DNA of 64,000 nucleotides from Heterotrichella gracilis (Eukaryota; Sar; Xanthophyceae; Tribonematales; Xanthonemataceae), in the NCBI GenBank assembly GCA_032358255.1, contig JAULBX010005442.1:1-64000 (forward strand), read 5' to 3'. This document shows positions 1 through 64,000 of this stretch, in pieces. The position numbers were made by a program, and so were the translations under genes. Numbering within the stretch: the first letter of the stretch is position 1; every line of letters starts with the position of its first letter. The notes beneath the pieces were generated by a model. That model searched no databases and was not told where the DNA came from. It was given only the letters and a program-made list of their open reading frames with translations.

Positions 1-490
1 TTTTGGTGATGGCGGTGTCGGCGATGGTGGCTTGGGGGATGGGGGCGTTGGGGATGGAGGTGTTGGGGATGGTGGTGTTGGGGATGGTGGTGTTGGGGAT
101 GGTGGTGCTGGCGATGGTGGCGTTGGAGATGGCGGTGGTGGCATGGGCGATGGAGGGGTGGGTGATGGTGGTGTTGGAGAGGGGGGCGCCGGCGATGGTG
201 GCATTGGCGATGGCGGTGTGGGTGAAGGAGGTGCGGGGGATGGTGGGGATGGTGATGGTAGGGATGGTGATGGTGGGGTGGGGGATGGCGGTTTGGGGGA
301 TGGCGTTTTGGGTGACGGGGGCTTAGGCGATGGGGGTTTGGGCGACGGGGGTTTGGGCGACGGCGGCTTGGGCGATTGGGGTTTTGGTGATGGCGGTGTC
401 GGCGATGGTGGCTTGGGGGATGGGGGCGTTGGGGATGGAGGTGTTGGGGATGGTGGTGCTGGCGATGGTGGCGTTGGAGATGGCGGCTTC
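1..490. repeat. 15-bp G-rich minisatellite with 381-bp higher-order repeat
   Basis: About 30 variants of a 15-bp unit (roughly GGGGATGGTGGTGTT) run from the left edge. The first ~75 bases recur almost exactly at 382-455, so a block of units has itself been duplicated. Read on + in frame 2 it is open from the window edge to a stop at 517 and encodes a GDGG[V/L/A] pentad; on - part of it reads as an Ile/Ala/Pro/Thr pentad. It could be the end of a Gly-rich coding exon that starts outside the window, but nothing beyond the repeat supports this. Confidence 0.85.
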
Positions 491-2954
491 TCCGCAAGCA
501 GCTGGCGGGAGGCCTGACCACCTGCACATGGGAAGGAATAGCCATGTCAGGAAAAATACCGATTTTGGAGGTATTACCTGCCTTTCATAACCCTTATAAA
601 TCTTGTAAATCTGGAGGTACAGGCGCGGGAGCTAGTTGACCATCGCGGGGCATGCCATGAGTGTAGAAGCTTGCTGGGCAGGTCCAATGCCATAGGGTTT
701 GGCAGTTATGCATTCATTACACTGATTATATTAATTAATTTATGATTAATTAATAAATAGAAATATAGTTTTTATAATTATAATAATTTAATGATTATAA
801 TAAATTATACATGATATGTACACTGCATTAATTTAGTACTGTGGTTGACCACATTGTTGGTGGGATGCACGATGCACGGATACAAGCTGGGTAGCCTAGG
901 TCCGCGTTTCACGCCGCTACTTCGTGGCAAAGTGTGGCACACGCACACGCACATGGACTACGTTGTATTCATCATTCCATCATTCCATCGTTTCGGTCGT
1001 ACGCTGATTGAGATTTCTAGGGCAAAAGTTGACCATCTTGGGGGCCCTACAGTGTGTGCGCACCAGTCAGCACGCGAAGCCCGCCACCATACCTGCCTCT
1101 GCTTGCTGCGCCTGGCTCCAGCCCCCTCCCCTCAGCGACGGGTGGTTGGTGGGGATAGTGCCCTCACCGGCCAGCCCTGGGGCCGCACTCGAGTGTGCAC
1201 AGCTCACCCCCCATGGGGCAGCCACCGCCACAACCCAGAGCAGCGTCGCCAGCAGGACGCTGCGCCTGGTGGCTGTGGGGTGGCGGCATGGTTGCCGTGG
1301 TTGGTGTGCGTGCTGGCGCGGGACGTCGACAGAGGTACCACCGGTGTGTACATGTCCCATCGTGGGCGCACTGTTGTGTCGTCGACAACGATCCTCCGGA
1401 GTCGCGTCCGATCGGTGAACTGGAGGGGATGTTTTTGTTCAAGGTCAAGATCTGCTTTGAACTGTGTGCAGGTAGCTTGTGCAGGAGCGCCTAGGCACCA
1501 GCGACGAGAGGGCAGGTGCCTTGCAGGTGGGCACCTGTGTCGATTTGTGTATTTGATTAGCTCACCATGTATGTTTGAGCAGTTTGAGGACACTTTTATT
1601 TTTATCCTTGCTTGTTGTGGATATATTCTTAATTTTAGCAGAGTGATTTTAAATATGTCACCCTGATCCTGATCCAGGATGATATGTTAAGTCCTCCTGA
1701 TGTTTATTTTCTCGTTGGCCAATGAATGCCTGCAGTTGCTGATAATATCCTTACGTTTTTGAGCCCAAATATTTTCATTTGTACATTTTTGAGCCCATTC
1801 GTTTTCATGTTTATCACCCTTCATAGGTTGCATTTGTGGGCGTAGGGTGTAGGAATTTGAGTTGCTTAATGTCTAGGGTTTATAATGTGTAGCAGGCCTG
1901 CGCTGCCATTCAACCAGCGGCTGCGATATGCATGCGCACTTGCCAAGGCATGCAATGTGGTGTTGCCTCGTTGCCTATAGATATTAGAAAGAAAGGAAGA
2001 AAGGGAAGCGCAGTCTGAGAGGTGGAGTTAGGGGTCACCACTATGTGAGCTATTTCTCAATGTGAGAAAGCTGGAACGGCGCCGCTGCAGCGCTGGGCCC
2101 AGGCTAATTAGGGTATAATCCGATTATGATTATGCCCTAACGACTGGCACTCGAGCACCATGGCATTACTGGGCCACTGTGGTTAACTGAGGCATGTGCA
2201 TACTGGGCTGTGTGGCTTCCAGTCACATACACAAACACTCATGATCATACACCAATCGCCGAGGCTTGCAGTCACAAGTGGGCCCAAACGAGCTGATACT
2301 GTGTGCAGTGCTTTTATGCCACAAATCATGTAGTAACAGTTCTAACAGCCATCAGGATGAAACGCTGGCAAGCCCCACCGCCATTTAGGGCCTAAGGCTT
2401 GCCCCTTTTATCAACGCAGTAGTAGGCATGACAGCGAATCAGTGGGCTGAGCATCTGCTTGTGTTGACACCTTGGCGTAATTGGCTTGAGCACCCATGGC
2501 AATTATTATATAGAGTAGAAGGGAGTTTTGAAAACATCCCTGTCGGGTTCCTCCCCTGCTCTGCAGAACCAGTCACCAAGGGCACTGCCTGTACAACCAG
2601 CACCTTAATAATGAAAGGTATCATATATGTCAGTGACACACACCCTTCGGCACATAAGCACTGTCCATGACAGCAACTGTCAGCAGACCCCGTGCCATGC
2701 CGTGCCAACCCCTGCCTGGTCAACATGTGTGGTTCACTCAAGGCGACCCCACCAAGTGGTATAATCCCTGCCATCACCCTCAGTGATCAGTTATCAGATC
2801 ACCACCATGATCACTAGTGATGAGCCGTTGCACAGTGCTGATAGCCCCAACGCCCCCTCTCCTCTCCCTAGCTCCATCCCTACTCCCCACAACACCCCGC
2901 CCCAAGACCCCAACAGTTACAAAGTACCGCCCACCCCACCAATTAAATACCGCC
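491..2954. other. Intergenic region, no gene seen
   Basis: No coding exon recognised. Holds a very AT-rich island at about 728-832 (repeated TTAATTAAT/ATAATTATAA) in otherwise GC-balanced DNA. A 273-codon open frame at 845-1666 has no recognisable domain, biased composition and overlapping open frames on both strands, so it is not called. The 3' UTR of POLA1 reaches into the right end from 2954 downward. Confidence 0.6.
2917..2921 (-). terminator. TGTAA poly(A) signal after POLA1
   Basis: TGTAA on the minus strand (TTACA as printed), 34 bases beyond the POLA1 stop. TGTAA is the usual poly(A) signal in chlorophycean algae; position and motif are seen, use is inferred. Confidence 0.45.
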
Positions 2955-5900
2955 TCATACCCTCAAGCTGGCTGCAAACATCTCCCCCAGGTTGACCCAC
3001 CGGTACCCACACCTATCGCGCACCCCCTTGGCCACCGTAGCGGCAGGCCCCAGCACCTTCACCAACCCCCCGACATCGGCCTGGGCCTCAAATTTCGCGC
3101 CCCCCCGCCGCAGCCGCTTCAGGGCCCCTTCCACATCCAGCTGGCGGTGCAGGAATGCGATCTGGTTGTAGAGCGCCACCTCGCTCACCCTAGGGTGCAT
3201 GTGCCCCCCGGATTTAGGGTCTGGGGGGAGGGTTCCCGGGCGGCTGTCGCCGGATGACCTGTGGGGCAGGGGTGGGGTGGTGAGGCGGGAATAGGTGCGG
3301 GGATTGGAGTGGGGTGAAGAATTTGGGGTGCCCCTGATGGGAGACTCAATGTGTGGGGGGGTCCACATCACCTCTACCATGTCCACACCCACCTGATTAC
3401 CAATACAATGCTTGCTACTGGTGGCAAATGGACATTGCACCCACAATACCTGAAACCTGATACCCCCGGCTCACCTGAGGCACACGTTGCGCATCGCACC
3501 CGGCACCATCCCATCATCAGCCACCCCAAACCCTACAAATCCAAACCCTCACAAACCCTATACCCCCCTGGCTCACCTGAGGCACACATTTCATATCTCG
3601 CACAGCACCATCCCATCGTCAGCCACCCCAAACTCTACAAATCCAAACCCTAAACCCTTACAAACCCTATACCCCCCCCCTGGCTCACCTGAGGCACACG
3701 TTGCGTATCTTGCACAGCACCATCCCATCAATCAGCCACCCCAAACCCTCAAATCCAAACCCTAAATCCCTACAGTCCCAAATCCTTACACACCCAAAAC
3801 CTGGCGCACCTGAGGCATATGTTGCGCGTCTCGCACGGCACCATCTCATCATCCGACACCAGCCACCCCTCCGCAGCCACAGCCACAGCCTCCCGCACCC
3901 GCAGCACCACCTGGTTGGCCAGTTGGGCGGGGGTGAGGGGGGTGGCGGCGGTGGTGGTGGGTGCCTCGCCCTCCCCTGGCGGGGGGGTGAGCGCCTGGTC
4001 GAGTGTTAGCTCCCCCTTGAGGAGGGACTCTGCTCCCGGGAAGGGGAAGCGGGTGCCCGAGGGGGAGAGGAGCATGAGGGGGGTGCAGTCCTGCACGCAG
4101 ATGGGAGGGCATTCAGAGAACAAATTGACCCACAATTAAATTGACGCACAATATGATGTCCCTCCATGTTGCAAATGCCATGTACCAGATGGACGCCGCC
4201 TGAACCAACGTTGTTGCAGTTGTGATGTGAAGCAAGAACTAGTTCCCCCACAGATACAACTTGGTGTGACTATTAGACCATACCATCGCCTGACACACCA
4301 CGCAATGAAATGGTGGCCAAAGCACCCCCCACCCCCCACCCCACCCACCTTGAACCGCTGCTCGTCATCCAGGCAGGACCCCCCCGCCAGCTGCATATCC
4401 TCCTTCACCTCATCCACCCTGGGGCCCTGGGCGCCGCGGTACTTGGAGGCATCCAGGCCCAGGCACTCGGCCAGCCGGCCCGCGTCGGTGCCCTCAATGG
4501 GTGCGCACAGGCGGGACACCACGGGTAGCACCTGGGGTGGGGGGTGGGGTGGAGGGTAAGGGTTGGGGGTTGGGTTGATATTCAAGCACAGCTGCATGGG
4601 ATGCCGCATTGGAAAACATTCCAATGTGATGGAATGCACAAACGCCTCATTGTGCATAGGGAGTTGCATGATGCTGATCCAGCAGTATAGGAACTCCTCC
4701 TTGCATGCCAACGTCATAAACCGGCACTCCCAGGGTAATTATCCCTTGAGGAGGGCACCAAGCAAATATGGTAGAGGACATAGTAGACAGGAGAGCATTG
4801 CCCTTCTCTCTGCTAATTCCTCTTCCTTAACCAACGCGCTTGTTCAAGGACAGGCTGCGTAGCTATTTTTTTTTTTTTGCATGCCAACCATCGGGGCTGG
4901 CCACCAGCAACCACCCACCCACGCCACCCTGTCTGAACCCCCCACAGCACGCCACCCCTGCTTCACCAGTGGTAGCCCTGGTGGCCACAGACACCCCCAC
5001 CCACCCACTCCCCAATTCCCACCTGCTGCGCCAAGTAGTAGTGTGTGTCCACCCTCAGCTGGGGATTGGCCCGCAGCTCATCGGGATGGTAGGCCCTGTC
5101 TGCCAGCCCCGCCCCGCTGTCAGGCGCCGCCACCCCCCCCTCGCCATCCAGGGTCACGCAGATGACATAGGGTACAGTCTCACCCTGCAAGGGGAGGACG
5201 GGGACAAGGGTTTAGGGCAGGAGGTCAAAGGGACCCTAAAAGGGTTTATGTGGGTCAAGTGGGGTGTGTGGTGCATTTGTAGGGTACACTGGTTCCGAAG
5301 TCGCATGGGCGCTGTAGCATTCTCTCTCTCCACGCACCCACCGCCCATGCTGTATTCCCAGGTCCCCTCCGCCACGATATCACACCGCTCAAGCATATAG
5401 CAACACCATCACACACCCAGTGTCGCCACCCACCGGCATGGTCCCGTCCCGCTTGCCCGCCGCCTTGCGCCTGGCCGCCACCTGCACGTGCGGCTGGTGG
5501 TGCGCGTCGGGGTAGTCCTCGGGCCGCTTGGTCAGCTGCTTGGTGATGATGAACTTGTGCACCCCCAGCGCGCCAGAAACCAGCTGGGCAGCCACCTCCC
5601 TGTGGGGGTTGGGGTTTAGGATTAGGGTTCAGGGTTTGGTGAGCTGCTTGGTGATGATGAACTTGTCCACGCCAAGGGCACCAGACACGAGCTGGGCAGC
5701 CACCTCCTTGTAAAGGTTAGGGATTAGGGTCCAGGTTTAGGGTTTATTTGGTGAGCTGCATGACGATGTAGAATCTATTTGGCAGGGACACCGGTTAGCT
5801 GCGAAGGGTGGTGCAACCTAACAGTAATGATGAGGGTTTAGGGTTTATGTAATCAGCTGCTTGGCGATGACGACTTCTGGAGACCTGTGTGTAGTGGTGC

Positions 5901-8900
5901 AACCCACACAAGTCATGGCACAAACCAGCAAGCCCCACTTTCTCCCACCCACCCACCTGAGGTGCTGGTGCACCGCCTCCACCACCTCCTCGCACCCCCC
6001 GCCCGACAGGATCTGGCGCAGCGCGTAGTTGCCCACGTCCTTGGACAGGGGGCACCAGTCGCGACGCACGATGTCCAGACCCTTCTGCTCCATCACCTGC
6101 AACAGGGTGTAGGGTTTAGGGTTCAGGGCTGCAGGGCTAGGGTTTCGGTGCAGGTGTGCACAATGTCCAGACCCTTCTGCTCCATCACCAGTAACAGGGG
6201 TTTAGGTTAAAGGGTTTTAGGTTAAAGGGCCAGAATTTGGAGAGGGAACCATCTGTAGCGCACGATGTCCAGCCCCAATTACAACCCCATGTACGCCCCA
6301 CCAGCACATCATGCCATCCCCATCCTTCACATCATCCCCAAGCCTTCCAAAGCAGCAAATCACTTCACCTCCTCCCCTCGCTCACCTCATTACAGTACCT
6401 CCCCGCCGCATCCCGCTCCAGCTTCACCGCCGCGTACTTCTTCTTCTTGAGCAGCAGCATGCACTTGAACACATCGTCCAGCTCAATCTCCAGGCAGCGG
6501 TAGCGCTTGTTCACCTCGCGCTTGACAGCGGCCGCCAGCCGCAGCGCGTCCTCGATGGAGGAGCTGCGCGTGTTGACCATGATGGAGTCGGTGTCGCCAT
6601 AGATGACCTGCGGAGGGGTAAGGGTTTAGGGTTTGGAGGGTGTGTGGTTAGGGTTTGTGGGGTGAAAGGGACTGTGTGTTGACCATGATGGAGTCGGTGT
6701 CAGAATGTAACACATGCAGTGGGTGTAGAAGGGTTTTTGGGTTAGGTTTTAGGACGCCCTTTGCATATGGATTGCTGGGTTCTAGGTGCACTTTACCCAA
6801 CCCTAGGGTCTCCACCACCTCCAGCCCCATGGTTCTGGTCAGCAGGCCCACAGAAACCCTAAACCATTACCCCGACTCCACCCAACACCCTCCCCTAGGG
6901 TCTCACCTCCAGCCCCACACTATCCGTCGCCAGGTCCACTGTGCTCTGCAGGATCTCCCTTGCCCGGAACACCCACCCCCCAAAAAAACCTTCCCTAGGG
7001 TCTCACCTCCAGCCCCACTTTGTCCGTCACAGGGACCATTCAAGCCCCAATCCCAAAACCTTGACCTTTGACCAACCTAGTGCACTAGGGTCTCACCTCC
7101 AGCCCCACTTTGTCGGTCACCAGGTCCACCGTGCTCTGCAGGATCTCCCTGCCCTGGGCGGTGATGAGCTCCGCCAGGGGCTTGGCGTAGAAGCGCGAGT
7201 GCGAGAACCCCAGGCAGCCGTACATGGAGTTGGCAGTCAGCTTGAGCGCCTTCTGGCGGATGTCCAGCTGCTCGCGCTTGACGGGGTCGCGCTCGCTCTT
7301 GATCATGTCTTTCACCTGGCGGGGGGGGGGGGGGGAGGGGGGAGTGTGGGGACGAAGGCAGAAGCAGGAAGGCTGGGATTGCATTTGCATTTTGCATTCT
7401 TGATCATGTCTTTCACCGCAGGAAGGGGACGAGGAGCGCATTGGAGGGCTGAGGTTGCATACGGTATGCATTTAGGGGGATGGTTGTAAGGGTGCTGGTA
7501 GGCGCTGAGCAGCTGATTGGGAGCGACATGCTCAGGCATTCACATGCATTCAGCGGTCACTGGCGCTGGCATTCAACCAGCAAAGCCTTAACCCTGAATC
7601 ACAATGATTTGAGTAGTTTCTTACCTGGCGGCGGCGCTCGACCAGTGTCTTGATGACACGTGGCAGCACCGAGGTGGATTCAGCTGTGGGCTCTGGCAGG
7701 GGAGGGATGGTGCCGTCCTGCGGAAGAGAACGGACCTGAGCGCTGCATGCACGGCATGGTGGGGGGGGATTCCACATGCCAAATGTACAGGGAGTGCAGA
7801 ATTGCTACACCATGCATGTGTCCCACTGCCCAGACACTCGCACGCCACCAAGGAAATCACCCTACATGAACCCTCTTAAATCAACACCACCCACCGTTCC
7901 TCCAAAACCCTGAGCCACCAAGGGCAATACATAAAATATTTGTCCTACCATTATCTTAGAACCCTTGGAGCCACTAGGGACCACCCACCTTTGGCCGCTG
8001 CACCGTTGTGAAGCAGATGTCGTACTCCTGGATGATGGAGGGGTACAGCGAGTTGAAGTCAAGCAGCAGCACCAGCTTGTCATACAACCCCTTCTTGGGC
8101 TCAAGCACCAAGCCCCCCGCGTACTGCGGCCCCTTGCCCCCCTTTTTGGGGTCGGCTGCTTTCTCCCCCTGGAGGTCGTCCAACTCGGCTGCGTCGGGGT
8201 CGTCCTCGGCTGCCCGCTTGGCCAGGCGCTCCTTGTCCTGCAGGTAAGGGTTCTTAGTTATGGCTTAACTAAACCCACAGGTGATTGAATCCGCAGGTGA
8301 TTGAATCTTACATAGGGTTTTAACCTAGGGTTTTGGAGCAGGTTGTATGGGCAGATGCAAGCTCACAGAAGGAGGCTTTGTTGACACCTTGCAGGGTTAG
8401 CAGGTCACCTTGGCCAGCATCACTAGCAATACACCCTGGTGGAGGGTTTCCCCTGCCCCCAAAACCCTAAGGCCCTCACCTTGACCGACAGCTTGTCTGG
8501 CAGCATGTACTTGCGGTCGTGGAAGGCGTGCATGAGCAGCATCTCAATGCGCTGCGCGCGCTGGCCCTGCAGGGGGGTGGGCGACATGGGGTGGATCGAG
8601 GGTGGGGCGCAGAGTGGGGTGGCATGTGGTGGAGAGGAGTGGGATTACAATTGGAGGGCGCGTATGGGGTGCGTGGGCCGTTCACATGGGTGTGGAGGGG
8701 CGGGGGTGTCAATGCAGCATTGAAGTGATGCAGGTGTGTGGGGTGTGCGCAGCAGGGATGCTCAACCCTAGAGCAAGGAGCCCCAAATGCCATCATTCAC
8801 CCTCCACATGCCAGGCTGTGCCAGGGTTTAGTTTTAGGGTCCCCACCTGCAGCGCGCGCGACCACCTTGTCCCGCTGAGCTGGCTGAGCTGCAGGCTGAG

Positions 8901-11900
8901 CGGGAGCACGCTGAGGTGGAACATGAGTCCCAGGGACAGGAAGGCGTCGGACTGCGCGTGCTCAAGCAGGCTCATCAGCTTGGAGGAGCTGTCGAACTTG
9001 CCTGAAAAGGGGGGTGGGGATATTAAATTGCAAGGGTGTGACGGGGGAGGAAATTCCTCAGCTTGGAGGAGCTGTCAAATTTGCCTGGAAAGGGCAGTAA
9101 ATTACGGGGAAACGAAGGGGAGGGGGGGGTTAGGGGAAGGTGGTACAAGCCGAGTGCTGCGGGAGGACGGCTGCACAGTGTGGGGTCAAGGGCGCCGCCA
9201 CCAGTGGTGCAGGATCAGGGTCTGCATGATGCGACAGACATTTTCCCGTCCCCCCCCAAAACACATTTGCACCCCTCTACCCCACCTGGTATGTCAGTGA
9301 CCGACAGCTCCCCCCTCCTCTCCCCCAGCAGGTTGGCAGCCAGCGTGGTGAGTGTGTAGTCAACCTCGCGCACAAGCTCACGGGAGCAAAGGTAGGTGTC
9401 GCACAGCAAGCGGCCTGGGGGGTGGGGGGTGGAGGATGTGGTTGTGAGTGGGTGGGGGTGGGGGGGGAAGTGGGTACTGTGTTGGCATTCACCCAAGGGT
9501 ACCGGTGGGGAGAATGGTATGTGGCACAATGCGAATCTGCGCTCACATCATGTGGCGACAACACCTTGCCGGGCCCGGTGTGAAACAGATGCAATTCACA
9601 GCACGTTCAATACAGCAGGATTACAGTGCTTTAGGGATTGTGGGTAGAATTTGGCATCACCTGCGGTTGCCAGCATGAGCCCCGGGGATGCCCCCCCCCC
9701 AAACATCTTGCCCCCTCCTGACATGTCGGGGTACTTGGAGCGCTTGAGGCGACCGATGCGGCTCCACTGGGGGACCTGCACCAGGAGCATAGATTTGGCG
9801 TCACAATCTATGGCGTCACAATAGGGGTCAAAATTAGATGACAGTCCGCATCGCCTTTGCAAATGCACAATTGTCAATGCCAATGACCCACCCACAGCCC
9901 CACTAGGTACCAGCCAGCGCACACACCCAAACTCCTCCCCACCACCACCTCCCCCATTGTGCTCCTGCATCCTGTGCATGAGCACATCCAAATCAAACGC
10001 CGCCACATTTGCGTCAGATTTGAATGACATTTTGCATGGCATTCACAGGAGGACTGTTTCACAGGAGGGTCTTTTCACCTTGTGCTGCTGCATCCTGTGC
10101 ATGAGCACATCCAAATCAAATGCGGCCACATTGTGCCCCACAAACACATCGGCATCCACCCCCCGCAGGCGCGCCAGCAGCCATGCCAGCAGGGAGCGCT
10201 CGCTGCCCTGCACGCTGTACATCTGGCCACCGTTCATCTGGCCCAGGGCGCTGGCGTTCGCCTCGCGCACCAGGGTCTCAAAGCCTGCGGGGCACATTTA
10301 GGGTGTCGGCTGTGGATGGGCTTTAGGGTTTAGGATGTGCTTCAGGTGGTGCTGAAGCCTGGAGGAAACCATGACATCACGATCAGGGACATATCAAAGT
10401 GCGGAGGGGTTTTCAGATGTTTGTGTGCTGCAGGGTTTCTTATGTTTGTGTGCACACATTAGAACAAGCATCCCCCAGCACCCATGGGCCCACCGGATGA
10501 CTAGGGTGTGTGTGTCGCATGTGTCGCACCTGGCGGGAATGGCTGGTTGTTGAGCTTGCGCACCACCGAGAACTGGCGGATGCGCGCGGGGCTGCGCCAC
10601 TGGTCGTTGGTCACGGGGCCGTCAATGGGCACCTGCAGGTCAGGGTGTAGGGTTTAGGGTTTAGTTGGCAAGTGGGGAGCGTAGCTGCATGTAACCCTCA
10701 ATAGCCAATCCACAAGGCAATATCCTAGCAGAACTTGGAACCCTCCAGACCCTACCCGCCTTGTCTAAGGCAGCCACGATGCACCCTCATAAATCCCTTT
10801 TCCAGGTACAGCATGCTGGCGGCCACAACCCTTAACCCTAGTTAACACCCTACTACCCTGGAAAGAACCCTCCTGCCCCAGAAAACCCCCCACACCCCCA
10901 CCCACCTTGTCCAGGTACACCACGCTGGCGGCCACCACCTCATTGGTGGTGGTAGCTGGGTTGAGCATGGTCTTGAGGCTGATGGCGGCCACGGTGAGGG
11001 GTGGCGCCTCCATGCTGCTCACTGCGTGGCGGTGCTTGGCGGTGAGCAGGTGCTTGGCTGAGGGGATCTCCACCTCCAGCTTGCACCAGGAGACCTGGGT
11101 TGGGGTAGGGTGGTGGGTGTGGGAGGGGTGATGGGTAGTGGCGGTGGTGTGGTGGGTGCCAGTGCCCACCCAGAAGAAGGCATGGGGCCACATGTTGGTC
11201 ACTTCAACCGCGTGTGGAGGATAAGAATGACCCCTTTTACACTTTTATGGAGGGTGGGAATGACGCATCCTTTATAATCGTATCAAGGACCATTTGCAGA
11301 CGTTCTGGCTGTACTGCTGGAACACATTAAGTTCAGACGACCACAGGTATCCACCTCCACCCTCCCCTCACCCTAAACCCCCCTCACCTGCGCCTCCTGC
11401 GCCACCCCCACCGCCCCCTTGAGCGCCACCCAGCTGGGCCCCATCACCCGCCGCTTCAACATCACCCCCTCCAGCGCGCCCCCGTTGCTCCCCAGCACCT
11501 CCACAAACCGCTCCCCCCTGGCGCCCAGCGGGATGGCGGGGAGGGCAGCCGAGTACTTGACCTTGAGCACCCAGGAGGCGCCACGTGGCACGTTCTCGAG
11601 TTCGAACCCATAGGAGCGCTTGACGGGGCGCATGGTGAAGTTGGTCACCCCTGCCGCCATGAGCACCTGGCCAAACTCCTGCTTGAGGTGGAAGGCCTTG
11701 TCCTGCGGAGTGGGGGGTGGGGGTGTGAGGGGAGGGGAGCAGAGAGGAGGGTTTAGGGTGTCTTCCCTCATGCATGTGGGGATTGGTTCGGAGGTGAATA
11801 GAGATTCAGGGTGTTATCCCACGTCTGCATGTGGCGGACCAGCAGTCCCATCCCTAGTTGATGCTATACCAATCTTGAGTTGAGGATTGGCGATGTAGGG

Positions 11901-14900
11901 TCAAATACCTGTTGGGTTGTAGGTTCGCACTCGCCCTCAAGTGGCACGCCATCAGCTGGTTCACTTATTGCTATACACTAGTTGGTAAATTACTTGGAAC
12001 ACATAGGGGTCCAGGTGTTAGGTTTTTTTCCTCACCTGCATGTGGCGCACCAGCAGCCCCTTTTTTGAGGGGTCGCGCGCAGCCTGCGCCTCCAGCCGCG
12101 CCACCTCCCCGTCCCCATCCTCAAACACGTCCCCCCTGGGCACCACCATCAGGGTGCGCATGAGCCCCTTCACCACGCAGCAGCAGGACAGGAACTGGCC
12201 CTGGTGGCGGACCTGCAAAGGAGGGGGGGTAAGGCGAGGTTTGGAAATGCTAGCCAAAATTGTGATCTGTAAACCGCACACTCTCAAGATCCGCAGCCCC
12301 CATCTCATCTCTTACACCCACCCCCTCAACCAGGAACTCAAAGTGGAAATGATCAACTTCATGATGTAATTGTAACAGCACATGCTTTTTTAAATGATAT
12401 TTTATATGGTGATGCTGGCATCAATTTGGCCCACCTTTCCAAACAGGTACACCCTGTCCGCCTGCCCGGGCTCCTCATGCGCATCCACCATGTAGAACCG
12501 CACATTGCCCTCCTCATCCACAGGAAGGTCGCGCATAACACCCTCCCCTTGCGCCGCAGCGCTGGCCGCAGCCGCTGCATCCACCATGGGTGAGTCCACT
12601 GCTGCAGACATGATCTGCTGCCACCCCGGGGCGGGGGCCAGTGTGGCGGGTGTGGCGGGCTGCTGGAACATGGGTGGGGGGGTGCGGAAGGGGGTTTTGG
12701 TGGCGAGGGGCTGGGTCTCGGCAGCGGGGGGTGGCGCGGGGTCGACCTGAGGGGGGATGGGTGGGTATTGGTGCAAGCTCTGGTGGGTGACACCCAGTCT
12801 TGTGATGGCACCAATAGTGCAGGATGTGATGAATGCCCAGGACTGCAGATCGCAACCAAAACCATGTCCATGTGACGCTGTTCCAGGATTTGCACACCTG
12901 GGCTGCTACCACCAAACCCTGTACACCGTGCCGCATGAGCAATGCCACATCATATCATGCCCTCCCCTCCCCTATTCCCCACCTTTGCCCCTCCTTATGC
13001 CATCACATGTTACACACCCTCCCCTCCCCTCCACCCACCTTGACCTCCTCCTCCCTCTCCGGCTCCATGAAGCGCACCCCCTTCACAGCGCTGCAGGGCT
13101 CAGCAGCGGGTCCCTCCCCGTCATCCAAGTTCCCGCTGCCCTCACCCCCCTTGCCCAAAGCCATGGGCGCAATTTCGGGCGCAGCTGCATCGGGCTGGCT
13201 CTCATCCATCGCCTCGATTTCCTCCCCTGGGTTGTGGTAGCCCCCTGCAGGAGGTGGAGGGCGGGGTGGCCGTCAGCTTTTAGGCGGATGGTGTACTAGG
13301 TGGGCAGCATGCAACCCGCATAACCCGTTTCTGATTTGCTAGACTTCATTTTTCCCTTTACCATGGAGGGGTTTGGCAAGCCAATGGCGGTGAAGGGGTT
13401 AGGATTAGGGTTTTAGGTTTGGCAAGGCAATGGCGGTGCCTATGTGACAAGGGCACAAGGAACGTATGTCCCACTCCCTCACATGCACTGACAGCAAGGT
13501 GGTCAGAGAAAGGGGGGGAATGTTACCATCATCGTGAGCATCGTAGGAGGGAGGGTTGGCGCCCGGGGTTTCCTCGGCAGTATCCTCATCATACAGCGGC
13601 ACCATGGGGCGGGGGGCATGGGGTGGTCGAGAAACGGGGGTGGAGTAGCTGGTGGGGGTGCCCACAGCGCCCGCCATGTGCGCCCCGGAAGAACCCTTGG
13701 CTAGGGCAGCAAATGGCCTGGCGGGGTGTTCCCTGCATCGGGCCATGCATCCAAGTCAGCCTGGGTGAGACGGCATGAGGGATTGGCCCCAACAGTGTAT
13801 GAGCCCACCAGTGCATGGAAGGTCTTGACTCAGCACTGCATGGCAATGACAATGCCAAGCTGGCTAGGGTATGCCATCCACGAAACAGTCCAGGAGGTGT
13901 ACAGATGGCATGCATGAATGAGTCCCGTTGCGTCATCCCCAGTATTTCTTCCCAGAAGCCATGCAATCGCACCCCACACTGCGCACAACATAGCCAGACA
14001 TCTCTATCCCTCCCCTGCCCCTTCATCCCACCACCGCCACCCACCTTGACCTGTTTCCTGCCAGCACACTCAGCGGGCGCCTCTGCGGCTTGGCAGCCTC
14101 CCTGCACGCAGGCACAGCACATGAGTGAGGTGGCAGCCGACAAGTATGGAGCTTGGAGTACCAAAATGGAGCAGGGGCTATGGCAGCGCCGAAACCCTAC
14201 ACCAGTTATTGGCATGACCCATTGCGCACTGCAGCCGCGCCTCTGAAGGCAGTGACTGCCAACCTCACTCGGTGACAAGGGCACTTACAATACTGACAAC
14301 CAACCAAGGGGACTGCGGGTGGGCACGTACGCGATGGGAGTGTCTGACCCCAGCTCAGCCAGGATGTCCTCCAGCAGGTCGTCTGAGGAGACGTTGGTGG
14401 TGGGGGGTGCAGGGGCGTGCGCTCTGGGGGCGCGGGCTGAGCAGGAGGCAGGGGCAGGAGTGAGTAGCTGTGCCATGGTGTGGTGTGTATGCATTGATTT
14501 GCTGTGTGTGGGTGCACGGTGGGTGTGAAGTTGGTGGTGGTGCAGGTGGGTGGTGGGTGGAGGGGGAGCTCAGGCAGAAGAGAGGCATCTGGTGTCGGGT
14601 CTGGGCGTGCATACCTTGTGCTGCAGCAAACAGCTTCTGCATCCTGTGCTTGTGTCCCGGTGCAGGCTCCTCAGCAGCCTTCTTCTTGTTGCGCTGGTTC
14701 CCTGGATACAAGTGGTAGGAAGTGGGTATAGTGGGCGAGCAACAGAACCCCTGCCCACAGGCACCCACACATCCACCAGGCAGAAGCAACAACAGCCACC
14801 TTTGCAATGAGTTGCAAAGGTGGGTGTGTCTCTCTGCTGACTCTTCCAAGCTGGGGGTTTGCATGATAGAGGTCATTGTGGAATGGTTACCTGGTGGGTT

Positions 14901-15425
14901 TGCATCCTTCCTTTTCTTGTTGTTGGCTGCTTCCTCCTGCGCAGCGTCTGGGTTGGTCCACCACTCCTCCTCCTCGCCAATGTCCTCGTACCCGTTGCCG
15001 TCATCGTCGTCTATGAAACCACCTGCACAGTGGGTGCAAGCTCAACCCTTGTAACGTACAGTTATGAGGTGCAGGGCATTGGGTGCATGATGCAGCCTTG
15101 CACGCTTCCCTCTTGTGGCTTTATTGCCGTGACATCTGAAGAACGCGATCGTGTCCTCGTTACAAGCTGGGTGGGGGGCTTAGAGCCATATGGGCATATG
15201 CTGTGGCGAAGCATGTGGCGAAGCATGTGGGGTACCTCCTTCGGCCCTCCTCTTGGAAACAAGCTTGGAGTACTCGTCCTCGTCAAGCTCATCGTATACA
15301 GCAGCTTCCTCTTTCACTTCGTACGCGTTCACTCGCTTCTCGCCCGTCTCACGAAGCCTTTTGAGCTCCCGGAGTGCGAGCTTGGAGGCACTGGGACCAC
15401 GACCTTCCCTCCGGCTACGCTCCAT
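2955..15425 (-). CDS. POLA1: DNA polymerase alpha catalytic subunit (p180), 27 exons
   Basis: Catalytic subunit of DNA polymerase alpha-primase, which extends RNA primers at nuclear replication origins and on the lagging strand. Exons, 5' to 3': 15236-15425, 14891-15022, 14615-14701, 14289-14436, 14051-14101, 13527-13717, 13039-13244, 12435-12746, 12036-12212, 11388-11702, 10906-11094, 10531-10632, 10079-10284, 9661-9775, 9286-9414, 8847-9001, 8480-8566, 7989-8237, 7625-7717, 7097-7315, 6386-6607, 5957-6096, 5434-5599, 5033-5183, 4349-4531, 3810-4090, 2955-3189. They sum to 1,576 codons plus stop, with every junction in phase. The N-terminus has the p180 N-domain (MERSRREG, then DEDEYSKLV). 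Family-B motifs are intact: motif [11 protein letters not shown] near residue 990, motif [10 protein letters not shown] near 1070, motif C YGDTDS near 1121. Length is close to plant and animal p180. Oddity: the C-terminal zinc-site cysteines are mostly missing (see findings). An in-frame Met lies 7 codons upstream at 15446. A spliceable frame at 15781-15942 could be a further 5' exon. Many introns hold exon-edge echoes. Confidence 0.95.
3468..3742 (-). repeat. Three echoes of the 3' edge and donor of POLA1 exon 26
   Basis: Copies at 3468-3527, 3569-3628 and 3681-3742 repeat the last ~60 bases of the penultimate POLA1 exon together with its GT donor; the functional copy is 3801-3868. Spacing is 101-120 bases, and the spacers are built of CCCTAAA/AAACCCTA-like sequence. 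In the assembled frame only the innermost copy is used. Confidence 0.85.
5640..5880 (-). repeat. Echoes of POLA1 exon 23
   Basis: 5640-5712 is a strong copy of 5532-5605 (5' edge of exon 23). Two more diverged copies of the 'GAGCTGCTTGGTGATGATGA' segment start near 5752 and 5849. TTTAGGG tracts sit between them. Confidence 0.7.
6157..6280 (-). repeat. Echoes of POLA1 exon 22 5' edge
   Basis: 6157-6200 copies the acceptor-side edge of exon 22 (6062-6105), and a shorter diverged copy lies at about 6249-6272. TTTAGG-like sequence separates them. Confidence 0.65.
6676..6712 (-). repeat. Echo of POLA1 exon 21 5' part
   Basis: About 30 bases match the exon 21 segment that carries the catalytic YGDTDS motif (near 6570-6600), stranded in the upstream intron. 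Confidence 0.6.
6802..7034 (-). repeat. Three echoes of POLA1 exon 20 3' edge and donor
   Basis: 6802-6831 (short), 6895-6966 (70 bases, strong) and 6994-7034 repeat the functional exon 20 donor edge at 7085-7155, each including the AGGGTCTCACCTCCAGCCCC junction in some form. Confidence 0.8.
9058..9095 (-). repeat. Echo of POLA1 exon 16 5' edge
   Basis: Copies 8974-9010, including the acceptor side of exon 16, with a few substitutions. Confidence 0.7.
9959..10012 (-). repeat. Echo of POLA1 exon 13 3' edge
   Basis: Near-exact copy of 10082-10135 inside exon 13 (the exonuclease-like domain), 123 bases away in the downstream intron. Confidence 0.8.
10752..10830 (-). repeat. Echoes of POLA1 exon 11 3' edge
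   Basis: 10796-10830 copies the exon 11 edge at 10906-10942; 10752-10782 is a weaker second copy. Confidence 0.6.
11820..11850 (-). repeat. Echo of POLA1 exon 9 3' edge
   Basis: Matches the donor-side edge of exon 9 at 12031-12060 with few changes, about 210 bases away. Confidence 0.6.
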
Positions 15426-15990
15426 CTTGGACGATGGAAACAACAAACCTGTCAGAGGTTTGACTATACGTTCAGCTATACAAACTGGGTTGTTACAGCA
15501 TGCCCCGGTGTCTCTTACAGAGGCAAGGGGGCTACGGTTCGAAGTGAAGTGTGAACCTGTTTCAAACTAGTGGTGGGTTATACAAACAGCTGCCAGCCAA
15601 CAAGGCTATGGAGCCACTTATCTGCCACGCGATGCCTCAACTCGCTTTCTTAACCAACTGGCGACCTTAACGTGTTTGCATCTGCGAAGGCACCCTTGTA
15701 GTGCTTTTGGCCCAAGTTGGGTGGGTTAGCGTTTTCACAGCTGAAAATTTCAAACGATTTGAATTTTCGGCGGCACTTACGGGTAGCGGCCCATCGGCGG
15801 AGAGACCGCCCATCAAGGGCATGTGAACAATATGAAAAAGCAGCTCGATTGTGTGGCTTCTGGCTAGATCAGACTCGCCACTGAAGGTCAACGCGTCGCA
15901 GCCAGTGCCCACTTTGTCCATAGTCCTCAGTGCCGCATCCAATTGACTAGGACACCTGTCAGGAAGTGGACGCTATTCAACGTGTGAGCC
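15426..15990. promoter_or_regulatory. Divergent POLA1 / VPS9A promoter region
   Basis: 565 bases separate the start codons of two divergently transcribed genes, so this must hold both 5' UTRs and promoters. 15743-15768 is a near-perfect palindrome with arms GAAAATTTCAAA and TTTGAATTTTC around CGA, a possible factor site. On - a 54-codon frame starts at ATG 15942 and ends at a strong GTAAGT donor (exon 15781-15942); it could join in phase to the AAG/ATG junction at 15425 and be a 5' exon of POLA1. No TATA box is evident. Confidence 0.5.
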
Positions 15991-18900
15991 ATGGCTGACG
16001 ATACGCAGCTGGCAGAGGCCACGCAGCCTCTATCCTTCGCTGAGTTTCTGGAAAAGATGCGGGAGCCGGCTGCCGCAGACTTGGTCCGGAGCATAAAAAA
16101 GTACGGGACCCACATGTCGAACCCCCACGGGGACAGTACGCTCAACAGATACAGCCAAGAACCGCCCGTTCTCACGCACGTTTTGTTACGCAGTTTCATA
16201 AAAAGTTTCGAGGAAAGGAAACCTGACCCCGAGAGAGACAGCCAACTGGTCCAGGTTCGATTGCCGTCCCATATGCATGCGTATACTCCTCTTTAGATTG
16301 TCAACCTACGTGGCAGTGTGTGCTACATCCCATCAAAAGCCATTATACAACCCCCGCGACCCGAGGCCCTGTGTTCGCTGTCCAGGACTTTCTGTCTCAG
16401 TCAGAGGCCACCTTCAGGCGGCACCCCGTGTGGGCGAATGCACCCCCCGAGCACCAGTCCCAAGCAGTGGAGGTAGGCAGGGCCAAACGTGCATACCCAC
16501 TCCCAGTTTCTCACCCTATCCCAGCGCATGAGACTCCAACCCAATTTTGTTACAGTGCAAACCCCCCCCTTAAGACTCCCTCGCACCATCATCACATGCC
16601 ATGCCCAACACACCGTCATATACCCTCCCAGCCACTGGCCCGCAACCTCCACACCCCACACACTTAAAACCCATGTGTTCTCAACTCCACCACCACTCAA
16701 CGACCTTTGGAGCACAGTCCCCTACCCCACAGTCAGAACCCCAAACCCAAACCCTAAACCCTAAACCCCGCCCACCCCAGGGCCTGGAGAAGTATGCGAT
16801 GACCAAGGTGTACCAGCACGCAATACTCACTCACCCCAACCGTACACACGCTAAACCTAAACCCTGCACCCAAACCCCAAACCCTGAACCCCACTACCCC
16901 AGGGCCTGGAAAAGTACGTGATGACCAAGGTGTACCAGCACACCTTTGCACAGTCCGACCTGGACCGCGAGCGGGACGAGGTGCTGGCGCAGCGCCTGGG
17001 CGCGCTTGCCTTTGTGCGGCCCCTGCATCTGGACATACCCGAGCAGTACTGGAACGAGGGGTCGTGGGTGCTGGCCATTCGCGAGCTGCTCAAGATCAAC
17101 AACTACAAGGTGAGTGGGGGCTATTCTGGCTGTATGCCTGGGGTGCATGCAACTGCCTTAAAACGGCAGGAAGTGTGTGTGTGTGTGTGGGGGGGGGGGG
17201 GTCAGGGAGTGAGGCACGCTCTGAGCGGTTCTGGTAGGCGGGTTCGTGGGTGCTGGCCACGCGCGAGCTGCTCAGTAGAAGGGGTCTGCCCTTTTGCATG
17301 CATGCCTGCAAGGTGGGCGCTGGGGCGCGAACCAGGGTGAAGGGTAAGGGTGAAGATGTAGGTGCATGGTGCGCCCAGGCGGCGCCACAGGGAAAGCAGG
17401 CCAGGTGGCGCATGCAGATGATGCCGATGGCTGCTCTTGTGCAATGCCATGTGATGGCTCATAGCAGGGTGGTGCCAGATGGTGTCAACCCTGCCCACCG
17501 CTGGGTTCATTAAGTCCTGAACCCTCGTACGCCCTTTGCAGGCCCCTCGCGACAAGCTGGTGTGCATCCTCAACTGCTGCCGCGTGATCAACAACCTGCT
17601 GCATGCGGGGCTGGAGTCAGGCGCAGAAGCAAAAGGTAGGGGAACGGGAGGGCTGTTCACATAAGGCCCTTTAAGATGGAAAGCAAATGCAGTCGCATGC
17701 GGTCGGGCATGGGTGCGGCATGACGGTCGCACCAGCGTCCATGGCTGCCAAAAGGCAGAGACAACAGCGCACATGGCCGGCACGTGGCACAGACAAAGAG
17801 TGCTTATGGCCGCCACATGGCGGAAATAGTCGCAACCATGGCCCGTAAATAGCATGCACACAACGCATGTGGACTGGCAGCCGTGGGTGGGCACATACTG
17901 ATGCAGATGTATCCCATGCGCTCTCATTACCCCGCCCCCACAGCAACCGCATGCATGCAATCCCGCTCGGTGCCCACACCACACGTCCACCCACCCCACC
18001 CACGTCCTCCATGTGTAGGCAGGCGGGTGCGCACAATCCCACCCCCCCCACATGCGAACCCCTCTCATGCAAATCCATCCCCTGCCCCCGCAGGCGCCGA
18101 CGACTTCCTGCCGGTGCTCATCTACGTGGTGCTCCAGGCCAACCCCCCGCAGCTGGCCTCCAACCTGGAGTACATCCAGCGGTTCAGGATGGCCAGCAGG
18201 ATGATGTCGGAGAGCGCATACTTCTTTACGCAGCTGGTGCGGAGGGGCTTGTGCAGGGTTCTGTGCAGGGTTTTTGTGTTTGGGGTCTGCACGGCGGGAG
18301 AGCATTGGATGGCCCATTTTATGAATTCATTCATTCAATGTTTTATGAATCCATTTATTTGCAAGTATTGCATTACTTTGCCCTTTTTTGCTTTTTGCCA
18401 ATGTCCTTTTGTCCTTTCTGGTTTTGTAACCTTTTGCATTTTTGCTTTTGTGCCCTTTTTGTCTTTTGTACTTTTTGTCCTTTTCAATCTTTTTTGCCCC
18501 TTTTTTTACTTTTCACTTGGCTCCTGCCTTTTGACTTTTTGGTGCATGTGGCAGTGGTTTCCTGGGGGTAAGCAGTGCTTTCAACAAGCACACTGCGCTC
18601 CCTCCGGTATTGGCCTCTGCTATTCCCCCACCCCAACCCACCCCACTACCACCCACCCACAGCCCCCCACCCACCCCTAACCCAGGCCCTCCTGTGACCC
18701 CACCCCTAACCCATTCGTGAAACCACCAAGCAGCCTACTATCCCCACCCTCAAACGTTCCTACCCCCACCCCCGCAGTACTCCGCCGCCTCCTTCATCGA
18801 AACCATCACAGTCAACTCACTCACCATCGACCCCGATGAATTCCTGGCGCACATGCTGGCTGCTGGGATCCCAGACATCCAGCTAGCGCAGGTCACTGCC

Positions 18901-21900
18901 CCCGGGCCATCCAGCCCTGGCAGGGTGCTGGGAAAGGACGGGGGGTTCAGCGTGTCTCCCAAGGCTGGAGGTGCGGTGGGGTGGTAGTGGGGTGTGGGGT
19001 TGTGGGGAGTATGTTAGGTGGCCTAACGGCAGTACCACACATGTTGGGTTGACATGGGCTACTGGGTGTAGGGTTTAGGTTGCGGTGTCCTGGCATGTGA
19101 GCACCGCGTGCATGGGCACTGGGCAGCAAGGGTCTAGGACATATATGCACAGGGTTTGAGTTCTAGGGTGTGGCGTCCAAAATTTTGAGCACTGCGTGCC
19201 TCGCCATGGCTGCCAGGTCAATTGCACACGGTGTAGGGTTAAGGGTGCAGCAGCCTGGCAATGCCACAAAAATCTGGCATTTTCACTACTATTCTTGCAA
19301 TTTTTTTTCTTTTCAGCCTTGTGTCTGTAAATTGACTCCCCTCGCTGGTTCCCCTTGCGCAGGGACAGTTATGGGCACACCGCTGGCCACCCCAGCCAAG
19401 CCCACCATCACTCTACCACAGGTAAGGGTGTGGGAAGGGCTGTTGTGCACACCTTGGGTAAGCCTCCATCACCTTGCTCAATTTCATCTCCTACCGTGTG
19501 GCTTCTATGCAAGTGGATTATCACTGCACCGTCATTGCATACTGTTGTGTTCATTTGCCAGAATGCTACCGTATGTTGTGTTGGACAGGAGTGCCTGGCG
19601 TTTGGCGACAATTGGTGGATGCATCCCTCTGGGGCCACGCATGTAACTGTAACTGCTACCGTATGTAAAATCACCAATCACCCCCTCAGCGCATGCCTGC
19701 TCTCCGTCACTAAAGGCAGACGGAACCCTGAAACCCTAAAACCCTAGGCCTCCTCCCCGTTGCCACAGGAGGCAGACCTGTCCCCCTTGTCCCAATCCCA
19801 GCTCCCCACCCCCGCCAAGCACCCCAGCAAAGCACCCCGCCCCCCCTCCCCACCCCTCCCGACACCCCACCAACAGGAGCAAGGGGGGATGATTACCATG
19901 GAACCACTCCTACCACCACCACCACCCTCACCACAGCCACAGCCGCAGACACAGCCACAGCCACAGCCAGGCACCCCACTAGGTTTGCCCGTAGCGGGTT
20001 CTGTGGGGGATTCAGGAGGGATGGGGGGTGCAGCGGCGCGCGCACAGCCAGGGGCCAGCACCAGCCACAGGTGGGGATGCTGAAAGACGCGCAAACCCCA
20101 GGGATGGAATTGTCATAAATGGTTGGAAAATGCGTCAGTCACCCTCACAACTATACCACCACTCTGCACACACTGCCTGTGGCTTGTGGCGTCGATAGCA
20201 TCGGTTTGTGCCCTGCCATTGCCTCTCTTCCGTCATGTATCAACATCTAATACATTTAAATTTGTGGGATTTAAATCATGTACCCCAGTTGCGCCACGCA
20301 AACCTGTGCCCGCCCATGTGATGGTGTACCATGTGTGGCACTTGGAACCTACATCATTGGGTTTTGTTGGTTCCTGTTGGGTCCGCTTCCTCCTCACATG
20401 TGTCCCCCCCCCTTCAGGATTGACTGGCCCGCCATTGAGGAGCTGGAGGCGGGTGGCCTGTCCCAGCTGATGGGGGGTGGGGCGCAGCCACTGCTGCAGC
20501 ACCCACACACCTTTGTGTATGCAGCGCTGCAAGACCTGAGGGTGGTGCGTGCGGTGGAAACCCTACCAAACCCTAATGAAACCCTGGCAAACCCTAGCCC
20601 CTGCTGCAGCACCCACACCACCTTTGCGTACGCTGCGCTGCAGGGCCTGAGGGTGGTACATGTGATGGAACCCTACCAAACTCTGATGAAACTTGATGAA
20701 ACCCTAACACAGCCTAACAAAACCTAGCAGACCCTATCCAGCGGTGCATAACCCAGTGCAGACCTCCACAAAACCCTAGGCATGCAGACTCTGTGTGGCT
20801 GCCCATCACCCACCCACCTTGGAATTCCACGCATGCTGATATGGTGGGTGTGCGACAGCATCCCACCTCGCACAACCCACATGCACACACCTCCTGCCCC
20901 CTGCCCCCAAGACCATCCATCCCCCTCCCACACCAGGGCGACGTGGCACGGCTGCTGTCTGAGTACAAAGAGGTGGTGCTGCGGTATGAGGCGCTGGCCC
21001 TGGCGGTCACACAGGGGCTGGCGGAGAGGCAGGCACAGGCTGCGGCGGCAGCTGCAGCGGCGGCGGCGGCGGCATCGGTATCGGCATCGGCGGCGCAGGG
21101 CGGGGAGCGGGATGACGGCGGGCTGGCGGGGATGTCGCCGGCGGAGGTGCGCGATGCGCCGATCACCGTCCCCGCATCGCCGGTGCCGGCGGCGTTGGAC
21201 ATGCTGGACGCCGGCCCCGCGGCGCAGCGGGATGTGGATGTGGGTGTGGATAGTGCCGCGGCGGAGCGGGATGGGCATGGCGCCGACGGGGCGGAAGAGG
21301 ATGCGGGTGTGGATGATGACGCTGCTGGGCGTGATGTGCATGTGGGTGGCGGCGCCCGGGAGGCGAGCCTGGCGTCGCTGGCGGGCCTGGCGGATTTGGC
21401 GGGTGTGGGTGCGGATGTGGAGGGGGCGGAGGCTGCGGAGGAAGGGGAGGTGGCCCGCGCAAACGCTGTGCACCTGCTTCAGCTGGGTGAGCTGCAGGCG
21501 GGGCGGGAAGGGGGGGAAAGCAGCGCCGGTGGCAGAAACGTGGAGGGAAGTGCGGAGCCAGAGGGCGCTGCGGGTGGCCCTGCCCTGCGCAGCATTGACT
21601 CCAGTGACCTCCTGATAGGTGGCGACGCCACAGAGGATCCTGCTGTGAATGCGGGGTCGGATGCGCAGCCTGCGGGGACCCTTTTCCCGCCAGATGTCGG
21701 TGCTGCACCCCCCATGGATTTGTTGAGCGCATTTGACAATGGGGAAGGGGGGTCGGGGGAGGCTGGTGGTGGGGTGATGCAGGGGAGGGGAGAGGGCGAG
21801 AGGGTAGGGGTAGGGGGTGGGGATTCCGATTTGTTGAGCGCGGCGGTGGGTGAGGTGGCGGGCGGGGTACATCCCGAGGGTGGTGGGGTTGATGCTGGTG

Positions 21901-22007
21901 GTGGGTTGTCTCTGATGGATGCGTCTGTGGGTGGCGCTGGTAGTGGTGGGTCATTGACTGTGGCACCCGGTGGAAATTTGTTTGAGGGTCTGGATGTGCT
22001 GCAGTGA
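15991..22007 (+). CDS. VPS9A: VPS9A-like Rab5 guanine nucleotide exchange factor, 10 exons
   Basis: Activates Rab5-type GTPases for endosomal and vacuolar traffic. Exons: 15991-16254, 16386-16472, 16903-17109, 17542-17635, 18094-18236, 18778-18970, 19363-19421, 19769-20070, 20418-20541, 20937-22007; 847 codons, all phases consistent. The helical bundle and VPS9 domain run from about residue 8 to 290, with plant-type signatures [41 protein letters not shown] and AYFFTQ. The plant C-terminal motif also survives ([20 protein letters not shown] near residue 490). Exon 7/8 encodes a Pro/Gln-rich linker. Oddity: after the conserved motif comes a ~330-residue Ala-, Gly- and Asp-rich tail with little complexity, much longer than in land plants. 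The exon 6 donor was placed at 18970 rather than after 'QLAQ' because only that choice keeps the next exon in a sensible frame. Introns 2, 3 and 9 hold exon-edge echoes. Confidence 0.93.
16743..16769. repeat. Interstitial telomere-like tract (CCCTAAA)
   Basis: Three consecutive CCCTAAA-type units in VPS9A intron 2, directly before an echo of the exon 3 acceptor. Confidence 0.8.
16771..16825 (+). repeat. Echo of VPS9A exon 3 acceptor and 5' edge
   Basis: Repeats the CCCCAG acceptor and first ~40 coding bases of exon 3 (functional copy 16892-16945), offset about 120 bases. Confidence 0.85.
17237..17275 (+). repeat. Echo of VPS9A exon 3 3' part
   Basis: Copies the segment encoding SWVLAxRELL (17060-17095) in the following intron. 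Confidence 0.75.
20598..20662 (+). repeat. Echo of VPS9A exon 9 3' edge and donor
   Basis: Copies 20488-20553 including the GAGGGTGGT donor region; 110-base offset, with AAACCCTA-like spacer. Confidence 0.85.
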
Positions 22008-22790
22008 GGCATGATTAAAGACCCTGCTGGGTCGCCCCTTGTTGTGCCAAGCCTTGGACTAACAATTGTATGATAGGTCATAGAGCTGCTTAGCAGCGAA
22101 TGTGCAGTCTTCAAGTTGACAGTCGCTTCATTAATCAATATTGTTGGAATCATTAACCACATTGCATGACATTGTAGTGGCCTGGATGTGCTGCATCGAG
22201 GGGCATGCAGATAATGGAACGCACAAGTCTTAGATCAAACTATTACCAATGGTACACTGATTGAATCAGCGCCAAAAGTGAAATGCTTGGCACTGCGTGT
22301 GTAATGCAGACTGCTGATCTGGCTGGAGTGACACGATGATTGACAGTGTGACTGTCACAGTCCATAGTGTCAGTGACACGTGAGTACCAAACCTGTGTGG
22401 TACCAGACCTGCGTGTCAGGTTGGGTTGCAGTGCATGCTGACATGCACATTGTGCATTAATTGTCGCTGTCAAGTAATTACTTGTTCCTTGCCAAGGAAT
22501 TATTAGCATCAGTTTTCTGCTATATAGCAGCATCAAGCGCTGTCAGAATATGTGCCTTCGGGAGGAAAAGAGCAAGCGTTATGTTTTGCTGCGGAGCTCT
22601 GTTGCAGGTTTTGTTATTGTCTGTTCCAGGGGTGAATAAGCAGGTGGTCGTGGTGAACCCATTGATGAAAGAATACTAAAGAATAGTAATAAATTCCCCG
22701 CCGCAGGCCTTGCAAACAATGTGGGGGTGGAAGGCCCAAAATCCTGCGGCGCCAACCTCCACTGCTGCGGCTCCAATCCCACTGTAAATG
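22008..22790. other. Convergent spacer between VPS9A and the Q-rich gene
   Basis: Contains both 3' UTRs and no recognised exon. A TGTAA for VPS9A lies at 22300-22304. On the opposite strand the TGTAA nearest the Q-rich gene overlaps its stop codon at 22791-22795. 'CTGGATGTGCTGCA' from the VPS9A stop region recurs near 22181-22194, a short echo of the gene end. Confidence 0.5.
22300..22304 (+). terminator. Possible TGTAA poly(A) signal of VPS9A
   Basis: TGTAA 293 bases after the stop; the motif is short, so chance occurrence is possible. Confidence 0.3.
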
Positions 22791-25465
22791 TTACAATCCC
22801 CACTGCTGCGGCAAGTGTGCGCCGAACGCCCACTGCAGGACAGCCTTGCCCCGCGGGGTGGGGGGGTGGGGCAGGGGTGGGGTTGGGGGCGGGCCCAGCG
22901 GGCGCATGTGGGGCTTGGTGGTATGGACCGAGGGGGGGAGAGGGGTGCCTGTGATGGGTAGTGAGGATGGGAGGCGATGGGGACAGTTTAGGGTGTAGGG
23001 TTGAAGGTGGGAGCTCGATGACGGCAATGGGGGCATTTTAGGGTTTAGGGTTCAGGGTTTCGGGTGGGAGCTCGTTGATGTCGATGGGGGCCGTGCGCAT
23101 ACCACTGGACACAATTGAATGCCCCATGACTGAACTGCTTAACGACATTGTCACAGCACATGACCCCCACTCCATATGTACCACATGAACGCATGCAACC
23201 AGCCAGCCATCCCCTCTCACCTGAGATAATCACCTCCCCCTGCGCCGCCGCACCCCCCACGTTTACAAACCAGTCCACCTCTTCCTCTGGGCCCTCCTCG
23301 GCGACAGGTGGCGGCGCCTCAGCCTCCACACGCGGGCGGCTGGTGCGGGCGGATGACTTGCCCGCGCCCTTCTTGCTGCCGCCTTTCTTCCCCTTGGTGC
23401 CCTTTTTGACAACTGGGGGTGGGCGAAATTGCGTAAAGTAACCCCCAAACAGAGCAAATGTCTTAATAGACCTAACAGGTGAATACATACAATAAGTGGA
23501 CAAGTACGGTTGAGAGGAGGAGACACTGGTGTTTGGTGGGCAACTGTGCACAAGGAAGGGGGCGCGAGGGACATCACACGACCCAAACAGCACAACCACG
23601 CCACACATCGACAAACCCTAAACCCTACACAGCACAGACACCTTCCCCCACCCCTCCCCTACCTGGAGCCGGCTCCTTGTGCTTGGGGGCAGCCGGTGGC
23701 GCAGGAAGGGGTGGCGCTGCCTGTTGCTGGTGTGGTGCGCCCAATATGGTTTCATCGTCCAGCAGCTCATCAAAGGAGGCCTCGCCTGGTAGCATGGGAA
23801 GGGGGGACCCTGGGTTAGCGTTTTGGGGTGGTGCATGTAATGTCTTGGGATGTTGCTGTGGTGCCGGCTAGGCGATCCCATTGACGGGTGGGATATCAGG
23901 GTGTAGGGGAGGTGGGGCTGTGCCAGGGCTATCCCTGCTTTGGGGTCGTGGCATTGCGCAAGGTGTGCTTTGCATACTATAGTTGGCTGACTACCATACT
24001 CAGTGAAAGGCTGTTGTGTCCAACATCTCCCCACAACGCAACCCCACTGTGCACCCTCCCACACAGCCCTCACACCCCACCCTCTCCCCATCCTCCTCCC
24101 CTCACCATTGTACTCAAAGTCAAACATCCCCCCTCGCCTTCCCCCGCCCCCGCCCCTTGGCTCCTGCTGCGCATTGTCATCCTGTGCGGCCCCGCCCTCC
24201 ATCCATGCGGTGTGTATGTCAGACATCCAGGCATCGGGGGAGGCGCCACGCACGGTGGGCGCTTCCTGCAGGGTTCAGGCAAGAGTTTTCAGGTATTGGC
24301 AGGTTTCCATGTGGTGTGTATGTCAGACATCCAGGCGGAGGGGGAGGCGCCACGCACGGTGGGCGCTTCCTGCAGGGTTAGGGAAGGGGTTTTAGGGTTT
24401 TGTCAGGGTTCCATGTGGTGTGTATGTCAGACATCCAGGCGGAGGGGGAGGCGCCACGCACAGTGGGCGCTTCCTGCAGGGTTCAGGGAAGGGGTTTTAG
24501 GGTTTTGTCAGGGTTCCATGTGGTGTGTATGTCAGACATCCAGGCGGAGGGAGCAGCACCATGCAGCGGGCTGGCGCATTCCCTGGAGGAATTAGGTTGG
24601 CCCTTAGGGTTTCGGGTTGCGTCATAGGCTGCAGCTTAGGAATTGAGGTTACCTCACGCAGCACGCATGTAAGGGACTAATAAATCACCTCAGCAGGCAA
24701 AGATCTGCATCAAAACCCTACCCGGCGGTCCTGGGCATGAAAACGACCACTAGATGATCGCAACATACAGCAAACCACATCAGTTGCACTTACCCGCAGC
24801 TGGTTCCCTCCCCGCAGCGCCGACGCGTCCACGTCATCGAATATATTATTGTTCACCTGGCGGCCGCCAGCACGTGGATCGCCCTCGCCGCCCCATGTGC
24901 TGCCGCCCCATTGCGCGCGCAAACCCTGCACAAGGGTTTTGGAACACTGGGTCATTTGGTGATGCTATCAAAATTCGAAAAGCCCCATCGGGAGGGATGG
25001 TGCACTGCTGCTGTTTGCTCACAGGCAGCCTCACAGGTTGTGGGCAATGGGAATCTTTGAGAAATATCGCTTTTTCATGTCTTATTAAGATGGGCATCCT
25101 GGTTGTGCGGCAAATTCCCGCAGCCATTACCTGGCCACCATACAAATTGAATTTCAAGTACATTCCACGGGTCTGCAATCAAACCCAGTTTCCATCCCCT
25201 AACCTCAACCAGAAACGACCAAAACCCTACATCCTAAATCCAAACCTTCAATCCCTCACCTGCACCAGCTGGTCCCCGCTGAGCCCCGCCTCCCCTCCCG
25301 CCTGAAACGCCCCCCTGCCATACCCCACCCCGCCCCCCCGCTCTGCCCCCCCCCCTGGCTGCTGCTGCACCTGGGCCAAAAAGTCCATCCCGGAAGAACC
25401 CCACGCATCCCCGCGCAAGGCTTGCGCCAGTTGCGCGGCCTCCGCACTCTGGATGAAACCCCCGG

Positions 25466-25503
<38 letters not shown>

Positions 25504-27970
25504 AAGGCGGGGTTTTGGGTGGGCACTTGTACAGATTTAAGGTTTCCTAGCTCCACAGTTCATGCTGTTGCAAAGTAGGGTTTTCCAACGGTTTTAGAGG
25601 GTTTTCGCAGAGGGCATTTCCATGGCGTAGACAGGGGTTTTGTTAGTGGTAACGCAGCAAGGAAACACGGGACTGGCCATAGCCGCATGTACAGGCCAGG
25701 GGACAAACATCACACGCATGAGCACATGCAAATGCGTAGTGCCTGCAGTGCAGCACAAAACCCACCCCCGCTATCAAACAACCTACACCCTTTTACCCCT
25801 TCACCGGCATGGCGACGCCCGCCCGCTGCCAGCGCATCCTCCACCTTTACCCTCCTTTCCAATCCCCATCAGCAGGACACCCCCACCCCCCACCCCCCAC
25901 CCAGCCGCACACCTGCCGCTGCACCCTGTGCGCTTGTTGCTGCTGCTGCTGAAAGCCCGCATCCCCTCCCCCCACCTCTTGCACCGCCGCACCCCCCTGT
26001 ACCACAACCAAGCGGCGGTGGCCGGGGTGGGTGCATGGGATGGGGTAGTTGATGCATAGTGCACACAAGGAGGGTGCAAGGGGTGTGGGACGGAGGGGGT
26101 GCAGGCGAGGGGAGGGGAGCCACCCAGGTGCCTTAGGAGGGATTGGTTTAGGGTTTTTGCCCATGCAGCCTGTGATTATGCTTGTGATTCTGAATGTAAC
26201 AGCGATGATTGTGTTTGCGATTGTGATTGGTCCTCGACGCGACTGTGATTGGACCTCGGATAGCTTACAGTGGCACACAACGCCACATAACCTTCGCCCG
26301 GATTGACCACTCTCCAACCCCCCCCCCCCCCCATCCACCACCCACCCACCTGGTCCATCGCCCTCGCCCCTTGCTGCCCGCCTTGCACTGGGTTGGGCCC
26401 ATCTGTGCGATACATGAGCACCTGCTGACCCCCCAGTGGCTGCGCAACCTGGGGAGGTGGGGAGTGCTTTGGCCATGTGGCTACCATGTGGCACATGTGA
26501 TACTTGCATGCATGTGGCATTTGGCATCATTGTCGGTACATGTGCTGCACCAGGGGTGTACTAATACAACTAAGCAGCACATTAGTATACACCTAATGGA
26601 TACACCCTGGTCATCATTATTCTGTATTATTCTGCATTATACACCCTAGTGGCGCCGTGCATGGATGCCCTCTGCCACTCCCTTTATCGACATGTTGCGG
26701 CATTGCAGCAGGCATCAAAATGCGTGTGGCGAGGAATGGGTGCAGTGCCAACAAAACGCGTTCCACATGAACAATATGATGTTGCCGGAGCATTATGAAC
26801 CAGACACTTCCCTGCATGCCAGTACCCGCAGCACCCCATCTACACCCTAAGCCAAGAAGCTTCTACCCAAAACCCTGCCCCCCACCCGCCCGCTTACCTG
26901 CATGCCGGCAGCCGCGGCGTACATGGGCCCCCCACCCCCCCCGTACCACTCCTGCCCTCCCCCCACCATGGGCACCACCATAGGCTGTACCCCCCCTGGG
27001 GCAAAGGAGTATCCGACACCCCCCGCAGCCGCCAAAGCCGCTTGCTGGTACGCCCTAGGAAGGGTTTGAGGAGGGAGTGAGTGTGTATGTGGCGGGAGAG
27101 GGCGGTGTGCTGGTGGGGGGTATGTCTGTGGTGGTGCTTGTGTATGGGTGTGGGGGGCGGAGCAAAATCCATCCCCTGCTGCTCACCATCCACGCCTCAA
27201 ACACCCTTGCGGAGGGTTTATTATATACTTGCGCACAGACCCTGGCGTAGGGTTTCGATATGCAAAAACCCTTGCGCAGGTTTAAGGACACCAGGATGCA
27301 CACGTGGCAGCTCGTCCCCCCTCCCCTCCCTCCTCACCTGCCATCCATCCCCTGCAATAGGACCGCGCCTTCCCCCCCTTGCTGCACTCCCCTGCCCGCT
27401 TCTTGTGGCGTCATCATCTGCTGGGGGGTGGGGGAGGTTGGGGAGGGTGGGAGGCGGGGTGGGTGTGGTGTGGTGTGGTGCGGAGTGTGGGTGCACTGGT
27501 GGGTCGAGTGGGTGGGGGTGGGTGCTTAAGTACGAGAATGTGAGCTTCCTAGCGCAGATGAAGGCTTCCAGGCACAGCAACACAAACAATTTCAAATTTT
27601 ATAAAAGCGGTATGTGGTCGTCAGTGAAAGAGGCACGAACAGCGGGTTGGGAGGGACGGGTTCATGCATGCCAATGCATGCATACGGATTATGCATGCAT
27701 ATACACACGACCTTGCCACCACCACCACCACCACCACCCCCCACCCCAGCACTCTCCTCCACTACTCACCTCCCCACCCTCCCCCCCACGGACGGATCCC
27801 CACCCACCGCCCCACCGTACCTGTGCCGTTTGAAACTCCGGCTGGTGTATAGTCTGCATGTACCCCGACAGGGCGGGGTTGGCATACTGCAGCTGCGCCG
27901 CACCGCCGCCATACGCCGCCTGCTGTTGGCGGGAGGCATCCTGCAGCCACTGGGCCAGGTTGTACTGCAT
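22791..27970 (-). CDS. Gln/Gly-rich low-complexity protein, function unknown, 11 exons
   Basis: Not recognised. Exons, 5' to 3': 27821-27970, 27338-27420, 26898-27054, 26350-26448, 25913-25996, 25260-25499, 24794-24925, 24106-24265, 23663-23785, 23221-23412, 22791-22948; 525 codons in one phase-consistent frame. The N-terminal half is Gln-, Gly-, Met- and Tyr-rich, prion-like, with a (CAG)n poly-Gln run at the start of exon 6. The middle has less repetitive patches (NNNIFDDVDASALRGG, DAWMSDIHTAW, MFDFEYNGEASFDELLDDE). Then comes a Lys-rich KKGTKGKKGGSKKGAGK stretch, which could be a nuclear signal, and an acidic patch ending EEEVDWFVNVGG. Such composition suits an RNA-binding, transcription or condensate-forming protein, but no catalytic domain is visible. 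The last exon is the least certain: it was chosen because phase and splice site fit, and its stop overlaps a TGTAA. No membrane segment or signal peptide. Confidence 0.7.
23037..23060. repeat. Interstitial telomere-like tract (TTTAGGG)
   Basis: TTTTAGGGTTTAGGGTTCAGGG-type run between two diverged copies of a GGGAGCTCG-containing segment (about 23007-23033 and 23061-23095) in the last intron of the Q-rich gene. Confidence 0.75.
24196..24560 (-). repeat. Acceptor array: 3.5 tandem copies of Q-rich exon 8 5' edge
   Basis: The exon 8 segment encoding APTVRGAS..WMSDIHTAW, with its CTGCAG acceptor, is repeated with a 104-base period. Acceptor-adjacent exon bases are at 24265 (functional copy), 24369 and 24473; a fourth, truncated copy covers 24516-24560. 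The period is not a multiple of three. The copies differ by only a few bases, so the array is young. Confidence 0.9.
25463..25503 (-). repeat. CAG/CTG microsatellite encoding poly-Gln
   Basis: About 12 CAG units on the coding strand at the 5' edge of Q-rich exon 6. The acceptor AG lies within the repeat, so length changes and splice-site choice are linked. Confidence 0.9.
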
Positions 27971-28889
27971 GGTGGGTCAAGGGAGGGTGCTCGGGCCGCG
28001 TGTTGGCGGAATACCCCCGCCCAGCTTTGAATTCGGAAATGTGCAAGAGTCAAAGGAGTAGGTGTTGCAAATGGGTACGATAGAAGCCAGCTGTTGTGTG
28101 CACAGTGTAAGTGACTGTCCTTTTGTCTCCACACTTGACTGAGTGCTTGTTCCCCCAGTATCTGCTTTTTGGTTAGGGTGTTGTGGTGGGTCTTTAGGGT
28201 TTTGGGCTGGTGACCAACAAAGCCTCGCAAGCCTAGGCATCAAACTGCTCTGCCCAGGTTGAACAACGGAATGACTCTCCTTCGCCAGTAACCGCATGCG
28301 CACACACCTGAGGCGTGGTCTGCGAAATTCATTGTGTTTGCAGATGCCATACCCTTCGATTCAGTGCGCGCTCTTATGCTCTTCCAACCCGCGGCATTAT
28401 GCACATGAATGCCAACTGTCCAACCGCAACCGGTCAAAGCTGCATGGACCCCACGCACATTCCACAGTAACGCAATGAATCACACAGTACACACGCAACA
28501 CAGCAGTGCAAGTGCAGGATTCCCTTCCAAAAGTCCAAAACTTTGAAGTCATGGACACTATCTTTGTCAGGAGGCAAATACTGTTTGCTATTGGCCTGAA
28601 ACGAGGTCCTGCATTGCGCACATCGTATCAAGAATGTTACCCTTGCCCTTTTTGTTGCCTGTCGATTCACAAGTTTTCTGCTAGCAAAACTTGCACAACG
28701 TCCCCAGGTGCAAAGATATGTGTAGTGATCCACCCTAAACCGAAAACCCTCAAGGTAATGTTATAAAACAGTAATTTGCCCCAAACAACGTGCGAGCTAA
28801 ACCCTTGAAAGGGGTCACGACACACCACAGACTGCAATGTACAGTGTTGGGCATTAATTCCCCACCCCCTCGTCCCCCATTCCCCACTG
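27971..28889. other. Spacer between the Q-rich gene and the Hsp70 gene
   Basis: Holds the promoter and 5' UTR of the Q-rich gene (transcribed leftward from about 27970) and the 3' UTR of the Hsp70 gene. No exon, RNA gene or repeat array recognised. Confidence 0.5.
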
Positions 28890-31800
28890 CTATTGTGCTG
28901 CAACCTTCTCCCCTTGCAACCCCTTTGCACCCTCCGCCCCCACCCCCTTGCCTTCATCCACCTCCACCTCCTCCCCCATCTCCTCCTCCTCGTCAAAATC
29001 CCCCTCCCCCTCCTCCCTTTCCACAGGCATCCCCTCCTCCCCTAGTATCCGTTGCGCCGTCTCCCCCCCTTGCGCCAGCGTCTGGTTGGCAAATGCGCGC
29101 ATGAGGGTGGCTTGCCAAATGTCCATGACCATCATGTTGGAAATCTGCCCCTCCAAAATTCCGGCCTGCACCGCGGCGCCCAGGGCCACAGCCTGCGAGG
29201 TGGGGAAATGATGGTGTCGTGGTTTTGCACAGGAGCGGGGGGGGACTGTCATAGTTGTGCACACGAGGGGATGGCCAACAGCTCATGACCCCTGTAGTGA
29301 ATTGTGGCAAGCAGCGATGCGGAAGGTGCGGCACCCAAAGATGCCATTCCTACAACCTTCAAATCTCTTTACCAGAGAATATCGTGGCTCCAGCCTCCTC
29401 ATGTTGCTCACATCACCACCACCCTGGAAAAAAAAATCTACCCCACCGGATTCAGTCGGACCCTTCACATTTCAATCCTCCGCATCCAAACTCTACTCAC
29501 ACCCTACCCTCTACCATAAACCTTTCAAAACAATGTGACAACCCTACCTCGTCAGGGTCCACCGGGAACTCCCTTTGGGCTCCAACCCGTACCGAGACCC
29601 TATCAAAACACTCTCAAAACCCTAGTGAAACCCTACCTCATCGGGGTCCACCAGGAACTCCCTTGGCTCCAGCCCCGTCATATTCTTCACAAACCTGCGC
29701 ACCGCAGGCATGCGCGTGGCGCCACCCACCAGCAGCACCTCGCTGATGGCCTGGCGCCGCTTGGGCTTGATTTGGACCCCAGCCAGAGCCTTCCTGCAAG
29801 GAAAATTGGGAGAGTCATTAGAATAAGGCCATCACCAGGTGTTATAATCACCAAACATTGAGACAGTCATAGGGGCTAACCAAGGCTACTGGAGAGACTT
29901 GCAGCCACCTCTACAAATTAAATGATGATCAGATCGGGTCTCTGGCTGTGTATTATGCTGCTGCCGCTTTTCTATCCAACTGCATACTTTCCTGTTTCTC
30001 CCCCCCACTAGGATTGTGATGGTATTTACCTGCGTGCCTTGGGTGTGCGCCTTCGGACCGTTTCGTGAGACTCTAGCAGGGTGCCGAGGTCGATGCCGGC
30101 CTGCAGGGAGGTGGGGTGGGATTTGGACGTGCGCACTGTAACATACAAATTTCCACAAATCATTCTACTGTATACATAAACTGGAAATCAGTATACAGTA
30201 TATTGAACTAGAGAGTGCCCGGCTAGAAAGGGGCAAGCTTTGGATGCATACACTCAGGCAGGGGCTGGCGCAGGGTGCGTGTGCCACAAATACCTCCAGT
30301 TTGTGGTAGGATCAGGGCAAGGATGGCAGTGTGGGATGTTTCATCACGTGGACGTGCCATCTTGTGCCACGCCTCAGGATGTTATTCCAGTGTACCATCA
30401 CTTCCAGACCACAACCCCCCCAGGCTCCTTGAGAAATAACAGGTGCATATATGAAGATGCACACACATACTTTCTGGCGCTGCAAAGATTGCATTTCCAA
30501 GGTTTCAAACATGCACGTCTCAGTGCTACAAACAGGTGCATTTCCGTGGCTAAACACCTACATTACCTCCTGGCTACCTCCTGGCTACATACATGCATGC
30601 ATACATCAAATGCTTAGCTGGAATTGCCAGTAACGTAGCTGACTCACTGATCCCTGACCAAACATATTAACCTAAGATATACATGGATATAGAGTGGATT
30701 GCTTTGTTAGATCAAATGGCATGTTGATCTCCATCCATACATTGATGACAAGAAATCAAATAAAATGAAGAACCAAACGACACCGACACATTGCATGAAT
30801 AAGCAAAAGCTGACTGCTATCTGTGTGCAATTCAGGAATTGTGTATTCAAATATGCTCCACTTGTTGGTGATGGCAGGGATGGATGCATGCGCCTCAGGG
30901 GGTTTGTGGTAGGATCAGGGCAAGGATGACAATGTGGGATGTTTCATCACGACGACGTGCCATCTTGTGACACGCCTCAGGATGTTATTCCGGTGTATCA
31001 TCACTTCCATACCACAAACCCCCCATAATATATATGGGGCACAAACACATCATGATAAAAACATATGCATTGTTCAGAGCTACAACGATGCACTGCCTGA
31101 CTTCCAGCGCTCTCTTTTTTTTTTGTGTGTGTTTAACATTTTGGTTCCGTTTCTTAGGGTTTTTGCCAACCCTACCTGCCAGCACGCCTGGCCCTTCTGA
31201 TCAGGTCAGCCGCCAGCTGGCACGTTTTCAACCTGAATAGGCTTCCCGCCCTTGGCATGCGCTGTACCATCTACCTTAAATACGCGGACTTCCACATTGC
31301 CTAACTTTGGGCCAACCCTACGCTAGGGTTTCAATCCAAAACCCTACCTGCCAGCACGCCTGGTCCACGGGCAGCCTTGCCCTCTTGAACAGGTCAGCCG
31401 CCAGCTGGTCCATCTTCTGCTGAGTCAGCACAGCCTCGATGGGCTTGCCGTCCTTCCCCGTGATGGGTATGCGGATAACCACCTGGCTCACGGTGGACAG
31501 CTTGATCTGGGAGTGGGGGGAGGAAAACTGAAGGGATTGTGCGGTGGGTGTGAACGCCGTGGCAATTTCTTCCCTAGTTTCTTGTTTCAAATTTCACGTG
31601 GCAATTAAAATCTGGAAGAGATGAATATAATTATGTAAAAAAAACCACAGCTTTGAGGCAAAGTTTGTCCCAGCATGCTACAGCCCTCTCATGGTTTCTG
31701 GTATCCTGGGCCCATCTGAGATGCCCCACAAGATGGCTCGAATGCCATCCAAGCATGACAAGCGATGGGAAAAGCTGCAGCACAACGGAATTGGTGTCTC

Positions 31801-34800
31801 CCAGGCCAAATGACTTATATTTTGACTAAATTATGCAGATTGATGCCCCGCAGTCTGTGCGGCATGCCCCCACCCAACGCCCCTTTCTAGCCCCACCTTG
31901 GCTGCCTCAGCGATTGCCTTGAGGTTTGCGCGCATGCCCGGCCGACGCCAGTCAACACCCTGGAAGCATGGGAGTTCTCAGGGTCAGGGGCACAGGAGGG
32001 TAAAAGATAAGGTGCACCGTGTCACAAATGTTGATTTTTAGGTCCATGAGGCCACCTTTAACACATCCAGGTTGCCTTGAGGCTGTGTCCCTCGGCGCAT
32101 CCTAGGCTCAGGAAAGGTGCAGCAATCCCAACTGTTTGCTACCCACATATGATATCACCGGCTCCAAATCCCTGCCAAATCCCTTCCCAAAACCCTTACC
32201 GCGGCTCCATCTGCGACTTGACCAGCTAACACACCTACCCCAAAACCCTACCCCAAAACCCTACCCTACCCAAAACCCTTACCGCCGGCTCCAGCTGCGT
32301 CTTGGCCAGCCAGGCAACAATGGCGTCATCCCAGTCGTCCCCCCCCAGGTGGGGATCCCCACCCGTGGCCAGCACCTCCACCACCCCCCCTCCCACCTCC
32401 AGGATGCTCACGTCGAAGGTGCCCCCCCCCAGGTCAAACACCAGCACTGTCTGGTCCTCCTCCGTGCTCAGGCCGTAGGCGAGGGCTGCGGCGATGGGCT
32501 CGCTGCGGGAGGGATTTGGGGCTGCGGTGAGGGTTTTGGGGGGTTCGTCGGAAGGAGGGGTTTGGGATTGTCAATGAGGTTTGGGGATTTTGGGGCTTGC
32601 AAGGATGCTTTGGTGTTTGTCCTGGGGGAGAATGTATTTTCTCAACACAAGCACTGTCTGGTCCTCTTCTGTGCTGAGGCCATAGGCGAGGGCTGCGGCG
32701 ATGGGCTCGCTGCGGGGAGGGTTTCGGAGGTTGCGATTAGGGTTTTGAGGTTTGGATGAAGGTATCGTGGTGGCGTGGTGCGAGCCAGTGACCCCCTTAC
32801 TATGGCTATGTGCTTTGTCCTTGTCTGGCTATTAAGGTTGGGTTTAGGGTTTGAATGTAGGGTGTTCAGGCCTAGGCAAGGGCAGCGCCGATGAGCGCAA
32901 CCCGGGTTTTTCAGGATTGTCGACCCCTACCGAATGATCTTGACATTGTCCAGCCCTGCTATCCTGCCAGCTGTCACCGTGGCCTCGCGCTGCTCATCAC
33001 CGAAGTAGGCAGGCACCTGCGCAAAGGGTTTGGTTTAGGGTTTTGGGTTTGCCGATACCTTTGAGAGGATTTGCCACCTGTCACCCTGGCATTGCGCTGC
33101 TTCTCGCCAAGTAGGCAGATACCAGTGCACCGGAGTTGGCGTAACATACCCTGGAAAAACACTCGTCCCCCCACTTGTGGGGAACCCATGAATACCCATT
33201 TATTTGCCACTGAACCATACTCAGAAGGCACAATGCGCCCCTGCCTCTCACTGGCACGGCTACTTTATCTATCTCCCCAACCGAGCAGGCCAGTGCCTGT
33301 GCCGGCATATGTGCCAGCACAATATATTCTAAACCCCAAACAAGCAGCACAATAAACCCTAAACCCCAAACAGGCAGGAAACCCTAGCTCACTACTCACC
33401 GAAATGACTGCTTTCTTTACCTCGCCCCCCGTGTGCGCCTGTGCATTTGCCAGAAGGTGGGCAAGCACACGCGCAGACACCTCCTCGGGGTACAAAACCC
33501 CTGCGTAGGGTTCAAGAGTTTATGATTATGGTTGTGCGTTCGGGTTCATACCCGGCAAATGCGTGCACCTGGTGGTGGTGGTGTTTGGGAGGGGGGGGGT
33601 ATTGGGCTGGTAATTGCGATGGCAACAGCGGTGGCGGTGGTGGTGGTGGTGCAGATGGTGAGGTGGTGGGAATGGCAATGGTGAGGATGCAAGCCCAAAA
33701 CCCTATGGACTGCAATACACCTCCCACACCTAGGTCCCTGCACACGCGCGCACCCACCTTCCTCCACAGCGGCGCACGTCATCTGCACAAATCCATCCCC
33801 TTTTAGGGTTTAGGGATTAGGGCATGCAAGGGATTAGGACCCACCTTCCTCCACAGCGGCGCAGGTCATCTGCACAAATCCGTCCCCGTCCTGCGTCACC
33901 TTGTATGCCACCTGGGCCACATCTCGCTGGCAGTCGCAGTATGCCTTGCCGATGAGGCGCTTCACAGAGTAGTAGGTGGTGGAGGGGTTGACCACCAGCT
34001 GCCTGCGCAGGGTTTAGGGTTTAGGGTTTTGACCACAAGGAGGGGTGTGTGTGTGTGGTGTGTGTTGGGTGGGTGTTGTGGGTAGTGGGTGTTGCGGGTG
34101 GTGGGCGCTGGGTGGGTGGTGATGGGTTCCCCTTGACGGAAGCCTCTTCTATTTAGGGTTTGACGACTGGCAGTGGATACCCTCAACAGTGTGCAGCCAC
34201 GGCTGAGGTATGAGTGGCGGTGCTGGTGGGGGGTGCAGCAGTGGTGAGCGCGGCAGTGGTGCGTGCGGCAGTGTGGGTGAAGCAGTTGTGGTGGCAGTTG
34301 TGGAGCTCAATGCGGCCTTGGATGCCGTTAATAGCGGCAGTGGCGGTGCATGTAACAAAGCAGGCGCACATGAGCACGTTCCAGGTGCGCACTACCACCT
34401 GGAACTCCCCAAAAACACCGGTGATGGGCGAGGTACAGGGTGGTGGTGGTGATGCGGCTGCTGGTGTGGTGGTGGTGGTGGCTGTGCACACAAAGGGTGG
34501 GTGCAGGCTCTGGGGTTTAGTACGCTGGGTGCGCACCTTTTGGCCTGGCGCCCCACCACCGCCTCCCCATCAGGTCCGAAAGACACTACCGAGGGCACCG
34601 TTGTGGCTCCATCTGCGTCGGGTATGCACACCGGCACGCCGCCCTCCACCCACTGCAAGCAGGGGGCGTATCATAGGTGTTGGGTGGTGTCATGGGGACG
34701 GGGTTCCATACGTGTTGAGGTATGGGGTGCCATACGTGTGGGGGGCATGTCGTGACATACGGGGTTGGTGGCGGTTGCTTGCATTGCCCCCCGTTGGGAA

Positions 34801-35292
34801 TAGGTCTGCCCTGTAGTTGCCCGTGGTTTTCTATTCTGTATATCACTGAGTGCATCTTGTGCGATGTGAGGCTGGGTGCCGGTGCTTTCGTTGGCAATTT
34901 CACAGCAAGCTGCCCAAGGTGGGTGCGCACCGCAACGGCTGAGTTGGTAGTCCCGAGGTCGATCCCCACCACTATTTCTCTCTCCTCGCTGGCCTGTATT
35001 TGATACAAAAATGCAGTGAATTATACTACACGAGCACCTGCGCTATGTGAAGTTTTAGGTATGCAAAATGCATGCATGCATCACGCACCTTGCAGCGTAC
35101 TGCCGCCCTGCTGGTGGGTGGTTGGCGGCGGTGGTGCGTTGCGCAGCGATGGAGAGAGCTATTCCGAGCTGATGAGTGGAGGTAGACACTTGGCGAACAA
35201 GGCGACGGGTTGGCGCCGCCTGGGCTATATGCATGCATGGGCATCACTGTCCAGCAAAAGCATGGTTGGTTGGCACTTCTATGGAAGCTCAC
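28890..35292 (-). CDS. Organelle-targeted Hsp70-like protein, nucleotide-binding domain only, 12 exons
   Basis: DnaK/Hsp70-family ATPase. Exons, 5' to 3': 35089-35292, 34931-34993, 34537-34652, 33845-34002, 33400-33500, 32931-33016, 32283-32502, 31897-31959, 31348-31506, 30030-30100, 29637-29793, 28890-29192; 566 codons, all phases consistent. Exon 1 is a Ser/Arg/His-rich presequence ending RAAVRCK, typical of a chloroplast or mitochondrial transit peptide. Nucleotide-binding signatures are present: GIDLGTTNS (residue ~78), the second phosphate loop [15 protein letters not shown], and [17 protein letters not shown]. Oddities: the whole substrate-binding domain is absent; after [16 protein letters not shown] the protein ends in a Glu/Asp-rich tail. 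Exon 10 inserts about 23 residues before the KALAG helix. It may therefore act as an ATP sensor, a decoy or a partner-binding protein rather than a folding chaperone (inference). Introns hold six clear exon-edge echoes. Confidence 0.9.
29541..29590 (-). repeat. Echo of Hsp70 exon 11 3' edge and donor
   Basis: Copies 29632-29685 (CCCTACCTC..GGGTCCACC..GAACTCCC) with its donor; 91-base offset. Confidence 0.8.
30298..30421. mobile_element. MITE-like element, copy A
   Basis: About 124 bases, nearly identical to copy B at 30898-31023, in Hsp70 intron 9. Its left inverted repeat is partly eroded; the right end reads ACCACAACCCCCCC. Confidence 0.65.
30898..31023. mobile_element. MITE-like element, copy B, with 14-bp perfect terminal inverted repeats
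   Basis: GGGGGTTTGTGGTA at 30898-30911 is exactly complementary to TACCACAAACCCCC at 31010-31023. The 126-bp body shares most bases with copy A 600 bases away. It is non-coding. Size and ends fit a small non-autonomous DNA transposon; no clear target-site duplication was found. Both copies lie in one intron, so local duplication is also possible. Confidence 0.7.
31168..31222 (-). repeat. Echo of Hsp70 exon 9 3' edge and donor
   Basis: Copies 31342-31410 (CCTACCTGCCAGCACGCCTGG... GGTCAGCCGCCAGCTGG) with an internal deletion. Confidence 0.8.
32191..32227 (-). repeat. Echo of Hsp70 exon 7 3' edge and donor
   Basis: Copies 32275-32310, including the CCCTTACCG donor junction. Confidence 0.7.
32643..32718 (-). 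repeat. Echo of Hsp70 exon 7 5' half with acceptor
   Basis: Copies 32440-32512 almost base for base, including the CTGCGGG acceptor region; 203-base offset. Exon 7 thus has echoes on both sides. Confidence 0.85.
33070..33128 (-). repeat. Echo of Hsp70 exon 6
   Basis: Diverged copy of 32966-33018 (GCCA.CTGTCACC.TGGC.T.GCGCTGCT). Confidence 0.65.
33749..33800 (-). repeat. Echo of Hsp70 exon 4 3' edge and donor
   Basis: Near-exact copy of 33839-33888, 90 bases away, followed by TTTAGGGTTTAGGG. Confidence 0.85.
34011..34030. repeat. Interstitial telomere-like tract (TTTAGGG)
   Basis: Almost three TTTAGGG units immediately upstream, in gene orientation, of the acceptor of Hsp70 exon 4. Confidence 0.8.
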
Positions 35293-35677
35293 TAGCGCAA
35301 AGTGTGAAGATTGGTGCTAGAAAGTAGTCTGCTGTGCAAGAGGTGGTGGTTTGAATACAAGGAAAAGTCAACGAGCTGCTGTCAGGTGAAAACTAAAACC
35401 CTAAACCCTATCCGTGTGTACACTGGTTGCCAATTCATGCACACGGGCTGTGGCATACATACAACAGCGTTCAGTTCCACACCGAATCACTAACTTACGG
35501 TCCCCTGATCACTTATCGTTTCCAGGCTGACATTTCCCATCGCTAAGCACGTTCGCTTGCCCTGATTCTGGAAAGAAAGATGGTGGCAGAGCATTGAACC
35601 ACGCTGTACAGTACCCCACTGTGCGGGAGGGGCGCCACCTCAACAAGAGGAAACCCAGTGCATAATCAGCCTCAAAA
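35293..35677. promoter_or_regulatory. Divergent promoter region, Hsp70 gene / DUF4470 gene
   Basis: 385 bases between divergent start codons. Contains a short AAACCCTAAACCCTA telomere-like tract near 35395-35409. No TATA box and no convincing heat-shock element were seen. Confidence 0.5.
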
Positions 35678-38600
35678 ATGGCTACTGGTTTATTTGATCA
35701 GCTCCCCAGTCCCAGCAGGCGTGTGCTACTAGAGTATCGGCCCTTCCTCTACGCCATTGGCAACACGCCAGCTCGGAACTTGCTCAAGGAACAGCTTCCC
35801 AACCAGCCGTACGAGGTACTATGAAGGATGATAACACCTTGTATGACGCCTCTAGGAGAATGAAATAGGTTCAAATGTCAATGGGGGTGGCCATGGTGAT
35901 GTATAGCACTGGGTGGCCAAGTTGTCACTGCTGATTGCGCACAGTTCTGTTCACTGCAGCAATTTCTTAGCTGTACATACCACTCCTCAAACAAGCTACC
36001 TTCCTGCATACAGCCAGCATCCACTGCACGTCTCCGTGGTAGTCTCCCTGGTAGTCTTGGGGTCTTGCTAATACAGACACCCTGGGCCTAACTCCGCCAC
36101 TACCAGACAAACCTCTTCCTCCTACCCTAGGCACAATCAATCCACCTGCCCATTTACAAACCCTACCCTGGAACCCTACCCCACGAGCTGTCCTAGGTTC
36201 CTCCCGCCTTCTCCCCTTGTAGGCTGTTATTGCACCTCACCCCCACACCTAATCCCCACCTCCACCCCCCACAGCTCCTGCTCCTGGGCAGCGGTGACAT
36301 ACGAAACCTGCTCCACACCGCCGGCAATCACCGCTCCCCCCACCCCCTCCACTTCCACCTCAACGACCACAGCCTGGCGGTGCTTGCCCGCAACACCCTC
36401 CTCCTGCACCTGGCAGCAACCATCGACCCTGGCAAGGCTGAAGATGTGCGCTACTTGTGGGCGGTGTGGTACGACGCATTCTGGAGCGACGCCACAGCGG
36501 AGCGGTTTGTGGGGGATGTGCGCCAAATCCTGGTGTCTGGGAGACTGGATCATGTGGGTGTAGGGTTTGGACCTTGAGCCCTAAATGCCCGGATTATCCT
36601 GAATACCCTAAACAAGCATCGGGGAGGCCCTGTATTACCATGTGGGTTACTGATTCTCAACCCACAGGGGTACATCAAACACATACGCATGCCTCCAGGA
36701 GGACTGCCCAATGATGGAAGGGCGAAGAGACGATTTTCAAACCATTGGACAAAAGTTTCTTTTCATAACCTTATATTTTTCTATTGCAGGCATGCGAGGC
36801 GGATGACAGCGCGCCACCTGGCGGCCCCCCGCCACCTGGCACACAGCCACCACCCCACTGGCGAGTGGGTACCCCTGGGCTGGGTGCTGAGGTGCGGGGG
36901 GTGCTGAGGTGGTGGCTGGGGGAGTGGGAGCGCAAGGGGGTGGGGGATGTGCAGCAGGCCAGGTGAGGGGTGGGGGGTGGTAGCAAGGGTGCTTTGATGC
37001 GCCAATCTCATTCCATGGCACATAAATCAAATATCATGATTACATGGTAAATACTTAGAATCATGAATCATGAACATGTGAATGATTACATGGCGATGCT
37101 TTGATGCGCCATCATCATGCCATGATTCTATGCTGTATCATGAATACATGATGATGTAAACGTCCTCCCTGGGGTTGGGTTGAATATCTGAACAATGTAA
37201 ACATTTTGAAAATGTCTCCAGGCCATCAGGCACTTCATCTGCAGCAAGGGTAATAAGATAATAACAGGTCCTATTATTATCTTATTACCCTTGTCGGCAG
37301 CAACCACCAGATGGCCAGACATCACCCCCCCACCACCCCCACCACCCCCACCACCCCACAATCAACCCGCATCCACCTCCCCACCCTACTCCCACCACAG
37401 GCTTGTCTTCATGCGCACAAACCGCCACACAGCCTCCCTAGCCAGCGGCGGCACCAGCCCCTTTGACTACAACGACCACATGTCCATGCACTGCCAGTGC
37501 CACGCCATGGCGCTCCTGGGATCAGAGTCTAAGGGCAACGCAGCAGACGTGCTCAAATCCGAGCTGCTGGAATACTACCGCACAGGCAGGGCTTCCCTCC
37601 TGTTTCAGCTATTATGATGGGCCCTTAGGCGCTTTTTTGGCTCCCTTCTTGGCTCCCGTCCACCACCCTTCCCACACTATCATATCCTGCATTCTGCTCA
37701 GTAATTCCCCCAGCGCCTCCCCGCTTTTATCACGCATTCACCTTTCGTTTCCAGTTCAGTGCCCGTTCATCTACACTTTTCTCTGAGGCAGAGCTGGTGG
37801 CACTGCCTCATTTGAGCGATTGAAACCAGTGGCAACCGACAATTGGGGTTGTTATCGTCTTCAGGAGGCATATGTGTCATTCTTTGCAGTTGCTTTTGGG
37901 ACAAAACACAGCTAGTTACTGAGGGATGTAGGAAGGTACTGATGCAAAAAGGATATATAATCACAGTTAACAAAACACTAGTATGGCGTGACCTTTGCAA
38001 CCCCTTTGCAGGTGTGGCGGGAACCGGCGGGGCGGTGACAGCTGTGAACCCCACACTGCTGCAACCCCACACAGGGGAGTGGCAGGTGCACTACGATGCC
38101 CTCCCCTTCACCGCATACCTACCGCTACCCGCTAGCACACTCAAAAACCCTACCCAGGGTTGCATCGCCCGGGCCTGCCTGGCGCAGCTGGCCAGGTACG
38201 CACGGTTTAGGGTTTAGAGTTGCATTTGCGAGATTGCAAGGGACGAGTTAAGTGCGCATGAGCGAATAAAACCATGTAAGACATGTCATCTTTGACTAAC
38301 AATGCCGCCTTATGCATGCCTTTGGCGTTTGTTTTATTTGCTTTCTTTTCTTTTAATGGTAAACGGTGGTATCAAAGCTACAAAGTAGTCTGAAATCCGA
38401 AGCTTAAGGCCATATAGCCTTCACGTTCAAAGTTGCCTTTGCTTCCTCTTGCATTTTGCTCCGGGCCACCAGGGTTGCGGAACTCATTCTCATTACCTTG
38501 CTGGGCGCGCCTCGCCCCATTTCATGTTGCCTTTACACACGTTTAACAACATCCATTTTACCTGGAGCTCGAAGGAAAAGGATAAACCATGGACGGCATA

Positions 38601-41600
38601 CCTGCTTCAGACTGACTCTGTGACTTCCCTTGGAACTGTTTTCCAGCTGATGTTGGACTCATCGTGTGACTTTTCCTAAACAGGTGCGTGAAAGCCTACC
38701 AGGGGAGGCTGGGTCAAGGGGGAAAGCTTACCGCCACCCTCTGGGGAGGAGACGCACTCACGCTCTGCACCACCCACCTCTCCACCCGCTCCTTTGATGT
38801 CATCGACACATCCAATTTGTCTGACCACATTGGGCTGCTCAACCTGCTGGCGTGTGCGGGGCCAAGGCTCAGGCCCACGCCGCTGGCGCGGCTCCACACC
38901 GAAAGCATGCTGTGGCGCACTGGGGCGGAGACCCTACAGGTGGGTTTGGTTCCGGGGTCTGTAGGGTCTAGGGTACAGGCGGAAACCCTGCTGGTAGGCC
39001 AGCTTGCCATGTAGGGAGTAGGATTTGAGCCCTGTTGTGTCTTATGGCAGGAAGTGGGCATGTACCCTATGCTGTCATCAGACTTTCAGAGGGACAGGGA
39101 ATTGCGACAAACAAGCTCCTTATTTGCTGTATATTCCTTGTTTGTTCCAATCACTTTTGGAAACACATGTGTGCACTTTTGTTCAAACCCCTATGCCTCC
39201 CCCTGTCCCCCCTGTGCAGGGCTACCTAGATGTGGCCCTTGCTGCCATCCCGTCCGGGCTATACCCCGCGCTGTTTGGCCTGCGCCTGATCACCAATTTG
39301 GAGCTAGGGAGGCCCGAGGAGGAGGGTCAGGTGCACCGCGCCACCCGCCAGTGGCCGGACCCAAGGGTGGTGGAGTGGGGGCCGGCGGGGGTTGGGGGCG
39401 GTGGGGACGGGAGAGTTGTGGCGGGGGTGCCAAGGGGGGTGCAGCCAAAGCAAGGTGTGAGGGAGCAGGGTGGGGTGGGGTGGGGCGGGGAGCTTACTTC
39501 ATGTGCACATGCGTGATGGACTGTAGGGTTTGGGGTTGTGTGCATGTGTGGAGGTGATGAAGGGGCAGGGTTTAGGGTGTTTTGGTCTGTGATCATGCCA
39601 TCTGGGCATGTGGTCGCTGTAAATAATATCAAAACCGCGCCCAACTCAACCGCCCGCCATATTGCTCCAAGGAAACCCTTCTCCACCAGTCGCCAACGCC
39701 GCCACACCCAATAAACACCCACATTCTCCCGACCGCAGGCCCGTCCATGACACTGTGCGAGGCCGTCCAAAACCCTTAAGCAAAACCCTATCCACCCACA
39801 GGCGCCTCCTGACCCCTGAATCGTTGCCTATTCACCACCGTCGGCTCCTAAATCCCTAAAGTGAAACCTTATCCATCCACAGGCGCGTCCAAAACCCTCG
39901 TCGAGGCCATCCAAGCCCTGGCTGCGCGCTGCTTTGTGCATGCGTATGACTCCCCCCTGTGGGCCAGCGACCGTGGGGGTCTAGCCACAGCCACCCCCAC
40001 CACCCTCGCCTACCTCCTGGCAGCGCAAGCCGGCAGGGGGTGGGCGCTCCACGATGAAGGAGGGGAGGGGGCGGGAGAAGGGGGAATAACACCTCCGGGC
40101 GGCGCAAGGGGAGGGGAGGTGGTGGATATGGTGCGGGGGGTGGTGGCGGTGCCGAGGGAGTTCCAGCTGGCATGGAGGGGCATCCTTGCCAGCCTCACCC
40201 CCCACACACAGCCACCGGGGGTGGGGGTGCCATCGGTGGGGGGTGGCAACTCCAAGCCGCTGCTGCAAGGTGGGGAGGGGCCCGAAAGCGCCAACGGCGC
40301 CCCACCCACAGCCCCCACCCACCCGCCCCATCCTCCTCCGCTCGGGCATCCTTCCCGCCCACCCAAGGGTGCAGTTCCTGTGGGGGATGAACCTGCCCCC
40401 CCTGCAGCCCGTGCTGCGCCTTTTGTTGGGACCGCAAGCAGAAATCTCTTCCCTGGGGTTTGCCACTCTATCCCCGGCACAGCTCAGCAGGAGAGCTGCA
40501 GCCGCTGGCATGCACTTTGTGGACAGCCTGACGTGCCAGGTGGGTAGGGGATGTAGCGAACAGCAGGTTGTGCCCTTTGTGTTCGCTACCGACGGCGAGG
40601 CCCTTTCTTTTGCTAAGTGTCCGTTGGAGGTACCTTGCCAATCCAAAATTAAATATTCGTAGTAGTTGTACTACTTTTATTTATTTTAGTTTGATACTTT
40701 GAAGAAAAATAGATTTTTACCTGTTGCCTCCATTGACACGGTACCTTATTTTTTGATATGTTTTGGCGTTTTATTGTGTACTTAACCTTCGTATCAGTCT
40801 CAATGGTCATCCCAAGCCACTTCAAATTCTCTTCCGGCATTGTCCGCCGAAACAAGCACTGCACCTCATTTATTTCCTCCCCGTTGGTTTACTCGTTCAT
40901 GAAGCTTTACTCACATGTTTGTTTATTTCACCTGCCAGGTGTCAGCTGCTGGGCTACAGGTGGCATTCATGCTGCCCTCAGACCACGGCCTAGAGCTCAA
41001 CAGCACATCAGCGGTGGTGATTGATGCCTTCCCCTCAGGAGCCATGGGCGCCTTTTCGCTGCCAGCCCCCTTGGCCAGCTTCAGCCAAGTGGAGGTGCCA
41101 TGTGGCAGCCTCACAGCCCTCCACAGGGCGCTGCGTGGGGGCGGCGGTGGTGGTGGTAGCGGTGGCGCTGCTGGGGCGCATTTCAGGGGTGAAACCCAAG
41201 GGATGCGCGTCACTGCATGCACCGAAACCGCCACCGACTACCTCGTGGAGGTTTCCGCGCCCGGTGACCTCCCCTCTGGCCTCGCCATCTCGCCGCAGTA
41301 CTCCCCTGGCTGCGATTCCACTCACAGGGTGACCCTCAGCCTGGCCAAGCCTGTGCTCAGGATAATTGCAATCGCCACCCGTTGCCCTGTCGATCCCCGG
41401 GGCGCCACGCTCAAGCTTTTTAAGGTTTGTGAGAAATCTGGTTGTTTCTAACCAGAGGGCAGACATGAATCTCAGCCCTAAACCCGCATTTTACATCGGT
41501 GGCGCCACTTGGAAAGAGTTTGCATGGCAGCTTGATGGCAATCAAGAAAAGTCCTGGTACCACTCTTTTGCCCCGCCCTTTCTTTCACCGTTTGTCTTAC

Positions 41601-43914
41601 CCCCGCAGAAACGCGGCACCATCTCCTGCCGCCTGCCCAAATCCCTGGCCTGGCCCGCGGACGTGACCATCCCCGGGATGGTGGAGAGGGTGTGCGGGGA
41701 TGCGCTTCCCGCCTGGACAGACGTGCAGGCCTGTGCAGGCACCCTCATGCACATGTTCACCAACCAGGAGATGCTGGCCAGGGCCAAGGGGGAGGACGAT
41801 GGCGGGAGCGAAAAGTGAGAATGGGAGGGGGGGGAGGAGGTATACCCGTGTGTCTGAGACTTCACAAATTGCTGGCGTCTCTTTCCCCTCATCATCCTGT
41901 GTCGTCGATTGTTTGGCATTCTTTGCAAATGTTGTCCCTTGCAATGTGTCTCTCAGAATTGGTCCTTCTCACCCCTCTCCATACCCCCTCCCAACCCCGT
42001 ACTCCCCTCCTTATCCTCGCGCCACCCTCCACGCCCAGGACCACCACCTTTGCCCAAGTGAAAGAAGACCTGCGCATCCTCATCCTCACAGCCCTCATGC
42101 GGGGGGTGGACTGTGTGCACAAGGTGGTGGTCAAGCGGGCCAGGGACCCCGAGCATCCCGAGATGTATGTGCGGGTGCATGCGCCTGTGCGGGTGGGGCC
42201 TGGGGGGCGGCCGCTGGTGCCTGTCACTGCTGTGGACCACGGGTGGGTGATGGTTGGTGGTGGGGTGGGGGGTGGGGGGGCGAGGCTGTGGTGGTGGACC
42301 ACGGGTGTGTGTTGAGTACTCCGGGTGGGGATTGAGACTGTGGAACGCTGCCGTTGCCATGCTGCCATTCCACATCCCGCGCTTGCGCACTGTGGCGCAT
42401 CACTGTGAACTGTGATCACAATCATAATCATAATCATTGTCATAATCATAATCATAATCATAATCATAATCACAACCATCATCATAATCACAACCATCAT
42501 CATAAATCATGATGGACATCGTGACGACGTATTGATTCTCCCCTCCAATTCCCAGGCTGGCGCAGCGCCTCAATAAGTCCGGTGCCCTCCCCACCGCCGC
42601 CGCCATGTCAGCGTTCCAGGGGGTGGTGGTGCCTGTGATGGGGGAGGGTATTCTCACGCTGGTGGTGGAGGACCAGGAGGAGCTGGAGGTGTTCAAGAGG
42701 TGGGTGGGTGGTGGTGGTGATGGTGGTGGTGGTGGATTTTACCCCATGCTTGTAGCGTTTGGAAGGTGTGATGGTGGTGGTGGTGGTGGTGGTGGAGCCT
42801 ACCCCCTTGAGAGGCTGAGGAACTTGGCGCATGACCCCAGATCTATCCATCCCGTGCACGCACCCACACCCACATCCACACCCACACCCACACCCACACC
42901 CACACCCACACCCACACCCACACCCACACCCACACCCACACCCACACCCACACCCACCGAGCCAGCTAAAACACCCCACTCCCTCCTCACACCCTCGTCC
43001 ACCCTGTAGGGTCCTGCGCAAGATGGCCCGCAGCACCACCCCTACCTCCTGGCAGCGCGCGCATGTGCCCCCCCCCAGCCCCGCCTGCCCCTGGATAGTG
43101 GCCAATGTGGTGCCCATATACCCAGACATGGTGCGCTGGTTGTGGTTTGCTGTGTGTGCCATCTTTGCCCCGCATACCCCACCGCGACCCCCATCCTCAC
43201 ACCGTGCCACCAGATTGTACAAAAATAAAAAGAGTGGATGTCCCCTTCAAATAAATAAATGTGGATAATTTGAATGCTAGTTAAGTTTGAGTAAGTTTGG
43301 AGAAAAAGAGTGTGCAGTCAGCACCCGACCTGATTGTTAAATCACTGTGAACATAATTCATTATCACTCCATTTCATTTTGCCACAGCCCATACGCACCA
43401 CTTACCTACCCCCATCAACACACACCTGGGCTCAACCCTTCATATAATGCACCGCAACAGGAGGACTTCAAATGCATATGTCAATGATGTTCCTCCTGCC
43501 GCATCCGCGTAATCATCCACAAATGTGCCAACTCCCGCCTCCCAGGCGGCTTGCAAGGACAACGATGGAGCCATGAATGAGCTAGAGCAGCTGGCCAAAC
43601 AATGGGCTGCCACGGGGCCCTCTTCGGAACAACAGGCGCACACTGCGGCGCTGTGGGGGAAGAACCTGCCTAAGGGTATGGCAGCCAGCGGTAGGGTTTC
43701 CCAGGAGGGTGTGCCTGCGCCACGTGGTAGTCCGGGGGCCAATCGGAGCACTGGGGAGGCTGCATCCAGCAGCAAGGGGGGTGGTGGGGAGGGATCCAGA
43801 GGCGGGGAGGGGGGTGCTGGTGGCGGGGATGCGGGTGTGTGCGCCGCGTGTAAGGGAGTGGGGGGTGCTCTGCTGCGGGGCGGCGTGCCAGCGGGCGCAC
43901 TGGAAGGTGCATAA
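35678..43914 (+). CDS. DUF4470 protein with degenerate C-terminal MYND-type zinc finger, 15 exons
   Basis: Large protein of unknown function; its family is widespread in fungi, algae and protists. Exons: 35678-35815, 36275-36553, 36790-36962, 37401-37585, 38012-38195, 38684-38939, 39220-39454, 39883-40220, 40312-40539, 40939-41424, 41609-41814, 42039-42242, 42556-42699, 43010-43130, 43546-43914; 1,181 codons. The DUF4470 domain occupies about residues 20-170 (LLLLGSGDIRNLLHT, RYLWAVWYDAFWSD), followed by conserved FDVIDTSNLSDHIGLLNLL. Exon 2 may instead end at 36532; both choices keep phase. The intron after exon 4 appears to be GC-AG. The 40220/40312 junction is the least certain. The last exon reaches CAACKGVG, the first half of a MYND finger, but the second half (VLCCGAACQRAHWKVHKADC) lies in the next frame and ends at 43945; the second Cys pair is absent. 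So there is a 1-base shift, with possible deletion, or an assembly error, in the finger. Confidence 0.85.
37245..37293. mobile_element. Short perfect hairpin element (20-bp arms)
   Basis: Arms 37245-37264 (CAAGGGTAATAAGATAATAA) and 37274-37293 are exactly complementary around a 9-base loop. Related, decayed sequences with the same CAAGGGTAATAAGAT arm and AGTCCTAT centre occur in an NPC1 intron near 52581 and 52726, so this is a dispersed foldback or MITE remnant, not a chance palindrome. Confidence 0.7.
37324..37359. repeat. CCACCACCC microsatellite
   Basis: Tandem CCACCACCC-like units in a DUF4470-gene intron, 40 bases before the exon 4 acceptor; it probably adds to the pyrimidine-rich tract. 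Confidence 0.7.
39738..39806 (+). repeat. Echoes of DUF4470-gene exon 8 acceptor and 5' edge
   Basis: 39738-39776 resembles 39881-39920 (CAGGCGCGTCCA...GAGGCC.TCCAA); a shorter second copy with the TATCCACCCACAGGCGC acceptor lies at 39789-39806. Confidence 0.65.
42414..42515. repeat. (CATAAT)n microsatellite
   Basis: About 100 bases of CATAAT / ATCATA units in the intron before DUF4470-gene exon 13. Confidence 0.9.
42859..42957. repeat. (CCCACA)n minisatellite
   Basis: About 16 hexamer units in the intron before DUF4470-gene exon 14. Open on both strands (Pro-Thr or Gly-Val), but intronic. Confidence 0.95.
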
Positions 43915-44045
43915 GGCGGACTGCACAGCAGGCTCAACTGTTTAGGTTTTAGGGTTTGGTGCGCACTGGAAGGTGCACAAGGCAGACTGCACAGCAAGCT
44001 GAACTGTTTAGGGTTTAGGGTTTGGTGCGCACTGGAAGGTGAAGC
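43895..44045 (+). repeat. 66-bp tandem repeat of the MYND 3' coding end
   Basis: The segment encoding AHWKVHKADC plus stop and a TTTAGG(G) tract recurs with a 66-base period at 43895, 43961 and 44027 (last copy partial). TTTAGGGTTTAGGG at 44007-44025 joins copies 2 and 3. This is the same exon-edge echo pattern, here at a gene's 3' end. Confidence 0.9.
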
Positions 44046-44824
44046 AAGGGGTACCACCCCGTAGCGCGCAGCAATGTCAGATGGCACACCTCAACGCGTG
44101 AAGCGCTACCATGCCATTAACCCATTGTAACTGGCCTTGCTATGTCATGCTTGTGTGATTGTGGAGCTTTGATTTGGTGCCCGTGGCTGTGGCGATTGGT
44201 CGCGCTGGTGCAGTTCATGATATAGCGGTGTGAGTATCGAGTGACTGCACCATTGTAGTTTGCATATTATTGCAACCTATCAGTGATCTCACTTCTCAAT
44301 TGCAAAAGCCAGTTGAAGAATATCTGCATGCTCTGCGCCTCCCCGTGTGCCACGCCATTGCCCTCTGGCTTATGCGTACGACGCAACCCTTACAGAGGCT
44401 TAGCAGCACAGTGTAAGTCCTGGTGTGTCAAACAGCCGAGTTTGAACCTCATCTGTCCAGCAGAGGTTGATGGGGCGATGTTGTCCTCACAAGACCCTAA
44501 ACCCTAAAGCATTGCTCCGCCTACCTGAAGTCGTTCAAACCTTCAGGGGTACATATATCTGCCGCAGTACTGCAAATACTGCTTGTTTTGGTTTTCCGTA
44601 GTGACCAAAAGCTGAGTCTACTGCTGTGCTTCACCAGGATATTGTTGTGCACCTGTCTTGTGGCATCAACCCAGCCCATCACACAAAAGCCAGCACAAAA
44701 GGAAGACGCAATCTCGCGCTCCTGATACCTAGTTCGCCCTTCTTGAAACCTTTTGAACCCTCTCTTGACTGTTTGGGGTTGCGCCAACGCACACAGCAGT
44801 CACCACATGGCAGTACTATGACAC
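43946..44824. other. Spacer between the DUF4470 gene and RuvX
   Basis: After the 66-bp repeat there is a TGTAA at 44126-44130, then no recognisable feature up to the RuvX start; presumably the RuvX promoter and 5' UTR. Confidence 0.5.
44126..44130 (+). terminator. TGTAA poly(A) signal after the DUF4470 gene
   Basis: TGTAA about 180 bases beyond the MYND stop. Confidence 0.4.
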
Positions 44825-46999
44825 ATGGTGTCGGCAGCGATGAGGTGTTGCCGGTCCTTGCCTCCAGCCAGCCCCGCCACTACATATATCACGCACCGCC
44901 ATAGTGGTGGCTGTGTGTGGCAGCGGCAGCGTGTGGTGCGGCAAGCGAGGCGGCGGTGTGTAGTGCGGGCGCAAGTAAACGGGGATGCCGAGCCCCTCTC
45001 CGCAACCTCCAGTTTCCTTCAGTCGCTACGAGCAAAACAGGTGTGCTATCAACATGCTATTGCTGAGTTATATAAGGTGCTAGTACAACGTTTGGGCCGG
45101 TTGAGGTGACACTAGCCGTCTCGGAATGTGCATGCGTTCATAATATGCATGCATTGGCGTAATGCATGCATGCATCGTGTATCCTAGCTGAGTTTTGTTC
45201 GCCTCGTCTTGCGCAGCCAAGGAAGACCATTCGTGGCCGGGCAGACGACAACGATGTGCCAAGTGAGTGCCAACAGTAACTCTGTATTGAAAGATAATTT
45301 TTTGTGAAGTCCTGCACTTCACCGTCCCATGTCAACTTTGCGTTGCCAATCCCCGCAGCAGCAGCCGTTGCATTGCATTTTCCACCTCACACCACAGACA
45401 TACCAAGATGTCAACCATGGTCACCCCAAAACCCTTGTCAAGGGTTCCCCACCACAGGACCCTAGCCACCGTCAACCCTAGCATGGAATTCTCCGCTGCA
45501 CACCCTAGGGTATACCTAAGTAGACATATTCAAGCCTGGTAATTTTTATTGCAGGCACGGGTCCCCTGCAGCGCGCCATCGGTGTGGACTTTGGCATCAG
45601 GCGCACAGGGGTGGCCATAAGCACCAAGGGATATGCACCCGCACCGCTGCAGGCACGTGCTTAAAACCCTAAACCCTAATCTTCCTGGATGTGGTTGTGG
45701 GTCTACGGTACAGTGCACGATGCTCACAATTATTGCATGTTAAAGTGTAATCGTCAGCATCGTTGCTGTAAATAGTAAGTTGCGATAGGGTGAATATATC
45801 TCCTGCCAGTGACATCGCTGGTTACAACATGGCTTTTATTGCCCCTCCTCCTCCCTTCCAGATCCTGAAGACTGACCGTGAGAACATGGCGCTGGCTATC
45901 AGGCTGCTGGAGACTGCAAAAACCACAGGTAAATGGGGAAATCCTCTTAATTTTTGTGCTGCTGGCTTCTCGACCTGGCGTAGGCCTGTGTCCAGTAGAT
46001 GTGCCTTGTGCCCACGGCGAGGATTGCCATGCAGTGTTGGTGTTGGTGGTGGCAGACATTAAGGTAGTGGTGGTGAGGGGTGGTGGTTGGCGATGTCGTC
46101 CTCACTCCACATCCCCCTCCCCTGCGCACCAATTACTTTGTGGCTGAACCTTTTCCTCACTCATATACCCCCCCGCGCAAATTACCTAAAAACGTAAAGC
46201 TCATTTTCAGGTCAGGCTGCGCAAATTCTCACCTTGGCTGATGTTTAACCCATCCCGCTCCCCCATGCGCCGACGGATCTGTTTTCTTAAGTGAACTCCC
46301 CCCTTCTTAGGTGCCGACGGGTTTGTTGTTGGACTGCCGGTGACCCAGGCTGGGCGGCTGCGGGAGGTGGCAACAGACTCTGTGGTTGGCAGGAAGTGCA
46401 GGAACTTTGCGGCCACGCTGGCTGTGGCGGCGCGGCCCCACGGGCTGAGGGTGTTCCTGTTTGGTAGGTGGCGGCGGGTGGGGGTGGGTGGTGGGAGTGT
46501 TTGGAGGAGACGGGGAGGGGGCGCATGGAGGTGGTGATGCACTGTGCTAGCATCTTAGGACTACACCAAACCACGCCAGCCTGCCACACCATGTATCCAT
46601 GGTGCAACCGCACCATGCTTGCACCGTCAACCTCGCACCCACCCACCACCCACCACTCCCCCTCCCAAGACGAGGGCTACACAAAGGTCTGAAATTCCCC
46701 TGGAAGCACCTATACTCCAATGGCATTGAGGCCACCCAGTGGACGTGATGGATAATATGATCTTCCTTTTGAAGACAGTTCATTTGAAATTGCATTTCTT
46801 TCTGCTCAAATCCATTGATGTACTCATTGCGCATCTCCCCACTTTCCCAGATGAGCGCTACACCACCCAGGATGCTGAAAGCTCCCTGGATGCACTTGAC
46901 CCCAGGCGGCGGCGCGACGACCCTGTGGATGCTGTGGCTGCAGCGCTGCTGCTGGAGGCGTACTACAGGGCACCAGCGGAGGGGCTGCGGGTGATGTAG
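44825..46999 (+). CDS. RuvX/YqgF-type Holliday junction resolvase-like protein, organelle-targeted, 6 exons
   Basis: RNase H-fold family of bacterial RuvX/YqgF, involved there in pre-16S rRNA 5' processing and possibly Holliday-junction resolution; the plant and algal members are plastid proteins. Exons: 44825-45040, 45217-45262, 45555-45652, 45862-45928, 46311-46463, 46851-46999; 242 codons, consistent phases. The first ~45 residues (Arg/Ala/Ser/Val-rich, RQARRRCVVRAQ) look like a transit peptide. Core motifs: GVDFGIRRTGVA with the first catalytic Asp, FVVGLP, DERYTTQDA with the conserved Asp-Glu, and the C-terminal DDPVDAVAAALLLEAY. Length fits the family plus presequence. Intron 3 begins with GC (CAG/GCACGT): the alternative GT four bases on breaks the frame. 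The ATG at 44840 could also be the start. Confidence 0.92.
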
Positions 47000-48250
47000 G
47001 GATGTCTGGGGACGGTGGAGAGTGTGGGGGCGCGGAGGGATGGGGTGTGGGGCGTGGAGGGGGTGACGTGTCGGAGGTTGCGGGGGTGGCTGGTGGGAGT
47101 GTAATATGGGAGCCATGGGAGGGGTGGTGGGGGGGTGAGGTGATAGGGTTGTAGTGGGTGGGCTGAGGGCGGCGCAGGGCGGAGCGCTATTGGTGTCTGC
47201 CTGTTCCGCTGCTGGTGCTGGAGGCCTATCAGCGCAGGGTAAATTAGAGGCATCAGGTTGGGTGTTGAGATGGGGAGGATGGGGGTGTGCCTACGTCGTT
47301 AAATGTGCAAACTCTCTTTCTTGCGCCCACCACACTTTACTGTAAAACGTTGTGCTTTTGTACGGCATGGCAACGGCATGCACCAAAAGCAGCTGCGTTT
47401 TAAGCAGGCCCGCCGTTCAGATCTACTTCCAGCACAACCATTATAGCCCGCAGTGGCTGTGTTGTGCCGCGGACCGCATTCCCCCAGTACTTGCCATTGG
47501 TGTGTACTGGGTTGGCGCACGTGTCGCTCGGTGACGAAGCAGGGTTAGCAGCTACATGTGAAAGCCGTGCCGGTGCCTTTGCGCTATTTAAAGCTTGTTT
47601 CAACATCTTTACACCTTTAGTATTTCGCCATACGCTTACAAGCAACGTGTGTGTGAAACAAGTCCTCCACTTGTGTTCTCCGAAACCCTTCCGAGACCGC
47701 TCACCAGGGTACCCCGAGCAGGTAAGGCGCGCGTCCCGCACGGGGATGTTGCGCACCAACCGTTCAAGGCGTGCTTTTACGTTTACGTTAGGCTCCTGCA
47801 GCTCGCTAGACGTGCCTGCGGTTTTGTTGGCAACCCTCCGAGAACGCATGCATGCAGCGATGCCACGCACGCATAGGCTCGAGGCTGCACGGCAGTTGCC
47901 TAAGCAACCCCTGCGTTCCTTTGATCACCAACCTGGTCGGCTCTAGTCTTTCAAAGCGCATGTACGAGGTGCTTGCGGCAGTGGGAAAGCACTTGATCCC
48001 TTCCACTCCCGGGGCCCACACTAGCTAGGAGCGCACTTCTTGAGGTTAGATCGCCCACGTGCACCCTAGCCACAAACAGCCTAGCTGGGGCTTTGTACCA
48101 CCAGTGCTGCAGCTGCAAGCACGATTGGTTGATACCCTTGTCCCAACGGTCACAGGGTGGGGCGTGGCGGTGTACACATGTGCCTGCGACAGCTCCTAAC
48201 CACCTCAAGACCCTAGCTAGCCACAGCGCACCCCACCCACCACTGACAAG
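47000..48250. other. Spacer with RuvX 3' region, no gene seen
   Basis: A copy of part of the last RuvX exon (CTGCTGGTGCTGGAGGC) lies at 47203-47236, another exon echo, here beyond the stop codon. TGTAA occurs at 47100-47104. Overlapping open frames at 47400-47946 on both strands have no domain signature and are not called. Confidence 0.5.
47100..47104 (+). terminator. TGTAA poly(A) signal after RuvX
   Basis: TGTAA 101 bases after the RuvX stop. Confidence 0.45.
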
Positions 48251-48754
48251 ATGACAACCGACAGCAACACAGCTGCTGAAACAGCCTACCTTCGCCCAGC
48301 AACAGCACCGTTCCTGCGCGAAAGCAGCGCTCCCATTGGCGCACACTGGCCTACAGACCCCGAGCCTGGCGAACTAGACCCTAGCCACCCACCCACCCTA
48401 CCTCCAGACCCCCAAGTCCAAGACACGCCCTACTCCCCACCGGCGCTCAGCTGGCCCTACCCACCCCCCTCCCCCTCCTGCTCTCAAAGGGCAAGGTCTA
48501 GGGAAGAGCTGGAGGATAGCGCTGGGCAGCCATCTGACTTGGATGAGGTGGTTTCACAGCCCAGGGAGATGGCATCGCTGCCCAGAATCGTTTCTGTGGG
48601 CCGCATCCGCGCTGAGATTGCAGAGGAGCTGCACAGGCATGACGACAGTGGGAAGGAAGGGAGGAAGGATGAGCACCCGAAGAGGAAGGCTTCGCTCTCG
48701 CGGGACCCCAGCCTGCCTAGTGGCAACACCCACAAGAAGGCCAAACCTCCTTGA
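48251..48754 (+). CDS. Small Pro/Ser-rich hypothetical protein, intronless
   Basis: 167-codon open frame with a suitable start context (AAGATGACA). Not recognised. Residues 1-75 are Pro- and Thr-rich and probably disordered. 76-130 are charged and could form a helix (SRREEL-like SREELEDS, then RIRAEIAEELHRHDD). The C-terminus is basic (KEGRKDE, PKRKAS, KKAKPP) and resembles a bipartite nuclear signal. The lack of introns sets it apart from every neighbour, so it may be a retrocopy, a recent gene or a spurious frame. No TGTAA within 300 bases. Confidence 0.4.
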   Translation: MTTDSNTAAETAYLRPATAPFLRESSAPIGAHWPTDPEPGELDPSHPPTLPPDPQVQDTPYSPPALSWPYPPPSPSCSQRARSREELEDSAGQPSDLDEVVSQPREMASLPRIVSVGRIRAEIAEELHRHDDSGKEGRKDEHPKRKASLSRDPSLPSGNTHKKAKPP

Positions 48755-50855
48755 CCTAAGTAGGCCACACCCCACCTGCAGAATTGGCTGGTGGGGCGCT
48801 CTTGCATCTATGCTGGATTTCTGGGATTTTTTTGACATGGCGAGACTCCAGCTGATTGACTCACCAAACCTGCCCAGTTGTAGTATGTATGGGAGGGGCC
48901 ACCCCTCCTAGCTCCTATATAGGCATATATGCTGGCCTCTACCCGCCTCGCGCTTTGCCATGGCATTGACATACATGCTGGGCTGCCATTTGCTGCCATT
49001 CACATTCCTATTGACAAGGTTCCAGCTGGTGAATTCAATTGGACTGTGCTTTGGAGTGCTTGTACGTGTATTGGGTAAACCAGGTGCATTGAAACGTCTC
49101 AGATGTCAGACTCGATGCAGTGTGTGTGGGGAGGGGGTGAGTTGGGGAACTTCGTACTTATGAATGCGTATCTCCCAGCCCTACACAGGCTTGAATTTTC
49201 TGGTTGTTCATTCCCGTATCCTTCCCTGTTTGCTGGTTTGTTGTTAACGAATACCTTTGGGCCGTTCTGGGGTGTTTAGAGTCTAGGGTTTTGAGTGCGC
49301 CTTCTAGTGACGTGGTTGTGCTGTTGCCCCACTTGATAACGCGGTTAGGGCATTTGTACAATACCATGTGTATGCCATGGCAAACCAGTGTATCTGATTG
49401 GATGACCCGCTGGGGCATATCAGTCCACTACGATATGTGTACGATCCATATTACCTTGGGCCAGAGGAACATTGTACTATTATTACAAACTGTTCTCAGG
49501 GAATAACTTGTCAATATGGGAATGCCACAGCTGAAATTGTTAAAATAATGTAACATACAGCAGTATTGGCGATGGGAGAACATCGTAGCTACCGGTCCAT
49601 GGTAACCCATGGGCGGCCAGCTTCACGCCATGCCATTGGGCTGGCATCATGCCATGCCACGCAGCTAATAACTAAGACAACCTTTGTGTCAGGCACCTGC
49701 TGTCATGGCACCCAAGTTTGCCCATTGTTTTTTAGCCTCGAAGAGTGACGCCTAGCCACAGAAGGATATGAATATATTTTTAGTATATCTGAAATAATCG
49801 TTGAGTCAGCACGTTTGGCATTGCCATAAATCCAGCAAATACACAGAGAAAGGCAGGGCACCTGCGTAGGTATTTTATCCATCACTCTTCATTATCGCAG
49901 TCAGCGTTCCGTCCTTACAATCTGAACGCAAACCGGGGCATCATGTGGGCATGAAAACCTCACCACCACTTTCCCTCAAGCTTCATATACACATAAACAC
50001 CTTCACGCAAGCAGCATCGGCACCCACAGCAGGGTAACTTATCGTACAAACTACTCTTGGTTTCCTGCATTCGCACCGTTTGGCACATAAGCTGATAGAG
50101 CAGTGGAGGTCCCGGGATGCGGCAAAACCACGTTAGGTCGTGAGGGGCAAACCCACGACCCAAATTGTCCGCCACAATCCAGCAGCTTCCTTATCGAACT
50201 CCTCAATGGGGACGTCAGGTTGGAGGGCTGGCGCGCTGCTGCCGGTGCTGGTTTCGTTATTTGCGAGGTAGGGTTTGATGGGAGGTCATATGCATGCATA
50301 CACATGCCATCGTTTCCGGGGACAACGCCCGCCGAGTATCGTGGTGTCGCAACGCTCCGAAGCTCTGCATCCGAATCCGCACCGTCTGTACTCTGGCACA
50401 AGCAGTCGCGAGGCTGCGGAGAGCGATGGTTTTGGGGGGTGACATCTTGTGGCTCTGAAACCGCTCCATTCACACCACACACACAGCTGGGCTTAGGCGA
50501 CAAAGCAGCGCAACGCCTTTGGACACTTTCATCCCATTCCGCCTTCGGCGCTTCTCTTGACCATGAGTCGAACTGCCGCCCTCCTGCCCTTGCACACATA
50601 CTACACCCTAACCCCCACCCCTTAGCCTGGCTCAAACCCTATGTAGTCCTACACCACAATACTGCCAGTGTTAAAGCTCATGCTGCTTCACCTGCAGCCC
50701 TTGGTGATACCCCTTGGTGCTTGGGTAACGACACCGGCAACGCCTGAACCCCTAAAAGAAACCCTAAGCAGAGGACTGCAAGAACCTGCACTGGCCAACG
50801 GCACCTGCGACCACTAGCGCACGCCGCCCCTCGAAACCCTTGCCAAAACCTAAGC
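48755..50855. other. Spacer upstream of NPC1
   Basis: No exon is certain. A frame starting at 48960 has a hydrophobic N-terminus (MLGCHLLPFTFLLT) and could be a distant signal-peptide exon for NPC1, but no in-phase junction was found. Long opposed open frames at 50051-50747 have no recognisable domain. Otherwise nothing seen. Confidence 0.4.
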
Positions 50856-53800
50856 ATGCCCTTGCCTGCATGCAGCCATGGCGCCGCCGCCGCCGCCCCA
50901 CTTACCAATGGCACTGGCGACGATGCATGGCGCACGCTGCGCCACGAGCCCGGCATGTGCGCCATGTATGGCCTGTGCGGCCACCGCAAGGACCACGACG
51001 TGCTCAACTGCCCGGCCAACACACCCGCGCAGGGGCTCACCGAGGGGGCCTACAAGAAGCTGCAGGAGGTGAAAACCCTAAACCCTATGTCCCATACCCT
51101 ACACCCACATTTGCGCATTCCATATCCTACGCCTGGGACCCTACACCCCATACCCGGCAATTCCACACGCACTGCACCCTGTTGCCACCAGGCGCAGCTG
51201 TCCACGCATGTGCGATTAGGGTATTGGATAGCCATGTCACTGAGTCAGACTGAATGGCAGTGTGGGTGGCGATGTGCATATGTCATTGAGTGTAATTCTG
51301 AACCTCTTCAAAAACGCTCCCCTCTAGGTGCCCTCTAGGTACGTAGGGTTTGGTAAGGGCACAACCAGATTACCCTTGCGGCATAAGGTTGCAAGGGTTT
51401 CCTCACTGCCAGGCACGCGGCAATTTAACACAGGATTTACTGCGCATTCGTATTAATTGCTTGCCCATGTACAAAAACCTTCCTGCTCAAGGGGTGTGTG
51501 CGTGTGCAGGTGTGTCCTCAGCTGAGTACCGAGGCGGGGGGTGCGGGGGGCATCTACTGCTGTACTGAGCAGCAGATCGACCAGCTGCAGAAGCAGGTGG
51601 GGGCTGTGTGCATATATAGCTATATACATTACCACAGCTAATCTGGCATTATCGCTGGAACGCATGTAAGTAAGTAGGTTTTTTGTTCCCGCATTAAATC
51701 CACCCCGCACTAAATTCCCCCCGCACATCCACCCACACAAATCCAGATGGCCAGCATTTTCCTGGTCGGCTGCCCCGCATGCAACCACAACCTCAAGCAC
51801 CTCTTCTGCACACTCACCTGCTCCCCGGACCAATCCACCTTCACCAACATATGTATTTATAATCGTAACTGTAAACCCAAAACTTANNNNNNNNNNNNNN
51901 NNNNNNNNNNNNNNNNNNNNNNNNNNNNNNNNNNNNNNNNNNNNNNNNNNNNNNNNNNNNNNNNNNNNNNNNNNNNNNNNNNNNNNTCCTCCCCACCCAT
52001 CCCCCCATACAGATCCAGATGGCCAGCATCTTCCTGGTTGGCTGCCCTGCCTGCAACCACAACCTCAAGCACCTCTTCTGTACACTCACCTGCTCCCCGG
52101 ACCAATCCACCTTCACCAACATATGTATTTATAATCGTAACTGTAAACCCAAAACTTATTCATTTTGTTTGTTGATTCCGGTACTTATTCCTCCCCACCC
52201 ATCCCCCCATACAGATCCAGATGGCCAGCATCTTCCTGGTTGGCTGCCCTGCCTGCAACCACAACTTCAAGCACCTCTTCTGCACACTCACCTGCTCCCC
52301 GGACCAATCCACCTTCACCAACGTGACAGCTGTCCAGCAAGCGACCGACAACGCCACGCTGACTGCGGTGGCTGAGGTGGCGCACTACTTGTCGGCGGGC
52401 TTTGGCCAGGCGTTCTATGACTCGTGCAAGGTAGGGTAGGGAGAGGATCCAACATGCACACGCCAAACATGATGATGGTGCTTCTGTGCTCTCAAATGGC
52501 CAGGCGTTTATGACGCCTGCAAGGTAGGGGGCGGGGGAGAAGGGTGGAGGGGCTTGGCACCACGCATTCTGTGGCGGCATCAAGGGTAATAAGATAGTCA
52601 AAAGTCCTATATATATTTTTGTTACCCAAAGGTTTGGCCAGGCGTTTTATGACTCGTGCACGGTAGGAGGAGCGGGACAGGGGTGAGGGGTGGAGGGGGG
52701 CTTGACACGCACTCTGTGGCGGCATCAAGGGTAATAAGATGATAAAAAGTCCTATGTGTTTCTATATCATCCTTGACGGGATGAAGCGCAGGGGTGCTTC
52801 CTTGTGCCCGCACACATTGCAAATGCTGACAATATCAAGTGCCACAAATGCTATCACCCTGTGTCACAGGATGTGATCTACCCCGTCACCAACCAGAGGG
52901 CCATGACGTTCATCGGGGGGGGTGCCACAAATTTCCAGCAATGGCTGGATTTCCTGGGGCTCATCAAGGACAAGCGATTCCCCCCCGCGGGCTCCCCATT
53001 CCAGATCGATTTCCCCCCCGAAGACCAGACCCCCCCTGAAATGACACCCTTGAGGGAGCAAATTCCCACCTGCTGGGACCCCAATTTCAAGTGCTCGTGC
53101 GGGGACTGCCCAGAGGGGCCCCAGTGTGCGCCGGTGCGTGGGTTTGATTGTCCTTGGCTACAATGACTTCAAATGCGTGCCCCAATGGTGTAAAATACTG
53201 CATACATTGGTCAATGTATTTCACATATACATGCACTACCCTGGTGTCGCGCATGTGTACAGTATTGCAAATGCACTGCAAATGCATGGCATGCTCATGC
53301 GATTGCAACCATGTGCATTTGTGACGAGTGTGTCACCCTTTGCTCTCCTGTGTGCAATTGTGAGTCTCCCTGAAGGCCCTACAACCCCCCTCCCCTGCTG
53401 CAGCCCCCCCCTCCCCCCCCTCCCAAGGGCCGCGGCTGCACCCCCCTTGGCATCCACCCCTCGTCCTGGGTGTCATGCCTGGACATCACCTACCTGGTAA
53501 TGTACCTGGCCACACTGGTGGTCATCGCGCTGTTCTCACACAAGGTGCGGAGTTTAAATCCTAGATAACCGTTAACCCAAGGGGTATGTCACCTGGCCAT
53601 GTCCCTCCCCACTCTTGTTCCCAAAGGTGTAGGAAACCCTATGCTAGAAAATTGAAAACCCAACCTGTGGTCACACTGGTGGTCACTGCACTCACAAACC
53701 CCTGAACGTAAACCGTAAACCCTAAACCCTAAGGCACCAAACGTACAACCTCACCCCCACCCCCGCAGGCCACCCGCATCGAGCACAGCCTGAAGCGGCG

Positions 53801-56800
53801 CGAGCTGAGAACCCTCCTAGGGTTGACCATGACCCGCCACACTGCGCTTGAGCCGCTGGTGTTGGACGATCAGGGGGGGGCAGGGGAGGAGGAGATTCCC
53901 TCCCCTGGGCTGACCATGTATGACGATGCGCGCTACCCCCCCTTGGAGACATTCCTCAGGGCGTGGTTCGAGCGCCAGGTGAGGGACAGGGGTATTGTCG
54001 AAATATACCATTTAGCTATTACAATCATGTAATTTACATGTTATATTCACAACAAGAAATATCTGCCTTTTATGCATGATGATGTACGGTGCAGGGTTGA
54101 TTGCCCATTCTGGCTGTACTGCTGGAATGCAAGTAGCTAAATTAAGTACATCATGGTTGATAATACCATCGCCATCATTGCTTGAATTTGTTTTTACATT
54201 CCATTATCTCCCTTGCAGGGTGAGTGGTGCGCCCGCAACGCCTGGATCGTGCTCGCCCTCTCATGCGCCCTCATCGGGGTTTTATCCCTGGGGCTGCTAG
54301 GGTTCAGGGTTGAGACTGACCCTCAGAGGCTGTGGGTGGGCAAGGGGTCAACAGCAGCAAGGGAGAAAGCAGACTACGAGGTGAGAGGGGGTAGCGGGGA
54401 TGGTGGGGGAAGTCGAGAGGGGTTTAGAGGGATTCGCCCGCCGCTGCTTAGATTTGCGGCTTGCGGCTATCAGAGTACGAGGTGAAAGGGATGAAGTGTC
54501 GGAAGTGGGGAGGGCAGCGTGGAAATGCACCTGCCCTTCTGAGATCTGCGGATTGTGGACGTCAGGGTGAACGCTACATTGCTCCAACGCTGCCGGGCAC
54601 CATCCATCCCGCACATTCCGCAAACCTTCAGTAGACTTCCAGCAAACTTTCAGCAAATCTTCTCACCCCCTCCCGCAGGCCTCATTTGGCCCCTTCTACC
54701 GGATAGAGCAGCTCATACTGAAGACCACCCCCGACACCCCCTCCTATTACATCTCCCCTTCAGGCCTCCCCGCCATTGTCACGGATGACAACATCCAGCT
54801 GCTGTTTGACATGCAGCAACAGATTGACCAGCTGGCAGCAAAAGTGGGGAATGGGGTCGTGACGCTACAGGTGGGTGTGGCTTGGGACCAAGGTTTAGGG
54901 GCTTCACAAACCCTGTCCAACGCCCCTTGGCAATCCTCTAGGGTTATTGATTAATTGGCTGCCATGGCATGCATGGCCAGATTGATGAATGGCAGGGCAC
55001 GTGGGGCCAAAAGGGGGTGAGGCGGTGACGCTGGAAGCGGGATAGGGATTTTGGGACACCTGTTGAGCGTTTTTCACAAACCCTGTCCAGGATTGCAATA
55101 AGCCCCCTTGGTAGAGGAGAGGGCTCACACAATAGCCAGCCCCCACATCCACCCTGCAAACCCATCCCGAGGTTGTCCATCCATGTGTCTCCTGCCTCCC
55201 CCTCCCAACACATCCACTCAACCCCCACAGGACGTGTGTTTTAAGCCCTTTGGGGAAGCCTGCGCCACCCAGAGCGTGCTGCAATACTGGAAAATGGACA
55301 AGGACATTTACACCCACGGGGAGCCCCCCTGGTACACGAAATTGTCCCCTGATTTCTGCTTCAGCCATTGGTCGAGCCAATGCAGGTGCGGAGGGTGGAG
55401 GTTTGAAACCTCACCGGTAAACCTTAACCCTGGGTAGCCCAAACCCAAGTGGTAACTGTAACCAACTACGTGTCTCTGTATTTCCTCCCCATGCAAGCCC
55501 CTGAGGACCAGCACTGTGTGCCCGAGTCCCCACCAAAACCCTCACAAAGATCGAATTGCCTCGGCACTGGAAAACCGTAAACTCCAAACTAGCTTCAGCC
55601 CTAAGCATCGACTCGCCTCTTCTTTATTCTCTCCCTATGCAATCCTTTAAGGCCATGAATTTGTGCTCAGACACTTGGCAAAAACTTTATCAAAGCCCTT
55701 ACCTCAAGACATGCTGCCAGAAACACCCCAACTTGCACCTCCTTTTTCACCCCCTGTTGACTTGTTTGCCCCCCTGGCAGGAGCGCATTCAAGGGCCCCA
55801 TTGACCCCCACCTGGTGCTGGGGGGCTTCCCTTCAGATGACTCATTCAGGAATTTCTCGGCCGATGCAACATCATTTGTGGTCACATTTCCAGTGGACAG
55901 CTTGGAGGGAAACAGGTGGGCATCCCGATGCCACAATATGGTTTTGAAGTGGGCCATACACCCTACATGGTTTCATTATGGCCTGGACCCTGTGTATTAT
56001 GTGATATTGGAATCTATGTGTAATTCAGGCCTGATTCTACCCCCAAAATACACCTCATTGTCATCACCTGATACACCCACACCCACTCCCCTCGCACCAC
56101 CCCACCACACCCGCATCCCAACCACCCCCCACCCTGCAGGGCGGCTGCTTTAGCCTGGGAATCTGCCCTCGTCACCCTCGCCACCACCACCCTCTCCCAA
56201 ATGGCCGCCTCCGCCAACCTCACCCTCTCCTTCTCCACCGAGAGGTCCATCCAAGACGAGCTGGCACGCGAGTCGAGCGCTGACATCAGCACAGTCGCCC
56301 TCTCCTACCTGGCCATGCTGGGGTACATTACAGTGGCGCTGAGCAGCTGGCCGAGGGGGGGTGGGGGGTGGCGGGGGCTGGTGGTGCACAGCCGGGCGGG
56401 GCTGGGGCTGGGGGGTGTGACGGTGGTGGCGGCGGCGGTGGTGGGGGCCATGGGGGTGTGCAGCGGGGCGGGGATGTGGTCCACGCTCATCATTATGGAG
56501 GTGGGTGGGGGGTTGGGGGGTTGGGGTGGGGATGTTGGGGGGTATGGGGGTGGGGTTGCAGCAGGACGTGAAAGGAATGGCAGCAAGGGAGATGTCAGTA
56601 CTTGGTTTGGAAGAAACAAAGTGTCTGGGGACGAATGGAGGTTGTGGTTGGTGTGCTGATTGCATGTTCGAATTGAGGGTATCCCTATACAAAATCCGCA
56701 CGTCCCATTACAGTCCTGGTCCTGGCAGTGGGCGTGGACAACATGTTCATTATCACACACCCACTCCAGCTACAAGACGCATTTCTGCCCTACCCAACCT

Positions 56801-59800
56801 CGCATCTCTCACCGCATGCCATCTCCTCCCTTGTCTGCCAGTCCGAATCCTCAGATTATGAATTATATCCACAATTCATAAATATAGCCCACAAAATCCA
56901 TGCCCCGCCATCGCAGGTGATCCCCTTTTTGGTCCTGGCAGTGGGCGTGGACAACATGTTCATTATCACACACGCGCTCCAGCTACAAGACACAGCCCTG
57001 CCCCTGCCCCGAAGAATGGGACTGGCCCTAGCCGCAGCGGGGCCCTCCATCACCCTGGCATCAATGTGCGAGGTGGCTGCTTTTGCCATCGCTGCGCTCA
57101 CTCCCATGCCCGCTGTGCGCAACTTCTCGATAGTGGCGGCGTGGGCGGTGGCGCTGGACTTCCTACTACAGGTCAGTGGGTGTGGGATGGTGTGGCTTCA
57201 CTGGGTATAGGTGGGTGGGTGGGTGGGTGTTGCTCTGCCTTTGGTGGTGGTGGTGGTGTGTGTGGGGACTGCCCTGATTTTAAATTCTTCTTTACCGTTT
57301 GACCCCCCTTTTCCTCCCCAGATCACCCTCTTCGTGGCGCTACTCACCCTGGACACCCAACGTATCGAGGAGGGGAGGTATGATTGCGCCCCCTGCTGCA
57401 CGGCCCCCTCGCCCCCTCCGGAGCCAAATGAGACGAATTTGGGGTCGGGATACCAGGGCCTGCCAGACATGGCGACCTCCTCGTTTGACTCGGCTACTCT
57501 TGCCTCCCTGCGACCGCAGGTGGGTGATGTGACCAAGGGCGGGGCATGTAATGGGTAGTGTAGAGAATTAGCATGTAACGGCATTCCGCATTGGCAAAAT
57601 TCCTGACAGACAGTAAATGTTGCACGCAATTGTCTTGCACCAACATAATGCACTGTAATGCTTGTAATCAAGATTATCCAAAACCATTTAATCAACATAC
57701 TGCATTGTAGTCCAGCCCCACGTGGTATTCGTATCCAGCCCCCATGGTGATGCAGGTGTCAGTGATCAACTGCCTCAAGTAGTACATGTCCAATGGTACA
57801 AGTAATTAGCCCCAAATGGTATAAGTGATTAGTTCCAAATGGTGAATGTAACCAGCCCCCATGGTGATGCAGGTTTCAGTGATCAACTGCCTCAAGTTGT
57901 ACTTGTCCAATGGTACAAGTAATTAGCCCCACATGGTACAACTAATTAGTTCCAAATGGTGAATGTAACCAGCCCCCATGGTGATGCAGGTGTCGGTGAT
58001 CAACTGCCTCAAGTGGTACTTGTCCAATGGTACAAGTAATTAGCCCCAAATGGTGAATGTAACCAGCCCCCATGGTGATGCAGGTGTCAGTGATCAACTG
58101 CCTCAAGTGGTACTTGTCCAATGGTACAAGTAATCAGCCCCAAATGGTACAACTAATTAGTTCCAAATGGTGAATGTAACCAGCCCCCATGGTGATGCAG
58201 GTATCAGTGATCAACTGCCTCAAGTGGTACATGTCCAATGTGCACGCCCCCCTGCTGGCGCGGGGGGTGGTGCAGATGGCTGTGCTGGCGCTGTTTGCGG
58301 GGGGGTTCTTCCTGTCACTGGCAGCCATGCCCAGGCTGGAGAGGTAAGGGTGTGGGGTGCAGGGTTTAAGGTTGAGGGTTTAGGGCTTTTTCTGTCCTGG
58401 GACAGCCATGCCTGACTTGGATAGGTACGGGGTTAGTTTTCTTGCTGCAACGTACCTAGGGTAAAGGGCGTCAGGGTTTTAACAAATAAATACCATTTCT
58501 AGGCAACAGGCAATAGGAGATGCCATCGCATCGTGGCATCTCCTTAACCCTTCCATTTCCGGCGCACAGGGGCCTTGAGCAGCAGACGGCCCTGCCCCGC
58601 GACTCCTACCTGCAGCACTACTTTGGGGATGTGCTGGGGCAGCTGCGCGTGGGTCCCCCCCTCATGCTGGTGGTCAAGGGGATGAACCTCAGCCGGGAGT
58701 CGCCGCACGTCAACAGCATCTGCAGCACGTCGGTGTGCAGCGACGACTCGCTGCTCAACCAGGTGAGGGTGGGGCGGTGGGTTCAGGGTTTAGGGATCAG
58801 GGTTAGGGTTTGGGGTAGGTGCAGGGCTTTGTGGTGCAGCAATTGCTCACTGCTGAGTCATGTGAGGGTGAGAAGGGTTAAAGAGTGAGGCCGCCTGACC
58901 GGTGCCCTCCTATTATTAGACCAGCCGCATATTCATTGCCCACATATTTCCCACGCTACCCCACTCACCGCCACCACTCATCCCTGCCACGCACCCACAC
59001 CCCACCTGCAGGTCTCCGCTGCAGCCCGCACCCCCTCCACCACCTACATAGCCACCCCCGCATCCTCCTGGCTCGATGATTACCTATCGTGGATCAGCCC
59101 AGAGATACCCCAGTGCTGCCGCACGTGGCCCAACGCCACCCACTGCCCCCCACCGGACCAGCCGCCGTGTGCTGCGGCAAGCCACCCGTGTGCATCATGT
59201 GGGGTGTGCTACCGCGCCACTGGGCCGGCGGGGGGGGATTTGCTGGAGGGGGGGCGGCCGAGCGTGGAGCAGGTAGGCCGGGGTTGTACAAGGAAATATA
59301 TTACAACTAGAAAACAAGAACCTCTCCTGGGATGATTTTGGTGTAGGGTGGACATTTGTGGAGATCTGAAGTGTGGTGATTGCATTGTTTGGGGCCCCAG
59401 GGTAGGGTTTATTGCTTGCGTGGGGCCCATGTTATAGGGTGTATTCTCCAACCCTGGAAGTCAGCGCTCTGTTGCGTGCAAGGGGTTCTCGCGCACAATA
59501 TAACCATTTTATTGACCACTCAGCTGCCCTCATTCCCTCCCGTTTTTGGGCCCCGGACCAGCAAGAAGTCTTCCCCTGGCACTCATTCCCTCCCCACGTT
59601 CTCTCCCGCAGGTGCAGGTGTCGCTCCCCTGGTTCCTCCAATCGGAGCCCTCCGAGGAGTGCGCCAAGGGCGGCAAGGGGGCATACGAGGACTCGATACA
59701 ACACGTAGGAGGGGACAGGGCCAGCGTGGCGGGGTTGGATCAAGGGGTGGTGGCGGCGGCAAGCTTTAGGAGCAACTACGTGCCGTTGTCCAAGCAATCG

Positions 59801-61388
59801 GATTTTATTGAAGGAATGGAGGTAGGCGCGTGTTGCTAATCAGATGCAATGTTTGTTCTCGGTTGTTCTAGACTTGGCCCTGGACTTCACCTTAGCCATG
59901 GAGCTGGGTGCATGTGATTGATTAGCAGCAATCACACGGATGACTGGCCATGATTGCATGTGATTCACCCTCATCCCCGTCCGCAGGCTGTGCGCAAGCT
60001 GGTGTCCCACGCGCGCGCCACCCTGCACCTTGACATCTACCCCTACTCCATCTTCCACATCTTCTTTGAGCAGTACCTCACCATCGTGCCCGACGCAGCC
60101 CGCCTGCTGGCGGCCGCCTGGCTGGCCATGCTGGCGGTGACGTGGGCGTTCACAGGGAGCGCGTGGGCGGCTGCGGTGGTGTGCGGGGTGGTGGGGCTGG
60201 TGGTGGTTGACCTGGTGGGGGCCATGGCTGCGTGGGGGGTGCAGCTGAACGCGCTGTCGCTGGTCAACCTGGTGATGGCCATGGGCATCGCGGTGGAGTT
60301 CTGCGCGCACCTCACGCACTGCTTCATGGTCATGCCAGGTGGGGCCAAATCCCTTGATTAGGAACCCTAATCTAGGGTAATGGCGCAACAGCTTTCGTCA
60401 GGGTGCGGTTTGGTTAGGGTGTAAATCCCTTTCGGTTGGAGGAGCAAGGGTCGGTTGGCATGATGCATGTGGAGGGTGCCATGACGGGAGCGTCATAGCT
60501 GACCACCTTGCAGTGACAAAACCTAACTTCAGTGGGGGGCATGTGTGTGCCCGATCATCGCATACATTGGCCCCATTGCATATACCCCTCCACCCCACCA
60601 CCCACAAAACCCCAAGAGTCCTTCCTGTGAAAACCATTCGTGGCCAGCATTGTGGCACCTTGAACGACACCTGGGGCAGCACCCGCACTCGCTCCCTTCC
60701 ATCATCTGCCTGCATGTGCACCACTCCCCCCATCCCCCGTAGGCACCCGATCGGAGCGCATGGCCGAGGCGCTTGAGGATATGGGTGCATCGGTGCTGAG
60801 CGGGATTACGCTCACCAAGTTTGTAGGTGCGTGTGGGAGCAGGGCCTTGACGCCGGTGTGGGGGCCTGGGGGGGCAGTGTTGGTTGGTGGGTTAAAGTGT
60901 TTGGTTGCAGCAAAGGCTTGAGGGCTCTGTATGGCGCTCCAGCTGGTGCATGGTGCATGTGTGTCTGCATCACTTCAAGTTGTGCCCAGGAGCAATGGCA
61001 ACCTCTTGTGCATGCAATCTGCTAGGCAGGTCTTGCCGGCCGCAATTCCACCCTTTCCCCGCATGCTGGGCCTAACACCCCACCCCTCCCGTCCCTCTCA
61101 CCAGGCGTGGCAGTGCTTGCCTTTGCCCACACCCAGATCTTCGAGGTGTACTATTTCAGAATGTACCTGGCACTGGTGCTACTAGGCGCGGCGCACGGCC
61201 TGGTTTTCCTCCCCGTCATCCTGTCGCTCATAGGCCCCCCTGCGCTGGAGCACCCCCGAGCCAGGACCTCCACTGCCTCGCTGTATGTGGCTCCCGAGGC
61301 GGGGTTCACCCCCTCAAGGGCGTCGTATGACAATTTAAGTCAAGGGAGGGTCACCCCAAGGAGGGTTTCCTACGATGACCTGCAGTGA
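50856..61388 (+). CDS. NPC1: Niemann-Pick C1 sterol transporter, 20 exons found
   Basis: Polytopic RND-family protein that moves sterols out of lysosome or vacuole-like compartments. Exons: 50856-51068, 51510-51596, 52215-52430, 52870-53133, 53404-53544, 53769-53978, 54219-54380, 54679-54870, 55231-55385, 55781-55915, 56140-56500, 56917-57171, 57322-57519, 58201-58343, 58570-58762, 59012-59272, 59612-59821, 59987-60338, 60743-60826, 61105-61388; 1,371 codons, all in phase. The Cys-rich luminal sterol-binding domain is residues ~30-265 ([34 protein letters not shown]), then a Pro-rich linker and TM1. The sterol-sensing domain is ~635-865 ([20 protein letters not shown] spans an intron). The C-terminal RND half has [12 protein letters not shown] and GITLTKFVG. 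Odd: no signal peptide in the first exon found, so a 5' exon is missing from my model. Introns carry many echoes, and one has an assembly gap. Confidence 0.94.
51743..52214 (+). repeat. Two extra copies of NPC1 exon 3 5' part
   Basis: The segment encoding [25 protein letters not shown] occurs at about 51745-51886 and 52015-52188 before the functional exon at 52215. Copies 1 and 2 share the same 3' extension (ATATGTATTTATAATCG...), and copy 2 to the functional copy has a 200-base period. Identity is above 95%, so the triplication is young. Copy 1 lacks a CAG acceptor; copy 2 has one. Confidence 0.92.
51887..51986. other. 100-N assembly gap
   Basis: Exactly 100 N inside the exon 3 repeat array; a placeholder of unknown true length, probably caused by unresolved tandem copies. 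Confidence 0.98.
52412..52775 (+). repeat. Donor array of NPC1 exon 3 with hairpin remnants
   Basis: The exon 3 donor edge (TTTGGCCAGGCGTTCTATGACTCGTGCAAGGTAGG, functional at 52411-52437) is echoed near 52498-52530 and 52631-52667. The last two copies are each followed by TGTGGCGGCATCAAGGGTAATAAGAT (52571 and 52713 on), remnants of the hairpin element seen intact at 37245. Confidence 0.85.
54466..54487 (+). repeat. Echo of NPC1 exon 7 donor
   Basis: Short copy of the GACTACGAGGTGAGAGGG donor junction at 54370-54388. Confidence 0.45.
54978..55036 (+). repeat. Echo of NPC1 exon 8 3' part
   Basis: Diverged copy of 54810-54866 (CAGATTGA..A.CTGGCAG...GTGGGG...GTGACGCT). Confidence 0.55.
56711..56800 (+). 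repeat. Echo of NPC1 exon 12 5' part
   Basis: Copies the sterol-sensing segment GTCCTGGCAGTGGGCGTGGA to CTACAAGACGC of exon 12 (functional 56930-57000), about 217 bases upstream. Confidence 0.9.
57712..58200 (+). repeat. Acceptor array: four extra copies of NPC1 exon 14 acceptor and 5' edge
   Basis: CCAGCCCCCATGGTGATGCAG plus the first ~40 bases of exon 14 is repeated in tandem. Acceptor AGs end at 57755, 57872, 57989, 58083 and 58200 (functional); periods are 117, 117, 94 and 117. Spacers are GGTACAAGTAATTAGCCCCAAAT-type sequence. Copies are 95% or more alike. Confidence 0.95.
58381..58432 (+). repeat. Echo of NPC1 exon 14 3' edge and donor
   Basis: Diverged copy of 58302-58350, including the GGA-GAGGTAAGG-type donor. 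Exon 14 thus has echoes on both sides. Confidence 0.7.
58826..58870 (+). repeat. Echo of NPC1 exon 15 3' edge and donor
   Basis: Diverged copy of 58733-58771 (GTG.GCAGC.A...CTC.CTGCT...GTGAGGGTG). Confidence 0.55.
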
Positions 61389-62264
61389 GGGTGCTGTACC
61401 TCCTCTTGAACCGCTGCATGGAATGCCTTGGCATGCCCATAGCCAAGTATTGCAGCAACTGTAACACTCGGGCACGATACCGTACTAAGGGTTCCTTGGA
61501 TGTTCCCATGATCATGATGGCTATCAGTGGTGCCCATATTGTTACAGTATTTGCATGTGCGGTGATATGGTTTGCTCAACTGAACCTGCCCTGGCCAGTG
61601 TATTGCAGTGCAGCATGTACTTGGCGGTTATTTCTTTGTTTAAACTTGTTGCATTTTCCAGGGGCGACTAGTCAAAGCTTGCAACAACATGACCTGCATC
61701 ACGGTTTCAAAGTGAAATGCCACTTCAGGGAGGGCATCAGCAGCCAGCCTCAGGGGCCCTAAGTCAGGACAAGTCGTCAGGGCAGGCAGGTTGTAGGAGT
61801 GCCTGTAATTGAACAGGTACACTTCACTCTGGCGTTTGTTTCCTGATGGAAGGAAAATACGTTGGAAAATTGATTGGGATTTAAGTGCATAATTTCCTCC
61901 TCGGATTCGGTTGCATACCCACCTTGGGAAAAGGGCGGGATGGATGCCAGAAGGTGTTGCGGTTATTGGTGCACCTTCCAAAGTGCAGGAGTCTTTTATG
62001 TCGGGTTGCTTTCAGTCGCACAGCCTTACCGAAAGCGATCGCACAAAAGCAGCGCAGCTACAGTAACGCTGGAGTGCAGTTGATATTCACTTGTTGCGGC
62101 CACCAAGCTCCCTGCGTTTGTATATACCCTAGCTGCGTGCCACACGTGTGCCAAAGGCGAGGCAGGGCTTGCGTATATCACGCTGTTCTGGCGACGTATT
62201 TGCAAAGGTCGCCCGTGTGTCGGAATTCCACTTTCGATTGTTCAAACTGAACTCCAGCTAAGCC
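61389..62264. other. Spacer between NPC1 and the MMACHC-like gene
   Basis: NPC1 3' UTR with a TGTAA at 61460-61464, then presumed promoter of the next gene; a TATATA-containing segment lies near 62121-62126. No exon recognised. Confidence 0.5.
61460..61464 (+). terminator. TGTAA poly(A) signal after NPC1
   Basis: TGTAA 72 bases after the NPC1 stop codon. Confidence 0.5.
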
Positions 62265-63788
62265 TTGCGGGCAGTGCACTGCTTGCTCGACAACTGTGTG
62301 GGAGCAACTGCCAGACCTAACGCTCGCCAGCTAACTCTCAAGAGAATGGCATCAACGACAGTGGCAAGCCACCCGCATGAATGGGCTCGGGTAGTGCAGG
62401 CACTGGCCTCCAAGCTGAGTGCTCGTGGCGTGACGGTTATTCATCCATTTGCTCTGTCGAGGTAGGCTTCCTCAGGTCTATCAGCTGGGCAGACCCTGGA
62501 ACCACTCCACACCCTGCCAATTTAGGCAGATTTTTGCATTAGTACTTCGGATTGAACACTCGAGTCTTGTGTATATGCATCAACGTGAAAGGGCAGTTCT
62601 TGTGCTCTGTATCGTGGACCAGTGGGCGCGGTTGAGTCGAGAATTCTCTCGAAAGCTGGAATCCCACTGCGCAAAAAATGTGCCAAGCCTGGATACGTAT
62701 CCCCAGAGTGTGCACGTACCTCACTGCAGCCTTTGCCAATTCCACTTCCTGTGCCTCTTGAACATTGTCCTTGAGCCTGTATGTTCGTTGCAGGTACACG
62801 GAGGTGCAAGCATCCGTTCCGGAGGCTGCCAGCATTCCAGTACTCTCTGGAGAGTCCACGCTGGCCATCCTGGTGGGAAGCACACGGGATGGCTGGCAGC
62901 CGTTCGTGCAGAGCTGCAGCTCGGACGACTCGCTGTTGCACTGTGAAAACCCCTTTGACACCTACATGGAGACGGTCATCGGCACGGCAGCTCGCTCCGT
63001 TGGGTGAGTTGGCTGGGCAGCGGCATGCCACCCACATGTAGCCAGCGGGCCACGTTGTTGCAACAGGTGTTTGCTTTACTCCACGCACTGTCTGAAACCA
63101 TCTGGTGTGTTCTGTGCAGGGCCCCTTGCAGAGTGTTCCCGACCCACCAACCAAACGAGGAGGGCAAGTACCTGGCAATCCAGCGCCTGGCTCACGCCAC
63201 TGGGATGGCATATCTAGACCAGGATAGCCACCTGTGCCTGCACCCAAAGTACGGTCCCTGGTTCAGCCTGCGCGCCATCCTGGTGTTTGACACAGTACAA
63301 TACACAGGTAGGGCGCCTTACTGCCAGGGTATTCATGCATGGGGTTTGTTGCACACGGGTTGCACACGGGTTGCATGTTGCCAGGAACGTTGTCCACCCA
63401 TGGTGTGGAAAAGACCACAACAAATGCAACCCCTGCAGCGGGTTTTGCGTCCAGTATTAGCCAGGACATGAACCTCAGCTTGCACGTGATCTCACCTGGT
63501 GCGCTTTCCACAGGTGACCGCCTCCCAGTGCTGCCCAACCCCATCGACCCCATCACCCAGCAGTACGTGAAGCTGGCTATGAGGTCAGCCATGAAAGAGG
63601 GCAGTGATGGTGCGCTACCTGCCATGGTGGGCAGCAGTCCCCAGGGCAGTCCCAGGGGCAGCCCCAGGGCGTCTGGTGTGGCCTCGCGGTGGCGGCGCTG
63701 GGTGGCGGTGCGCGATGCCCCCTGCCCCGGCCACCCCTGGCGCTACTCGCCCGACCAGCTGGAGTATCACTACACAAAGAACAAGGAG
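62265..63788 (+). CDS. MMACHC-like cobalamin-processing protein, 4 exons seen, 3' end beyond window
   Basis: Family of human MMACHC (CblC), which binds cobalamins and removes the upper axial ligand (decyanation or dealkylation) so that methionine synthase and methylmalonyl-CoA mutase can use them. Exons: 62265-62461, 62794-63003, 63120-63307, 63514-63788 (continuing after the GTGGGT donor). Recognised by order and motifs: TLAILVGS..GWQPFVQSC (like FLVLST..ALKPFLQSC), then CLHPKYGPWFSLRAILVF (like CIHPRFGGWFAIRGVV), then WRRWVAVRD...RYSPDQLEYHY (like WRDWTYRD..RYSEEQ). Start: ATG 62265 adds 27 residues with Arg and no acidic residue before KR, possibly a mitochondrial presequence; ATG 62346 gives a start like the cytosolic animal protein. 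A Ser/Gly/Pro repeat (QGSPRGSPRASG) sits in exon 4. Confidence 0.85.
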
Positions 63789-64000
63789 GTGGGTTCAGGG
63801 TATAGGGCGAGCAGCAAGACACCAGTGAATGGCAAATCCGGGCAGTGGGCCGCTTGCATGCCCTGCTGGGGTGGAAAATTGCAGTGGAGTATGTGTTATC
63901 ATCTTGTTGCGTGATGCACCATACTGGCACAGTGGCTGCATTCTATTGTCTTGGTTCTGACAACGTTGCGGTGAATTTCAAGCTGCTGCGTGTCTAGGAA
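63789..64000 (+). other. Intron of the MMACHC-like gene, to window edge
   Basis: Begins with a GT donor after exon 4; no further exon recognised before the edge. Confidence 0.6.

What the first reader, a model, noticed from the sequence alone, without database searches (positions are those of the whole stretch)
2955..61388. Window-wide 'exon-edge echoes': introns contain decayed tandem copies of neighbouring exon ends with their splice sites
In seven of the eight spliced genes (all but the MMACHC-like fragment), both strands, I found more than 30 intronic or 3'-flanking segments of 30-150 bases that copy the end of an adjacent exon across its junction, mostly 60-210 bases away, at all stages of decay from above 95% identity to barely visible. 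Donor edges, acceptor edges and gene 3' ends are all affected. Copies are in direct orientation and often separated by CCCTAAA/TTTAGGG-like DNA. Ordinary random tandem duplication should not prefer junctions this strongly. It suggests a recurrent local duplication process (template switching or break repair near splice junctions) that lengthens introns and supplies spare splice sites. The observation is direct; the mechanism is inference.
Basis: partly seen in the sequence, partly recalled or inferred. Interest (0 to 1): 0.8.

Follow-up and report, generated by a model that had tools for sequence, protein, structure and literature searches.

The report
Decaying copies of exon ends
In this stretch of what looks like a green-alga genome, about a quarter of the introns carry decayed tandem copies of the end of their own neighbouring exon, often next to telomere-like DNA, which suggests that introns here lengthen by repeated local DNA duplication at exon borders.

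Summary
With 105 exons modelled (core pieces of six of the nine gene models supported), 26 of 192 splice edges have a copy in the adjacent intron at score >=15, against 14 of 4640 non-adjacent pairs, 0 of 133 far edges and 1 of 77 exon middles. No exon position 110-200 nt from an edge is copied. The copies decay without constraint (mismatch .099/.100/.174 at codon positions 1/2/3, five stops), which argues against a haplotype artefact. Introns with copies are longer (median 410 against 292 bp).

The strict count is 26 of 28 (P 7e-4 at 65%); with every intron-only cluster it is 26 of 33 (P .07). A real bias is likely, not proven.

Telomere-like tracts are flanked by duplications more often than random sites (30/132 against 260/4000). 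Most likely mechanism: break repair or template switching at exon borders, perhaps seeded by telomere-like DNA. 'Spare splice sites' is not supported: 2 of 26 are usable in frame.

The parts
3463..3860 (-). POLA1 donor edge 3810 with three intronic copies separated by telomere-like DNA
5530..5873 (-). POLA1 acceptor edge 5599: copy at +108 (85%), a 21-nt remnant at +321
6047..6276 (-). POLA1 acceptor edge 6096: copies at +92 (93%) and about +180-194
6570..6723 (-). POLA1 acceptor edge 6607: copy at +106
6816..7157 (-). POLA1 donor edge 7097: copies at -90, -190, -278
8972..9094 (-). POLA1 acceptor edge 9001: copy at +83 (90%)
9957..10132 (-). POLA1 donor edge 10079: 53-bp copy at -123 (94%), spacer unlike the flank
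10801..10939 (-). POLA1 donor edge 10906: copy at -109
11810..12060 (-). POLA1 donor edge 12036: copy at -211
16774..16941 (+). VPS9 acceptor edge 16903: copy at -122 (93%)
17041..17274 (+). VPS9 donor edge 17109: copy at +182, ends 17 nt short of the edge
20487..20668 (+). VPS9 donor edge 20544: copy at +110/111; which copy is the real donor is ambiguous
21987..22201 (+). VPS9 stop-codon end: copy at +192
23006..23091 (-). Probable QRICH 3' end (not in the annotation used): 29-bp repeat around a telomere-like tract
24202..24565 (-). QRICH acceptor edge 24265: three copies, unit 104 bp
29371..29691 (-). HSP70 donor edge 29637: copies at -89 and about -266 to -279
31175..31417 (-). HSP70 donor edge 31348: copy at -172 to -188
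32202..32310 (-). HSP70 donor edge 32283: copy at about -84
32437..32716 (-). HSP70 acceptor edge 32502: copy at +207 (93%)
32965..33108 (-). HSP70 acceptor edge 33016: copy at +107 (81%)
33247..33469 (-). HSP70 donor edge 33421: decayed copy at -148 (67%)
33752..33887 (-). HSP70 donor edge 33845: copy at -87 (96%), telomere-like spacer unlike the flank
43895..44041 (+). DUF4470/MYND gene 3' end (reading frame unsettled): tandem copies, unit 66 bp with telomere-like tract
51688..52322 (+). NPC1 acceptor edge 52215: two copies (89-99%), 100-N assembly gap at 51887-51986
52401..52772 (+). NPC1 donor edge 52430: copies at +93 and +232, with a longer repeated intronic unit (52561/52706)
53507..53692 (+). 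NPC1 donor edge 53544: copy at +161, ends 13 nt short of the edge
56717..57003 (+). NPC1 acceptor edge 56917: 74-bp copy at -213 (92%), starts 13 nt inside exon
57714..58240 (+). NPC1 acceptor edge 58201: array of four further copies, units 94 and 117 bp
58309..58431 (+). NPC1 donor edge 58343: decayed copy across a telomere-like tract (found later, not among the 26)
58721..58870 (+). NPC1 donor edge 58762: decayed copy at +99 (71%)
13370..13438 (.). Clean intron-only example: 23-bp direct repeat around a telomere-like tract
36990..37124 (.). Second clean intron-only repeat (28 bp, +107)

Best explanation
The copies are genuine products of repeated local DNA duplication. A segment that straddles an exon edge (about 25-110 bp of exon, the splice site, often an adjoining telomere-like tract) is copied next to itself at an offset of about 66-213 bp, with or without unrelated filler. 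The exon copy stays under selection and the intronic copy decays neutrally, so one exon edge can give rise to several copies of different age and the intron grows. The likeliest chemistry is repair of breaks or stalled forks by backward template switching or synthesis-dependent repair, as in known repair-mediated duplications. Shown: the copies, their edge anchoring, neutral decay, longer introns, association with telomere-like tracts. Inferred: break repair; that telomere-like tracts act as break sites or as telomerase-extended ends; that edges are truly preferred.
For: 26/192 edges against 14/4640 non-adjacent pairs, 0/133 far edges, 1/77 exon middles at score >=15. Exon coverage .11-.13 within 40 nt of the edge, falling to zero from 110 nt on (200 nt examined), as expected of units of about 100 bp crossing the edge. 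Mismatch .099/.100/.174 by codon position with 5 stops.101/.101/.176 without the two genes and one exon of unsure frame or identity. Introns with copies 410 against 292 bp median, P 4e-4 (that script stopped with an error after printing these lines). Telomere-like tracts within 60 bp of an edge: 20/55 flanked by a direct duplication against 90/1125 random sites. In 9 of 26 pairs the spacer resembles the flank (p <.02, e.g. 20544, 32283, 29637, 16903), i.e. the tract seems to be part of the unit; in young pairs such as 33845 and 10079 it does not, i.e. filler.
Against: Junction preference over the selection-filtered null is strong only with strict exclusions (26/28); with all intron-only clusters it is 26/33, P .066 at a 65% null. 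At looser scores exon middles are hit too (>=13: 5/77, against 33/192 edges and 74/4640 non-adjacent pairs). 36/72 introns without copies also hold telomere-like motifs and 10/26 spacers hold none, so the motif is neither specific nor required. The nearer copy is the more similar in only 11/17 comparisons (P .17). Clusters and tracts sharing a gene, intron or array are not independent. No relative or long read was available.
Confidence: 0.6

Rival explanations
1. No edge preference at all: tandem duplications of about 100 bp arise uniformly; those inside exons are removed by selection, and those crossing an edge are easier to detect because the exon copy changes slowly.
For: Simulation gives 55-65% junction cases among detected ones without any preference (.49-.58). 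The decline of exon coverage with distance from the edge is what random-phase units of about 100 bp would give. With all seven intron-only clusters counted, P is .066 at a 65% null.
Against: Strict count 26/28, P 7e-4 at 65%. Among pairs with a segment of at least 25 nt at 90% identity or more, where intron-only pairs of equal age should still be visible, there are 14 edges (17 if 20-22-nt segments count) against 2 clean intron-only repeats. If the homologous unit is short with filler, the null falls to .36-.38.
Confidence: 0.25
2. Telomere-seeded variant of the best explanation: a break beside a splice site leaves an exon-side end carrying G-strand telomere-like DNA; telomerase or capping acts on it, the end re-invades about 100 bp upstream in the exon and copies it again, giving exon edge - telomere tract - exon edge.
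For: X-tract-X architecture: both flanks lie within 5 nt of the tract in 7 of the 33 cases listed at score >=15. The G strand points out of the exon in 15/18 tracts flanked by exon-containing duplications within 70 bp of an edge. Telomeric insertions at breaks, a few with direct target duplication, are described for the horse (PMC7215372, abstract and one section read).
Against: At donors the orientation bias against tracts without duplication is not significant (9:3 against 9:11, P .15), and at acceptors tracts without duplication also point outward (13:2), which splicing constraint on pyrimidine-rich acceptors could explain. 10 of 26 spacers hold no exact heptamer (e.g. 10079, 56917, 58201).
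Confidence: 0.25
3. Assembly or haplotype artefact: divergent haplotypes or contig ends stitched in tandem, with exons conserved and introns not.
For: A 100-N gap lies inside the NPC1 array 51688-52322.
Against: Mismatches at codon positions 1 and 2 are about .10 each, as expected of an unconstrained copy, with stops; regular multi-copy units; telomere-like fillers.
Confidence: 0.07
4. Selected function: spare splice sites or alternative exons.
For: 15/26 copies tested keep GT or AG; the gene finder picked four copies or parts of copies as exons.
Against: 2/26 usable in frame (20544, 58762); 10/26 offsets are multiples of three; neutral decay.
Confidence: 0.05
5. Intron birth by tandem duplication of exon sequence holding AGGT.
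For: Copies of exon ends lie in introns.
Against: In that model (recalled) the copy of the donor edge abuts the acceptor and vice versa; here the copy tested is 63-1075 nt from the other end of the intron in 26/26. Later lengthening could hide an old case.
Confidence: 0.03

Closest known systems
Repair-mediated duplication by capture of proximal DNA (Pace et al. 2009, PMC2671141; abstract and two sections read)
   Same: Closely linked duplications with filler (1-68 nt), microhomology and small target duplications, ascribed to synthesis-dependent strand annealing; exons and splice sites are among the sequences copied.
   Different: There 278 of 824 donors are intronic and 4 are partial exon/intron (their Table 2); here nearly all clean cases include an exon edge and many adjoin telomere-like tracts.
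Interstitial telomeric sequence insertion at double-strand breaks (Santagostino et al. 2020, PMC7215372; abstract and one section read)
   Same: Telomeric repeats inserted at breaks, at a few loci with direct duplication of the target.
   Different: Here tracts are short and degenerate, densest near intron ends, and the duplicated stretches are tens of bases long and repeated at the same edge.
Patch-mediated or paired-nick tandem duplications in plants (recalled: Vaughn and Bennetzen 2014; Schiml et al. 2016; not held)
   Same: Short tandem duplications with filler as a common repair product.
   Different: No exon-edge anchoring or telomere-like filler that I recall.
Intron creation by tandem genomic duplication (recalled)
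   Same: Exon sequence duplicated into intron.
   Different: Existing introns are extended; the copy does not abut the opposite splice site.
Introners (recalled; nothing read)
   Same: Recurrent intronic insertions in algae and protists.
   Different: No dispersed family: each copy matches its own neighbouring exon.

Membership tests
Repair-mediated local (tandem) duplication | Direct local copy of neighbouring DNA | tested here: met
Repair-mediated local (tandem) duplication | Filler or microhomology at the junctions | tested here: inconclusive
   Spacer unlike the flank in young pairs such as 33845 and 10079, but flank-like in 9 of 26 and lost in the N gap in one; microhomology not measured
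Repair-mediated local (tandem) duplication | Empty allele or ortholog without the duplication | not testable with these tools
   No relative found in four scans; no own genome
Interstitial telomeric insertion at breaks | Telomeric repeats flanked by target duplication | tested here: met
   30/132 tracts against 260/4000 random sites; met by a minority of tracts
Interstitial telomeric insertion at breaks | Telomeric array absent from the ancestral locus | not testable with these tools
   Tracts are degenerate; no ortholog
Intron creation by tandem genomic duplication | Copy of one exon edge abuts the opposite splice site | tested here: not met
   63-1075 nt away in 26/26
Alternative or mutually exclusive exons | Copy keeps splice sites and frame | tested here: not met
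   2/26; neutral decay

The most novel reading that the evidence does not exclude
Exon borders are true hotspots of a self-repeating duplication process in this lineage: telomere-like tracts kept at intron ends by splicing constraints seed telomerase-linked repair of the exon-side end, so that introns grow from their ends and carry a dated record of past breaks.
Probability: 0.2. Interest if true: 0.75.

Novelty: new variant of a known kind. Interest (0 to 1): 0.52.

Why it matters
How introns lengthen between transposon insertions is hard to date because intronic copies lose their source (my view, not a searched claim). Here the source, the exon, is preserved, so each copy can be dated and placed, which makes rate and position of short duplications directly measurable genome-wide. 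If the edge bias is real, it points to a mutational process tied to exon borders or to telomere-like DNA near splice sites.

Tried and rejected
Relatives: two scans of viral contigs (one search gave ten distant polymerase loci at 27-35% identity, none) and two of genome contigs (none) found no algal relative, so orthologous introns could not be compared. Rfam (gathering threshold) and tRNA searches of the window were empty.

First gene models were over-split and were discarded; the second run was corrected by hand using protein continuity. Four predicted exons that overlap copies (6907-6945, 16781-16807, 17238-17357, 29373-29423) were removed. The last QRICH exon (left out), the first RUVX exon (left out), the end of the DUF4470 gene (my model has an internal stop there) and the MMACHC frame (four stops in my set) remain unsettled. 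Dropping DUF4470 and the ambiguous VPS9 exon besides MMACHC does not change the codon-position result.

Self-blastn missed some near pairs found by the tandem-repeat finder (e.g. 20486-20692); an ungapped diagonal scan replaced it. Uniform template capture was set aside because far edges and exon middles are hardly copied at score >=15 (0/133, 1/77), although exon middles reach 5/77 at >=13. Spliced-RNA templates are unlikely: 15 of 26 copies continue into a splice dinucleotide.

Dropped before the strict 26/28 count: five intron-only clusters (17708 and 57167, identity .67 and .62 and low complexity; 42415 hexamer; 30299/30902, offset 603, terminal inverted repeats on the second copy; 52561, continuation of the 52430 array). 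With them the count is 26/33. The identities .61-.63 printed for 33016, 20544 and 52430 come from windows slipped by an indel and were not used. Masked low-complexity and telomere-like bases do not score as matches.

Literature: eight searches (one search returned nothing) listed no title or abstract start describing recurrent exon-edge copies in introns; Pace et al. name exons and splice sites among duplicated sequences. This covers only the held open-access library.
Full report
What the window is. The 64 kb window is eukaryotic: no whole genome is held, and it carries spliced genes on both strands. It is probably a green alga, from gene content, TTTAGGG-like DNA and a PPSPx repeat (recalled features, no database hit). 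I modelled 105 exons and 96 introns (median 316.5 bp) in eight spliced genes and one single-exon gene. The 1164-residue C-terminal part of the polymerase matches polymerase alpha chains over residues 8-1160 (best E 1.6e-222; the printed alignment was cut before its end), so it is POLA1. Core pieces of NPC1, HSP70, VPS9, RuvX and DUF4470 match Pfam; the single-exon gene does not. The N-terminus of POLA1, QRICH and MMACHC were not checked against families.

The observation. An ungapped scan of all offsets 16-700 gave 99 segments at score >=18 where far offsets predict 0.9. Clustering at >=17 gave 46 clusters outside the minisatellite at the window start. Twenty-eight of these, at 26 splice edges (15 donor, 11 acceptor), link an exon edge to a copy in the adjacent intron. 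Three lie at certain or probable gene 3' ends; 23006 is at a probable last exon outside my annotation and 43895 at an end whose frame is unsettled. A separate gapped test of the terminal 60 nt of each exon against its own intron found 26/192 edges at score >=15, against 14/4640 for non-adjacent introns, 0/133 for the far edge of the same exon and 1/77 for exon middles. The two lists of 26 share 25 edges. At looser cut-offs the contrast shrinks (>=13: 33/192, 74/4640, 1/133, 5/77). Exon positions have a copy in 11-13% of cases within 40 nt of the edge, falling to zero from 110 nt on, 200 nt being examined.

Real, and decaying. Over 1972 comparisons at 1402 exon sites the mismatch is .099.100 and .174 at codon positions 1, 2 and 3, with 5 stop-creating changes; leaving out the genes and exon of unsure frame or identity gives .101.101 and .176. 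Positions 1 and 2 measure neutral decay of the copy; the extra at position 3 fits synonymous change in the exon. Two haplotypes of a coding exon would not differ like this. Splice dinucleotides survive in 15/26 copies and only 2/26 could be used in frame. The 24 introns with copies are longer than the 72 without (410 against 292 bp).

Is there a preference for junctions? The right null is not uniform duplication but uniform duplication filtered by selection, with slower change in the exon copy. Simulated on 71 echo-free introns, that null yields a junction fraction of .55-.65 for full tandem units and .36-.38 if the homologous part is short and the rest filler (on all introns gave .49-.58). 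Observed: 26/28 with only clean intron-only clusters (13370, 36990), P 7e-4 at .65; 26/33 with all seven intron-only clusters, P .066. At 90% identity or more over at least 25 nt there are 14 edges. I therefore hold the preference likely but unproven. These tests treat clusters as independent, which shared genes and introns weaken.

Telomere-like DNA. Such heptamers cover five to seven times more intronic bases than in shuffles and are densest within about 60 nt of intron ends. Within 70 bp of acceptors nearly all tracts have the C strand in sense; at donors both orientations occur. Of 132 tracts 30 are flanked by a direct duplication, against 260/4000 random non-coding sites; within 60 bp of an edge it is 20/55 against 90/1125 (tracts in one array are not independent). 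In 9 of 26 pairs the spacer resembles the flank (p <.02; telomere-likeness of both sides may contribute), as at 20544, 32283, 29637 and 16903, so the tract seems to be part of the duplicated unit. In others it is a filler unlike the flank (33845, 96% identical exon part), and 10 of 26 spacers hold no exact heptamer (10079, 56917, 58201 among them). Also 36/72 introns without copies hold the motif, against 18/24 with copies, P .036. So telomere-like DNA is associated but neither necessary nor sufficient.

How it most likely works. A break or stalled fork near an exon border is repaired by copying the adjoining DNA again, with occasional filler. Selection keeps the original splice site in use, the new copy decays, and the event can recur at the same edge. 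Arrays with two or more copies show the nearer copy as the more similar in 11/17 comparisons, in the direction of growth from the edge but not significant (P .17). Human repair-mediated duplications (PMC2671141) and telomeric insertions at breaks (PMC7215372) supply each element separately; I read their abstracts and the sections. The edge bias and the joint architecture are what I did not find in print in the eight searches named under Tried and rejected.

Limits. One window, one unnamed strain, no transcripts, no relatives. One array contains an assembly gap. Real and copy are told apart by protein continuity, which is good for the cores of POLA1, HSP70, NPC1 and VPS9 but ambiguous at VPS9 20544.

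Noticed in passing
window 1-490, - strand: Minisatellite (period 15/30/45) that reads on the minus strand as an open (PPSPx)n repeat, like green-algal cell-wall proteins (likeness recalled).
   Followed up: partly
window 30299-30422 and 30902-31025: Two 124-bp copies (93% identical) 603 bp apart in one HSP70 intron; the second has short terminal inverted repeats (GGGGGTTTGTGGT...), so perhaps a small DNA element.
   Followed up: partly
window 37238-37300, 52574-52630, 52719-52775: Three related elements starting CAAGGGTAATAAGAT in introns of two genes; the first is a near-perfect palindrome.
   Followed up: no
window 37586 and 45653: Two introns that appear to use GC rather than GT donors.
   Followed up: no
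window 43546-43960: The MYND-like finger at the end of the DUF4470 gene is split between two reading frames; a frameshift, missed intron or sequence error.
   Followed up: no
window 51887-51986: 100-N assembly gap inside the NPC1 exon-edge array.
   Followed up: no
introns window-wide: AAACCCT is the commonest 7-mer in introns apart from N; CCTAA and CTAAA peak 20-60 nt before acceptors, so telomere-like DNA may double as branch-point sequence (functional reading is inference).
   Followed up: partly
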